Source: Strigamia acuminata (taxonomy: Eukaryota; Arthropoda; Chilopoda; Geophilomorpha; Linotaeniidae). From it: a DNA stretch of 64,000 nt. Below the pieces are notes generated by a model. That model did no database searches, was not told the origin of the DNA, and worked only from the letters and a program-made list of their open reading frames with translations. Of the stretch, positions 1 to 64,000 are shown in pieces. The position numbers and the translations under genes are program-made. Where the stretch lies: positions 496,001 to 560,000 of the forward strand of contig OX442322.1 of NCBI GenBank assembly GCA_949358305.1. Reading direction: 5' to 3'. The number at the start of each line of letters is the position of its first letter. Within the stretch, counting starts at the first letter, position 1.

Positions 1-810
1 AAACAAAATAAAATCGGAATTAGACTAATGTGCTGACTGGACATTACCTTCACGAGATGAATAAAAAAAACAACTCAATCCAGCACTTACCAGACCAAAC
101 ACAAAAGAAAAATAAACCAAAAAAAAATAATATAAAATTGCACAGATTAACCCAAGACTTGAGCATTACCCAGCCCAAACAAGAGAAAAAATGTGGCAGA
201 AGAAAAACAAATGTTTCCCAACCCGGCACAAAAATTAAACAACAGCAAAAATGAAAATTCAAACAAGGTCACTGCAGTTCAATTAAGTACAAGGGGTGGA
301 GAACACAAAAGAAGATACACAATGGTGTCTATTCCTGTAGCCGCCTAAGGGAAAGAGCAAGACTCCCCAAGCTAATTAAAGGAACAAAACATCAAAGTGC
401 TTTGGTCAGTTGCAGCGCGTCTGAAAATAAATTTCAGAGCCCCAACCACAACAGCACAGAGAAAAACATAATTCCAAGACCTTCAAATGAAAAAGTGCCC
501 AGCCCTCACAACTAAGCCTCTCACGCGACTCAAAGTGACAAACAAAAACACCCTTCAAATTCCTCAGTCTCAAAGAAAAACATTTAACCCAAAATCCAAA
601 AAATAAGAAAATGAAAAACAATACAATTGTCCCCCGCCAAAAAATAAAGCAAAAATGTACCAACACTCTGAACAATGAATAAAACAATCTGCAACAAAAA
701 ATTGAAGCAAACGGCAACCACAATGAAACAAAGGGTTTGCACACAAAGCAAAACAAAATGGCGGACAAAAAAAAAATTTACAAGTTCAAATCCAGGACAG
801 GGCCCTCAAT
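1..810 (-). mobile_element. Leader of a tandem family-A Gypsy copy
   Basis: This stretch matches 39477-40286 with only about three differences. There the same sequence lies just downstream of an A-family LTR, between LTR and gag. Here it lies on the outer side of the LTR at 811-1403, where host DNA would be expected. The simplest reading is that a second A element, mostly outside the window, shares that LTR in a tandem array. The sequence is A-rich on the plus strand with many short stop-limited frames. I see no gene in it. Confidence 0.75.
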
Positions 811-1403
811 TGTGACTGCTATGGTCTCTTCCAGTGTAGTCAGGGGACTGAGAACACTTGGTAGGGACGCATACTTCACGTAAATGACGGAGACTTCCCA
901 CAATATTGGTTGGTTGGCCTTTATTGCGTTGTCTAGGGGTATGGGGAAACCCGTCACCCGCTGCAGTGGTGCCACGAAGGCACACCGCACCGGCAACCGA
1001 CCCGCCACACACTGGGTGGGAACCCAATGCGTGGCGTGGTCGATTCGACTTAACATTCGTGTCGTACTTACCTACGACCCACGCGTCCACTCATGGAGGC
1101 TGTATAACGGTGGGAGCCGTCATACTGAGTATCATCGTGGTGAATGGTGAGGAGTACAGAGTCAAACCGGGACACTTCTTGTCCCTCCCAGATGAACACC
1201 TTCTCCTCTCGGGGAGCTGCTGCAGGCACGTCCTTCTCAGGCCGTGTCCCACACTCAACTCTCTCACAACACTCCCTCCTCACCACACCACTCTACTCCC
1301 TCCTCCCCGGGCTAGGTCAACTACCCACGTAGGGGTTGACCTTTGGGGCCGCACGGTGGTGTGTGGCAGTGCCGCAGGTCACCTAGGTGGCCTGGCGGTC
1401 ACA
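811..1403 (-). repeat. LTR of element A, full length (593 bp)
   Basis: It starts TGTGACTGCT and ends GGTCACA on the plus strand, giving inverted TGTGAC/GTCACA ends. The second copy at 40287-40626 is nearly identical over its 340 bp and then stops. A polypurine tract abuts it on the pol side (1404-1415), so it is the 3' LTR of A. The opposite side is leader sequence, so it should also be the 5' LTR of the tandem neighbour. Related at lower identity to the LTR at 43972-44547. Confidence 0.85.
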
Positions 1404-1415
1404 TCTCCCCCCCCC
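1404..1415 (-). other. Polypurine tract of element A
   Basis: The plus strand reads TCTCCCCCCCCC directly after the LTR end, so the element strand has a G-run ending in AGA against the 3' LTR. This is the usual primer site for plus-strand DNA synthesis. Confidence 0.75.
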
Positions 1416-2135
1416 ACGAAAAGGTAGGTCTAAGGGGCCACACACAACACCGACGGGGACACGCAAGTCGAGGCAGGCACAACAACGAAGTCAGTCGAAG
1501 ACCACAACTTGTCGGGCTACCGGTGCCGACCTTCGGTGCTGGTGGACCGAAAACCACCGCACCGTCGGTCAACGATGTTAGCAGCATTGGGCGACAGGAA
1601 ACACCTCGCCCTAGACTGGCCGAAAACAAAACAAACTATTGGCAAACTACAATCTAAATAACAATTCACCGGGACCTGAATGTAACAAGCCCGGGACGAA
1701 ATCATAAAGCAAAAAACAAGATAAATAAAAAAAAGTAAAGACAAAATAAATACAGTATATGTAAACAAAAAAAAATGAAAACAAGGATGGGAGAGGTTGG
1801 TCAATCCTCTCATATAATAATCGGAAATAAAGTTACGTTAAACAAACAATGAAAACGATAATTAAAAAAAAGAAACAATATATATACAACGATTGGGACC
1901 TGACCAAGATCCACGGCCGGGAGATCCACCGATGGAACGGGAAAAACTCCGGTATCCGTCTTCGTCGGGCACGTGGGCTTGTGGCGTGGCGTCTCCGTCT
2001 CGTCACTCGCTTCCGGCTCGGTGTTCATGTCCCGGGACAGGCATCTCACGGCATGCTGCTGGGGAAAAAATATTATCGGGACCAGAGGTCCGTCGTTTGT
2101 ACAATTCTACGTCCAAGGACGACGATCGAGGCTTT
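1416..2135 (-). other. 3' non-coding region of element A
   Basis: About 720 bp between the ORF3 stop and the polypurine tract. It shares with D (44559-45299) a CCCGGG-centred block (around 1670-1695), an AT-rich stretch and a block near 1893-1935 reading GATCCACGG. No credible gene. The block at 1670-1695 could fold with a five-pair stem, CCGGG with CCCGG. Confidence 0.5.
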
Positions 2136-4442
2136 TCACGGTTTCGGCTCGTCATCAGACGATGGCTGCTGCTGAGAGGGGTCTTGCGGCTCCTCTTCAG
2201 TCTCAGTTGCAACCGCTGCGGGTCTTGCTGGGGCTGGCGACGTTCTCGCCGCCTCCAGCACAGACCGTATCGATGGCGGTGGGGGTATCAGTTGCCCGTC
2301 TTCCGCTTCCACCGCCTCCACCGCTCCTGCCGTAGCTGATGGCAACTGGGGGGGTAGCTGAGGCACCTCCTCTGTCGCCGCCGTCTTGACTGGGGCCAAG
2401 GCACGTCGCGCCGCCGCTTCTTCCCTCGACGCTGCCACGGTTTGAGCAGTGCGGGACTTCTTCCCCTTCCCCTTCTGCTTGCGAGCATCGTGGGTTGATT
2501 CGATTGGATCCCAGACGTCGGGGCTAAATTGGTCGGGATAACCCTTCCGTCTATGCACCCGCTTCATCACCACCTCTTCGTACGTAGGCGGGGGTGGCGG
2601 TGAGTGTGCCGCCAACTCTGGTGGCATCACGATAGGCACAGGCTCGTGGGACGCCGGTACGAACATCCGTTGGTGACCGTAGTTATTGGTCAACCTCGGG
2701 AGCCCGGCCAACGTCTCCACGTAGCCACGGCAGATTGCCGGGTCGAAATCTGCATGGTCCGCCCCCACCGTCTGGTCTAGAGTCCAACCTTGGACCACGA
2801 ACGGGGACGGCAGGTGGAGGTACCACGCGTTCATCGCAGAGCCCACTGCCCACGCGACGATGCGCACCGTCTCGAACCACCTGATTCTCCTCGCTGCGGC
2901 CGATGCGACAGGGGGAATGTTGAGGATTATCCACATCCTCTGCCTGATGAGTGCGACAGCCCTCGTCATCCTGATGTCACTCCCGGCCGCGTCCACAAAG
3001 CGCAGGTGAAGTTCTCTCCACCGCTTAGCTTCGGCGACCCAGAGCGCCACCACCTGAGCGTTCGCATGCTTGAGGCGCGGGACTGCCATCAGTACAAGTG
3101 CCGTGCAGACCACCGGAGCACCAGGCGGTAAGTCAGCGGCTTCGAGCGGAACCTGGCCCTCGACGGGTTCCAAGAACTCCGCTCCTTCGTGCTGTCCAGA
3201 GGGGTGTGGGTCCTGGGAAGGTCCTTCACCTCCTCCGGCAGCTTCTACTCCTGCGCTGACCATCTCGGGGTCGCCGCACCGCAACAGCTGTGCTTCGAGA
3301 GACAAACCCTCCAGCACCGACAATTGCAGCACATCGTCCTCCGAAACAGACAACTCCATCATCCCGTCATCTGGTGTTGGCATCGGGGATTGCACCATCG
3401 GTAGTTCGGCGCAAGCGCCGTCCTGCCTCTGGGAAACAATACACTCTTCCCGCGGGGTAGATGGCTCCGACCGTCCCGCGAGATTCATGAGGCTACCCCA
3501 AGTGCGATGGGGCAGTCCTCCCGTCCCGTCGAACTGCGCCACGGGAATTCCGAGTGCGAGTGAAGCGCAAGCGATTGCCTGCTCACTACAGCCGGCTCCC
3601 TCCGTGGGCATCTCGACCACCTGCTCGCCAGACGCTCCGGGAAGGTCCAGAGCGAGGGACACTGCTGAATCAGCCTGTACCTCGTCTCTGACCACTTCCA
3701 ACTGCTGTGTGGGTTCCGGCGTACCGTCCGCCACGGGGAGAGTGACAACCATCGGAACAGCCACAACATCCGGTTCGCTGGTACCGAATCCACACGATCG
3801 CTGTGCGACCGGCAGTACGGCAGCAGCTTCAGCCTCGGCCACCGCTTGCCTCGCCGCCTCGGCGGACCGTGCCTTCCTCGCATTGTCCTTGATACGACGA
3901 CGCAGCAGCTTCCCTGCGGACTCGATCTGAACCGCAGTTGCGCGCAGGTAGGACGCCCGCCACTCCGCCAACGAGGTCTCTAGCCGTGCGGTCATCTCTT
4001 CCGTCCACTTCGACGGCGCTGGCTCTTGCTTTTGGCGCTTCGGGTTCGGCTGGGCTGGGGCCTCTGCTGAAGCCGCCCGCCCCGCCGAAGGAGCAGAACC
4101 CGATGGACCAGGCTGCCCGTCCCGCGCTCTGACAGCTTCCACCGTCAAACCACGTGGTAGGAGGGCATGCCCATGTCGCAACAGGTCTTGCGTCCGCCTC
4201 TCCCACGAGTCGACGCTCATCCACGATACCATCGAACGGGCGCGACTCCGGTCGCCGCCCGGTCGCTGCGAGTGGCGCGCATACCACCTCTGCCTGGGGA
4301 TGGAAAAATGCACCAGCCCCATGCCGAGGCAGTTGCCGCATGGTGAATCCCATCCGCCCGCTGATGTCTCCCAGCGCTCGCCTGAGCAAACAGGGCAGAT
4401 GTGCCACTGTTCGCTACCGTCGCCGCCACCATTTCCCGAATT
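2136..4442 (-). CDS. ORF3 of element A, main exon: zinc-ribbon protein of unknown function
   Basis: An open frame of 768 codons downstream of pol, where some Gypsy elements carry env. No signal peptide or membrane segment is visible. Near the exon start are two CxxC pairs (C16/C19 and C35/C38) as CPVCSG and CGNCLG, like half of a DnaJ-type zinc finger. A middle block beginning SKWTEEM is basic and helical. The C-terminal block contains VPRL, KRWRELH, RWFETVR and WYLHLPSP. ORF3 of D shares all three blocks. No in-frame ATG precedes the first cysteine pair. The frame opens just after a T-rich 3' splice site ending CTAG (4446-4443), and the predicted start exon at 5162-5167 joins in phase. The first internal ATG (4322) would lose both cysteine pairs. 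The exon is visibly GC-rich beside its AT-rich surroundings. Function unknown; nucleic-acid or protein binding is a guess. Confidence 0.7.
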   Translation of the reverse strand, partial: NSGNGGGDGSEQWHICPVCSGERWETSAGGWDSPCGNCLGMGLVHFSIPRQRWYARHSQRPGGDRSRARSMVSWMSVDSWERRTQDLLRHGHALLPRGLTVEAVRARDGQPGPSGSAPSAGRAASAEAPAQPNPKRQKQEPAPSKWTEEMTARLETSLAEWRASYLRATAVQIESAGKLLRRRIKDNARKARSAEAARQAVAEAEAAAVLPVAQRSCGFGTSEPDVVAVPMVVTLPVADGTPEPTQQLEVVRDEVQADSAVSLALDLPGASGEQVVEMPTEGAGCSEQAIACASLALGIPVAQFDGTGGLPHRTWGSLMNLAGRSEPSTPREECIVSQRQDGACAELPMVQSPMPTPDDGMMELSVSEDDVLQLSVLEGLSLEAQLLRCGDPEMVSAGVEAAGGGEGPSQDPHPSGQHEGAEFLEPVEGQVPLEAADLPPGAPVVCTALVLMAVPRLKHANAQVVALWVAEAKRWRELHLRFVDAAGSDIRMTRAVALIRQRMWIILNIPPVASAAARRIRWFETVRIVAWAVGSAMNAWYLHLPSPFVVQGWTLDQTVGADHADFDPAICRGYVETLAGLPRLTNNYGHQRMFVPASHEPVPIVMPPELAAHSPPPPPTYEEVVMKRVHRRKGYPDQFSPDVWDPIESTHDARKQKGKGKKSRTAQTVAASREEAAARRALAPVKTAATEEVPQLPPQLPSATAGAVEAVEAEDGQLIPPPPSIRSVLEAARTSPAPARPAAVATETEEEPQDPSQQQPSSDDEPKP

Positions 4443-5161
4443 CTAGATAAAATAAATAAAAAATTAATAAACTATATCAAGGAGTGAAAGGGGAAGGGGG
4501 GAAAGAAAGTTGGGCTGAGAGTATGACGTAAGGGCTATGAATGAGGATTCCGGCACGAGGGGGCGACAAAATCAACCTCCCACGCGAGCACATGACGTCA
4601 GTGGATGTTACACAATCGTCGAAGACACCGAGCTGGCGCAAGCCATTTTCGGTGCTCCGGCGATGCAAGCCGAAATAATTTCCTGAATTCGTTAAACCGA
4701 ATCAGGATGATATAAAATCCTGACCAAAGCGTGGTGCCTGGTCTAAGAAATGATGGTTGTAAGAATTTCACACACGACACGGCAAGGGATGGTGACGGCA
4801 ACGCAAACCGCAACCAACATGGCGGACCGTTCTGCACAACGGCCCGGCATGTCGGTGAAGTCTGGCGCCTGAATCAGAACCCAGTTCAGTCGCAGAAAAC
4901 ACGAACAAACCATCGATTGTGACAAAACACTAAATGGTCGAAACCACAAGTGTTTCAGTGAATCGACTCGACCGCGGCGGTCAAAACGACTTTGATCCGC
5001 CTGCGTTCCTAGCGAGGAGCGGCGGCCGAAACTGCCTGCTCGAGCGCTAAGTTGCACGTAATAACGGGGCTGGGGTACGAGAGAAAGCAATCGGTCACGG
5101 GTTTTAACGAGAAAAAGGGCCACAGTAAATGATGCAAAAAGGAAATAAATTTGTGTCTTAC
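4443..5161 (-). other. Predicted intron of ORF3-A
   Basis: On the minus strand it begins GTAAGA directly after ATGAGG and ends in a T-rich tract and CTAG. The length is 719 bp. No other gene was seen inside. The element D counterpart is 47214-48769. Splicing is inferred from the sequence alone. Confidence 0.55.
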
Positions 5162-5580
5162 CCTCATATCGCAACTCAAAAACTTTTCCCGAACACGAAC
5201 ACAAGCAAAAGTCAGCTGATGCTGAATGGTCGCTCTCTGGAAAACAAGTGACACACGGGGACTATGTCCAGAAGCAAGAAACCTCGAGTCTAAACAGAGA
5301 ACAATCCTCGACCCGTGACCTGTGATTGGGTCCCACGACACCCTCACTCCTCTAATTGGTGCAATAACTAATTCCCAATCCAAAGAGACAATCTTTCTCA
5401 GAAAGCGCAGGAAAAACACCACGAAACAATATTATTTTATTGCCACGACAATTTTCCGAATTTTTTAGCGAAAAACTCCCACGATCCCCGGGCAGAGAAA
5501 TAAAACCTGCTTAAAAATCGCGGCTGCGGTGCTGAGACCGTCGCCATGGTTACGCTCCTCCGCGAGAATTCGTGACGTCA
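5162..5580 (-). promoter_or_regulatory. Predicted internal promoter and start exon of ORF3-A
   Basis: Reading on the minus strand: a perfect CRE palindrome TGACGTCA (5573-5580), a block containing CCATGGCGAC (about 5541-5553), two CCAAT boxes (5355-5359 and 5325-5329), then about 155 bp to the first ATG (5165-5167), followed by AGG and a GTAAGA splice donor. Element D repeats the same order with nearly the same distances. CRE and paired CCAAT boxes are typical of animal RNA polymerase II promoters that bind CREB/ATF and NF-Y. The start exon would contribute two codons. Confidence 0.5.
5436..5441 (-). terminator. Candidate poly(A) signal between pol and ORF3-A
   Basis: AATAAA on the minus strand, followed by a G/T-rich stretch. 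D has AATAAA in the same place (49050-49055). It could end pol transcripts, but genomic RNA would then have to read through. Short and therefore weak evidence. Confidence 0.3.
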
Positions 5581-5979
5581 CATGAACGCCACGATTCTCA
5601 TCGGTTGAGACCGCAACATGACCGCCGAAACTGGCCACGGAAAGCAGGTAATTAAACAAACTTCTCTGATTAACTTCAGTGACTTAATCAATCAATTCAA
5701 CAGTGCCATCGGTCTAGTGACCAACACTGATCGATCGGCGACCATCGAGACGAATCACGGGCCTGCTAATCGATTTTCCCAACTTTACCGAGCAACAAGT
5801 GACTGCTAAAAAACGGGTGAGTTCGATAAAAAATAAAAAACATCCGTTTCAATAAGTCATCGTTGCAGGGAAACTTACGGTTTCAATTCTGTGTTTGTCG
5901 GTGTGACAATGACGAGGATTCGCCGTGTCTACGCCTGACGAACGTTCTTCACTTTAAATCCAGCCGAAACAAGGAATTT
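5581..5979 (-). other. Non-coding stretch after the pol remnant of A
   Basis: About 400 bp between the truncated integrase and the predicted ORF3 promoter. A GTAAGT on the minus strand (5878-5873) could be a splice donor, but nothing confirms it. No gene seen. Confidence 0.4.
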
Positions 5980-8863
5980 CTAAGTTCCTGGCCAGAAAAA
6001 AATGCGTCGTAGCCTTTTCACCATGTCGGCTGCGTTATCCTGCGTGTAGCGAGGATGCAATCGAATGACGTCGAGGCAACGGTCAGCTAGCGGTGCAGGC
6101 ATCAGGATTTTTACGTCCAAGCCTTGCTCCGTTCTGGTCAGTGACGATTCGGGTGAGAACGGGGTATTGATACACAATTCTCCGCACTCGCCGAACGTAT
6201 AATCGGACATGTATTGCGCCATGGATGGTGGGAGTTGGGCCAGAAGACTGTCGTCATCTCGGTCCTCGTCTAACCATCTCATGATCGCGCTACAGTCGGC
6301 GTCTGCCCGCTGGTTCTGCCTAATCTCATCGTAAGACATGATCGCACCAGCGAGGCTTTCTGAGACAAGAGTGTGGGCAAGCATGGAAGCAGCTTTTTCT
6401 TCGCGTGAGGCCGCCAATGTCGTCTCATCGTCATCTAGGCCCACACGAGAAAGAGCGACTGCGATCCGATCGTCCACATCCCTCCTGAATTTAAACGAGA
6501 ATCTCACCTGTTGGAGTTGCATTGCCCACCGCACCAGGCGACCTGACGTGTTGATTGAGTGTAATAACCAAAACAACGCCACGCAACCTGTTTCGATTTC
6601 GAATTTTGAATACGCGATGAAAGATCGAAAGGAAGCGACTGCCTGCAGAACTGCCAGACAATCGAGTTCCGGCGGGCTTAACGCTGTCTCGGCGCCTTGC
6701 AGGTCTTTTGACCCCCAGATGATCGATCTGCGTGAGGACTGCACCGAGCCCGGTCAAACTTGCGGCAGCCTGGATGACAAAGGTCTTGCCGAAATCAGGC
6801 ATCGGCTGCACGATCCCACGCGAAAGATGATCCTTGAAAAATTCGAATACTCCCTGACACTCGTCGGACCAATTCCATTCCGCACCCACTGTGAGTAGGT
6901 CATCCAGCGGGTTCGACAGATGTTCCAGTCCCTCGATCGGCGGTGTGTCTCCTCCAAACATGCCAAGGAAACGTCGCAGCTGGGCGACATTCGCTGGTCG
7001 CGGGTAGTCCACGATCGCCTGAACACGGCGTTCGTCCGGTCGAAAACCTGCGGGAGTCATAGAATAGCCAAGAAAGTCCCAAGAAGTAGATATCACACAA
7101 GATCCAGACGGGCTAGCGGTCAAGCAAAATTTGCTCAGCCTGCTCAGCACGTCGGACAGGTGTGTCAGGTGTTCCTCAAAAGTTTTGCTGAACACCACAA
7201 TCGAGTCCAGGTAGGGCAACGCCCACTTAAACTTCGATTCGCCGAGCACCTTCCCCATCAGCCGTTGAAATGCCACAGGGGTATTCAACAATCCGTAGGG
7301 CAATTTCACGAACTAAAAGGTACCTTGAGGTGTGTAAAACGCCGTCTTAGGTCTGTCCTTGGGCGCAATCCTTACCTGAAAGCAGCCCATAGCCAGATCC
7401 AAAGTAGAGAAGAACACACTCCCTTCCAAACAGGCCAAAATCATGGGAATAGACGGGACCGGGTACGTGTCTCTCTCCGTGACTGAATTCAGCTGCCTAA
7501 AATCGATGCAAGCGTCAAAGGTTCCGTCAGGTAATATACTTATCACCGGCTGGTTCCTATAAGCACTGGCACTCTTTTCTATTTCACCCTTTTCCAGCGC
7601 GCATCTCACCAACCGGCGCAGAGCTTTCGCTTCAGCAGGGGATGTTGGTTTGATATCGCTTGAGAAGGGTGGCACATCACCCGTGGGGATCCGAAGTTCC
7701 ACCGTCGGATGACAGCCTCCTATCTCGCTGAAGGTGTGGCTGAACTCGTCGAGCACACGAGCCAATCTCATCCTCCGCATATCTTCTATTTTGCAGCCTT
7801 CCAACAAATCTAATTGTTTGGATGATAGTGACAGTGCGGCTGTGTCGACGCCGTGTTCCAGCGTGACCCTTGCCCACTTGTCAACATCTGCACCACTGTC
7901 GTCTAGCTGTCTAGGCCGAGGAGCGAAAGGAAACGTCATCCCTGGATTATCGGCTTTAAACCAATCGTTCCGGGAAATGCGAATTACAATGCCATATTCC
8001 CTCAACCAACTACACCCCAAAAGGATGAAGTTAGAAGAAGAAGGTAACACCGCAAACCGTAACCAATCTTCCCCCGTCTGCCAGCTGACGTACAACCTCA
8101 CCGTCCCCAAGGGACTGGTTACTCTATCGCCCGTCATAACCCTAACGAAATCATCACAGGGTTCAATCGAGGCTGTTAGTCCGTATTTCTCGGCCGCGGC
8201 ACTACTCATATACTGCCCTGAAGCAGCGGTATCCATAAGTGCCACCGCTTCGCGGTCGGAAAAACGAATGTCGACGAACGGGAGAGGGAAATCTCTGCCC
8301 AGTCCGGCGACACTCACTGTATCCCAGACCGCTCCGACGGCTAAGCCTACGAAACAGACCTGGTCGGGCGGTGAACCGTCTGCTACGACGCCTTCATCCG
8401 CCTCAACCATTTCCAGCGGCTGGGGTGGTGACCTCTGGTTGTAGAGTTCGGCGGGACAAACCACACCGTTCCCCGCGACCAGGTCTACCTCCTCCGGCTC
8501 GCTTTCAACGTCCGAATCGTCCGATGCAGCGGCGCGAGTTATCGTCGACCTGCTGGACAATTCCATGATACGTTTACTGAAGTCCAATTGCTGCGACACC
8601 GCGGATCTTGCCCAAGCTTCCGCCATGTCGCTGGCCTCGTTCCGCGCGCGAACAGCTGCTTTACGCGCCTGTTCCGCGGCAAAATTTGACCAAATTGCTT
8701 CGCCATGTGCAGCGGCTGCATCGAGCGCCGCCAACTGCTTTTCGCGTTGATATAACCGAATGAGTTCCATGACATCGTCCTGCGTCTTAATTTCGCACGG
8801 ATCGACGTCGCAAAGGTCAGCTAGTTCTCTGGCCCAAGCCGAATCAAGATCCTTGCTTGCCAT
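5980..8863 (-). pseudogene. gag-pol remnant of element A
   Basis: Starts at a true ATG (8863). About 100 N-terminal residues resemble the coiled, alanine-rich gag N-terminus of D. The capsid part and zinc knuckle are missing, and the frame runs directly into protease (DTAASG in place of the usual DTGA/DSGA), then RT. A stop replaces glutamine at 7315-7313, just before the FVKLPYG motif. The RT catalytic box reads YLDS instead of YLDD. A frameshift near 6740 separates RT from RNase H (SPPELDCLAV, ALSRVG). The frame ends at FFWPGT, the first zinc-binding part of integrase. The catalytic core and C-terminus of integrase are absent. It could not make its own transposition proteins. Confidence 0.85.
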
Positions 8864-10188
8864 AAGATGCTATTCCTTTGCAACCAGTGGTAACCAAGTG
8901 TGTGCAGTCAAGACCACGCACAGGCAAGGAGTGAGAAGGAATCCAAAGAGACTTTCACTTCCTACAAACAAACCAATGTCAGGGGTACCTTGACCAATTA
9001 CAGCCGCCTACAACTAGGTCGACCATAATTATTTTACAAAAGATCTCAGCATCCCTTTCAAAGGAATGTCTGACCACTGGCCATGTGTTGGACCTTCGAG
9101 CGCTTTTCAATGCTTCAAGGGCCCTTGATTCTATTTTTAGCTAATTGGCAATCGAACATCTGGTGAAGACCAAAGTCGTGCACCGGGGTGCCGTCCTGTT
9201 CTTTCAACAGAGTCCATGCCTTTTATGCTAAAACCGATTAAACAGAGGAGTGGGGGGTCAATGGTCGAACCCTGACCTCGTCATCAACCTGTTACTGCAT
9301 TCCGTGTACCTTCAAAAATAAAATATGATAAATTACAATGAAAGTCTTTTTATTGAAAAACAATAAAACATTAAGTTTTGGTTCATCTCTCTGCCCCAAA
9401 AAATCAAATTAGCGGTTATATTTTGGTTCTTAATCCACGCCCCAAAATAAAAAATTAGCGAACACCTTTCCGGCATTTATCCACGCCCCAGAAGATAGAA
9501 ATGGGCGACTGGAAGTTCTCTGACACTCCCAAACTAACAAAACAATGCATGCTTCGTCTTTCCCTTCGTGTTCTAAATTATTCGCGCCAGAACCAAGTAG
9601 AAAAAACTGCGTATATCGATTTTTCGTGGCATTTTCTCATCGCGCCCCACAGCTTCGATGCTAAGGTCGTACGTTTTCCTTTGCACTGATGTACACGTCT
9701 ACCACCAGTTTTAACCTCTGCTGAAAACGCTAAAATCGCGTGTTTTAGGATTCCTCCGATATTGCCTGTTCCTGCACCGAAATCACACCCAAAACACCAT
9801 CAAGATCGCGATAATCCTGATGAGGCAAAAAAATGTGACTCAGTCGCCTCAGACTAAGAATGAAGGGAAATTGGCGAACTGAGCCTGAGTCAGATTGGAG
9901 AATATTGCAACTGAACACGGTCCAGCGCCAGGGAAAGTTAGGTCCAATCCCCGGGAGCCTCACTCCTTTCCAACCCGGATATGAAATTAGAGTAGAAATA
10001 GGATAAAAGAAAGGAACAAGAAAAATGTGGTGTGTTTCACAAAATTGGGAAAAGGGATCCACACACAGCACATTGAAAAAATAAAAGTTTGAAAGATGTT
10101 GGGCTGGATTCACAGTCTTCGTTTGAAGCTGTTAGCCACCCAATTCGTATTTGCAAGCATTTCACGCGCGGTTTGAAAGCAAATACCT
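8864..10188 (-). other. Leader of element A, inner part
   Basis: Non-coding sequence upstream of the gag start, similar to 54600-55861 in D. It contains the tandem repeat at 9373-9515. At 10189 the LTR of element C cuts in; the leader resumes near 38998. No gene seen. Confidence 0.65.
9373..9515 (-). repeat. Short tandem repeat in the A leader
   Basis: About three imperfect units of roughly 50 bp, each with a GCCCCA(A/G)AA core followed by an A-rich stretch and TTAGCG or similar. D has about five units of the same repeat at the equivalent place (54957-55193). Confidence 0.6.
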
Positions 10189-10824
10189 TGTGACGATTCT
10201 ACTTTTGGGCTAATTTATTAGTCCTTTTTGAGATAGATAATTCGGTTTATACAAGACGTTGCTAAGTTTAGCAACAACCTAACCGAGATAAGCTACGGAA
10301 GCCTTCACAAACATGAATATGTAATCAAGTAGAAATAACTTACAGTTTTAGTGTGACATGACATATTTATTACTAAATATTAACAACAAAATATGGGTTC
10401 TTGACGCGTGTAAACGGGCGGCATCAACTGGTTGAGGATCCGGGCGAAGCCAGAGGGATACGGCTGACTTGCGGCATCGTCACAAACATCGCTACGGAGA
10501 CGTATTTGGTCCGCAGCTCGATTATCTAATAGTACGAAGAGTCCTTCGTATATTTGGGAATATTCAGCAGAATATTCCATATTTCAAATGAATAAAAGTA
10601 AAGTGATTTTTGGAATATAACAAATGTATTGTTATATAAATATTAATTGGGCGGGGACCGTCACGACAATTGAGAGAACGTCGCGGGAGTTGTTGAGACT
10701 CCATCCGCCAGCATGCCTTACGATGACAAGATCTCGTGATCAGGCGCCGAGTATTTAATTGTGTGCTTTAACTCGCTATCGGTGGTACCAACCACCAGGT
10801 AAACATTTCTATGGACTTACCGGT
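10189..10824 (-). repeat. 3' LTR of element C, outer part
   Basis: Starts TGTGACGATTCTAC and matches 36805-37440. It is interrupted by B after CGGT and continues at 24817. The whole LTR is about 1746 bp. Confidence 0.9.
10821..10824. other. Target-site duplication of element B, left copy
   Basis: CGGT here and again at 24813-24816. The uninterrupted copy of the same LTR at 37437-37440 has CGGT once, which proves the duplication. Four base pairs is within the usual range for Gypsy integrases. Confidence 0.92.
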
Positions 10825-12414
10825 TGTGACGATTACCTTCTGGAGATAGCAATTGCTAAACTAAAGTGTGAACTATCTGTGTGAAAATGTAAAATATGCA
10901 AACCTGATGTTTTCTCAAAACATATAACATTTATTCCGGTTTGAACCTTATATAAATACTATGCCTACAAGTGGCTAAAATGACGAGAAGTTAAACTATA
11001 CAGTTGTTTGGCAAAAGCCCTGAAATAATATCATTTGAAGGCTTCAGTCATGCAATAAGAATTTGTAACGGTCTTATTGCTGTGACGTAAAAGATGTCAT
11101 CTATGAATGGCTTTGGCTTCTAAATGGTCCGGGGTTTGGTTCTAAAAGGCGTGTAAATGGTTAGGCTGGGTGGGTTATATCCGAGAGGTGCGGTTGACTT
11201 TTCTGTATCGTCACACACATCGCATCGCAGATAATTGTTGTAATCAATAATTACCGCGAGATGTAACAATGTGAGAATAAATATTCATATTAATTCTATG
11301 GAATTAATCATGATATTTTAGAGTCACAAACTTAACTAAAACTATGAAAATAAGTAAAATATATTAAAATAGCGCCGAGCTATTTTTTGCCCCGAGTGCA
11401 ATCAACATCTAAGTTAGACTTAAATGTTCCGTCAAACCAATAACGAATTGAATCGAAATATCTCGCAGGAAAGGTTATCCATCGCCGGGAAATTACTCCA
11501 CTCGGTCCTGGCTGGCGGGAGAGTAACCGGGAAATTACTCCGCGTCGATTACTCTGATAATGCGTCTGTGAAATATAAATACTCCACTCTAGATTCTACA
11601 TTACCAATGCGTCTGTGAATTTTACTCCACTCTAGATTCTGCACTCTACAACGGAATGTTGGCATGAAGCTGGAGGGAGTGCGTCTGTGGGTTGTACCCC
11701 ACTCTAGATACTACACTTAAATGTGTCTGTGAATTACTCACTCTAGTTACAACATTTCTACAACGGAATGTTGGCATGAAGAGGCGGGCAGTGTGTCTGT
11801 GAGTCTTCTACCCACTCTAGATACTTACACTAAATACAAAGTATTTCTACAACGGATTGTCGGAACGCAGAGAAGTATAATATGTGCTCAAGTAATATCA
11901 GTATCAAACAAAAACAGAACAAGAGCGAGCTATATCCGTTTTGCAGGGGGATATATACTCGGTGAGGAGAATAGCTGTTCAGTGATCCAATGGGATCACT
12001 GGGCAGTCAAATCCATCCAATCCTAGGTCATAGGAAGTGGATACTCAGGACATAGTCTTCTACTAGGTCCAAAACAGGAACTGGATACGCAGGACACATT
12101 TTGGATTAAGTCCCTTTGACTATAATCCAAAAGGAGTCCAACTCACAGTGGGTGATGGGGGGTGACTTCACCAGGTGTAGAGTTTGCACATAATTCAATA
12201 GAATTATGTGACAAATAAATCAACTAGCATTTGAACATCCAAAAGTATTTAAAAGTGTCTAAAGTTGCAGTGGAATAAAATATAAATAGTAATTTATATT
12301 TTATTCACTCAAAAATTGTCGAAATTTGAATTTACCGCTAAAACGCATCAGCGCCATCTATTGGTGAAGTAATCGTCCTATACTAACAAAGTGCATGACA
12401 GTGTAACCGTCACA
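10825..12414 (-). repeat. 3' LTR of element B (1590 bp)
   Basis: Begins TGTGACGATTACC and ends CCGTCACA, a 7-bp inverted terminal repeat. It equals 23223-24812 at a constant offset of 12,398. Short open frames inside (for example from 11424 and 11793) occur identically in both copies because the LTRs are identical, and are not taken as genes. Confidence 0.93.
11561..11821. repeat. Iterated motif array in the B LTR
   Basis: CCACTCTAGA or close variants occur five times (11584, 11627, 11699, 11738, 11812), alternating with five copies of G(C/T)GTCTGTG(A/G) (11561, 11609, 11681, 11723, 11793). GGAATGTTGGCATGAAG occurs twice. The spacing is irregular, so this looks like a cluster of binding sites and not a simple satellite. 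The other LTR has the same array near 23959-24219. Confidence 0.7.
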
Positions 12415-12424
12415 AGTCCCCCTT
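12415..12424 (-). other. Polypurine tract of element B
   Basis: The element strand reads AAGGGGGACT directly against the 3' LTR. Confidence 0.75.
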
Positions 12425-13070
12425 AAATATATGTTAATACCTGTATTAACATACTATTTATTCCGAATATCTTGAGGATCAAGACCACACTGTCATCTAG
12501 GGGACTCGAGCTGTAATCCTTGGTAAGCAAAAACCTTTATTTTATATCTTAATAGTATAAATAAAGAGTATTTCTTAATCAAATGCTTCAAAAAATATTT
12601 ATTAAGGTTATAAAACTTTCAATTATCAATAATAGCTTCCATCTCTCTTTACAGGTGGACTTACAACTGCATCAAGAAAAGGCGATAACTTAAACTAACA
12701 TCAAACTCTTGTACCAAACAAATGATTAATAAAATTTAACAATTATTTTCACAAAACTTAACTTCTCACTGGAAATATAATGATTTGCAAAATAACACTT
12801 TACACGTTAAAATTCAAGTATTAAAATTAGTATTCATTTAAACAAACTCACATTGACTCGTAATCAAATTTTAACAAAATTGTTAATTTAAATATTAAAG
12901 ATCTTTGAATTATTCACAAAAACGGCATAAAATACACCTGAACCTGACTAAATCTTTGTTTCAACTCGGGTCAAGAAATGGAGATGGAGAAAATGGACTC
13001 GTTACTTCTGGTCTTGCCTTAAAAGGGAAGATATCGGGAAAGTAACGGATCCCGACATCGTTGACGCTTT
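12425..13070 (-). other. 3' non-coding region of element B
   Basis: About 650 bp of AT-rich sequence between the ORF3 stop and the polypurine tract. No gene seen. Confidence 0.5.
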
Positions 13071-14714
13071 CTAGTCCAACTCTTCATCCTCAATAAATCC
13101 TTCCATGGATGTAACAACTTCCGAGACGGCTGCGGGTGGAGAATTAAGTTGAATAGCTACCAATTCCGGTACTACATCTGTCTCAACGTCATGGGCCAGG
13201 GGATTCAGGAGCATTCTGTGTTGTTCCTCGGTGAATACTTCCAGGGGATCAGGCCCTCCTAACGGAATGGTGTTAGCGCTGGTTGGCTCGGAGAAAACCA
13301 AGTGATGGTCGGGTAAGCCGGAGTGCCATCCCTCACGAATCAACGGGTGTGCTGCTGCTGAGACCTGTTGCAAAATCTTACACCAAATAAAAGAGCGAGT
13401 TTGAAAAGATTCCGGCCGGGATGGATGGAAAATCCATTGGATCACGGCCAGTGGCACGCTCAAATCTGGAATTCGGTCGTTTGAAATCGACACACTAATA
13501 CGCTTAGCTGCTTCCAATAAAATTGGGAAATAATGTTCCACTTCCGCCTTAGTTTGCTCCGTGAGCGACATGTCTGGTCTCGGCATATATGGGTGGACCA
13601 GTAAAATAACCGGTTCAGCAGCGTGGCTTGCTTCTGGGAGCGGGATAGTCGCTACAATCATGTTGTTAGTCGACGTTCCCTCTGGAGAAGCGGCGGCTTG
13701 TGGACCAGAATCGGATGCAACCGGCGGAGAATCAGACGCAATAACTGACGTTGGAAGGTTTTCTGCCGAGGCAACTGGAGTTCCATCAATCGCAGGGGTG
13801 GGAGTTTCCGGCTCGCGTTGTGGCTCCGTAAATCCTCCTCGTGGAGTCGAGGTGCTGGACATTTGTGCCGGGTCTACATAAATAGCCTGCTCCGGGCCCT
13901 GGTGGATGAGGCCACATTCGCGACACATCGCCCAATTGCGTGCTGTCGGCGTACTTAGCCCCTTGACGATAAATGGAAGAATTTCTTCATTCCACATGCT
14001 GGATATGGCAACGCGCTTACCACCGTGACAGTTCACGCAGACTACGGCGTGAATGCCGGATAACAAGGACGACAACCATCCGCATCCTGCGCACAATGGG
14101 CAGAACATCAGCTTCGACTTTGGCATGATGTTAGTCCCCAAGGCGGCAGCTTCCATATCTCGAAATACGTGTTCTCTTCGCTGCTTCCGGTAACTTGGCA
14201 AATTTAGCTCCGATATCGAACGAGCTTGCGATGTTGGGCGGGTCAGCGCTTCGGATGAAGATGCCAACGTGGACTTGGTGGGTCCTTTGGATTTGCCAGT
14301 CTTGCCTCGACTAGCGGTATCACGCGGATTTCGTGGTCGGGCAAACTGCCTGCTGGTAGCTGGAGGCGGAGCTTCTTCAACCGATTCTTCTTCTTGTGAG
14401 AAGTCATCTTGGCGCCGTCTCCTCGAGGCAGAACGGGAGTATTGTGACGAGTCGTCAGAAAAATCCCAATTCGGCGCATCATAGGTTACAACACGCTGAC
14501 TAGCTTGACGGCCTCTGGAAGGACGCGAGTCGGTCGGGCTAACACCCATGGCGGTCCTAATTCGTGGCGGTACGAGATCCGGGTTATCACGGGCCCAGTT
14601 GGCGACGAGCTCGGGGTCAGAGGAGGGATTAACAAAGCGATAATCCGTCTCTTCCGATTCTTCTGGATCCCAATGCACGTACTGTCGCTTGCTAGCACGA
14701 CCTCGGCGACTCAT
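13071..14714 (-). CDS. ORF3 of element B: zinc-ribbon protein of unknown function
   Basis: 547 residues from the ATG at 14714. The N-terminal 190 residues are basic, serine/arginine-rich and probably disordered. A cysteine domain follows: C205, C208, C211 (CPLCAGCGW), C226, C229 (CVNCHGGK), C264, C267 (CRECG), then YVDP with D281. ORF3 of C has the same eight positions with exactly equal spacing. After a proline/serine-rich linker comes a helical C-terminal block (about 375-470) with MPRPDM and REGWHSGLP, which loosely resembles the C-terminal block of ORF3 in A. The end is acidic. No signal peptide or membrane segment. A 3' splice-site-like TTTTCTTGAAG ends five bases before the ATG, so a spliced mRNA is plausible. 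Function unknown. Confidence 0.75.
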   Translation of the reverse strand: MSRRGRASKRQYVHWDPEESEETDYRFVNPSSDPELVANWARDNPDLVPPRIRTAMGVSPTDSRPSRGRQASQRVVTYDAPNWDFSDDSSQYSRSASRRRRQDDFSQEEESVEEAPPPATSRQFARPRNPRDTASRGKTGKSKGPTKSTLASSSEALTRPTSQARSISELNLPSYRKQRREHVFRDMEAAALGTNIMPKSKLMFCPLCAGCGWLSSLLSGIHAVVCVNCHGGKRVAISSMWNEEILPFIVKGLSTPTARNWAMCRECGLIHQGPEQAIYVDPAQMSSTSTPRGGFTEPQREPETPTPAIDGTPVASAENLPTSVIASDSPPVASDSGPQAAASPEGTSTNNMIVATIPLPEASHAAEPVILLVHPYMPRPDMSLTEQTKAEVEHYFPILLEAAKRISVSISNDRIPDLSVPLAVIQWIFHPSRPESFQTRSFIWCKILQQVSAAAHPLIREGWHSGLPDHHLVFSEPTSANTIPLGGPDPLEVFTEEQHRMLLNPLAHDVETDVVPELVAIQLNSPPAAVSEVVTSMEGFIEDEELD

Positions 14715-16020
14715 TGCATCTTCAAGAAAATATAAATTTTATTTGAGAACATGAATCAACCGTCGGAAATTAATTTAATTTCAAATTAAATTAATTGTCG
14801 ACCAACAACTGGATTAATTTCATAATTAATTCTTAAGTTCCCTTGTTAGCGTGTTTCCTCCATTTGTCGAATAATTATTAAGATTAATAATTATTCTCGA
14901 CTTGGCATATAATTTCATTTTATCGTTTAACACAATATCGCTGATAAAATATTCAAATTAGTGTTTATTTAATGAAATAAACCTAATTTTTGTATCTACA
15001 CGACATAATAACTAAAAAACATATAAAAATATTAAAAAAAAATATTTTTGTAAGTGTTTTTTAGCATCCGACAATAGTCATTTTACATGGTTTTAATTGT
15101 ACGAATAATTCCACAATTCGTCCGAGTAAATAATTTACTACCGACATCTGGTGGCGTTTGCCCCTATCATACACGTGACTTGTTAACCCATGTCTGCTCA
15201 CCAATTTCCAAGGAACTTAAGAGATATTTTATCTTTCAAAAAATAAACACTTACTAACTAGGTGTAGTCCTAGAAGGGTATACTTGGCTAGTTTAATGTC
15301 TAGCTTCACGTATTTGCGAGGGCTGCTCGGTTCCGGCGATGTTGGCCGATAAAAACGTTGTGCGGCGCGTGCGAATTCTAAGTCCGCCGTAATGAACGCT
15401 TAACCAAAATAAATGTTGTCAATTAATGTCAAAATATTATAAATTTTGACAAAATATTGCTTAAATATTTACCGGGAATTCACTTAGTGAGTTCGTGAAA
15501 GGCTTACTCGCGATTTTGTCCACGAGATGGTTTCGATAATCAGCGTCGTGTCGATAATTTCTGAATTTGAACTGATATTTGTCAAATGAAAAAATCAGTA
15601 AAATAAACGATAAGTGTTCAAAATCATCTAGATTTTAACTCACTAAATTTCAGCGAAAATCCGTTAAAGCGTCGAAGGGTCGAGAATAATCCTTGATTTC
15701 AGTCCAGTACAAAACTTGGCGAACAAGTGAGTGATAATCTCAAACCAGGGGTTAAGGGGAGTTTCGAGGAGTAATTTGATTGGTTTGTAATTACTCATCT
15801 CGAAGTTTCTATTAACCCAAAGGGGGAAACACAGTTTCAAGTAAATGTTTACACGTAGATTAATTTGAATACAATCAGCTTGTGTAAAAAATAACTCAAA
15901 CATTTGTTAAATTTTATCCACATCAAAAAAAAATGTTTTTAATTAATAAAATTTAACAATTCTTCGTGAATATGATTGGAAATATTTATTTAAAATAAAA
16001 TATTTTCAATATATTGTGTC
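14715..16020 (-). other. Non-coding region between pol and ORF3 of B
   Basis: About 1.3 kb, very AT-rich, with small palindromes (for example around 14775-14800). By position it should hold the ORF3 promoter or intron, but I found no CRE/CCAAT arrangement or start exon like those of A and D. A GTAAGT on the minus strand (15254-15249) is one possible donor. No gene seen. Confidence 0.45.
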
Positions 16021-19000
16021 CTAACCCAACTTGACTTGTTTTAGACAATTTACGAGTTGTACAAAATCGGTCACGTATTTTGTGTTCGGCTTGGGTCTAC
16101 GTTTAGACTGTCGAACGGGAGATGGAAATCTTTTCCTCTTTTTGGATGAATTTTGAGGAGTTTCGTCCTCTTTAGAAGAAATCTGAGAAGTTTCCTCCTC
16201 TTTCTCTTCAACTAAATCCTCTGTTTCCATGGACACAGGTTCATTTATTAATTCTGAAGAATTAATAACCTGACCTGCCATCCAATCTGGAGTCGGGTGT
16301 GATTCGTTGGTACCGACTTTCTGATCTAATGTCCATTCCTCAATCGGGTAACTTGGGATATAAGGCATTAAATCCTGTATGTTGATCGCTTTTGCTTTCG
16401 TGTTATCAGAAAGCTTACGTAGTGTGTAGGAACCTCCGCCGAGAACAGCCGTAATTTCCCAAGGTCCATCACGTTTCTCAGCGAATCCTGCCGAAATCCC
16501 TTTATCTTTATTTGATAAAATATGTGTGGCTTTCCACACGAGATCTCCTTTGGCAAATTGACAAATATAATATTTGTCTTTATGTAGTCGATCATGCTTT
16601 TCGTAATTCGATTGAATTTTCCGATGCATTTCGCTGTGTGCACGTCTAATTACGTCTAAAATACTATAGACATAAGCTTCGGGATTCTCTTTGTCGAATT
16701 TGATGGCGTGTTTAGTAATACGCGGGTCAAATGGCAAAGGGACGATTCTTCCCGTATTAAGAATCATCGGTGAACAATTTGTTGCCTCGGACTTAGCGGT
16801 GCGCATCGCAAAGGCAAAAGAATTTAAATATTTTGGCCAGTGGGAGTGAATGTCCGAGTATAAAGCTAACATCATTTTTAAAGTCCTGTTAGCCCGCTCT
16901 GTAATATTAGCGGCAGCGTGATATGGGCTAATGTGAGCAATATCTACGTGATTTTTTCGACAAAAATCATTAAATATTGTTGACACGAATTGTTTGCCGT
17001 TGTCGGAGATTATCTTTTTTGGATATCCCCAACGGTGGAAAACTTCGCTCATTTTATTAACGATGCATTCACTTGATGCAGTCGCTAGTGGGAAGACTTC
17101 AATCCATTTTGTACAATTATCAATGATTACTAAAATCCATTTTAATTGTGAACGACCGGCTGGCTTTGGTCCCATCAGGTCAATGCTTATTGTCTCCCAC
17201 GGGTTGGTCATGTTGTGGGGTGTATAGCTTGCCCGATGCTTTTGGTGTTGGCTAGGTTTGTATTGTTGGCAATGAGTGCAACTGCGAACGTAGTTTCGAG
17301 TGTCTTTGCTCATTCTAGGCCAGAAATACATCTGTTTTGCTCTATCTAGGGTTTTGCTCATGCCAGCGTGTCCTGTAAGTGGGTGGCCATGGCATGCGAA
17401 TAATGCACGTCTCACGAGAGAGCGTGGAATTACCGCCTTAAACCCGTTGCCAGAGTCGTTTAACTCTTCCTCATCGGTCGGAGCAAAATAAATTAGCATA
17501 ACACCTTTATTTTCTTCCGGTTCGTCGAGAGTGTAGCCACGAATCGCGTTTAACCAATGTTTATCCGTGACACGATTTTTTAATTTTTCGTCTCCTTTTA
17601 GGTAAACAAGGATTTTACTACATGCTGGATCTTTAAGCTGCGCTTCGATAATTTCGTCTCGCGTCGGCGGAACTACTTTTAGGATATCTGTTAGCGCAGT
17701 GTGTACATTTTCGTGATTACAATTGTGGACATCTATATGTCTGCAATTTTCTCTTGTACATCCTTCTTCCTCCCCCTTTTCTCCAGAATCATGAAATCTA
17801 ACTGGATTATATGATTCTGAGAAAAAGTCTAAACTAAGGCCAACATTTGTAAGAAAATGTTTGCGCTCAGTTTCCGTCACTTGTAAAGATGCACACCTGT
17901 TTCCATTCCAAGTTGGATAGAAATGGGTGATCTCCTCTGGTTCGATATAATCATAATCCGGAGTGTCTAGTGCAGACAGTGGAGCGCGTGATAATGCGTC
18001 CGCTACTTGGTTCATTGCGCCGCGTCTAAAAATAATTTTAAACGCGCCACATTGTATTTTGACGGCCCAACGACCAAACCTTCCGGATGGTTCCGGCGTA
18101 CTCATCAACCAGCTAAGGGCTTTAGCATCGGACTCGAGAGTGAAAGTCGTGTATTCTATATATGGGCGAAATCTCTCGATTGCCCATACAACGGCCAAAC
18201 ACTCCAATTCCGGCGTAGAATACCTTACTTCGGCCCCGTGCAACACTCGACTGGCGTACGCGACTGCCTTTGGAACCATGATTAATTTCTGTTTCTTTTC
18301 ACAGAATAACTCGACATCTTGGCAGAGTACTGCACCTAAGCCTGAATGAGAAGCATCTGTCAAAATGACAAAAGGCTTATTCATATCTGGCATGTGGAGA
18401 AGGGCCTGGTCCTTGTCACACAAAATATCTTTGATAGTTTCGAATGCAGTTGTTTGTGGATCATCCCACACAAACTTTGCTTGATCATGCATAATATTGG
18501 TCAATGGACGAGCAATATTTGCGATGTTAGGAATAAATTTTCGGAAAAAATTCGCAAGTCCTACAAATCTTTGAATGTCTTTAGAGCAAGTCGGTTTGGG
18601 AAAATTCCTTACAGCCGAGACTTTGTCAGGGTCTGGAAGAAGAGATCCCTCCGAAATTAAATGGCCTAACAATCGTAATGATGTTCGACCAAATTTTGAC
18701 TTGTCTTTATTGATAGTTAGATTCGCGGCATCCAACTTCTCAAGTACGTCTTTAATATGTAATAAATGATTTTCCCATGTGTCGGAAAAAATAATTATAT
18801 CGTCTAAATAGACCAGAGCATGTTTATATAAAGAGTCACCCAATACGGTAGTCATGAGGTGTTGAAAAGAACTAGGTGCATTACAAAGACCAAATGGCAA
18901 TCTCTTGAATTGAAATTTGCCTTTTGGGGTGTAAAAAGCAGTTTTGCTCTTATCCTCCTCCTCCATTTCCATTTGATGATAACCTTTAGTTAAATCAATG

Positions 19001-20301
19001 GATGTAAAGTACTTGGCCTGATTAGTATGGTGAATTAATAGGTCAATACTTGGCATTTGAATTGCATCAACTTCTGTGATCGCATTCAACCAGCGGTAGT
19101 CGATACATAATCGATACTTCCCGCCGGGTTTAGCCACTATGACGGGGTGACTTATATAAGGGCCAGTGGCAGGTTCGATCAACCCATCGGCCTCCAACTC
19201 CTCGACCAATTCCGTCATAATCGCCTTCTTGGCCGGATTGTACATTCTATATGGCTGGTGTTTCCAAGTAGCACCAGGTTTAAACTTGATGCTGTGCTTG
19301 GCCACCTTCGTACAGCCCAGTTGGTCTCGAAATACGTTTTTTAATTGTACAAGAACGTTTACGAGTAACTGTTTTTCTTCCGCCGAACTGTTGCAGCCTT
19401 CGACGAGTTTTTCTGCCCAGTCCGGTGAAGTGGGAGTTCCTTCACCTTGGAGACCCAAAGTCTTAATGCTTGCTAAGCAACAGTTAAGTTCAGTGGTCTC
19501 GTACGGGGCTGTCCATCCGGGCATGTCATCACAGGTGAACACTGCTCGTCGGGGATTAGGGTTTATCCCCGTTCTACGCATAAAATTGTGACCCAAAATT
19601 AACCCACATACATTCTTGTGTAGAATTATGAAGGTCATAGGTGTAACTCTCCTTTTATCGGCCCATTTGACACAAAGACAAACTTGACCGATAGGTCGGT
19701 GATCTATTCCGACCGCGCAGACACGCATTCCCCGGGGACATTCTTGTATGAATTCCACCGGAATTTCCGTGTTTGAGAGGAGTTGTACTCCAATAAAACA
19801 TTGGGTGGCTCCAGAGTCCATTAGTGCGTTGTAATCCAAACCTCCAATTTGGACATTCATACGCGGATCATCTTTGCCACCATTAATTAATTTGCTATTG
19901 CAAAGTTTGCCAAGCAATACTTTTCGTTCTTTCTTGTTCCATTTTTCAAGTTTAAGAAGTTTTCTTAACTTGAAAACCTTGGGTACAAGCGGTTTCTTGG
20001 GTGCATTCCAGCTTCCACTGAAAATACTCAAATTTTCTAGTTGGTCTGTCATGACTTTTAAATTTTCATCGACACCGCCACTAGAGCTGCTAGTCTTTCG
20101 ACAGACAGGTACTGCTTCGTAAGAAATGACCAACGATGGTGGTTTATTCTTCGAATCATCGACATAAGGTACTGTGAGATGACTAGGCTTATGTCTTAAT
20201 TTAAATTCATCTTTTCGTAAAAATAAATCATTTGACAATTCCGAGAAAGGAAACAACTCTTTAAGCGGGGGTTGGGCAACTTGAACAACCCCCTGAATCA
20301 G
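16021..20301 (-). CDS. pol: Gypsy pol polyprotein of element B
   Basis: Continuous frame of 1426 codons from the frameshift site. It is expressed as a gag-pol fusion, since no good start codon lies at the beginning. Counting from the first conventional position (20256): protease MDSGAT with D147; RT with TSIDL (D421) and YLDD (483-486); RNase H with TDASH (D634), ELECL (E685), D710 and ADALSR (D753); integrase zinc site with H958, H963, C993, C996; integrase core D1026, D1085, E1120; a GPW version of the GPY/F motif; and a basic tail (KKRKR, SKRRPKPN) that could act as a nuclear localisation signal. All catalytic residues are present. It copies the RNA genome and integrates the DNA. Confidence 0.93.
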   Translation of the reverse strand: MIQGVVQVAQPPLKELFPFSELSNDLFLRKDEFKLRHKPSHLTVPYVDDSKNKPPSLVISYEAVPVCRKTSSSSGGVDENLKVMTDQLENLSIFSGSWNAPKKPLVPKVFKLRKLLKLEKWNKKERKVLLGKLCNSKLINGGKDDPRMNVQIGGLDYNALMDSGATQCFIGVQLLSNTEIPVEFIQECPRGMRVCAVGIDHRPIGQVCLCVKWADKRRVTPMTFIILHKNVCGLILGHNFMRRTGINPNPRRAVFTCDDMPGWTAPYETTELNCCLASIKTLGLQGEGTPTSPDWAEKLVEGCNSSAEEKQLLVNVLVQLKNVFRDQLGCTKVAKHSIKFKPGATWKHQPYRMYNPAKKAIMTELVEELEADGLIEPATGPYISHPVIVAKPGGKYRLCIDYRWLNAITEVDAIQMPSIDLLIHHTNQAKYFTSIDLTKGYHQMEMEEEDKSKTAFYTPKGKFQFKRLPFGLCNAPSSFQHLMTTVLGDSLYKHALVYLDDIIIFSDTWENHLLHIKDVLEKLDAANLTINKDKSKFGRTSLRLLGHLISEGSLLPDPDKVSAVRNFPKPTCSKDIQRFVGLANFFRKFIPNIANIARPLTNIMHDQAKFVWDDPQTTAFETIKDILCDKDQALLHMPDMNKPFVILTDASHSGLGAVLCQDVELFCEKKQKLIMVPKAVAYASRVLHGAEVRYSTPELECLAVVWAIERFRPYIEYTTFTLESDAKALSWLMSTPEPSGRFGRWAVKIQCGAFKIIFRRGAMNQVADALSRAPLSALDTPDYDYIEPEEITHFYPTWNGNRCASLQVTETERKHFLTNVGLSLDFFSESYNPVRFHDSGEKGEEEGCTRENCRHIDVHNCNHENVHTALTDILKVVPPTRDEIIEAQLKDPACSKILVYLKGDEKLKNRVTDKHWLNAIRGYTLDEPEENKGVMLIYFAPTDEEELNDSGNGFKAVIPRSLVRRALFACHGHPLTGHAGMSKTLDRAKQMYFWPRMSKDTRNYVRSCTHCQQYKPSQHQKHRASYTPHNMTNPWETISIDLMGPKPAGRSQLKWILVIIDNCTKWIEVFPLATASSECIVNKMSEVFHRWGYPKKIISDNGKQFVSTIFNDFCRKNHVDIAHISPYHAAANITERANRTLKMMLALYSDIHSHWPKYLNSFAFAMRTAKSEATNCSPMILNTGRIVPLPFDPRITKHAIKFDKENPEAYVYSILDVIRRAHSEMHRKIQSNYEKHDRLHKDKYYICQFAKGDLVWKATHILSNKDKGISAGFAEKRDGPWEITAVLGGGSYTLRKLSDNTKAKAINIQDLMPYIPSYPIEEWTLDQKVGTNESHPTPDWMAGQVINSSELINEPVSMETEDLVEEKEEETSQISSKEDETPQNSSKKRKRFPSPVRQSKRRPKPNTKYVTDFVQLVNCLKQVKLG

Positions 20302-22346
20302 TTTTTTGTCTCGTCGGGAGTGACTGACTCAGTGGCTGCTGGTAAATGCTTAATTAACAGGTCAACCATGTTTTTCTGGAAGTCAGTAAATTTGGAGTCT
20401 AAAGTTTCTGACGTAACCCAATTTTGTTTGGGTCGTTTAAACTCGGGGTTGGGAGCAGAGTGGTTAAATCTTTTATTTGAATTTAACGAGTCTGTTTTCC
20501 CTGCTAATTTTTTGGCAAGGGCGGGACATTCTCTTTTAAAATGTCCAGGCTCGTGACAGAAAAAGCATTTTCCAGTAGTCTTTTCATACTGGGCGGCAAA
20601 TAATCGCTCCATTGAACCATCGTCAGTTGAGTCGTCATTTTCCGACTCGTCTTCATTTTCAACTTCATCTTGAGTTTGCGTTAAACGTAGTGAAGTTTTA
20701 GATGGAAAAATCTTAGATTTTTCGTGAAGTTTGGGAGTAGGATGATTCTCTCGATTATCGTACTCCAATTTTGCTGCAAGTTGAGAACTTTCAAACTTAG
20801 AGCGATTTGCTCCTACATATTGTAGAATGTCATCTACTGTAAAGTTACCATACATTCCTTGTGTACATAACGCCGTGAAACTTTCTTGAGTTAAATTGTC
20901 GAATAATTGCGCACGTCCAGTTTTATCACCTGGCGGCACTTCACCTTGTTCTTGCGTATAACGCAGAAGAAAACTATAAAGTGACTCGTCGGCTCGTTGT
21001 TTTACATTAAGAAGTCGCCTTTCTCTTGTAAGTGGAACGAGGTCGAAACAATCGAGAAAAGAGGCTTCGAAAGTTCGCCAACTGTTAAAAGTATGGCGTT
21101 GCTTATGGAACCAACGTTGTGCATGGCCTAATAGTCGTCCAGGTACAGCAGTGTGTACCATGTCGTCTAAAGGGATGCCTTTCCCGAGTGCGACAGCTTT
21201 GACGATTTCAAGGAATCGCGCAACCTCTGTCTGTTTCCCGTCAAAAATAGGAATCTCGATTCCTTTTCCAAAATTCTGACTGGGATTACTCGGGCTTCGG
21301 ATTTGACCAACTAAACCCTGAATAATTTGTTTTACATTTTCGTCCGACAAATTAGAAGCAGAGTTCGAATTGGGTGTAGACCGACTTTCTTGGTCTCTGG
21401 GTGGCGGATTTGGCTCTCCTCGAAAATTTTGGCGTCTATCAGGTGGCGGAGGAGAACGAGAATTATTACGTCGGTGGAAATTATTGTTATAATTTCCCCC
21501 TCCACCAGCGTGAGATTCGTCACTACTCGAGTTAGGATCGGAGTCACGAGGATCACCAGGAGCTCCGGGAAATCGTTGATTTCTCGGCGGAGCTCGTCCA
21601 CCTTGAGAGCGGGAATTTCTATAATTCCTAAAATCTCCATCAGATTGGGTGTGAGATTGAAAATTTTGATAATTTTCATTTCTCCCCCTTGGTTGGACCG
21701 ACAGATTAGTTCGAGGCTGTGGAACTCTGAAAGAATCATTCAAATTCCCAGTGGGAGCGGGTAAAATATTATTTACAGCCGTCGCACTTGGTAAATTTCG
21801 GGAAATTGGCGCCGAAATATTTCCTTGTCCGGAATTTCCCATTCTTTCGGCCGAATTCGATCGCCAAGAACTAGTTGGTAACTGAATCGAAGGTTGAACA
21901 GATAGTGAAGAATTTAACTGCCCATTGTCGTCACGAGCAACATTCATTCGCCATCCAGGCAATTGCTGGTAGCGATATGTGGCCGGCGAACGAGGGCCAG
22001 TTCGATCTACAGAAACACTTCGTTCGTTGGTTACAACTACATCGGGAGTAATTACACGATTTCTCTCGTGATGATTATTCGCCGTGTATTGTTGAGCTTC
22101 ACACAAAGAGGAAAACTGCGTCACTTCCAATTGGTAATGGCGACAGTAAACTTCTAAATCATGTGGGACTGATAGTGGATCCGTTCGAGAACTACCTGGG
22201 TTGGAAACGTCTCTAGGAACATTCTCTTCCCCCTGGCTTTCTAGATCAGACTCCACAATTCCTCTTGGTGTTTCACACATACCACCACGTCGTCGTGCTC
22301 CACGATTTCCTCGTGTTCCACGAACTCTTACAGGTCTACGGGCCAT
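20298..22346 (-). CDS. gag: gag of element B
   Basis: 682 residues from the ATG at 22346, which is preceded by in-frame near-cognate codons only. The N-terminal half is arginine-, serine- and asparagine-rich and low in complexity. A helical capsid-like block follows (with QRWFHKQRHTFNSW and LLNVKQRADESLYSFLLRY, typical of Gypsy capsids). One CCHC zinc knuckle, CFFCHEPGHFKREC, starts at about residue 594. The tail shares KRP-x3-W-(V/I)-T with gag of C. It builds the virus-like particle and packages RNA. It ends at the frameshift site. Confidence 0.9.
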   Translation of the reverse strand: MARRPVRVRGTRGNRGARRRGGMCETPRGIVESDLESQGEENVPRDVSNPGSSRTDPLSVPHDLEVYCRHYQLEVTQFSSLCEAQQYTANNHHERNRVITPDVVVTNERSVSVDRTGPRSPATYRYQQLPGWRMNVARDDNGQLNSSLSVQPSIQLPTSSWRSNSAERMGNSGQGNISAPISRNLPSATAVNNILPAPTGNLNDSFRVPQPRTNLSVQPRGRNENYQNFQSHTQSDGDFRNYRNSRSQGGRAPPRNQRFPGAPGDPRDSDPNSSSDESHAGGGGNYNNNFHRRNNSRSPPPPDRRQNFRGEPNPPPRDQESRSTPNSNSASNLSDENVKQIIQGLVGQIRSPSNPSQNFGKGIEIPIFDGKQTEVARFLEIVKAVALGKGIPLDDMVHTAVPGRLLGHAQRWFHKQRHTFNSWRTFEASFLDCFDLVPLTRERRLLNVKQRADESLYSFLLRYTQEQGEVPPGDKTGRAQLFDNLTQESFTALCTQGMYGNFTVDDILQYVGANRSKFESSQLAAKLEYDNRENHPTPKLHEKSKIFPSKTSLRLTQTQDEVENEDESENDDSTDDGSMERLFAAQYEKTTGKCFFCHEPGHFKRECPALAKKLAGKTDSLNSNKRFNHSAPNPEFKRPKQNWVTSETLDSKFTDFQKNMVDLLIKHLPAATESVTPDETKN
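20301..20307 (-). promoter_or_regulatory. -1 ribosomal frameshift site, gag/pol of B
   Basis: The minus strand reads A AAA AAC in the gag frame and is followed at once by the gag stop TGA. After a one-base slip the frame leads straight into pol. A AAA AAC is one of the best known -1 slippery heptamers. Element C has the same heptamer in the same place. Confidence 0.82.
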
Positions 22347-23202
22347 AATACTCAAAGAAATACACGTACAAAAGAAAAAATAAACTTTAACTGAACTAGC
22401 GTAAATGTAACACGCTTAATATTAAACTAAGAAATAATTTGAAAAAATACAACCTTAGCTGCTGAAACTGAAGTGGCTTCGGAAAAACTGTCCTATTGCG
22501 TGGTCAAGAATGGTCCAAACGGGCACTGGTCACAAAGGCACAACTGGATGGTCGCACTGTCGAAAAGCAAGTGTGGCTGAATATTGGTTGTCAAACTAGC
22601 TTCCGGAAAATCTCCTTTGTCAAGACAGTCTGCTGTGATTGGCGATGTTGACAAATTCCTGATAATTTCTAATCCGAAATTCTCAACAATGTCACATCTG
22701 GATGACCTACTCCGAGCTGCATCGTGAGTGGTTCTCTTTGTCACATTCTTTACTTTGTTAAAGATTAAAATAATAATCAAAAACATTGAAAACAGAACAA
22801 TAGAAACTTGGTCAAGTTTTTAACCAGCAAAATAAAATACTTTAACTTTTTATTTTTCAGTCAGCAGGATTTCTAGTCAAATTCGTTTTTTGATCAAAAT
22901 TCAAGGTTTCGAAATTTCCCAGAATATAGCTGAATATTCTGGGAAACTCAATAAAATCATAATAGATTTTTCGTAAGAGATTCGGAATTATAATGAGTTT
23001 TTTTCAAAATAATCCAAAAATTCGAATTCAGATATTTCCAAAAGATAATGAGAATTTTTTGAAAACAAATGGATATTTCACAGTAAATTTATAGAGAAAA
23101 ATCGGAAATTTTCTAATTATAATATCTATATAAAATAATCAAGAAAATTCATTTTTCAATTTACACTTTGATCACAGAGTTCACTTCGATAAAATGCAAT
23201 TA
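22347..23202 (-). other. Leader of element B
   Basis: About 860 bp between primer site and gag. A 97-codon frame (22493-22786) has no recognisable domain and I do not call it a gene. Packaging signals would be expected here but I cannot identify one. Confidence 0.5.
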
Positions 23203-23220
23203 ATCTCGGTGGGACCTCCA
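23203..23220 (-). promoter_or_regulatory. Primer-binding site of B, tRNA-Gln
   Basis: The element strand reads TGGAGGTCCCACCGAGAT two bases after the 5' LTR. The complement, ATCTCGGTGGGACCTCCA, is what I recall as the 3' end of animal tRNA-Gln including CCA. From memory, not a search. Confidence 0.8.
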
Positions 23221-23222
23221 CG

Positions 23223-24812
23223 TGTGACGATTACCTTCTGGAGATAGCAATTGCTAAACTAAAGTGTGAACTATCTGTGTGAAAATGTAAAATATGCAAA
23301 CCTGATGTTTTCTCAAAACATATAACATTTATTCCGGTTTGAACCTTATATAAATACTATGCCTACAAGTGGCTAAAATGACGAGAAGTTAAACTATACA
23401 GTTGTTTGGCAAAAGCCCTGAAATAATATCATTTGAAGGCTTCAGTCATGCAATAAGAATTTGTAACGGTCTTATTGCTGTGACGTAAAAGATGTCATCT
23501 ATGAATGGCTTTGGCTTCTAAATGGTCCGGGGTTTGGTTCTAAAAGGCGTGTAAATGGTTAGGCTGGGTGGGTTATATCCGAGAGGTGCGGTTGACTTTT
23601 CTGTATCGTCACACACATCGCATCGCAGATAATTGTTGTAATCAATAATTACCGCGAGATGTAACAATGTGAGAATAAATATTCATATTAATTCTATGGA
23701 ATTAATCATGATATTTTAGAGTCACAAACTTAACTAAAACTATGAAAATAAGTAAAATATATTAAAATAGCGCCGAGCTATTTTTTGCCCCGAGTGCAAT
23801 CAACATCTAAGTTAGACTTAAATGTTCCGTCAAACCAATAACGAATTGAATCGAAATATCTCGCAGGAAAGGTTATCCATCGCCGGGAAATTACTCCACT
23901 CGGTCCTGGCTGGCGGGAGAGTAACCGGGAAATTACTCCGCGTCGATTACTCTGATAATGCGTCTGTGAAATATAAATACTCCACTCTAGATTCTACATT
24001 ACCAATGCGTCTGTGAATTTTACTCCACTCTAGATTCTGCACTCTACAACGGAATGTTGGCATGAAGCTGGAGGGAGTGCGTCTGTGGGTTGTACCCCAC
24101 TCTAGATACTACACTTAAATGTGTCTGTGAATTACTCACTCTAGTTACAACATTTCTACAACGGAATGTTGGCATGAAGAGGCGGGCAGTGTGTCTGTGA
24201 GTCTTCTACCCACTCTAGATACTTACACTAAATACAAAGTATTTCTACAACGGATTGTCGGAACGCAGAGAAGTATAATATGTGCTCAAGTAATATCAGT
24301 ATCAAACAAAAACAGAACAAGAGCGAGCTATATCCGTTTTGCAGGGGGATATATACTCGGTGAGGAGAATAGCTGTTCAGTGATCCAATGGGATCACTGG
24401 GCAGTCAAATCCATCCAATCCTAGGTCATAGGAAGTGGATACTCAGGACATAGTCTTCTACTAGGTCCAAAACAGGAACTGGATACGCAGGACACATTTT
24501 GGATTAAGTCCCTTTGACTATAATCCAAAAGGAGTCCAACTCACAGTGGGTGATGGGGGGTGACTTCACCAGGTGTAGAGTTTGCACATAATTCAATAGA
24601 ATTATGTGACAAATAAATCAACTAGCATTTGAACATCCAAAAGTATTTAAAAGTGTCTAAAGTTGCAGTGGAATAAAATATAAATAGTAATTTATATTTT
24701 ATTCACTCAAAAATTGTCGAAATTTGAATTTACCGCTAAAACGCATCAGCGCCATCTATTGGTGAAGTAATCGTCCTATACTAACAAAGTGCATGACAGT
24801 GTAACCGTCACA
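23223..24812 (-). repeat. 5' LTR of element B (1590 bp)
   Basis: Matches 10825-12414 with no gap and no mismatch noticed. The same CGGT follows at 24813-24816. Confidence 0.93.
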
Positions 24813-24816
24813 CGGT
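24813..24816. other. Target-site duplication of element B, right copy
   Basis: CGGT; pairs with 10821-10824. Confidence 0.9.
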
Positions 24817-25926
24817 ATAAAAAGATATTGCCAATACAGGATTACCAATGCCCGAGTAATTTATTTAACACAGTGTTGTTCAACTCCTGTTCACGGGTTA
24901 CTAACCTGGAGGGTACGATGGGGCGGGGACCGTCACGACGGTCGAGAGAACCATCGCGGGAGGATTTGACTCCTCCATCCGCCAGCATGCCTTACGATGG
25001 CGGGATCCAATGATCGAGCACCGGGTAAAATATTATTTGGCCACTGCCGTTGGATTACCATTATCCAGGTAGTTATTTAACGCAACATCTGAAGATATTA
25101 CTCACGGGCTACCAACCCGGCGTGTTACCTGTGCATTAGGCCTTTACCGACTTTTAACGAGCGGAAGGACCAATCGTAGAAAGACGGGAACCTGCGTGGG
25201 CTGTTTACAACAACCATCCTGCAGCGGACTGTGGCCAGTTAGCTGAGGGACCTACTTTCATTTAGCAAGGTCGTACTGTATACGACCGTTATATTAAGCC
25301 ACCGTACGAAGTCCTACTGTCCCGTAGAACAGCTGGCTAACGTTACGGGGCCATTTCATGCGGATGCATGTCTATTACCGGAGTTAGCCTTCCCGAAATA
25401 GCCCTACAACAGCAATAACAAAATAGTAATGAATACTAACTGTGGAGAGCTGAGGTGGCCTGATGTGTCGATAGAGAATAATGAAATCAAACGATAACAA
25501 TTCAACTACAGACAATATACAAGTTCAGTTATCAAGCCAAGCACTGGAAGTGAGAAAACTGAAGCTTATATAGTTCTGTAGAACTACTAGATTGGCGACA
25601 GCCAATCAGCGTACGAATCGGTGGATTCGTGGGTCACTAGTCCGGACCTAATATATGACTATGTCCAGATGGGCCCAGTTGGGGTCCGGAAAGGTCCGAT
25701 TGGTTCCCTTTGACAGGTAAGTAATGTGGATATTGATTCGATAGAATCAACACCATCAAGTAATTAATACTTAATTCATATTGAATAAAATAGTTATATT
25801 TTATTCACCGTGTTTAAATAATTATTTATCACACTTTTTAGTTTTAACCGAGTTTGAAATACGCGCGTTGGTTAAACAGCGCCATCTATGGTGAACATTG
25901 ATAACTATCGATTTGTAATCATCACA
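24817..25926 (-). repeat. 3' LTR of element C, inner part
   Basis: Continues the LTR interrupted at 10824 and ends AATCATCACA. Positions 24817-25290 match 37441-37914. The last 636 bp have no second copy in the window. An inverted TGTGA/TCACA terminus fits the other LTRs here. Confidence 0.88.
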
Positions 25927-25938
25927 CATCCCCCGGTG
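25927..25938 (-). other. Polypurine tract of element C
   Basis: The element strand reads ACCGGGGGATG against the 3' LTR. Confidence 0.7.
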
Positions 25939-26671
25939 ACAAGCATAGAGTTTACTAACTCTCGATTGTCATTCTTAATGGATAAGAATGTTCACCTAAT
26001 TCTATCGAATTAATCCACTTGGTAAGTTTTTTATTAACTTAATCATGTTATTTCTTTCAGAAACTTCGTCACCCGATTAGACTAATCGGCTTCTCTGCAC
26101 TGCGCAACTCCCGGTTGCTAAGCGACGGAAATGAACTCGTCCGAACATGGATACATGTTCGAGAAAATACAAATTTCGATAGAAATTTTGTTTCTCCGTC
26201 AAATAAACTTATGCATAGCTTATTAATCAACAAGATAATCAATAAAGAATAAACTTATGCAACTTTATTTATTGAAAATCTAAACTACTAATTTTTATTA
26301 CGACTGTCATAAAAATTATCGAATTTCAACTTGAAATTCTTTAATACTTCGATCAAAGCAAAATAAACACAAAATTTCCACAAATAATTATGAAATTTGC
26401 AAATAAATCAAACAAACATATATTAATATGATTATTTCAAAACAACAACCAAATTGAATTCGGAAAACAAAACAAATTAAATTGAATCCAATTTTAAATC
26501 AAACTATATTCTTATGAATATTTAAATAATTAGTTCAAGATCTTGAAGCCAAACAAACACAACACTCATGAGAATATTTCGTAATTGCAAAAACACAACA
26601 AAACACCTGGAATATCTTTAGTCAAAAATATTTCCACTCAGAAAAAATAACGAATGTTAATTTTGTCCCTT
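25939..26671 (-). other. 3' non-coding region of element C
   Basis: About 730 bp, AT-rich, between ORF3 and the polypurine tract. No gene seen. Confidence 0.5.
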
Positions 26672-28189
26672 TTAATCCTTCTTTTCGACGTCAGCCGAAA
26701 CTTTCTCTTCCTTCTTCTCGACTTCAGCAGAAGTCAGAAAATCGGATTCTTCCGTCGCTTCAGTCGAGGCGGCAGAAAACACGGCTTCTACGGAAGCTTC
26801 CATTTCCTCTGGGCTCGGAGGTGGGAACGGCAGATCCTCGAGCAACTCCGCCACGAAATCAACGACGGAAAGCAGCTCTTCAGCGTCTTCAAACTGTGCC
26901 TCGTCCGAAGTCTCAGACTTAGACGCTGGAGGGGCACTAGACACGTCGGTTACGGCCGCTGGAGGATCCTCCACGGGTTTAGACGACGTTTCAACAGCCT
27001 GTTGAAGCTTACGAGCTCGCCCTCGTGCCAAGATGTTGGTTCGTTGAACCTTGGCAATTTCTCTCGCTCGGTCGAGCGTCAGACAGCCTCGTCCACGCGA
27101 CATCGCTCTTGGTCGAACGAATTCTTCCTGCACCTCGCTTCCGGCGCTCTCGATGGCTTGGACAGTTTCAGTAGAAACTTCGGAGTCCTCAGATGGCGGC
27201 GGCGACTGTCGAAGAAGTTCGACTCTTACACCGGCGTTGGCTTCAGCGCGGGCCCAGGTGAGGAAGCGCGGGTCGATGTAAACCGCTTCGCCGCGACTAT
27301 TCAAGAAAAGTCGGCACTTTGGGCAGTGAGCCCAACATCGCTTCTCGTTAGGCTTAATGCCTTTCACCACGTGGGGCTGAACCTCCTTGCGCCACGGCTC
27401 CGAACGCGGTCGCGTTTTCCTTCCACGGCAGTTTGGACAACGCATTAGAGAAGAGCCTGCGGATGCACCGCAGCACCACCCACAGCCGACGCAAAATGGG
27501 CAGATCGTCTCTGTTGCCTGGTCCGTCACGATGTTATCGTGAGGTATTCCGGCTGCCATGTCTCGTTCGCACTGCTCCTTGCGCAGGCGGGCCTTCTCGT
27601 CCTTCTTTCTGGCCTTGTTGGCCGCTCGGTACTCGCGGTTGCGAGAAACAGGCTCCGAATAACGCAGAGCGCCCGGTGGCGGCTCGTTCCATCCGTATTC
27701 AGATGCCGACGATTCAGCACCGGCAGGGAGATGTGCAACAGCCGTTGATTGTCCTGCTACAGTCGGTGCAGCTGCATTCGACGTGTTGGCGACGGTAGGC
27801 GCCACGCTTGCAGTTGGCGGCCGAAATTCTGGCGAATGCGGGGCCAACGGGACGTTGATAACGTTCGCGGGCGGAAATGCCACCTGGGCCAACGGGGCCA
27901 ATTGCGCCGACTCATAAACTGTTGGCTGCGCAGAAGTGGATGGGGCCTGCATCATCGCATTTAAGTCGAGCGGAAGTCCGTCCGGATGGACGCTCAGCCA
28001 ATTAAGCGTTGCGAGTTGCAGCGGCGTCAGGGCGTACATCGAGGCGGGCGCCGTCGGTATCGGTTGGGCCCTCATGTAAGCACGTTCCGCTGAACGGCGT
28101 TGCTCGTCACTAGACGAGGTGGACGAGCTGGAGCTTTCATGTCGGTGTCGTCGATGACTCCGTTTTGAACGGTGCTTACCACTTCCCAT
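26672..28189 (-). CDS. ORF3 of element C: zinc-ribbon protein of unknown function
   Basis: 505 residues from the ATG at 28189, which directly follows a good 3' splice site (TTTGCGTCTGCAG). The start is basic and serine-rich, then a long alanine/proline-rich stretch, then a charged helix (about 180-215). The cysteine domain has C230, C233, C236 (CPFCVGCGW), C251, C254 (CPNCRGRK), C289, C292 (CPKC) and YIDP with D306. Spacing between all eight landmarks equals that in ORF3 of B. The C-terminal 150 residues are acidic. No membrane segment or signal peptide, so not an envelope. The coding sequence is clearly richer in G+C than gag and pol of the same element. Function unknown. Confidence 0.77.
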   Translation of the reverse strand: MGSGKHRSKRSHRRHRHESSSSSTSSSDEQRRSAERAYMRAQPIPTAPASMYALTPLQLATLNWLSVHPDGLPLDLNAMMQAPSTSAQPTVYESAQLAPLAQVAFPPANVINVPLAPHSPEFRPPTASVAPTVANTSNAAAPTVAGQSTAVAHLPAGAESSASEYGWNEPPPGALRYSEPVSRNREYRAANKARKKDEKARLRKEQCERDMAAGIPHDNIVTDQATETICPFCVGCGWCCGASAGSSLMRCPNCRGRKTRPRSEPWRKEVQPHVVKGIKPNEKRCWAHCPKCRLFLNSRGEAVYIDPRFLTWARAEANAGVRVELLRQSPPPSEDSEVSTETVQAIESAGSEVQEEFVRPRAMSRGRGCLTLDRAREIAKVQRTNILARGRARKLQQAVETSSKPVEDPPAAVTDVSSAPPASKSETSDEAQFEDAEELLSVVDFVAELLEDLPFPPPSPEEMEASVEAVFSAASTEATEESDFLTSAEVEKKEEKVSADVEKKD

Positions 28190-29252
28190 CTGCAGACGCA
28201 AATAAATTATTTTATTAAAAATAATTCCACTCTAAATAATCATTCCTTGAGTCCAAAGAATTAAAACGTATTGTTCGCAACGAAAATACACAACTCGAGT
28301 TATTTATAACCCTTAACACGTGACACTAATGAGTCTCATTCCCCTTGTGTTTATGACACGAGAATGGACTCGCCTGACAGTGATTTTTCATCGAAAATCG
28401 CAACTTGTTGATTTTTCAAAAGAAAAAATCCCCTTAGTTTTGTAAACTATTTAATCCAACTTCCGAGTATCAAAGATAACTTTTCGTATTAATTAATTAA
28501 CACTTAGTCTAATAAATATCTTACATCGAAAATTCATCGCCAAATAATTTATGCAAGCCTCGACCGCGACTTGATTTAAATAATTAGTGCCTACATACTT
28601 AAATCTTAATAATTCATTATTAATATTTAACCCAACTATTCGACTGAATAGCTAAACTTCCAGAGTGATTTAATGCCGATTCACGCTTATAATACACGTG
28701 AATTTCTAATTTTTTTTTTTTTTTTTTATCGGGACGCCGATATTTTTCAATTGTTGCGAACAATTTTTCCAATTCTTTGGTCAAAGAATATATTTGAAAA
28801 CTATTTACTATTGAAGCTTGTTTTCCTTGCTGAGGTTGCTAATTGAATTAGCGTTGAAATCTCGAGTCGAAAAATGAAGAGGGACGAAGGGACGAAGTCA
28901 CTTGTATCCACGTGTTTTACGAAATGTTTGTGTGCAATGAACCCTGGGAATTTTATTCCCTATTAATTGTCGGGTTCGAGGTTTAATCACACCTCGTAAG
29001 TCTCGTACCTTCGTAATTACGCGAGATTATCACTTTTCAAAGTAATTCTCTGTATTTTGGTTAAAACACATGTAAATACGACCAAAAAATTAAAATATTC
29101 TATCGAATATTTAATTCATCGCAACAAATTCATATTTTAATATAAATTTCAATAAATATCGTAATATCTTGTCCCCCGGTGTTGAGATTATAAATCACTA
29201 CACCTGTCAGACATGTAAATAATTACAGTCTTCAAGTTTTGAATAAAACTTA
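28190..29252 (-). other. Non-coding region between pol and ORF3 of C
   Basis: About 1.06 kb, AT-rich, ending in the splice-acceptor-like TGCAG before ORF3. It contains an 18-T run (28710-28727) and two ACACGTGA sites. No CRE/double-CCAAT pattern like that of A and D. No gene seen. Confidence 0.45.
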
Positions 29253-32200
29253 TCAATTCCAACAAAACTTTGAGGCTTTTCCTCGTTGTTGGTAAGGTTT
29301 TTTAAATACTGCAGTGATGTTTCGCACGAAATTTTCATCTGCATATTTAGGATTTGGTTTTCGTTCTCGTCGTGGACGAGTGCTAGTTCGTGGAACTATC
29401 GGTTGGGGTTTGCGGGGTTTTCGAGGTGGTTTCTTTGGAACTTCATCTCTTTTTAACGCCGCTTTCTTTTCCATAGCAGTTAAGCGTTGTCTATGTCTAT
29501 GTTTAGACTTTGTTGGCGCAGATTTGTCAATCTGCACTGAAGTTGAGTCGGATAATTCCATTGGAATTTCTGAGGAAGTTTCAGGAATTAATTCCATTTC
29601 TTCAGCATCCGGAAGTTGATTACTTTCGTCCATCCATTTAGGATTGTCTTGAGGCGAGTAAGAGGCGGACTTTTGTCCTACTTTCCAAGTCTCAATCGGG
29701 TATGAGGGCGTATAGGGGTACAACGCTTTAATGTTCACTGATTTTTCGATCAAACCATCAGATAATTTGCGTAATTTATACGCTCCGCCTGGAAGTACTT
29801 TAGTAATCTCCCACGGACCATCTCTCTTCTCTGCGAAACCAGCAGAAATATTTTTATCTGCGCACGAGAGAATGTGAGTTTGTTTCCAAACTAAATCTCC
29901 AACTTCAAACTCCGTAATTACGAACTTTTGTTCGTGTATTTTTCTATGTCGTTCAAAATTCAATTGAATTCGGCGGTGCATCTCTTGATGCGATCTGCGT
30001 AATATATCTAATAGTACTCTGACATATTTTTCTGGATTTTCTTTGTCAAATGGATTGGCATGTTTAATAATCCTTGGGTCGAAAGGTAATGTTACGATTC
30101 GTCCTGTGTTCAGTAACATTGGGCTTGAGCCCGTTGCCGCTGAGACATTATTTCTCATCGCGAACGCGAATTCGTCTAGATAACGTGGCCATTGCGTGTG
30201 CACATCTGTGTACAGGGCCAGCATCGTCTTTATATCTCTATTGGCTCGCTCTGTCGGGTTCGCCTGGGCATGATACGTGCTTGTATGGGACGGGCGAATG
30301 TTGTACATTTCGCAATACTCATTGTAAATATCGGAAACAAATTGTTTTCCGTTATCGCTTACAATCTTTTTGGGGTGTCCCCATCTGTTTGTAACAGATC
30401 TTAATTCTTGAACGCAGTTAGCGCTCGTGGCTTTGGTTAAAGCCTTAATTTCAACGAACTTGGTACAATTGTCAATAATGACAAAAATATACTGGTTTTG
30501 GGACCTTCCCGCGGGTTTTGGGCCCATCAAGTCCATGTTAATACATTCCCAAGGATTGGTCATGTTGTGTGGCGTGTAAGGAGCTGCGTGCCTTTTCTGT
30601 TGAATAGGCTTGTACTGAGCACAGTGCGTGCAACTTTTGACGTAGTTCCTGACACTTCTACTCATACCAGGCCAGAAATATATTAAACGCGTTTTCTCAA
30701 GCGTCTTACTCATCCCAGCGTGACCGCTTAGGGGGTGGCCATGACAAGCGAAGAGTACTCGTTTTACGAGTGAACTGGGTACAACGGCTTTAAAGCCGTT
30801 TCCCGAATCGTTTAATTCCTCTTCGAACGAAGGGTTAAAATAGATGATCATTTGATCACCATCAATTTCTTTTTTGTCTAAACAATAGTTTTTGACTTTG
30901 TTTTTCCATTCTTTTATTTCAGATTGTGGTATCCCAACAACCTTGTCATTCAATAAATATTCCCGAATGCGTTTGCATTCAGTATCTAGTAACTGAGCAT
31001 CTATTATTTCTCTCCTTGTAGGAGGGACTTCTTTAAGTACTTCAGTCAACGCACTGTACAAGGTTTCTTGTACTTCCTCCCCCTCCTTTTCTTCAGAACA
31101 TTCTTTAGAATTTTCTGAAAAATAGGAACGCACACTAGCCAAATATTCTCGTTTCTCCAGGGCACGATTTAATGAAACAGAAGGATTTCCGTCCCATTCA
31201 GGCCAGTATTGTTTAATTTCGACAGGTTCCACATGATCACGAAGAGGAATGTCTTCCTCTGTTAGTGGGGCTCTAGAAAGTGCATCTGCAACTTGGTTAG
31301 CAGCACCTTTTCGAAAAACAATTTTAAAATTTCCACATTGGATTCTTAAGGCCCATCGGCCAAATTTCCCAGATGGTTCAGGCGTTCGCATCAACCATTT
31401 CAGTGCTTCTGCATCTGACTCTAAAGTGAATGTACCATATTCGAGATATGGTTTAAATCGATCAATAGCCCACACGACTGCGAGACATTCGAGTTCCGGC
31501 GTTGTATAACGCTTCTCCGCTCCACGTAAAACTCTGCTTGCATAAGCTACAGGTTTGGGTACAGAAATGTTTTTCTGCTTCTTTTCATCGAATATATCGA
31601 CGTCTTGGCAAAGGACAGCTCCTAAGCCTTCATGTGAAGCGTCAGTCATGACAACAAATGGTAAAGTCATATCTGGTTTGTGTAGACAATTGTCACCACA
31701 AAGTAGCTCTTTAATTTTATTAAAAGCTTCTGTCTGCTCATCTCCCCATTCAAATGGAGTTTTCTCATTCATCATACGTGTGTATGGTGCGGCAATAGTT
31801 CCGTGATTTGGAACAAACTTCCTGAAGAAGTTAGTCATGCCGTGAAAGCGCTGAATGTCTTTAGCACACGTGGGGGTGGGAAATTTCATGATCGCCGATA
31901 TTTTATCGGGATCACCGAAGAGACCTTCGGGTTTAATCCAGTGGCCCAAGAATTTTAATTCTGTACGCCCAAAACGAGATTTCGCTTTATTTATCGTCAT
32001 GTTGGCTTGGTTAAGCCTTTCCAAAACATCTCGGACATGTTTGAGATGATCATCCCAATTATCTGAATACACAATTACGTCATCCAAATAAACTAATGCG
32101 TAGTCTTGTAAAGCTGAGCCTAAAATGCCTTCCATCAGACGCTGGAAAGTACAAGGCGCATTGCAAAGGCCGAACGGCATTCGCACAAATTGATAAGGGC

Positions 32201-33452
32201 CGTTTGGCGTATAAAACGCCGTTTTTGGACGATCTTCCTCACGCATTTCGACTTGGTAGTAACCTTTAACAAGGTCGATAGACGTAAAATACTTTGCCGG
32301 ACCAGTATTATGCAATAAAAGGTCAATACTTGGCATTTGTATTACTTCGACTTCAGTGATGGCATTTAGCCACCGGTAGTCGATGCACATCCTATACGAG
32401 CCGTCAGGCTTCGCAACAATGACGGGATGACTTATGAAGGGCCCTTTGGCCTTTTCAATGAGTCCATCCTGTTCCAATTCTGCAGCTAGTTTGGTCATAA
32501 TGGCTCTCTTGGCCGGGTTATACATTCTATACTGCATTTTGGGCAATGAATGCCCTTCTTTGAACTTAATACGATGTTGGGTCACGTTAGTGCACCCAAC
32601 TTGATCACGAAATACATTCGGTATCGAGTTAACCACTTCGCGAAGTGCTAGTCTTTGTTCCGGAGTGCAGTCGCTCTCCTCAACTAATTTTTCATCCCAA
32701 GTCAACACAGGAGTGTCTGTTAACTCAATTGAGTTGAGAGTGGACGACAGTCCTAAATAATCGAAAGTAATTCGATTTAATGGGGCGAGGGCCAAATTGG
32801 CTTCTTCCGATTCATAAGGAGCGGACCAATTAGGTTTATCTGCACAAGAGAACTCTTGTAAATGTGGATGCGGACTAATTTTCTGTCTGCGCATGAAATT
32901 GTGGCCAAGTATCAAGCCACAAACTCGTTTTGCTAAAACGATGAAATTCATTGGTGTAAATTCATCAGCCCATTGCACGCACAAAGTTATTTGTCCGACA
33001 GGCTTGTGTGCTACGCCTACAGCGTTAACCAACATGTTTCTGGGAGCCTCTTGCAAAAATTCCGGCAGAGCCTGAGTTTCAGACAAAAGTTGTTCTCCAA
33101 TGTAACATTGAGATGCTCCTGTATCCAGGAGCGCGTTATAGGTGAGCCCACCAATTGTGATCTTCATTCGAGGATCATCTTTATTATTACCTAAAGTAAT
33201 ATTGTGCAAATTATTGCCGCCTATGACTCTGTTGAGTCGGCGAAGTCTACAGAATTTCTTCGTGTAGCACTTGTGAGGAAATAATGTCAGATTTTTTAAT
33301 TGTTCTGTCATTTCTTGCAAATTTTCCTCTACTCCGCCACTATGACTAGTGGCTACTTCAAGACAAGTTGTGTCTACATCCATAAATAAAGATTCCGACG
33401 TAGCATTAGCCACTTCTGGGGGATGGAATAAACCTTCGTCCCCCGGATCTAG
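29253..33452 (-). CDS. pol: Gypsy pol polyprotein of element C
   Basis: Continuous frame of 1399 codons from the frameshift site. Counting from 33413: protease LLDTGAS with D97; RT with TSIDL and YLDD (442-445); RNase H (TDASHEG, ELECLAV, ADALSR); integrase with the HHCC zinc site (HGHPLSGHAG, CTHCAQYK), catalytic MDLMGPKP, VSDNGKQF and NPTERANR; a GPW motif; and a very basic tail with KPNPKYA, shared in part with pol of B. All active-site residues are present. Expressed by -1 frameshifting as a fusion with gag. Confidence 0.93.
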   Translation of the reverse strand, partial: LDPGDEGLFHPPEVANATSESLFMDVDTTCLEVATSHSGGVEENLQEMTEQLKNLTLFPHKCYTKKFCRLRRLNRVIGGNNLHNITLGNNKDDPRMKITIGGLTYNALLDTGASQCYIGEQLLSETQALPEFLQEAPRNMLVNAVGVAHKPVGQITLCVQWADEFTPMNFIVLAKRVCGLILGHNFMRRQKISPHPHLQEFSCADKPNWSAPYESEEANLALAPLNRITFDYLGLSSTLNSIELTDTPVLTWDEKLVEESDCTPEQRLALREVVNSIPNVFRDQVGCTNVTQHRIKFKEGHSLPKMQYRMYNPAKRAIMTKLAAELEQDGLIEKAKGPFISHPVIVAKPDGSYRMCIDYRWLNAITEVEVIQMPSIDLLLHNTGPAKYFTSIDLVKGYYQVEMREEDRPKTAFYTPNGPYQFVRMPFGLCNAPCTFQRLMEGILGSALQDYALVYLDDVIVYSDNWDDHLKHVRDVLERLNQANMTINKAKSRFGRTELKFLGHWIKPEGLFGDPDKISAIMKFPTPTCAKDIQRFHGMTNFFRKFVPNHGTIAAPYTRMMNEKTPFEWGDEQTEAFNKIKELLCGDNCLHKPDMTLPFVVMTDASHEGLGAVLCQDVDIFDEKKQKNISVPKPVAYASRVLRGAEKRYTTPELECLAVVWAIDRFKPYLEYGTFTLESDAEALKWLMRTPEPSGKFGRWALRIQCGNFKIVFRKGAANQVADALSRAPLTEEDIPLRDHVEPVEIKQYWPEWDGNPSVSLNRALEKREYLASVRSYFSENSKECSEEKEGEEVQETLYSALTEVLKEVPPTRREIIDAQLLDTECKRIREYLLNDKVVGIPQSEIKEWKNKVKNYCLDKKEIDGDQMIIYFNPSFEEELNDSGNGFKAVVPSSLVKRVLFACHGHPLSGHAGMSKTLEKTRLIYFWPGMSRSVRNYVKSCTHCAQYKPIQQKRHAAPYTPHNMTNPWECINMDLMGPKPAGRSQNQYIFVIIDNCTKFVEIKALTKATSANCVQELRSVTNRWGHPKKIVSDNGKQFVSDIYNEYCEMYNIRPSHTSTYHAQANPTERANRDIKTMLALYTDVHTQWPRYLDEFAFAMRNNVSAATGSSPMLLNTGRIVTLPFDPRIIKHANPFDKENPEKYVRVLLDILRRSHQEMHRRIQLNFERHRKIHEQKFVITEFEVGDLVWKQTHILSCADKNISAGFAEKRDGPWEITKVLPGGAYKLRKLSDGLIEKSVNIKALYPYTPSYPIETWKVGQKSASYSPQDNPKWMDESNQLPDAEEMELIPETSSEIPMELSDSTSVQIDKSAPTKSKHRHRQRLTAMEKKAALKRDEVPKKPPRKPRKPQPIVPRTSTRPRRERKPNPKYADENFVRNITAVFKKPYQQRGKASKFCWN

Positions 33453-35677
33453 TTTTTTGAACTAGTCGCACTTGAATCAGCAGATTCTGGCTTGATCAAA
33501 GTCTTGACCATTTCTGCCAACGAGTTAGTCAGCGAAGTTTGTAACTTATTTTCAAAAGTATTAAGTTTCGCATCAAGTTTAGCATCTAGTGTTGCATCCA
33601 ACACTTCTTGAGTTATCCACCTATTATTAGGACGTTTAGAAGTAGGATCCACAGTCGGGGAATCCGGCGTACTTCGTTTTTGCAACTCTTCAGAGTTGAA
33701 ATTTGCACGTGGTTTTAAATCTGGACATTCTCGACGCATGTGTCCAGGTTTCTTACAGTGGTAACAAACTAATTGACCACGTCTGGTCTGATCCACTACT
33801 CCATTTATTAAATAAACGGCCTCGCATTCCTCAGGTAACTCTTCTTCACAAATATTAAGTTGTTCTTGTGAATCCAAAGTTAAAGATTTAACATTTGTCT
33901 TTGGCTGAGGACGAGTGTCAGTTTTCCGAGGTGGGAAAACAACTGGATTGGAAATATTTTCCCTTGCTCCATTAGCTGTACGACTGTACAAGCCTTTATT
34001 TTTTGTTATAACGGTATAAATCTCTGTCAGAGGCAAATCCGCTATGCCTTGCGTATGCAAAAGCAAATCATTAGCAGGAGTTACACTCCCGATAAAAAGA
34101 CAACCAGCCCCTTTTGCATCAAGACTGTCTTGTAATATCCATAACTGGTAATATTTGTGCATAAAGTCGTAAAGACTTTCTGTTTCTAGTTGTTTCAACT
34201 TAGTTAGTTGGTTTGTCCGCTCTTGTCGAGTGGCTACAAACTGTTCTTTGAACGCCTGTTCAAATACTTCCCAAGATATGAAATCTTCTCTCCTTTCATG
34301 AAACCAACCATGCGCTTGCTCGGTTAAATAACCGGCCACGCCTTTAACAAGCATGTCATCGAGTGACATGTTTCGCAGGAAAGCGACATTTTTTACAATA
34401 TTGAGAAAGCGTTCGCTTTCTTCTGCTTTTCCGGAGAATACAGGGATATCTGGTGGTTTCAAACAGTTAGTTTGAGGGACAGTGGCGGAACTTTTTCCAG
34501 CTTGCATTAATTTATGCATGGTCGTGGCAATTGACGCGAGGTCATCAGCCGTCATTCCAAAGCTACTGGGGGGGCGCGAGTTGTCGTTTGACGACCCGCC
34601 ATTATTTGGTTGACTCGAGTTATTTTGACTTGAGCCACCACTATTAGGGTTGAAATTATTCGACCCTCCTTGATTTGACCTGCTGTGGTTACCAAAGTTC
34701 GAATGGTTATTCGAATTGCCTTGGTTCCCATAATTCGAATGATTATTAGAATTACCCTGATTGTCAAAATTCGGACGGTTGTTCGAACTTTCTTGATTAC
34801 CAAAATTCGGACGATAGTTCGAATTACCTGGCGTACCCCGATTCAAATAGTTATTTGAATTTCCTGGAGTTCCAGTAGAAGGATTATTTGGGTTATTCGA
34901 GTTCGGAGGAACTGGGTGACCCCTTTGTATGTTAGGTGCTGGACTAGAATTGTTTGCAAATCTAGAATTTGGGTCAAAACGGCGGTTTGGACCTCTTGTC
35001 GCACCTGAATTTGGGTTCAAATTTCCAGCGAGATTCGGACAACTATTGGATCCGTTTGGAAAACTTGGATTAGGGTTGGCCATATTAGGCGGACCCAAAT
35101 TCGCTCTGGTGAACGTATTCTCAAAGTTCTCTGGATTTGTAAATCCTCTTTGTTGGTTGCGAGCGAAGTTATTCGCTCGTAATCGTTGTTGGAAAGCACG
35201 ATTAAAATCTCCTGGTGTCAAATTCGACTGATCTTGACGAGGAGGTTGTGCATTTTTATTTCTATATCTAGAAATAGGCGTCGAAGGAGTGGGACTAAAA
35301 TTATTTAATCTTTGGCTGGCTGGGGAATTAGGATGCTCCGATGTAGCACGTTGCGCGTGTACAAAATCTAACACTTCGGTCAAAGATCTAAACTGGTTTG
35401 GGTTCAAACCATGATCCTGACAAAATAATAGACCGCCTCGGCCTAAATGAGAACCTTCAGGAATGCATTCCTCTTCTCCAGGCGGAGTAGGTTCACGTGG
35501 AGCCCTATTCTCTCCAGATGGTCCGGCTGTTTCATTTGAAACGCCATTATGGACCGCGTGGTTTTCCACTTCTTCAGTTCCATTAGGAACAGGTATAAAC
35601 CCGGATAGATTCATTCCACCGGTCAAACAAGTTCTTTCCTTACCACGGGTGTTCATGTGATGCTGGTTATTAGTCAT
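33449..35677 (-). CDS. gag: gag of element C
   Basis: 742 residues from a true ATG. Residues about 190-370 are strikingly asparagine-, glycine- and serine-rich with short repeats. A helical capsid-like block follows (AHGWFHERREDFISWEVFEQAF, LTKLKQLETESLYDFMHKY). One CCHC zinc knuckle, CYHCKKPGHMRREC, lies at about 638. The tail has lysine/leucine heptads that may form a coiled coil. Structural particle protein; ends at the frameshift site. Confidence 0.9.
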   Translation of the reverse strand: MTNNQHHMNTRGKERTCLTGGMNLSGFIPVPNGTEEVENHAVHNGVSNETAGPSGENRAPREPTPPGEEECIPEGSHLGRGGLLFCQDHGLNPNQFRSLTEVLDFVHAQRATSEHPNSPASQRLNNFSPTPSTPISRYRNKNAQPPRQDQSNLTPGDFNRAFQQRLRANNFARNQQRGFTNPENFENTFTRANLGPPNMANPNPSFPNGSNSCPNLAGNLNPNSGATRGPNRRFDPNSRFANNSSPAPNIQRGHPVPPNSNNPNNPSTGTPGNSNNYLNRGTPGNSNYRPNFGNQESSNNRPNFDNQGNSNNHSNYGNQGNSNNHSNFGNHSRSNQGGSNNFNPNSGGSSQNNSSQPNNGGSSNDNSRPPSSFGMTADDLASIATTMHKLMQAGKSSATVPQTNCLKPPDIPVFSGKAEESERFLNIVKNVAFLRNMSLDDMLVKGVAGYLTEQAHGWFHERREDFISWEVFEQAFKEQFVATRQERTNQLTKLKQLETESLYDFMHKYYQLWILQDSLDAKGAGCLFIGSVTPANDLLLHTQGIADLPLTEIYTVITKNKGLYSRTANGARENISNPVVFPPRKTDTRPQPKTNVKSLTLDSQEQLNICEEELPEECEAVYLINGVVDQTRRGQLVCYHCKKPGHMRRECPDLKPRANFNSEELQKRSTPDSPTVDPTSKRPNNRWITQEVLDATLDAKLDAKLNTFENKLQTSLTNSLAEMVKTLIKPESADSSATSSKN
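33452..33458 (-). promoter_or_regulatory. -1 ribosomal frameshift site, gag/pol of C
   Basis: A AAA AAC in the gag frame, followed at once by the gag stop TAG. The -1 frame is pol, open from this point. Same arrangement as in B. Confidence 0.82.
34640..34860 (-). repeat. Asparagine-rich repeats within gag of C
   Basis: Imperfect units of about 36 bp encoding variants of NQGNSNNHSNFG, at least four in a row. This gives a prion-like, low-complexity segment. No equivalent run of repeats is seen in gag of B. Confidence 0.7.
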
Positions 35678-36784
35678 AACTAAACTTAAAACTAAGAAAA
35701 TTTCCTAAGTCTGAGAGATAACGATGAAGTTGCAAACGTTCAGGAGGATCGCAAACGAAGCAGTGGTCACACTAGTTCGAAAGGAAGTAAGGGTACTTCG
35801 ATACACCTCTCTGATTGGTCAAATATCAACGCTAGTCTCGCGAGAATCCAATCTCGTCCGAGATTGGTGGAAATCATCAAGTTCGTGGAACCGTAATCTT
35901 GACAGATTCCAGTGTTATGACGTAGTCACCAAACAAAATGGATACTTTTCAAAATATTTTAAAATATCACCGCATTTATTAATAAATGAATGATCACCTT
36001 TATGGAATTTTTTAAAGTTTTTTAAAACTCGTAATTTCAAAAGACGCGCCGATTCGTTTGAATCGACGGCTTTTCTGCACAACAAGGGGTGCTAGGCAAC
36101 ACAACAACAAGAATTCTTCTTCGCTAAAATTCGAATGGTATTCCATTCGTATAATTCGATTTCAATGGCTTGAGATCACGATTTTTAACCAACATTTTAA
36201 TGTAGATCAAGTCTGTAAAATAAGGTAAACCCACTTTGAAATAAAATATAAATTTTAATTCCTTCGAAAAGCGTCAATTTTCTTTCTAATTTATTTAGGC
36301 AAATAAATTTAGGTTTAACTTGAAGTCTCAAGCAAAATACATGTGAAAAATATTTCTAAAATTAAAACAACTGTTAAATTGATAGAATTCTTTAAGAATT
36401 CCAACAAAAGTCAACTTTTCAAAATTAGGCCCGACCGCGTGGTTTTGTCCGATTGTCGATGACAAAATGACGGTACCCGGGCGGAACCAACTTCAACAAG
36501 TTCGGGCAAGATTTTTCCGTTCTCGGGCTGGGCCTTTAGGCCTGACCACGCGGTAGAAATTATTATTTTGTTAAAACAAATAATTTCCACTGCGGAGAAA
36601 ACAGAATAAAGTGAGTGACACTTATTATCTTGCAAGAAGTTCTACAACAGAATAAAATATATTAAACACTTATAAATCTCAAACGAAATTTATTTTACAC
36701 ACAAAAAATCATCATAAACGTTACACTACTCGAATTCATCATAGACATGCAAAACTTCAAATTTTATTTAAAATTTGGCAGCCT
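35678..36784 (-). other. Leader of element C
   Basis: About 1.1 kb between primer site and gag. No gene seen. A block at 36421-36560 contains an inverted CCGACCGCG/CGCGGT-type repeat of unknown meaning. Confidence 0.45.
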
Positions 36785-36802
36785 ATCTCGGTAGAACCTC
36801 CA
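36785..36802 (-). promoter_or_regulatory. Primer-binding site of C, tRNA-Gln type
   Basis: The element strand reads TGGAGGTTCTACCGAGAT, two bases after the LTR. It differs from the B site at two positions and would fit a tRNA-Gln whose acceptor stem starts GGTTCTA. From memory of the tRNA. Confidence 0.7.
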
Positions 36803-36804
36803 CT

Positions 36805-37914
36805 TGTGACGATTCTACTTTTGGGCTAATTTATTAGTCCTTTTTGAGATAGATAATTCGGTTTATACAAGACGTTGCTAAGTTTAGCAACAACCTAACC
36901 GAGATAAGCTACGGAAGCCTTCACAAACATGAATATGTAATCAAGTAGAAATAACTTACAGTTTTAGTGTGACATGACATATTTATTACTAAATATTAAC
37001 AACAAAATATGGGTTCTTGACGCGTGTAAACGGGCGGCATCAACTGGTTGAGGATCCGGGCGAAGCCAGAGGTATACGGCTGACTTGCGGCATCGTCACA
37101 AACATCGCTACGGAGACGTATTTGGTCCGCAGCTCGATTATCTAATAGTACGAAGAGTCCTTCGTATATTTGGGAATATTCAGCAGAATATTCCATATTT
37201 CAAATGAATAAAAGTAAAGTGATTATTGGAATATAACAAATGTATTGTTATATAAATATTAATTGGGCGGGGACCGTCACGACAATTGAGAGAACGTCGC
37301 GAGGGTTGTTGAGACTCCATCCGCCAGCATGCCTTACGATGACAAGATCTCGTGATCAGGCGCCGAGTATTTAATTGTGTGCTTTAACTCGCTATCGGTG
37401 GTACCAACCACCAGGTAAACATTTCTATGGACTTACCGGTATAAAAAGATATTGCCAATACAGGATTACCAATGCCCGAGTAATTTATTTAACACAGTGT
37501 TGTTCAACTCCTGTTCACGGGTTACTAACCCGGAGGGTACGATGGGGCGGGGACCGTCACGACGGTCGAGAGAACCATCGCGGGAGGATTTGACTCCTCC
37601 ATCCGCCAGCATGCCTTACGATGGCGGGATCCAATGATCGAGCACCGGGTAAAATATTATTTGGCCACTGCCGTTGGATTACCATTATCCAGGTAGTTAT
37701 TTAACGCAACATCTGAAGATATTACTCACGGGCTACCAACCCGGCGTGTTACCTGTGCATTAGGCCTTTACCGACTTTTAACCAGCGGAAGGACCAATCG
37801 TAGAAAGACGGGAACCTGCGTGGGCTGTTTACAACAACCATCCTGCAGCGGACTGTGGCCAGTTAGCTGAGGGACCTACTTTCATTTAGCAAGGTCGTAC
37901 TGTATACGACCGTT
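36805..37914 (-). repeat. 5' LTR of element C, truncated
   Basis: Matches 10189-10824 joined to 24817-25290 with about six mismatches. The outer 636 bp (U3 side, including the expected TCACA end) are missing; at 37915 the sequence changes to unrelated filler. Confidence 0.88.
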
Positions 37915-38997
37915 GGGTTAATTATATAAATAATTCTCACTTTAAATAATACTGCTCTCAAATAAAGCAATGTTAGTAATAATGGAAATAAAATAATAAT
38001 GCTTCCTTGCAACGTGGCTGGCTTGGCAACGTCGTGGCTTCGTTATCGCTCCTTTATTGTTGCAAATGGCAACAAAACGATTCGCAAATGGCGAGAAGAG
38101 AGCCGAGATATTCGGAGAAAACTGTGTTTTCACACTAAACTAACTCTACTCACTACTCTGCAAACTCCTCCTCGACGGCTGGCTATTTGGGTAATTTCTC
38201 GGGCTTGAGAAATTCCTTGGCGGCGGGTCGTCGTGGTTTGTCTCAGGCGGCGTCTCGCAATTCGGGTCCCGTAACGGTTCCGTATGCTGCGGCGATGTCG
38301 TCCGTCTCTCGTACGTCTTCACACAGTAGATTTAACTCAGAGTTCCCGTGAAACACGGTATACTAAGAGCCAAAACTCTTCTTGATTAAACGCTCAAGGA
38401 GATGCCCGCTTGTTAAAGTACAAGGCTAAAACTCCCTTGCTCTGAGTGCAAAGATAAACTCCCAAACTGGTGCAATCAATTTGGCTCCAAAACTCCACTA
38501 AAATCTCAACTCAAACTGGCTGTTTGAGCAAGAATAGATTTAGCTGACAAATCCTGTGCAGCAAGACAAATACCTAGCTGCTTTTCCCTGGCAGCAAGGT
38601 GAATCCAACTTCTTCTTTTGGTACAATAAATCCTAGACCAAATAAATACTTGGTTTGTGGAGCAATATTTGACAGGACTGACATGGGTGAAAAGAAGACT
38701 TGAACTGAATTTGTGGGAGCAATTTTCCCACAATCCTTGGTTCAAATTGCACCACAACTCCTTATAAGAAATCAAATTGCTTCATCACTCCTTATAGGTA
38801 GGCAGGATGTCCATCCTGGGCAACATCCAGGGCTGGTTGTCATGACAATCTAGGCAGCTGGTTGCAAATGACTCAATATGGCGCAATATAATGTCAGGAT
38901 AAATGAAGAAATTGGTTTTTTATGTGAAATAGAACATGAAATATTTATTCTGGTTTTATACAAAGGAAGGGTTATTTATATTGAAAAACGTGATGAT
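37915..38997. other. Unclassified filler between C and the A leader
   Basis: About 1.08 kb, with no recognised domain. It replaces the missing LTR end of C and about 340 bp of A leader. A 40-codon plus-strand frame at 38878-38997 (from ATGGCGCAATATAATG) is AT-rich and ends at the junction; not called. Possibly a piece of another repeat captured during repair. Confidence 0.4.
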
Positions 38998-40286
38998 TGC
39001 TCCCAGCAGCATGCCTGCCCACCACAACAACACCACAAACACATTTCCCGCCAAAAAACACACTCGGAAAAAGCACCAAATCGCCCGACCCAGAGAGAGA
39101 AATAAAAGAACTTAATCTACCAAATGTCCAGTGTGGTGTCGACCCTCTAAGACACTCATTACGTCAGCGTAACCTCAGGAATGTCATGAGTAACACATTG
39201 TTGGCTCGTGAAAACCAACCTCTACACACCCCACTTTCAAATTGTGTCTGAAATGATGAACCAGATCTAATTCAACACTCCCAACCACAACATCTGAGCA
39301 CCTACAAATGGTTTCTCACCTCTATAGGTTGCACACCAAGAAAAGAAAAATCATAAAATTAAAATAAGGGATGTCCAACTTGTGTGCTGGCTGACCCTTG
39401 TCCCCCCAAGCTAATTAAAGGAATTAACAAGGTCAGACTCAAGTCAAGCCAAACACACAAAGAAAAACACCAAACAAAACAAAATAAAATCGGAATTAGA
39501 CTAATGTGCTGACTGGACATTACCGTCACGAGATGAATAAAAAAAACAACTCAATCCAGCACTTACCAGACCAAACACAAAAGAAAAATAAACCAAAAAA
39601 AAATAATATAAAATTGCACAGATTAACCCAAGACTTGAGCATTACCCAGCCCAAACAAGAGAAAAAATGTGGCAGAAGAAAAACAAATGTTTCCCAACCC
39701 GGCACAAAAATTAAACAACAGCAAAAATGAAAATTCAAACAAGGTCACTGCAGTTCAATTAAATACAAGGGGTGGAGAACACAAAAGAAGATACACAATG
39801 GTGTCTATTCCTGTAGCCGCCTAAGGGAAAGAGCAAGACTCCCCAAGCTAATTAAAGGAACAAAACATCAAAGTGCTTTGGTCAGTTGCAGCGCGTCTGA
39901 AAATAAATTTCAGAGCCCCAACCACAACAGCACAGAGAAAAACATAATTCCAAGACCTTCAAATGAAAAAGTGCCCAGCCCTCACAACTAAGCCTCTCAC
40001 GCGACTCAAAGTGACAAACAAAAACACCCTTCAAATTCCTCAGTCTCAAAGAAAAACATTTAACCCAAAATCCAAAAAATAAGAAAATGAAAAACAATAC
40101 AATTGTCCCTCGCCAAAAAATAAAGCAAAAATGTACCAACACTCTGAACAATGAATAAAACAATCTGCAACAAAAAATTGAAGCAAACGGCAACCACAAT
40201 GAAACAAAGGGTTTGCACACAAAGCAAAACAAAATGGCGGACAAAAAAAAAATTTACAAGTTCAAATCCAGGACAGGGCCCTCAAT
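38998..40286 (-). other. Leader of element A, LTR-proximal part
   Basis: 39477-40286 repeats 1-810 almost exactly, and 39001-40280 is similar to 56207-57390 of D. Non-coding. The 30 bases next to the LTR may be the primer site, see the D entry at 57363-57391. Confidence 0.7.
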
Positions 40287-40626
40287 TGTGACTGCTATGG
40301 TCTCTTCCAGTGTAGTCAGGGGACTGAGAACACTTGGTAGGGACGCATACTTCACGTAAATGACGGAGACTTCCCACAATATTGGTTGGTTGGCCTTTAT
40401 TGCGTTGTCTAGGGGTATAGGGAAACCCGTCACCCGCTGCAGTGGTGCCACGAAGGCACACCGCACCGGCAACCGACCCGCCACACACTGGGTGGGAACC
40501 CAATGCGTGGCGTGGTCGATTCGACTTAACATTCGTGTCGTACTTACCTACGACCCACGCGTCCACTCATGGAGGCTGTATAACGGTGGGAGCCGTCATA
40601 CTGAGTATCATCGTGGTGAATGGTGA
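40287..40626 (-). repeat. 5' LTR of element A, truncated (340 of 593 bp)
   Basis: Begins TGTGACTGCT and matches 811-1150 with one mismatch noticed (40419-40421 region). At 40627 it changes to unrelated DNA, so the outer 250 bp are lost. Confidence 0.85.
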
Positions 40627-42600
40627 ATGGGTTGGTCCCAAATGCATGCCAGTATTGAGATGCAGCCATACTTCGTTAATAAAGGCCAATTGATCAATGG
40701 TGCTCACGTAGTCTGTCTCGAATATTTCTTGATGATTCCTTAGTGGCATTCTTGCAAACAGGGCTCTTTGGTGTTGGCCGACTTTTGACGTGTCCTTCAC
40801 CGCCTTCTCCAACCAATGCCACACTTCACGACACAGCTTCGGGTCGTAGATAAGCAGAGTTCGAGTTGCACTTGAATACTGCAGCTTTGGGTAATAACGT
40901 TTAAGGCGTATGTAATCTGAATTCTTTGGTGGTGGGGTGTTCATTGGAACCTCTCTGCTCTTTCTAAATTCATGTCTCGTCTCGGGGATCCGGAATTCGG
41001 ACAATCTTGGTACCAGCTGGTACCACCTTGATGCCGTTGCACACCCTTGTTCAGCGCTGGTGCTCGAGGTAAATGAGGCGTGATCCCTGGTGGAGGTGGA
41101 CGATGCGCTTGCGGACGAAATCCGTTTGACGTTTCGATATTCCATCCCGGCTGGGCGGATATTTGGCAGGGACTTCCCACCAAATGATGCTGACTCTTTT
41201 TGTCGCTCCACTTCCTCTTTTCTCTGTTCCCACTCTTCTCTTAGGCGCTGGAATCCTTGCTCGGTGGTTTCCCCATGTTCCAGGGCTAGTCTCACTAGTT
41301 CGCTCCTGAGCAGGACCGGGTCAAACATTATGGACAACCAGTTCTCTAAAAATGCCGCGGTCATCCCCATTGGGGAAATCCACAATAGGCTTACTGCGGT
41401 CAGCGCAGCCTCGTGCGTTTTGAAATCCCCGGGAATAGCAGATGTTGCATTATTTTTTTGATGACTTTCTGGAACTTCTGCAAGCGTGCTTCGGTCTGTT
41501 CTTCAAGGGACCATTCTAAGAACTCCATCGCCCTTCGTTGTAGCTCAAAAATGGCTTCACGCACCTGCGCCAGTTGGTAGGCGTCCAGCTTTTGTTGAAA
41601 TATTTCTTGTGCCTTTGCTGTGAGTTGTAGAATCTGCTCCCACAACGGTTAGAAACCTTCGTCGAACCCTTCTGCTGGTCTCAGCGCCATTTCGCCACTA
41701 TACTTCATTAACGCTAAATCTGGTATTGGCACCGAGTGGTTCATCCGCGGGACTCGCCATTGTATTGGCTCCATGTGAGGATGCCGCAGCCCTGTTGTCT
41801 CTTTTTCGTCTTCTGGCTCGCTAGGCTTTTTCCCTTTGTCTAGGCGGTGTAGTCGTGGTGACTCTCCTTTGTGTGGTGCCTTCGAGAGCTTTGGTCTTGC
41901 TCTTGTCGCTTGCATTTCCGGTGGCGTTGGCAATGGCGGTGGGGACGGACTCCATATGATGGGTGAAGGCGCCTTCCTTTGTGGTGGATTTTCCTCGTTT
42001 TCTCCTTGTGAAACATACGATCTTTGGGCGCTATTATTAGACCTCATGTCTATATCTTCCGTTGTGCTGAGCGTAATGAAGCCTTCTTCTTCCCACGCCT
42101 TGTCCAATAGAAGGAGGGGAACTTATGGGTCCGTGGAGCCCTTTATCTTCAACAAGAGTGCATCCCATTTTCCGTTGATCTTCATCCTTCTCCCTTGTTG
42201 AAACCGCTCTCAGCGTCATTTTCGCATCGTCCTGCGATAATATTTTCCATTCAACATCCTTTTTTCCGGTTTCGCCCAACTTTTCTTTGAATACTCCGCT
42301 TTTGCCTTTCCAACAGGTTCCTTTTTGCTCTGCCTGTAGCCAGTATTCTGGTGGTATTGGTATTGGTTTATAGTTCTTTCCAATTATGCCGGCCAATGCG
42401 AGCTGGTGCAACTTGTATTGTGAGAGTCGGTAGTACGGCGGTAATTGGTACGTCCCGTCCTCCTGTCTACCCCCAGTCCGTTTGTATTCCTGCTCGTCTT
42501 GCAGATACTGGGTGGCCACTTCATGCATCCCAGCTCGGAGTTTGTTCATCACGGCTTGCTGAAATTTCCTCTTATCTGTCCCGGGAAGAACACTCTAACT
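40627..42600 (-). pseudogene. Broken unrecognised gene
   Basis: Consecutive minus-strand frames (42552-42037, 42107-41649, 41645-41400, then about 41460-40567) have coding-like composition and overlap at their ends. They look like one gene with two or three frameshifts. Visible parts: a tyrosine/glutamine-rich start (QLPPYYRLSQYKLHQLALAG), a proline-rich segment (PSPIIWSPSPPPLPTPP), a charged helical segment (EILQLTAKAQEIFQQKLD-like), then FLENWLSIMFDP and REVWHWLEKAV. The end runs into the LTR at 40626. I do not recognise the family. The last 100 residues have a faint hydrophobic pattern like the ORF3 C-terminal block (MPLRNHQEIFET, VWLHL), so a decayed ORF3 relative is possible but unproven. 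A host gene fragment is the alternative. Confidence 0.4.
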
Positions 42601-43971
42601 AGTAAAACCCACACGTAAAATATCTTTTAACATCTTTAAATTCCTTAGTGACCATCAGGCCACTACATGTTTTAACTATGGAATGGAATGTCTTTGTTGT
42701 CTGGCTTGGTGGAAGAAGAAAGATACAAAATGGCCTCAGGAGATCCGAATAAGTAATAAACAAGGTGAAATTTTATGACAACCTCTCATTAATAAAAAGG
42801 AACTGACATGAGGCCGGAACAACTGAAATAATCCTGAGGCTGAATAAAAGGACTGTTGTGAGTGGCGGAAAGAAATGATAAGTGGGTGTGTTCCAAGTTG
42901 ATGTGGTAAACCAAGACTTTTTAGAGAGGCACTCGTGTACAGGGAGCGCTTAGTGACTGTTGCCTAACCCCTTACGAGTTGGTTGAGTGCAAGTAGAACT
43001 AAGCCTCACAGTTGGCTGGAAGCAGACCGCAGCCATCTGAAAGACTGACCACAAGTGGAAGATCACACTTACAGGGACTCGACCCGACAACCAGTATATC
43101 ATCCCAGGCCAGACAGACAGTTCGTAACACTTTTGATTGAATGTATTTGAAATTGTTCTTTTTATTATTCTTGTGTGGTGATTGGGTTTTTTCTGGGGAT
43201 CTTCGATGGCGGTAAATTTAAGATATTTTGGGGGTACAAAGGGTACTGTTGTTCTTTGTTGTAACTTTTGGGGGTTTTAAAGAACAAATAAAGATGTCTT
43301 TAGATTTTAAAAAGAACGGTCTTAATTTTATCACACGCAACGTCTGAGCACTTATAGAGATTAGTTTTCGTCCAACTCAAAATTGGACAAGCGAACCTAG
43401 GGGATTTAAAGGTCAGTGGTAATTTACCTATTGTTTCACAGGGCCACGTGACAACGATACAAACATGTATCGCCGCAAAACAAGTCGAATTCTGGACCAA
43501 AACGAGACTGCCACACTTTAAAGTGCTTATACGCAGTAAACATGAATTAAAATAATAAAATATTTAATCAGAATTGAAAATAACTTACAAATGTATTCAT
43601 GAAGGAAGAAATCAATGAATGTGCATGGTGGCACGCAAGCCGCCATGTTGGAATAGAACAAACCATTCGGTAAAGTGAACAAATCATAGTGCAAAGCACT
43701 CTAGTGCTTGAATTAAACATACCAGTGATGTTAACATCTAAAAAGAACAAATACAGCTTGGGACCTTTGACAGTTTGTGTTTTTCATTAATTTTCAATTA
43801 TTGACAACTGTTTTTTGTGTATTTATTAGCGCCGAACGTCGACATTACGTTTCGAGCGCACGCCGATCGTACGATTGCCAGGGCCGCGGCGTCGACGGCT
43901 AATCAACGAGGAACGTCGCACGGACGTTCGCAGACAATGAGGAACGTCGCCGAATTGTTCGCGAAAGACGT
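42601..43971. other. Unclassified DNA next to element D
   Basis: About 1.4 kb with no recognised gene. It may be host sequence, since D inserted at 43972. AACAAATAAAGATG near 43283-43297 on the plus strand resembles a poly(A) signal, and 43840-43970 is unusually CpG-rich. Confidence 0.35.
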
Positions 43972-44547
43972 TGTGACTGGTATGGTCTCGCCAATGTAAT
44001 CAGGGGACTAATAACACTGGGTAGGGACGCATACATCACGTAATAATAACAAGATTCCCACAATATTGGTTGGTTGGCCTTTATTGTCGTTGTCTAGGGG
44101 TATGGGGAATCCCGCTACCCGTTGCAGGGGTGCTCGAAGGCACGCCGCACCGGCAACCGACCCGTCACACACTGGGCATGAGTCCAATGTGTGACGTGGT
44201 TGGTTCAACATTACATTCATGCTGTACTTACCTACAGCCCGCAGTGACCACTCATGGAGGCTGTATTGGGTGGTGAACCCAGATACTGAGCATTGCTGTG
44301 GTGAATGGGAAGGAGATGCAGAGTCCTCACAGCCGGGACAGACTTGTCCCCTCGATGACTACAACTGGAACTCCTACCACACGACCGTCCTGGTCGGTGT
44401 CCGCACTCTCTCTTCATCTCCTCCCACACCACTCTGCTCCCTCCTTCCCCCGGGCTAGATCACTTTCCCCAATCAGCGGGTGATCTTGGGGCCGCACGGT
44501 GGTGTGTGGCAGTGACGTTGGTCACCCCAGGTGGCCAGACGGTCACA
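43972..44547 (-). repeat. 3' LTR of element D (576 bp)
   Basis: Begins TGTGACTGGT and ends ACGGTCACA. The copy at 57393-57951 aligns at a constant offset of 13,421. The outer neighbour (43968-43971, ACGT) would be the target duplication but the other side is lost. Confidence 0.9.
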
Positions 44548-44558
44548 TCTCCCCCCCC
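44548..44558 (-). other. Polypurine tract of element D
   Basis: The element strand reads GGGGGGGGAGA against the 3' LTR, as in A. Confidence 0.75.
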
Positions 44559-45299
44559 CAACGAAAGGTGAGAAAACAGGGGCCACACACAACACCGTCG
44601 GGGTCACGCAAACCGAGGCAAGCACAACACTAGACTTCCGTGCCGGATGAGGCTCGGCGCTGCTTGCCCGAAGGCCACAGCACCGACGTGCATCGAGCTA
44701 ACGTTCGGAGCCGTTGGTCCGGAGACCACAGCATCGTCCGTTCCTGATGGTAACGCACGGGATAACAGAACGCACCCAAGCCTAGACTGGCCGAAACAAA
44801 ATTAACTATTGCAAATAATACAACTATAAAAATAATTCACCGGGTCAGAGCGTAACAGACCCGGGACAAAAAAAAAATCAAACAATGTGTAATAAATAAC
44901 ACACAACAAAAAAAACAAGGATGGGAGAGGGTTGTCAGTCCTCCGAATCACAACAACAACAAAAAAATTCTTACGCTAGACAAATCAACTCATAAAATAA
45001 GGAATAAAAAAAACGTATTCTAAAAAAACTACCAGCCGGGACCCGACCTAGATCCACGGGCCGGGAGGTTCTCGCGGACGAGAAACCTCAGATGGCTTCT
45101 TTCCCTCGGTGGTCGCTCACGGGAGTGGTGCGGCGTCGGAGACGCACGAGGCGCGTCCCTCTCGTGGTCGAACATCCATGCCTCACCGGTATCAGCAGGA
45201 TCCTAGGGAAACAGAAAACAAAAAAAAATAATCCAGACCAAAATGGTCCTTCGTTTGTACAAATATCGGCACACCGCTGGGGTAGCGACCGAGGCCTTT
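44559..45299 (-). other. 3' non-coding region of element D
   Basis: About 740 bp between ORF3 and the polypurine tract, similar in several blocks to 1416-2135 of A. No gene seen apart from the hairpin listed separately. Confidence 0.5.
44840..44864. other. Stem-loop in the 3' region of D
   Basis: CCGGGTC and GACCCGG pair over seven perfect base pairs around an 11-base loop. A has the same block with a five-pair stem (1670-1695) and a GTAACA loop core in both. Confidence 0.45.
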
Positions 45300-47213
45300 T
45301 CAGGGACCCGGCGCACCCTTCGGTGGCTGCTCTGCGTGCGGGATCTCCTGCGAGACCTCGTCACTGAGGATTATCACCTCCTGCGACTCGAAAAAGGGCG
45401 GGGAGATGCTCTCCGCCTCTCTGGTAGACAAGCGTGATTCGGGGAGCGGGCCCAACGTGGCTCTCTCCCCCGTCATTGCAGATGACATAGTAGCCGTCGC
45501 AGTGGCGCGAGTACGTCTGGCCTTCCGTCCCTTCTCACGACGGGAATGGCGAGGTCTACCTGGCGTCCTCGGGATGTCATCCGGAAAGTCGCTTTCTGCC
45601 GACGGCGGAGAAGGGGGCATGGTTGCATAAGCTCCTGCTCCCGACTCCGCTATCGGTTGCGTCGTCTGGGTCCCCCGGAGTCCTGGGCTACCAACCTCCA
45701 GCGACAGACCGATCAAGGGTGCGCCAGCACTGTTGATCCGCTCTCCCCAAAGTGGCTCGACCAGCGCTTCCATCGTCTCCGCTTCAGCTGCCAGATCAGC
45801 CGGTGAGGGCGTGGTCTTGGCTGCCGGCAATATCGGCCATCTCTGGACGCTCAAGGGCGGCGGAAGGTGTAAATACCAGCGTCTGACCGGCTCGCCCAGG
45901 CACGCCTGTAGAGCCTGCATGATTTCATCCCACCTCCTCAAGCGTGATGCTTCTGGCGCCTTGGCCGGAACCTGAAGGGACATGAGCATCTTGAGGCGCA
46001 GCACGGCCAGTGCGTCCGCTGTCCGGGCCTCGTTCCCGGAAGCATCGACCAGCGCAATGTGCAGACTCCTCCACCTATTTAGTTCGGCTATCCACAGGTT
46101 CATTACCTCAGGAGATACCGTGGCCAAGCGCGGCACTCCCTTGATGATGCCTTCCCTCGTCACGTACTGGGTACCCTGTGGTTCCCACGGGATTGCTGGC
46201 AACGGGTTACACTGATCCGGTTCCAGTGTCGTCGCCGCATCATAGGTCAGGGGAGGCGACACCGTTGCCGGTTTCCCGCTTCCCTGTGCCTCTGACTCCA
46301 AACCGTTGTTGGCGCGCTGCTGATCATGGGTCGCGAGGGACAAGTCCCCCCGTCCATTCACAGGTGGCACGGTGCCAGCACCTGCTTGCTCCCTGGTGTC
46401 CATGGGAGGGGGCGTCATCGGTCCACGTCTTGGTGCCCGTTCCGTCTCCACAACGTGGGATTGGGCAGGAGGCGTGGTCGCTCGCTCCGTCTCCATCGGC
46501 TGGTCGTCCTGGGCGATGGTGCCGTCGGAATCCGCTGACTCGATGTCGGAACCGTTGTCGACCTGCGTAGAGACCGCCACGGCCTCCAACTCTGCCTCTG
46601 CCAACGCCCGACGTCGTTCTGCCGCTGCACGGGCCTTCCTCGCGTTCTCCTTGATGCGGTTCCGCAGGTGCTTGGACTGGAACCGCTCCTGGGCGGACGT
46701 GGCGTTGGGCAGCCGCTTCCGCCAGTCCGCCATGACGACTCGCAGCTTTTGCTCTTCCACCACAGTCCACTTACTGGGTGGCGGAGAAGTCCGTTGACGC
46801 TTCGGGGCGGGCTGCGATAGCCCTGCCGCTGCTGCGCCGTGCGGATTCGGTCGCGGGGCCGTCGGACAATAGGAACGAGAGGGACCCGGTTGGGGGTTGG
46901 AGAAATCCACCACCGGTCCATCCACGTACGGAGGAACTTCCCGGGAAAACCCAGCGTCGACCAAGGCGTCTAGGCGGGCGTCTCAACTGGGGGTGCTCGC
47001 CCAAGTAACCGTTGATCGGCGCGAACGGTCACCACCCGGGCAGGACTGGTGTCGCTCGAACCATCGCTGCAAAGGCCGCGACGCGTGAACGAAGCCAAAG
47101 CCCATGCAGTTCTGGCACGGCGTGTTCGGTTGGACGATCCACTTCTGTCCCAAGCAGATGGGGCAGGTGCTCCACCAGTCCCACCTTCTGCTCTCGCAGT
47201 CTCCAGAATGTCT
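45300..47213 (-). pseudogene. ORF3 of element D, main exon with one nonsense codon
   Basis: 637 codons. Two CxxC pairs lie near the start, C17/C20 (CPICLG) and C33/C36 (CQNCMG). A middle block beginning PPSKWTVVEE and a C-terminal block with VPRL, NRWRSLH, RRWDEIMQ and WYLHLPPP match ORF3 of A throughout. A TGA at 46985-46983 stands where A has a tryptophan codon, so it is a single-base nonsense change after codon 76. The rest stays open. The frame starts after a pyrimidine-rich 3' splice site ending GTTATAG (47214) and joins in phase to the predicted start exon at 48770-48775. No signal peptide or membrane segment. Function unknown. Confidence 0.7.
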
Positions 47214-48769
47214 CTATAACAGGAGCAATCAAAGAAAATTAATGCCACTGAATAAAAACAAAATACGATCGCAAGGATAATGATAGATAGTGAAGTGCAA
47301 CAATGACACGGGAGCGCGGTAAAAACCTGCTTCCCGGTGTCGAGTCAGTGAGCATGCGAAACTCCGAGCGAGCAGAAGCCCAGCTCCGGTGTTAAGTCAA
47401 ATAATGTTTCATCGCAAAAACGTGACTGGTGAAGCAGTTGCACGTTTTCGATGCGATGTTAGGCGGCAGTGCGATGAATGTTTAAACCGCGCGCCGCCGT
47501 TTCTTCCTGGTCACCAAGGGGAAACCTAGGACCATTGCCGTTACGGAAATCGCAACTGTCATGGCGGAACGTTCTGACCCAACGTGCCGCCATGAAGATG
47601 AACATCCGCACGGTCTGGTTCTTAGTGACCCTGAGTGAGAACGAGGAAAAAAATGACAAATAATTCAACACCAGCAACAGGCGATTGGCGGGATGGTCAA
47701 AACCGTTCCGCCTGAGCGCCGTCGTGGCTGAAACAACACAAAACAGAGGAAGAGGAGAAATTTAGAAAGGTGGGAAATCAAGCTCGATAAATTAAACCCA
47801 ATCCCCGGAAGAAATGTTCGAAATTTTACGATTTGAGATGGGGAAGCAGAAAAAGAAAAAGAACAAACTCCCACGCCTCCCGAAATCTCCTAAAAAACAA
47901 GTTATCAAGGAAAAAGAAGCAGAAACTTAACAAAACTTTAAAAAAAAAAAATAAAATAAAACTACAAGCTAAGGGAATCAAAGAACTAGTTGGGGTTGGA
48001 GGATCACACCGCACCGCCAGAGATCAGTGACTAATCCCCCATTGTCGCGGCTGACCCTTCACCGCCCCGTATTGTTTCTGCGGTCTGTGGTCAATGACTG
48101 GAGGGGCGTCGGTAAGCCGACAGCCGCCACCATGTCTGACCACAACCTGGGCAACGTGTCTGTGAATACGCAAACCCCTGAGGGACCGCCGCAGTTGTAA
48201 AACCACCATCGGTTACCAAAAAAGTTCGCCACCGTTTCCCGCTAACTAATGAAATGTGTGGGAAACAGGTGATGGGGTGAGAGAAAAAAAAGAAAAAACT
48301 TTCCGAGTGGAATTCGAAAAGAAAAAAAAAGAAAATAAATTGCTCATGGAAAGAAGAAAAACAAAACAAAACAAAACAAAAAAAAAATATTTGAAAAAAA
48401 TGAAGAAGAAATGATGATCGCGATGGCGAACGAAAAGTGAAACCAATCGCGACCCGAGTGTGATTTGTGAGTGGAAACGAAGAAAATTCTCAGTCTCCAC
48501 ACACAAAACGTTCGTAATTTCGAGTCAGGAACACAAGGCGAGAAAATCCCACAAGTGTTCCCGTGACTACTTTGAGATACGACGGGGTTTCGGCGAGCCA
48601 AAACCTCCGATCGGTCTCCGCTCTAGCCAACGGCGGTTGAACCACCGTTCGCATGGCGACGAGAGTAATTCGAGACGGAGCGGGGGAAAGGGATGAGTGA
48701 GCAACAATATGTGATGTAAAAAAGTAAAGAAAAAGAACGGACAAAGTCCAAACTCAAAAGTCAGCCTAC
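47214..48769 (-). other. Predicted intron of ORF3-D
   Basis: Begins GTAGGC after ATGAAG and ends TTATAG. 1556 bp, with A-rich tracts on the plus strand. No gene seen. Inferred by comparison with A. Confidence 0.5.
48361..48387. repeat. Simple repeat (ACAAA)n
   Basis: About four ACAAA units followed by an A-run, inside the predicted intron. Confidence 0.75.
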
Positions 48770-49189
48770 CTTCATAGCGAAGCAAAATAAATTCGATGGG
48801 TGAAAGAAAAATTCGCCGCAAACAAACGGGAAAGACTGATGTTGCTTGAAAGATCACTCAACACAGAATGAGGAAACAGGATGTAAATCGGGGACCAAGA
48901 GCCCTTGGGTTAAAACAATACCCGACCCCTGCCCTGTGATTGGAGACCTAGCTCCCCCTCCTCCCTTTTATTGGGGCAATCCCAAATATTCCTGCGAAAA
49001 AATGTTCCATAGGGATAAAAGATAAGAAAATCGAGGACAGCAAAATTAGTTTATTGCCAGGACAATTTCCTCCAGATGCCCCATGTGTTAGAATAGTATT
49101 AGGTGCGAAAAACTCGCTTAAATTTCAGCGGCCACGATGTTTCCATCGTCGCCATGGATACGCGTCCACCACGAGGTGTCGTGACGTCA
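48770..49189 (-). promoter_or_regulatory. Predicted internal promoter and start exon of ORF3-D
   Basis: Minus strand: CRE palindrome TGACGTCA (49182-49189), a block with CCATGGCGAC (about 49150-49160), CCAAT boxes at 48970-48974 and 48939-48943, then about 165 bp to the first ATG (48773-48775), followed by AAG and a GTAGGC donor. Order and distances match A (CRE to second CCAAT about 245 bp in both; CCAAT boxes 30-31 bp apart). The surrounding sequence is much less similar, so these sites may be kept by selection. Confidence 0.5.
49050..49055 (-). terminator. Candidate poly(A) signal between pol and ORF3-D
   Basis: AATAAA on the minus strand in a GGCAATAAA context also present in A (5436-5441). 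A T-rich stretch follows. Confidence 0.3.
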
Positions 49190-49242
49190 TTTCAGTGACT
49201 CGGCCATCCGCACGTGGATTCGTGGTAACACGAAAACACGAA

Positions 49243-52200
49243 TCAACAGCCATCACGGTATCTCAACGGCTTGACTGGTATCCGTTTTCCCAAAACTGGG
49301 CGCCGCGGAGAAATCCTTTTGAGCTTCTTCCGCGCGCGTTTGATTTTAATTTTAATGACTGGAGCGGGCGGAGCTACAGGTGCATGTGACGGCGGGTCTG
49401 CCGCTGCAGGTTCAGTGACCGCAACAGGTGAGACCGCTTCCACCGCATCCTCAGCTACCGGCCAGGTGGGTGTGGTCTCGGGCGGAATATACCGCTTCAA
49501 GTTCACAATATTTATCGGACCTTTGCATTTCAGCGTAACAGGTGTCGCCACCGTATACACTAATGGACTGACGACCTTTGTAATTACATACGGGCCTTCG
49601 AATTGGTCCTCCAGCGACGCGGAATAACAGAGCGCCTTGTTTGACAATGGGTGAGTACGTAGCAATACCAGGTCATTCACGTTGAAATTGTCGTTGCTCC
49701 GATGTTGATCATAATAAGACTTCTGTTTCTGTTTAGCCAGCAACTTGTTTTTGAGCGCCGCCTTCAACAAAACGTCCATCCTGGCTACCAACATTCTCAC
49801 AGTGTCGTACGGCTGCTCGGGATTGAAGGGCGCATCAAGTGCCACACCACGACCATCCCAAAACGGACGCAATTTACGGAGATATGCCAGCATCGCCGGT
49901 GACAATCCAGTTGTTGCAGAGGGGGCCGTGCGCAAAGCGAAATTAATTCCGTTAATGCATCGGTCCCACTGATCATGTTCGGACGTGAAAATCTGGAGCA
50001 TAATTTTGATGTTCCGATTGACTCGTTCGGTGTAATTAGTTTGCGGGTGATATGGTGACGTCCTTAACGGAGTGACACCTGCCTCTCTGCACAACTCATT
50101 GTATACCTCTAAAATAAATCGTTTACCATTATCGCTCACAATAAAGCGAGGGCACCCATGATTGTGAAAAAATGTCATCAATACCGGTACGACGCTTGAA
50201 ATTTTCGCCGTCCTTAATGGTGTCGCCTCAACCCATCCTGTGGCGTAGTCTACAATCACCAGAATATACCTGTTCCTATTTTTCGTCATAGGTTTCGCAC
50301 CCATGAAATCGATACCAATTCTTTCGAATCGTCCCACCAGTGTTGAAACTGGCATCAAAAGTCCGGCAGGTTTCCTCTGCACAGGTTTACAGCGCTGGCA
50401 ACGGTCACACCTTGCGATGTATTCCTTCACACTGCGTCTAAAACCAGGCCAGAAAAAACTACGACGCAACCTGTCAGTTGTGACATCAACACCACCATGT
50501 CCAGACAACGGGTGATCGTGCACAACCTTAAGACAGCGGTCGTATAACGAAGCAGGCACCACGATTTTTAAACCAGAGCCATATTCCGTGTTCTCCAAAA
50601 ACATGTTGGCCTTCAACGGGGCATTTACATATAACACTCCGTTTGAAGCTAACATAAAATCAGTTTTATACTGTAACATCAGCGGAGAGAGCTGGGAAAG
50701 TTGGGCATCGTCCTCTTTCTCTGCTTCTAACCACCTAATGATTATTGCACAATCGGCATCAGCCAACTGACCCGCCCGAATCTCGTCGAGAGATAGGGTG
50801 AGGTCAATCGACTCAGCGGCCGAAAGTGTGTGTGAAAACATGGTCGCACCCACTTCCTCGGGTCGGGTTTCTGATGTCGTTAAGTCGTCATCTAGACCCA
50901 CTCGAGAAAGTGCGTCTGCCACCTTGTTGTCTACACCTTTCCTATATTTTATAATGAAATTTTCTTGCTGGAGTTTCATAGCCCATCGAGCCAAACGACC
51001 GGACGGACTCTCACACGACATAAGCCATTTAAGAGCCATATGATCAGTTTCGACTACGAACTCTGAATACTCAACATACGGTTTGAACTTATTTACGGCC
51101 CAAACCACTCCTAGGCATTCGAGCTCTGAAGCGCTGTAGTTAGCCTCTGCACCTTGGAGAGTGCGGCTAGCATACGCGACAGGTCTCACCTTCTCTTCGT
51201 CATCAGCTTGCATGAGGACTGCACCGAGACCGTCTGCACTAGCATCGGTGTGAATGATGAAAGGGCGGGCAAAATCAGGCAAAGATAGCACGATCCCATT
51301 AGCCAGCTGATCCTTCAGAGTCGTGAAAGCATCCTGGCACTTGCTCGACCAACTCCATGCGACATCCTTTTTGAGGAGCAGGAAGAATGGTTTCGAGGTG
51401 ATGTTCAGATCTTTCAGTAATGGCGCATAGAATCCAACCATACCGATAAAACGCTGCAACTGCTTTACGTTTTTCGGGGGCGGATACTCCACGATCGCTT
51501 GCACCTTGCTTCCGTTTGGACTGTACCCCACAGGCGTCATAGTGAAGCCTAGGAAATCCCAGTTAGCAGGGCAAACAAACGATTTAGATGGGCTAGCCGT
51601 CAGGTTTACCTTTTCCAATCGGGCCAGCACATCCGCCAGATGTATCAAGTGTTCATCAAATGACTTGCTGTAGATGACAATGTCATCCAGAAAAGCCAGA
51701 GCCCACTTGCTTCCCCCAAAACCTCGTCCATCATGCGTTGAAACGCACTGGGTGCATTACACAACCCGAACGGCATTCTAGTGAACTGAAACGTGCCCTC
51801 AGGGGTGGCAAAAGCCATTTTGCACTTGTTGCTGGGCTTTAACTTGATTTGATAATAGCCCTTTGTCAAGTCTAGTGTCGTAAAATAAACACTCCCCCCT
51901 AGACACGCCAAAATCATAGAGATCGACGGCATTTGATAGACGTCTTTCTCCGTGAGTTTGTTTAACTGCCTGAAATCGATACAAAGACGATAGTTACCAC
52001 ACTTCTTCTTCACGATTACGGGCGGATTCTTGTAACTGCTTTCGCATTTCTCAACCTCGCCCTTACTAAGTGAGTCTTCCACTAGTTGGCGAAAAATTTC
52101 AGCTTTAGCCGGGTTCATTGGTCGATCTCTGCATTTGAACGGCAGGCTGTCACCGGTGGGGATCTTGTGTTCCGCATCCGAGTGGCATCCTGGCGTGTCG

Positions 52201-52921
52201 CTAAAGGTACGGCTGTATTCGTTAATCAAATACGACAGCCTCACTTTTTGCGTTTCAGATAATTCACATTTCGACATTAAACGTTCCGTAAGCGCGGGTT
52301 CAGCGGGGTTACCAGCACTCCGAATGGATGTGGCGAGTTCCCACTGATCCACGACCGGGACCGCTAAGTCTACCCTGTATGGTTGGGGGTCAAAAGGAAA
52401 TGTCTCCTCCGGATTATCAAGGTGAAACCAATCATTCCGGGGTAATCTAATCACGATGTTGTTCCCTTTAATTCAGTTGCACCCGAGAAGGATGAAACAC
52501 GAACTAGAGGGTAACACCGGGAAACGGATCTTTTGACTCCCAGTTCTCCAGCACATGAGCAATTCAAGTATTCCGACAGGACTTGTAACTCTGTCACCCG
52601 TCATAACCCTAATAGGATTCCTACAGGGTTCAAGCAGGTGCATGAGACCAAACCTGTCGGCCATAGCGCTACTGATATAAGGGCCAGTTGCGCCGCAGTC
52701 AACCAAGGCCTTCGTCTCATGGCCGTTAATGGTCACGTTAATGTAAGGTAGAGGGCAATTCCAATCCCGAACAGCAACGTGTACCGTATCGAACACCTCA
52801 ACCTCGGGAACGCCCGAGAAAGGGTGCGGTTCTGACGGTGAGTAATCTGCGAAGATTTCATCATCCAGATCAGTTTTAGTTAATGCTAAGACGGAGGCAA
52901 CCTGATCGCAGGCCTCGGACG
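49243..52921 (-). pseudogene. pol: Gypsy pol of element D, two breaks
   Basis: Lies in the -1 frame relative to gag. Protease VDCGAT is followed by a stop at 52475-52473 (GCN-stop, where A reads GCSWLR). RT runs to a one-base deletion near 51713, just before the catalytic FLDD box, and continues in the frame 51648-49243. Then RNase H (TDASADG, ELECLGV, ADALSR), the integrase zinc site (HDHPLSGHGG, CDRCQRCK), core motifs GIDFMGAKP, VSDNGKRF and TNYTERVNR, and a true GPY motif (FEGPYVITKV). All catalytic residues appear intact apart from the breaks. Confidence 0.88.
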
Positions 52922-52924
52922 AAT

Positions 52925-54502
52925 CTAATCCTCCGCAGCCTGCTCCAGCTCGTTTTCCGACTCAGCTTTCTCTTCAGACAAGCTCTTCGTGAAAAACACT
53001 GCTTTCGCTAGTTCCTCAGTCAGATGGGCCACGCGCTCCGCAGCCTTACCAGCGAGTTTGTGCTTGATTGTGCATTGCCGCTCAAAATGCGGTCCGCCAC
53101 AATGCCAACAACCTGCGCCGGGAGGTGCAATAGCGTGATCTTTTAGGAGATTAGACGGGGGGCGGCCTGTAGCAGTCTTCGGGGTCTCTGCTGGCTTCCC
53201 ACTAGGGGTCGCTGCAGGTTTATCCGTTGGCGGCTTCAGCCAGCTCCGCGTTCTATCTCCGCTTTTTAGGTCTGCATACTTTGACTGTGTCGAGGTCTGC
53301 GGCGCATGCCAGTGTGGGATAATCACACTGCCTGGGTCACAGAACCTCTCCATCGCCAAAGCTGCCGGGGCGAAACGTGCGCAAGAGCGTTTGAGACCCA
53401 GCCAGGAGTGATCCCAGACCAAAGTGTTCGCCGCCATACTGCACGTCTCCTTCGTCATCGCCGCAAGGGCATAATTGATCTTATACTCATCGGCAATCGG
53501 CACTTGCATCTGGTTGAACAACGCGTCCAGGTCCGTCCAGATTTGCAGCGCCGTTACGTCTTTCGCCTGCTTGATGGATACTGCCTTCGCGAGCAGCTGG
53601 CTGTCCGACGGTGCAAAACGGGTCTGGAAAGCGACCTCAAATTCGTCCCACGTTTTCACCGGCATCGTCGACTGCCACCATGACAGCGCATCGCCTGAAA
53701 AGAAACGCGCCAAGAACCTCCGGGCCACATAATCAAGCTGCAACTCGGCAAAGGACAGATTTGATCGTAACTGTATCAGAAAAGCCCTCGTCGCGGTGCG
53801 ATCGCCCGAAAATGGGTCCATCCGGATCTGTGACACATACTTAGTCAGCTGTTTCACGTCCGGCAAGCCTTTTGACTTGGGGATAGTGGACTGCGTTATC
53901 AGTCTATCAGTAGGTACATCGACCCCGAGATGCATCGAGACGTCCGCGGCAAGGGGTGGAGTGGTCCACCTCCTTACCTTTTGGCCGGGCATCGCTTGCA
54001 TCGATCGCGGATCGACGTGTTGAGGGTCGTTTGGCGCGAACGAGTTCAATTCATCGAAAGCGGAGGCGACCAAACCAATGTCCGATTCCGCTGCCGAGTC
54101 GAGCACACTCGCGCCCCGACCCGAAGTGAATTTACACTTCATCTTGTAATATTTAGCTTTGAGTGCCTTTAACTCACTATTGTGGGTTAATAGCTCCTTC
54201 GAACGTGCATCTTTTATTGCTTCATTTTGTCTTTCGGCGTCATGAAACGCTTGACGCGCTTCGGACACCAAACGATCAGAATGTTGTGCTTCAGTACGCG
54301 CGTCGGCGGCGTCGTCCAACGCCTGCTGTCGCGTCGCAAGAAGCTCCTGAAAAGCCTCAATGAAGTCACTCGCATTGACCCCCATTACCTCGACCAACTT
54401 CTCAGCCAGGTCAGGATTTACATCAGGGTCCATCACAACTTTTTTAGTCAAGGATCTAGATCGACGTTTCGGAGAGCGTGATTGAGACCGTGTCTTAACC
54501 AT
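52925..54502 (-). CDS. gag: gag of element D
   Basis: 525 residues from the ATG at 54502; the open frame extends upstream but without a better start. A basic start (KTRSQSRSPKRRSRS) is followed by an alanine/glutamate-rich coiled coil (about 40-125), a helical capsid-like block (RFLARFFSGDALSWWQSTMPVKTWDEFEVAF) and a zinc knuckle at about 465, CWHCGGPHFERQC. Its spacing is C-x2-C-x3-H-x4-C, one residue shorter than the usual C-x2-C-x4-H-x4-C. The tail is an acidic helix. No A AAA AAC slippery site at the stop, unlike B and C; the -1 overlap with pol is short. Confidence 0.82.
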   Translation of the reverse strand: MVKTRSQSRSPKRRSRSLTKKVVMDPDVNPDLAEKLVEVMGVNASDFIEAFQELLATRQQALDDAADARTEAQHSDRLVSEARQAFHDAERQNEAIKDARSKELLTHNSELKALKAKYYKMKCKFTSGRGASVLDSAAESDIGLVASAFDELNSFAPNDPQHVDPRSMQAMPGQKVRRWTTPPLAADVSMHLGVDVPTDRLITQSTIPKSKGLPDVKQLTKYVSQIRMDPFSGDRTATRAFLIQLRSNLSFAELQLDYVARRFLARFFSGDALSWWQSTMPVKTWDEFEVAFQTRFAPSDSQLLAKAVSIKQAKDVTALQIWTDLDALFNQMQVPIADEYKINYALAAMTKETCSMAANTLVWDHSWLGLKRSCARFAPAALAMERFCDPGSVIIPHWHAPQTSTQSKYADLKSGDRTRSWLKPPTDKPAATPSGKPAETPKTATGRPPSNLLKDHAIAPPGAGCWHCGGPHFERQCTIKHKLAGKAAERVAHLTEELAKAVFFTKSLSEEKAESENELEQAAED

Positions 54503-54956
54503 GAGTGAAGAGTGAACTTTCGTTGACTTGCACTCCGCAAACCAAACCAACGTCAGATGATTAGCTGCAGCCAATCACAGTCGCCTACAACTAGGTCAAC
54601 TTCAGACTTTTACTAATGCTAGCAGCATCACCCTCTGAGAGCAGTGACCAGTTGATGGTTTTCTGGCAGGTCTTGGGCAATCCCAGGTCCAATCCAGCGT
54701 ATTTTTAGGTTTTTTTCGGACAAAAGATCCCAACCCGGGGAACAAAAGGTGCCATAAAAGTCATCCTGTTCGCCCAGTTGTAAAATCTTTGCCCCTTCAT
54801 AAAATGTAGATTACAATAGTGATAAAGTAGGGGTTGCAGATTTTGACAACTCAATCCTTATCAATAAAACCATTGCTTTAGAGGTGCGCCTGCTCCTCTT
54901 CTGCACAGCAATCTGTTCTAAATCTATAAAAATGTAGAGAAACTGGTAAATGCATT

Positions 54957-55193
54957 AAATTTTGGCTCATCTCTGCGCCCCAAAATATAAAATTAGCGGT
55001 TAAACTTTGGTATTTTTAATCCATGCCCCAAAATAAAAAATTAGCGAACACTTTTTGGTATTTTTAATCCACGCCCCAAAAAATAAAAAATTAGCGAACA
55101 CCTTTCTGGTACTTATCCACGCCCCAGAAGATAGAAACTGGCGAACACCTTTCCGGCATTTATCCACGCCCCAGAAGATAGAAATGGGCGACT
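54957..55193 (-). repeat. Tandem repeat in the D leader
   Basis: About five imperfect units of 45-52 bp with a GCCCCA(A/G)AA core, an A-rich stretch and GCGAACAC(C/T)TTT. Three related units occur in A (9373-9515), so the copy number varies between elements. Confidence 0.7.
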
Positions 55194-57362
55194 GGAAGTT
55201 TACTGACACTCCCAAACTAACAAACACAATGCATGGTTCGTCTTTCCCTTCGTGTTCTAAATTATTCACGCCAGAACCAAGTTGAAAAAACTGCGTATAT
55301 CGATTTTTCGTGGCATTTTCCCATCGCGTCCCACAGCTTCGAATGCTAAGGTCGTACGTTTTCCTTTGCGCTGGCGTATACGTCTGCCACCAGGTTTAAC
55401 CCCTGCTGAAAACGCTAAAATCGCGTATTTTAGGCTTCCTTTGGTATAGCTAGCTCAAGCACCAAATTCACACCCAAAACACCATCAAGGTCGCGATAAC
55501 CCTGATGAGGCAAAAATCGACCCAGTCACTTCAGACAAAGAGTGAAGAGAAATCGGTGTCTGAGTCTGGATTAGATTGGGCAGAGTACTGTTGAACACGG
55601 CCCAACGCCAGGATGTGTTAGGTCCACACCCCAGGAGTGTCACATTCCCAATCCAATCCGGACATGAAAATAGAGTAGAGATAGGATAAAAGAAGGGTTT
55701 GAAGAAAAATGTGGCGTGCTTCACAAAGTGACCCACACACAGCACATTGAAAACAAAGATAAAAAAGATGTTGGGCTGGATTCACGGTCTCTTTTCAAAG
55801 CCGCTAGCCACCCAATTCGTGTTTGCTAACATCCCAAGCGCGGTCCGAGAGCAAACACCGTTAGGCTCGACACCCAAGCAGTCCCCTGCAAGGGCCGCCC
55901 TCCCCGCTATCCGAGACCCAATTTCCGCGGTGAGGCAGCAAAATTGACCAAATGTGCCCTAAATGCGCATATAAAACACGAGCGCCAAAATCACGCCAAA
56001 CCGCATCCACCAGTGCCCGGGACGGGGTTGGAAACCCAGTCTCCGTGTGCAGAAAGGAAAGTACGCGTGCTTGCAGCTCAAAAGATTACTCAAACCGCTG
56101 AAACCAGGAATGTACCTCTGGCCAGTAATGAACAGAGCTCCCCTAAATTTACCGCATTAGTTTATCATCGTCCGGGCGAGGCACAGGGCTGAACCGGGAT
56201 ATACTGCACCCAGCAGCATGCCTGCCCACCACAACAACACCACAACCACGTTTTCCGCCAAAAAACACACTCGGAAAGAGCACCAAATCGCCCGACCCAG
56301 GGAAAGAAATAAAAGACTAAATCTACCATTCATGCGGTGTGGTGCCGAACCTCTGAGACACTCAACAGCCACTCCCAACCTGCTTCTAAAACGATGAAGC
56401 TGTACATCCCCAACGCCTCAGACCACAAATTTTGAGCACCCACAAATGGTTCCCTTCCCTATAGGTTGCACACCAAGAAATAAATCATAAAAATAAAATA
56501 AAACGGAATTTAACTTATGTGCTGGCTGGCCAGTGTCACCACAAGATGCCTAAAGGACACATCAAGGTCAGACCCAAACCAAACCAGACACGCAAGAAAA
56601 ACACACCCAAAAAAAAATAAAAATGGCATTTGACTAATGTTTTGGCCGGCTGCTGTTATAACAAAATGGACCTCAATCAGAACAAAAAAAAACAAGTCAA
56701 TCAAACCCTAGCCTGACCAATAAAAAAGAAAAAACGCCACAAAACAAAAGAAAATTGCACAAAGTCCCCAAAAATCCGAGCAATACCCAGCTCAAACCAA
56801 GGAAAAAATGTGGCAGAAGAAAAAACAAATGTTCTCCAACCCGGCACTAAAAATAAACAAACGGTGCAATTGAAAAATGAAAACAAGAGCACTGTGAGGT
56901 CAAGTCGGTGCAAGGGGAGAGAAACACAAAAGAGTGAGCACAATGGCTTGCACCCCTGTGAGTGCCCGAGGGATGAGCAAACTCCCCTCAAACACCCAGA
57001 GAAACACATACCAAAGTGCTTTTGGTTGGTTGCAGTGCGTCTGAAAATAAATTTCAGAGCCCCAACCACACCAGCACTGAGAAAAATACAATTAAAAAAA
57101 CTCTCAGATGAGAAAAATATCCGGTCTCCCACAACTAAACCCACCAGGACCTAAAATGGTCGACAAAACACTCCTCAAATCCCTCAGTCATAAAAAAGCA
57201 CTTAACCCCAAGTCCAAAACAAAAGAAAAGCAAAACAATACAATTGAGCCCCCACCAAGGAGTGAGACAAAATGTAACAAAAACCAGGGCATAAAGTAGA
57301 ACAAAATGCACCCAAAATTCGACACACAAAGCATATGGCGGGAACACAAAAAAAAAATTTTC

Positions 57363-57391
57363 CAAGTTCAAATCTCGGACAGGGCCCTCAA
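57363..57391 (-). promoter_or_regulatory. Candidate primer-binding region of D (unassigned tRNA)
   Basis: Two bases after the LTR the element strand reads TGAGGGCCCTGTCC, continuing to a T-loop complement (GTTCAAATC on the plus strand). The layout suggests pairing with a tRNA 3' end, but TGA replaces TGG and the stem spacing is one base off. A has a close match. The tRNA is not identified. Confidence 0.3.
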
Positions 57392-57392
57392 T

Positions 57393-57951
57393 TGTGACTG
57401 GTATGGTCTCGCCAATGTAATCAGGGGACTAATAACACTGGGTAGGGACGCATACATCACGTAATAATAACAAGATTCCCACAATATTGGTTGGTTGGCC
57501 TTTATTGTCGTTGTCTAGGGGTATGGGGAATCCCGCTACCCGTTGCAAGGGTGCTCGAAGGCACGCCGCACCGGCAACCGACCCGTCACACACTGGGCAT
57601 GAGTCCAATGTGTGACGTGGTCGGTTCAACATTACATTCATGCTGTACTTACCTACAGCCCGCAGTGACCACTCATGGAGGCTGTATTGGGTGGTGAACC
57701 CAGATACTGAGCATCGCTGTGGTGAATGGGAAGGAGATGCAGAGTCCTCACAGCCGGAACAGACTTGTCCTCTCGATGACTACAACTGGAGCTCCTACCA
57801 CACGACCGTCCTGGTCGGTGTCCGCACTCTCTCTCCATCTCCTCCCACACCACTCCGCTCCCTCCTTCCCCCGGGCTAGATCACTTTCCCCAATCAGGGG
57901 GTGATCTTGGGGCCGCACGGTGGTGTGTGGCAGTGACGTGGGTCACCCCAG
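57393..57951 (-). repeat. 5' LTR of element D, lacking its last 17 bp
   Basis: Aligns with 43972-44530 with about ten mismatches. The final GTGGCCAGACGGTCACA of the other copy is missing, and Copia coding sequence starts at the next base. Confidence 0.88.
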
Positions 57952-58924
57952 TCGACGATCTTTATAAATCATTTCAATTAATACGTCATTTACTTCCCAA
58001 ATATCAGACGATTGTGCAGACCATTTACAGATGGGACGACACCAAGTTTACCCTAGATCTAGTTGAAGCTGAGTTAGTGGCTGAGGAGGGACGCATTGTC
58101 CAAGTCAAGCGTGATGCTGGTGAGCAAGCCATCCAAGGGGCCTTTGGTCTGGATGACCGAGCAAAGCCGAAAGGCACCGATGGATTCCGAGGCAAAGATC
58201 GTGGACCTGGGCGGGGCGGTCGAAACGCACGTCCAGGTGGAGGATCTTCAATTCGGGGGCCGTGCCACCGATGCCATAGGACCGGACATTGGGCACGTGA
58301 TTGCTCAGCGAGGATCATTTTGCCTGAACCACAAGCGGCGTTTGGTGATGATGCGTCAGATGATCTGACAGCCAAGTTCCGCAAACTGGGATATTTAACT
58401 GAATTGTTCGAGACAGAGGTGATCACAACAGAAAAATGTGATACCGAATGGGTTTGCGATATCGGCGCTACTAGCCTCTTTTGCAAGAACAAAGAGTACT
58501 GTTTCCGCTTTAAACCGGTGACAAATGGAAGAATTATGCAGGCGGGCAAGTCATCCTCTATTCAGATAGAAGGTGTCGGCGACGTATCCGTCAATTGTGC
58601 TTTTGGACCCAATACAAAACCAGTGATTTTGCGTAATGTCTTCTACGCATCGACTTACGACGAAACATGATTTCGGCATCGAAGTTGGATGAGGCAGGCT
58701 GTAAAGCCAGCATTGGCTCTGGTCGTGTACGACTTTACATTGGCGAAGATTTTGTTCCTGTTATGGAGGCGACCAAGAAAGGAAGTTTATATTTTGTGAG
58801 ATTGGCAAATGGCGGTTTTTGTCCACAATCTGACATGCAGAATGTGTCAACTGCTCTGACGGCCGACCCACCTTCCAAGAACATCGCCATGTGTTTGCTC
58901 CAAATTCCAACATACCCCCTCTGA
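57952..58924 (+). pseudogene. Ty1/Copia fragment: gag, protease, pre-integrase
   Basis: The open frame begins inside the D LTR and enters Copia gag (LPKYQTIVQTIYRW) at the junction, so the 5' end is truncated. It contains one CCHC knuckle (CHRCHRTGHWARDC), then a protease with CDIGATSLF, where DSGAT is usual. A frameshift near 58660 is followed by MISASKLDEAGC, the pre-integrase region. It breaks off near 58924. Polarity is opposite to the Gypsy elements. The missing later part may be the RT fragment at 63583-64000. Confidence 0.8.
58885..58910 (+). repeat. 26-bp imperfect direct repeat, left copy
   Basis: Matches 63555-63580 at 23 of 26 bases, the three differences being C/T. Both copies read AMCLL...IP in the same Copia frame. 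They flank the 4.6 kb that split the plus-strand Copia. Confidence 0.5.
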
Positions 58925-59072
58925 GCATCACATGGTCTAAGCCTGTCAGGAGAATAACCTGAATACGCTGTAACCCCGACACTGCCCATTATTCTAACTG
59001 CACCCCGAAAATGCATTGAATTCGTGAATCCCAACAAACATCAGACAAACACCATCAAAGCCTAAACAATGT

Positions 59073-62000
59073 TTATAGGCTAAGGTCCATAGAGTTATCT
59101 CTAATGAATTCTAAATATTTGGACTCAATCCACCGCTTGTTAGAAACGAGATATGCCGGGTGCATTGGATCCTTATTACAAAAGTCAAACAGGCTCGAAT
59201 CAAATTCATAACCTTCTGCAGTACACCACTCCTTCACGTCATCTATATTGTGTGTTCGGTCATCACTCGGTGAAGTATAGATAACACTGTTCTGTTCTGT
59301 GTGATTACCTACTTGACGCGTTATGGATTGCCTCCACCACCAATTCATGTTCAATTTTTGTTTAACAATGTCGTTTCCAGCTGTGAAACTTAAATGTTGT
59401 TTCATCTCAGTGACCGTTTTGTCTAATATTGGCTCATCAACCGTTAATTGACATTCATCGTCCTTTGTTGCTGATAAAACAGCATGCTTACGTTTCTTAC
59501 GTCCCTTTTTCCTTTGCTTTGTCTTGTTATATTCCCCCTCTGCGCTTACAGACCCACAATAATTCCAATCAACCAAACCAGTTGTCAGACTTGGGAGAAT
59601 TTCTAATGACAAATTAATTTCCTCTTTACTGAAACTCCGTTCTTGTTCCAATTTTTTCGGTTTCTTTTTAATCTCCCCTTCTGTCTCAATCATTCTCCCC
59701 TCACTTAATGATGGGAAAATTTCATCTTCTACTGTGTTCACTAAGAAGGAAGACTCCTGCTCACAAGTGAGGCTCTCACAAAACTTTTCCTAAACGTTTC
59801 CCCTCGTTTCTTACACTTTCACATTTATTAATGTCGACTTCTTCACTTAACAACAATAGGGGATATTCTAAATTCAACAAGCCTAATGTTGAGGGGACTT
59901 CCTGATGAGGGGATATTGGCACCCCAACCTTCGATGGAATTTCAGCTTCCAAATTCTCAATGCAATTCTCAATGTTAAAAATTTCTAGAGAGGGTTTTAA
60001 TTCCTCCTCGTGCCAATAACTCCACTCATGTATCTGTGCCGTATTTGTTTGAACAAATCTGTTCCTTGCTTGGTCCCAGACCCGGTATTTCTTATTAGAT
60101 GTCGAATACCCAACTAAGGCGCCCACCCAGGAACACCTTCCCATTGTTAATGTGGAAAACTCTAACACTCGATCCCATGCATCTGAGATGCCGTACCGAT
60201 ACACATTGGTCATACAATACGTTGTATGGGGTTTCCCATTCTAAATCAATCCTGGGGGCTCTATTTCTTAAGTATGTTATTGTGTTGGCTAGTTCCAACC
60301 ACAAATAACTTGGAAATTTATTTTTTACAATCAAACTTTCCATCCCGCTTATGATGTTTGCATTAGCCCTCTCAGAGATGGAGTCAGCCATTGGGCTATC
60401 TGAATCTACACTATTAGTTGCAATACCGAAATTTGTCATTACTTCTACCCATGCTGCTAATTCTTCTGTGGAAATATCCATCCCAGGGCCCAAATAAACT
60501 CTATTCACGGTTCCTTGCAAGCATTTAATTTCACTTAGCCAATCTTGAAATTCTAGTAAAATGCTGTTTTCCTTTAATGGTTTAAACCATGGGAATTTAG
60601 AACAATCATCAACTATAATGATATATATTTATCTCGAGTTGGAGCCCTCCAAACACTCAAATGTATAGCTTCTAAAGCTTTCTTGTCGGCATCTCTTCGT
60701 GTCGGGCAAATATTTGTATTTGCAAAGTCTCCTGTTATAGGGGTGGTCCTCGTGTCTTCTAATCGGACACCAAAAACGTTTCGTGATCCATTCATGGCAT
60801 AAACACTTTCCTCATTCAAATACCCCATCCGGGTATGCCACAATGAGAATGGAAGAACCCTGTCTTTGTTAAACTTTCCATTCCTAGAATTCCCTTTCTG
60901 GTCAACTGGACAGGAACGCACTTCCGGATGGCAGAATTTGGCCGTCTGGCTTCGACTCCAACTTTCTTTCTCCGGCACGGTTCCCTCGGCATGGGAAGCG
61001 CCGACGAAGGGATTTGCCTTCCATCGGGTGCCCGAGCGTGCCTACCAGAATTCAAGGGACCATTCTGTTCAATCCCTGTTGTCATATTTGACTTTTGGTT
61101 ATTCAAACCCATTTTAGACTTCTCTGAAATCTCTTTCAAAGGACCTATTCTATTTGGATTCCCCTCTCTCTGTCTATTTCGAACCCGGTTCGAAAATTCC
61201 ATCTTTGCAAATCTATTTGCATTTCTATTGCTTTGACTATTGCCATTAAGGGGGTCACCACCTTTAATTGTGGTTGCACAATCCAATCTTTTATTAAGTT
61301 TCTTCAATCTCCTGGTCTGTTTTAGAGAAGTGGGATTTTTTTCTTTTGTTTTTACAAAAACCCTTTGTTCTTTCTGTTTACAAGAACCTTGAATGTTAAT
61401 TTGATTAACTTTGTCCCCCTCGTTCCTTTTATTCCGAACCTGGTTCGAATAATTTGTTCCTGTCAAACCAGGCCTAATTTCTTTTTTTGTTTGACAAAAC
61501 TAAGGGGGTTACCACATTTAACTGTGATGAAATTCAATTTCTTATTTCCATTTCTAGCTTTTATTTGAACCTTGTTCAAAAATTCTAAATTTCCGTCTCT
61601 ATGTTGGAATTTGATGTTCTGTACATCATCATTTGAAATTATGCTCAAATCATTCAAGTCATCCGAAGTCCTATTCGAATCAACCATTTCATTGCCCTGT
61701 TTTAAATTACTAGTGCTCCGCACTTCATTATTCCAATGCCCATTCATCTCATTCGCACGCATTTTGCAAGTTGCTAGCCTTAAATCAACAATGCCCTTAA
61801 TCACAGTATGTAAGTTATCTGTTAGTGCGCTCTTATTTACTAAATACATTAGTAACAATACAATTTTATCCGAATCTAGATCGGAATTCAAATCTAAAAA
61901 TTCTATCTCATCTCGGAGAACATCAATTTTCTCTACCAATTGTTCATTGAGTGCGTTACGCACTACCTGTCCGTTAAAGACATTCTGTTTGTGTGTTTTC

Positions 62001-62215
62001 ATCTCTAATTGCCTTTTGTGTCCATTATCCAATGCTTCTTTGTTGCGGGCATTCACATTGTCTGTTACAGACCTTCTCGTCGCACAAAATACCGTTTGTA
62101 CAAAACGTGTACCACACAACCACACCACACTCACTAATAAATTTAGTGACGGCACAAAACACATTGCTTCAATTATTTGCAGCACTTGCACGAAAAATAT
62201 ACATACTCTTGACAA
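59073..62215 (-). pseudogene. Ty1/Copia fragment, minus strand: pre-integrase, integrase, RT start
   Basis: Broken into several frames. 60978-60613 has the pre-integrase LWHTRMGYLNEESV and an integrase start (ALEAIHLSVWRAP). After a frameshift near 60625 comes the integrase core (IVDDCSKFPWFKPL, then ISERANANIISGMESL and YLRNRAP) to 60095. After another shift, WVGALVGYSTSNKKYRVWD (60213-59776). 59741-59073 ends with RWIESKYLEFIRDN, the usual first part of the Copia RT, and stops there. The second catalytic aspartate of integrase seems replaced (GPGMD where DNGGE is usual). The upstream frames 62215-60816 are asparagine/lysine-rich and show no zinc knuckle or protease, so the gag part is not recognised. 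Confidence 0.68.
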
Positions 62216-63582
62216 ATCACACCAAAAACAAGATTTTCCCTACCAAAACTTAAGGAGAAAAGAAATACACAACTTCCCGTGGGCAAATCTCACTAAGTGA
62301 GATGAACAACTCCACCCAGTATTTCCCAAGTTCTGACCAGTGCACCTGGGCCCGCGGGACACTTGGTGGCCAGAAATAGCCTGTGTGGAAATAGGATTCC
62401 GCTACGCGACTGCGTAAAGGGCGGAAAACGAAGGGACCCCAAAACAAAACCTTATAATTAACGACAACCCAAATAATCAAACAATAAAATGTTGGCATGT
62501 TGTCTTCTTTGCGGAGTTTTTGCGTCGCAAAATCCCACGTTGAAGCCGTTGTAACGTCGATCCGAAACGCTGAAATTCACTTGTGCATCTGACACAAGAC
62601 TTAACCTGTCCCACGATGCACTGATACCCGCTACGGGCCAATCCGTGATGCGTTTGTGCCTGTCGCACCAAACGCGTCCAAAAATCTAGTAATGTTTGCC
62701 GAAAATCCCGTGACGTCGTCCAGATGTCTGTCGGTGCTTCGGTAAACTTCTACCTGACGTTATTCCACGTAGGAATAATTCCGAACACACGCTGACGGCG
62801 ATTTTCCTCGTTTTTCACCAGCTTGGCATGGGCGGCGCCATTTTGAATTTGGCTGCTCCGCACATCTCGGTGAAAAATCGGCAAAAACAACAAAATTAAT
62901 TCTTATTTCGATAAATAATGAGTTCCTACGGTTTCTAGGTGATCCAGTCGTGTTCCTACACGATTCCACAGCCGAATTCCGCCAAAATCTCGACACTTTA
63001 GGGTCGAATGCGACGCCGCTAGTTCGTAGCGTGTCTCGTTGCTCCAAAATTGCTGGAAACCGGCCCAAATCACTTGTTTGTCGTGTCCCGGACACGAAAA
63101 TCTTCTCAGTCCACCGAAATACGTTTCCTAAACGTCTTTGAATCGGTGGGCACATATTTAATATGCGAATCGTGCTTCAAAGTGGTGGCTGACATCTTTA
63201 TTTGTCAGAAAACAGAAAGCAAGTGATTTGACTTGGGATTTGTTCTCCACAAATCTACACGTCATAAAAGGTAAGAACAAATCAATTTGACAACAGAATT
63301 GATTTGTCCTTTACATAACCAATATAAAAGACTCATACTATCAATTGATAGCAGACCAAAAATAACTAAACAATCAGCTCTTTCGAGCAGACGACGCAAA
63401 CGTTAAATATCGCAAATCATGTGCCAATTGACATAACGTAACACGCAATAAAAGTCAATAGCAATTGACACCCGACATCGAGACAAGAATACAATATGAA
63501 CGCAATGCGCCGTTGTCGCACTATATCCGGAAACATGCGACAATCACAGGTTCACGCCATGTGCTTGCTCTAAATCCCAAGA
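62216..63582. other. Unclassified DNA between Copia fragments
   Basis: About 1.4 kb. By position it may include the leader or LTR of the minus-strand Copia. A minus-strand frame of 131 codons (63155-62760) has no recognised domain. AATATAAAAGAC near 63320-63332 on the plus strand is TATA-box-like. No firm feature. Confidence 0.35.
63555..63580 (+). repeat. 26-bp imperfect direct repeat, right copy
   Basis: See 58885-58910. It leads directly into the Copia RT fragment and contains an in-frame TAA where the left copy has CAA. Confidence 0.5.
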
Positions 63583-64000
63583 AAATGCGCATACCTTTAT
63601 GCCAATCTTCATGAGACTATCTTTATGACTCAACCACAAGGCTACATAAAAGCCGGTCAAGAACACCTTCTCTGAAGACTGATTAAAGCCATCTATGGAC
63701 TCCACCAGTCTGGCCGTGAATAGAATTCTGAGCTGAACCAGGTTCTCCGGAAACTCGGTTTTGTGAGACTTGATTGGTGTAATTGCGTGTACAAGTTGGA
63801 CAATGACGTCATCATTATTGTATACGTTGATGACATGGTCATCTTCGGAAGGACCTTAAAGCATGCTATGGATGCCATCTCCCTTATACAGAAGCATTTT
63901 GACTTAGTAATTTTGGGTGAAACTTAAAAACTGCTTGGCATCCAATTTGAGTTCCTTGGAAAAGTTGGCATCCAGATTCATCAACGTGCGCTCATCACAA
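63583..64000 (+). pseudogene. Ty1/Copia reverse transcriptase fragment, runs off the window
   Basis: Translation in one frame from 63583 gives successive Copia RT landmarks: AYLYANLHETIFMTQPQGYI, LIKAIYGLHQSGRE, VYVDDMVIFG (catalytic YVDD at 63823-63834) and LLGIQFEF. Stop codons at 63673, 63721 (where tryptophan is usual) and 63925 show it is dead, although YVDD is intact. Orientation and degree of decay suit the downstream half of the plus-strand Copia at 57952-58924, minus its integrase. Confidence 0.82.

What the first reader, a model, noticed from the sequence alone, without database searches (positions are those of the whole stretch)
2136..47213. A third gene, not env, follows pol in all four large Gypsy elements
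ORF3 occurs in A (2136-4442), B (13071-14714), C (26672-28189) and D (45300-47213), always between pol and the 3' LTR. All carry paired CxxC motifs of the form CPxCxG and CxNCxG. None has a signal peptide, membrane segment or other envelope trait. Proteins of 500-770 residues add greatly to element size, so they are unlikely to be neutral cargo in four elements of two subfamilies. I know of no described Gypsy lineage with such a gene, but I cannot search.
Basis: partly seen in the sequence, partly recalled or inferred. Interest (0 to 1): 0.92.

Follow-up and report, generated by a model that had tools for sequence, protein, structure and literature searches.

The report
Retrotransposon third gene, not envelope
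Two groups of virus-like jumping genes in this animal genome carry a third gene, where retroviruses keep their envelope gene, that seems to make no envelope but a cysteine-motif protein preserved by natural selection, so it probably does a needed job in the element's life cycle.

Summary
ORF3 is open in A, B and C; in D one in-frame stop cuts it. All four carry the CPxCxG...CxNCxG motif, found in no other six-frame peptide of 30 aa or more in the window. It is a selected gene: 76 of 78 (B), 73 of 83 (C) and 52 of 63 (A, fragments included) listed genome matches have no internal stop (107, 109, 114), and median dN/dS among chosen stop-free copies is 0.10, 0.09 and 0.18 (121). For C, 60 of 116 scored pol copies have a scored ORF3 downstream (138), as do 6 of 7 hand-picked others (141). 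No membrane segment or family match points to env. A Strigamia maritima (centipede) gene model holds the B/C type (35).

Corrections: A belongs to a conserved non-autonomous lineage (no capsid domain or integrase core, RT motif YLDS). And Cer1 of C. elegans has a non-env gene there: CERV, a spliced nuclear protein needed to export genomic RNA (PMC10309623).

In 14 of 14 A-type sequences the frame opens after an acceptor-like TAG and the first Met lies beyond the cysteine motif. Best reading: a spliced, CERV/Rev-like protein acting on the element's own RNA (inferred). Homology to CERV was not tested; its cysteine spacing differs.

The parts
2136..4442 (-). ORF3 of element A: frame of 768 codons; Cys motif at residues 16-38, first Met at residue 41
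4443..4445 (-). acceptor-like TAG behind a T-rich tract; the frame opens right after such a TAG in 14 of 14 A-type sequences aligned, window copy included
7313..8863 (-). element A ORF1: Gag N-terminus fused to protease and the start of RT; CA/NC absent
5980..7312 (-). element A rest of RT (motif YLDS) and RNase H, with a frameshift; integrase core absent
812..1402 (-). LTR read as the 3' LTR of A and also the 5' LTR of a neighbouring copy running off the left edge
10825..24812 (-). element B: LTRs 10825-12414 and 23223-24812 identical over 1590 bp; 4-bp target duplication CGGT; inserted in the 3' LTR of C
13071..14714 (-). ORF3 of element B (ATG at 14714; frame opens at 14738)
16021..20328 (-). 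pol of element B (PR, RT, RNase H, IN)
20298..22346 (-). gag of element B; -1 frame change to pol
22277..22285 (-). candidate splice donor GTG|GTATGT in the gag N-terminus of B, in frame (worked out by hand) with the GAAG|A acceptor-like site before ORF3
   Evidence: unproven
26672..28189 (-). ORF3 of element C (ATG preceded directly by CTGCAG)
29253..33461 (-). pol of element C
33449..35677 (-). gag of element C
45300..46982 (-). ORF3 of element D, part after the in-frame stop
46986..47213 (-). ORF3 of element D, exon-like part with the Cys motif, opening right after a TTATAG
49243..52961 (-). pol of element D in three pieces (broken frames)
52925..54502 (-). gag of element D (CA-like domain)

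Best explanation
ORF3 encodes a non-envelope accessory protein made from a spliced subgenomic RNA (gag-pol removed as an intron). It most likely acts in the nucleus, through its cysteine (probably zinc-binding) module, on the element's own RNA, letting unspliced genomic RNA leave the nucleus, as CERV does for C. elegans Cer1 and Rev does for lentiviruses (Rev from general knowledge). Shown here: the gene is real, conserved and under purifying selection (A, B, C types), sits after pol, is not env-like, and in A/D has its Cys region upstream of the first in-frame AUG of its own frame. Inferred: splicing, zinc binding, nuclear site, RNA export.
For: Purifying selection. The Cys residues of the motif are invariant in 14 of 14 A, 21 of 21 B and 21 of 21 C sequences. 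A type: the frame opens right after a T-rich TTTAG/TCTAG in 14 of 14 sequences (window copy included), first in-frame Met at residue 41 or 75, beyond the Cys motif; D has the same design. C: CTGCAG|ATG in 5 of 6 sequences, CTACAG in 1 of 6; B: GAAG|A in 6 of 7 (window copy included in both). Pol-ORF3 spacers of 1.0-2.0 kb hold many ATGs; in B and C they are AT-rich (31-32% GC) against 52-57% in ORF3. Donors scoring 6 or more lie within 120 nt of the gag ATG in B, C and D, at a background of 1.5 per kb; in frame with the acceptor in B and D (frames worked out by hand). Precedent: CERV is an ORF between pol and 3' LTR, not env, part of a protein from a spliced mRNA whose first exons use the gag frame, with a Cys loop needed for export, a KRKK signal and a role in gRNA export (PMC10309623). 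PKRQK/PKRQR in A/D and basic N-termini in B/C look like nuclear signals (by eye). The A lineage, without CA/NC and integrase core, still keeps its own ORF3, which fits a factor that prefers its own RNA.
Against: No RNA data. In C the best gag donor (35643) is out of frame with the CAG|ATG acceptor; A has only a weak in-frame donor (8488, score 4.2). One of 6 fetched B copies has a different sequence upstream of ORF3. CERV's cysteines (C193, C195, C200, C269) are spaced unlike CxxC...CxxC, and no CERV sequence was compared. Structure models are useless (mean pLDDT 36 and 35). Zinc binding rests on motif and a sub-threshold Anti-TRAP match (E 0.087).
Confidence: 0.4

Rival explanations
1. ORF3 is a counter-defence protein: it blocks small-RNA or chromatin silencing of the element in the host germ line.
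For: Fast divergence between A and D (33% in the shared helical stretch; no blastn match between the two ORF3s) although selected; disordered acidic/basic make-up (by eye); retained by the non-autonomous A lineage.
Against: No match to any profile family. Pairwise dN/dS is low throughout (quartiles 0.08-0.20), no sign of positive selection at this level; a trans-acting suppressor would not need its own copy in A.
Confidence: 0.22
2. ORF3 is a DNA-binding regulator of LTR transcription (Tax-like, or like the proposed role of Retand TRP28 proteins).
For: Basic helix-rich stretch after PSKW in A/D (predicted helix 148-216, the region with the best block pLDDT, 55-76); nuclear-type basic motifs (by eye).
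Against: No DNA-binding Pfam match; A and D LTR regions are 74-82% alike in the aligned pieces while ORF3 has diverged beyond blastn, which argues against LTR-specific co-evolution.
Confidence: 0.15
3. ORF3 is a particle or cell-to-cell transfer component (an env-like or FAST-like role without an envelope).
For: Env position; insect Gypsy elements without env use small membrane proteins for transfer (PMC11952523, passages read).
Against: No clear membrane segment or glycosylation pattern (A borderline at 1.60); 500-770 aa and hydrophilic, unlike sORF2.
Confidence: 0.1
4. Captured host sequence carried as neutral cargo, or a decaying old env.
For: Higher GC than gag/pol in all four elements may point to a different origin.
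Against: dN/dS 0.09-0.18 and mostly open frames among listed copies.
Confidence: 0.03

Closest known systems
CERV of Cer1 (C. elegans Ty3/Gypsy; PMC10309623)
   Same: Large ORF between pol and 3' LTR, sense strand, not env, protein of 517 aa, no obvious homologs outside nematodes, divergent between species, spliced with an acceptor before the 3' exon, cysteine-rich loop, basic nuclear signal.
   Different: CERV's cysteines (193, 195, 200, 269) are not CPxCxG...CxNCxG; no sequence comparison made; B and C have an own ATG at ORF3; splicing unproved here.
Bdelloid rotifer ORF3 (GDSL, DEDDy, env-like; PMC5408684)
   Same: Additional ORF3 after pol in animal LTR retrotransposons; [quoted passage not shown]
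   Different: Those ORF3s are recognisable enzymes, envelopes, TM or coiled-coil proteins, and the paper reports no significant departure from neutrality within the genome; these match nothing and are strongly constrained.
Plant additional ORFs, e.g. Retand TRP28 (PMC11963269, PMC7264820)
   Same: Long pol-3' LTR region with a conserved protein of unknown, possibly regulatory function.
   Different: Retand ORFs are antisense; ORF3 here is sense.
MDG1-group sORF1/sORF2 (PMC11952523)
   Same: Accessory proteins of insect Gypsy elements without env.
   Different: Short; sORF2 is a membrane protein; upstream of gag except in some Lepidoptera.
DnaJ-type / Anti-TRAP CxxCxGxG zinc modules
   Same: CPxCxG/CxNCxG pair resembles the repeat (recalled); weak Anti-TRAP profile match in C.
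   Different: Only two repeats, a W after the first, no match above cut-off.

Membership tests
Ty3/Gypsy (Metaviridae) elements | PR-RT-RNaseH-IN order, LTRs, PBS next to 5' LTR, PPT next to 3' LTR | tested here: met
   B and C: (PBS and PPT by eye); TGTGAC...GTCACA LTR ends and CGGT duplication in B; the 5' LTR of C is truncated. A lacks IN core and CA/NC. A/D sequence beside the LTR does not start with TGG.
Envelope protein | Signal peptide, transmembrane segment, glycosylation, env profile match | tested here: not met
   (maximum 19-residue hydropathy 1.08-1.60; 0-2 sequons); no signal-peptide predictor was run
CERV (Cer1) | Sense ORF between pol and 3' LTR, not env | tested here: met
CERV (Cer1) | Encoded by a spliced mRNA with gag-frame first exons | tested here: inconclusive
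   Conserved acceptor-like sites; donors in frame in B and D, not in C, weak in A
CERV (Cer1) | Cys loop with C193, C195, C200, C269 spacing | tested here: not met
   Compared with the residue numbers given in the paper text only
CERV (Cer1) | Sequence homology to CERV | not tested
   No CERV sequence was fetched
CERV (Cer1) | Required for nuclear export of genomic RNA | not testable with these tools
   Needs experiment
Bdelloid ORF3 enzymes | GDSL or DEDDy domain | tested here: not met
   No Pfam family at E up to 1 in A, B, D; only sub-threshold Anti-TRAP in C
Retand TRP28 aORF | Antisense to gag-pol | tested here: not met
   ORF3 is sense; third codon positions of the sense frame vary most in the 4 ORF3 comparisons
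DnaJ zinc finger | Four CxxCxGxG repeats, profile match | tested here: not met
   the four-repeat definition is recalled

The most novel reading that the evidence does not exclude
ORF3 is an old, independently evolved Rev/CERV-like RNA-export system of an arthropod Gypsy clade, based on a CPxCxG...CxNCxG module and specific to its own RNA. It is so needed in cis that a stable non-autonomous lineage (A) has kept its own ORF3, together with a Gag-N-terminus-protease-RT-RNaseH polyprotein whose RT carries a conserved YLDS motif, after losing capsid and integrase, which a partner (D-like) supplies.
Probability: 0.25. Interest if true: 0.82.

Novelty: new variant of a known kind. Interest (0 to 1): 0.62.

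Why it matters
CERV is the one functionally tested non-env gene in the env position that my searches turned up. A second, unrelated-looking and abundant case under strong selection would suggest that spliced regulatory genes are a general alternative to env in animal Gypsy elements, and would make the question 'how do intron-containing retrotransposon RNAs leave the nucleus' testable outside nematodes. The A lineage adds a natural experiment: which genes a retrotransposon must keep when it gives up capsid and integrase.

Tried and rejected
Env, GDSL/DEDDy and TRP28 membership: rejected as above. Neutral cargo: rejected by dN/dS for the A, B and C types. My own early idea that A is a recently broken, decaying copy: rejected, because relatives share the YLDS motif and the missing domains and their PR-RT-RNaseH is under purifying selection; the in-frame stop in A's RT is private among the six sequences compared. 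Shared helical domain between A/D and B: not significant (76 and 46 of 500 shuffles reach the scores). Protein homologs: ORF3 B residues 175-315, 91 candidates, none; A+D alignment, 8000 candidates scored, none; ORF3 C was not searched in that database. Viral contigs, six scans (ORF3 B, pol B, pol D, pol alignment, ORF3 B/C alignment, ORF3 A), none; prokaryote genomes with pol B none; phage records none for ORF3 C; PDB: B none, A three weak hits at E 0.21-1.4, C and D not searched. Fold searches not run because both models are low-confidence. ORF3 D copies in the genome: search did not complete, so selection on the D type is untested.

Papers, as seen: PMC10309623 outline/abstract, passages and section 10 part 1 of 2; PMC5408684 passages; PMC7264820 part 1 of 3; PMC11963269 abstract and outline; PMC11952523 passages; PMC12440569 part 1 of 5; PMC7998251, PMC4244043, PMC6327564 passages; others search listing only. 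Statements on literature rest on ten answered searches.
Full report
Observation. The window is a nest of LTR retrotransposons; A-D lie on the - strand. B (10825-24812) has identical 1590-bp LTRs and a 4-bp duplication CGGT, and sits in the 3' LTR of C; the matching LTR of C (37437 on) shows the uninterrupted site. C lies inside A, and D lies to the right. ORF3 is open in A, B and C and cut once in D. Each open frame exceeds the longest frame in all 300 shuffles of its own sequence. The motif CPxCxG..W...CxNCxG, in its loosest form, is found in the four ORF3s and in no other of 1201 six-frame peptides.

It is a gene. The window lies in a 237.5-Mb assembly (G000, contig C13). A protein search with ORF3 of B gave 78 scored copies (of 751 candidates), 76 without internal stop. 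C gave 83 scored (of 787), 73 without stop. A gave 63 matches (58 of 448 candidates scored), fragments included, 52 without stop, from 100% down to 58% identity. The lists hold the best matches only. For the substitution analysis I hand-picked copies free of stops and spread in identity, so it leans to intact ones: B 20 of 78 plus the window copy, C 20 of 83 plus the window copy, A 14 sequences, window copy included (16 stretches were fetched; two shorter ones were left out). Median pairwise dN/dS: B 0.10 (553 codons), C 0.09 (519 codons), A 0.18 (758 codons, dS 0.03 to 1.64). Variants private to one copy have a higher pN/pS than shared ones: C 0.22 against 0.06, A 0.29 against 0.15, B only 0.11 against 0.09. 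That is the direction expected of selection acting between rounds of transposition. The motif's cysteines are invariant in all 14, 21 and 21 sequences. D was not tested: its search did not complete.

It belongs to the element. A search with the end of C pol gave 116 scored copies (of 2710 candidates); 60 of the 116 have a scored ORF3 copy downstream on the same strand, 59 of these 60 at 1008-1030 nt and one at 2605 nt, and none on the opposite strand within 6 kb; 60 of the 83 ORF3 copies have a scored pol upstream. Both lists are truncated, so I probed 7 of the 56 others, hand-picked with a full-length pol frame, at the expected place: 6 of 7 hold ORF3 sequence, 4 whole in the probed stretch, 2 disrupted or partial, 1 none. 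So the refuting case, absence from most relatives, is not met for C; it was not counted for A, B or D. The gene model T1IMA5 of the centipede Strigamia maritima joins protease, integrase tail and an ORF3 48% identical to C over 120 residues; it is the only one of 120 listed pol hits with ORF3, but many of those records are single genes on short contigs where ORF3 could not appear. The host is therefore probably an arthropod, perhaps a myriapod; this is not shown.

What it is not. For the four ORF3s no Pfam or NCBIfam family reaches its cut-off, the PDB gave nothing for B and only weak hits for A, and no hydrophobic segment exceeds 1.60, the borderline value of A. Two AlphaFold models failed (mean pLDDT 36 and 35).

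One family or two. B and C share a domain with three CxxC pairs. A and D share a Cys exon, a PSKW region and a helical region. Between the pairs only the Cys motif is alike, at suggestive strength. In a tree of 103 of 123 RT-RNaseH-IN cores, D joins B, C and one unnamed database protein (P0001) with 91% SH-aLRT support, below the tool's 95% star, so one acquisition at the base of this clade is possible but unproved.

Expression. ORF3 of B and C is not in the pol frame, and 1.0-2.0 kb with many ATGs separates ORF3 from pol. In 14 of 14 A-type sequences the frame opens after a T-rich TTTAG or TCTAG whose last three bases are the preceding stop, although the sequence around it differs between copies, and the first in-frame Met is residue 41 (9 sequences) or 75 (5 sequences), beyond the conserved Cys motif. 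That a stop precedes the frame is by construction; that it is always a TAG behind a T-rich tract is not. D has the same design. The Cys part of A/D must therefore be joined to a start codon from elsewhere, most simply by splicing. C has CTGCAG|ATG in 5 of 6 sequences and CTACAG in 1 of 6; B has GAAG|A in 6 of 7. Candidate donors in the first 120 nt of gag exist in B, C and D; they fit the frame in B and D, not in C; A has only a weak one further on. All this is sequence evidence; no RNA was seen.

Element A. A's first ORF fuses a Gag N-terminus (related to that of D, 1 of 500 shuffles reaches the score) to protease and RT. CA/NC and the integrase core are missing and the RT motif reads YLDS. 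Of 8 upstream stretches of 5 kb fetched for A-type ORF3 copies, 5 hold this pol; all 5 have YLDS and no integrase core, and in 4 of the 5 the Gag N-terminus is seen running straight into protease. The other 3 hold no A-type pol within 5 kb. Between the two groups, at dS 0.59-1.07, protease-RT-RNaseH has dN/dS 0.08-0.28. A thus represents an old non-autonomous lineage that conserves ORF3 and a partial polyprotein, not a rotting copy. The in-frame stop in A's RT is private among the six sequences compared; copies open there exist. In blastn-aligned pieces A and D are 74-89% alike in LTR and leader but 65-68% in pol, as expected if A depends on D-like proteins through shared cis signals.

Mechanism and novelty. 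[quoted passage not shown]). ORF3 matches it in place, size, strand, probable splicing and a cysteine module, but the cysteine spacing differs and homology was not tested. I therefore say it works like CERV (confidence 0.4), not that it is CERV. Other described additional ORFs (PMC5408684, PMC7264820, PMC11963269, PMC11952523) show that a third gene as such is a known kind. New here, as far as ten paper searches go: the protein family, its strength of constraint, and its retention in a conserved non-autonomous lineage.

Noticed in passing
5980-8863 and L085, L089-L092: Non-autonomous Gypsy lineage whose RT reads YLDS and lacks integrase core and capsid, yet protease-RT-RNaseH stays under purifying selection (dN/dS 0.08-0.28).
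   Followed up: partly
1-1402 and 39477-40626: Two A-type copies in tandem seem to share one LTR; 1150 bp are 99.65% identical between the two places.
   Followed up: partly
L058, L059, L060 (G000 C1:39554685-39564781): Three A-type ORF3 copies with the same score follow one another every 3889 bp on one strand; 5 kb upstream of the first holds no A-type pol (L088), perhaps ORF3-bearing units without pol.
   Followed up: no
ORF3 of the four elements: ORF3 has higher GC than gag and pol of the same element, GC3 too (e.g. C: GC3 0.56 against 0.33-0.38), with 29-32% GC spacers in B and C.
   Followed up: partly
60816-61499: Fragment of ribosomal protein uS12/RPS23 (Pfam E 6e-6; PDB E 6e-6) inside a region with Copia-like pieces.
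   Followed up: partly
59073-59789: Weak methyl-CpG-binding-domain match (E 0.0085, below cut-off) next to a retroviral SH3-like match.
   Followed up: no
40567-42594: Three frames of 157-311 codons between A's truncated 5' LTR and D's 3' LTR, with no Pfam match; one repeat-protein PDB match over 25 residues.
   Followed up: partly
57368-57391 and 788-811: The sequence beside the 5' LTR of the A/D type (TTGAGGGCCCTGTCC...) does not begin with TGG, unlike B and C (TGGAGGT..., recalled as tRNA-Gln type); the primer of A/D is unclear.
   Followed up: no
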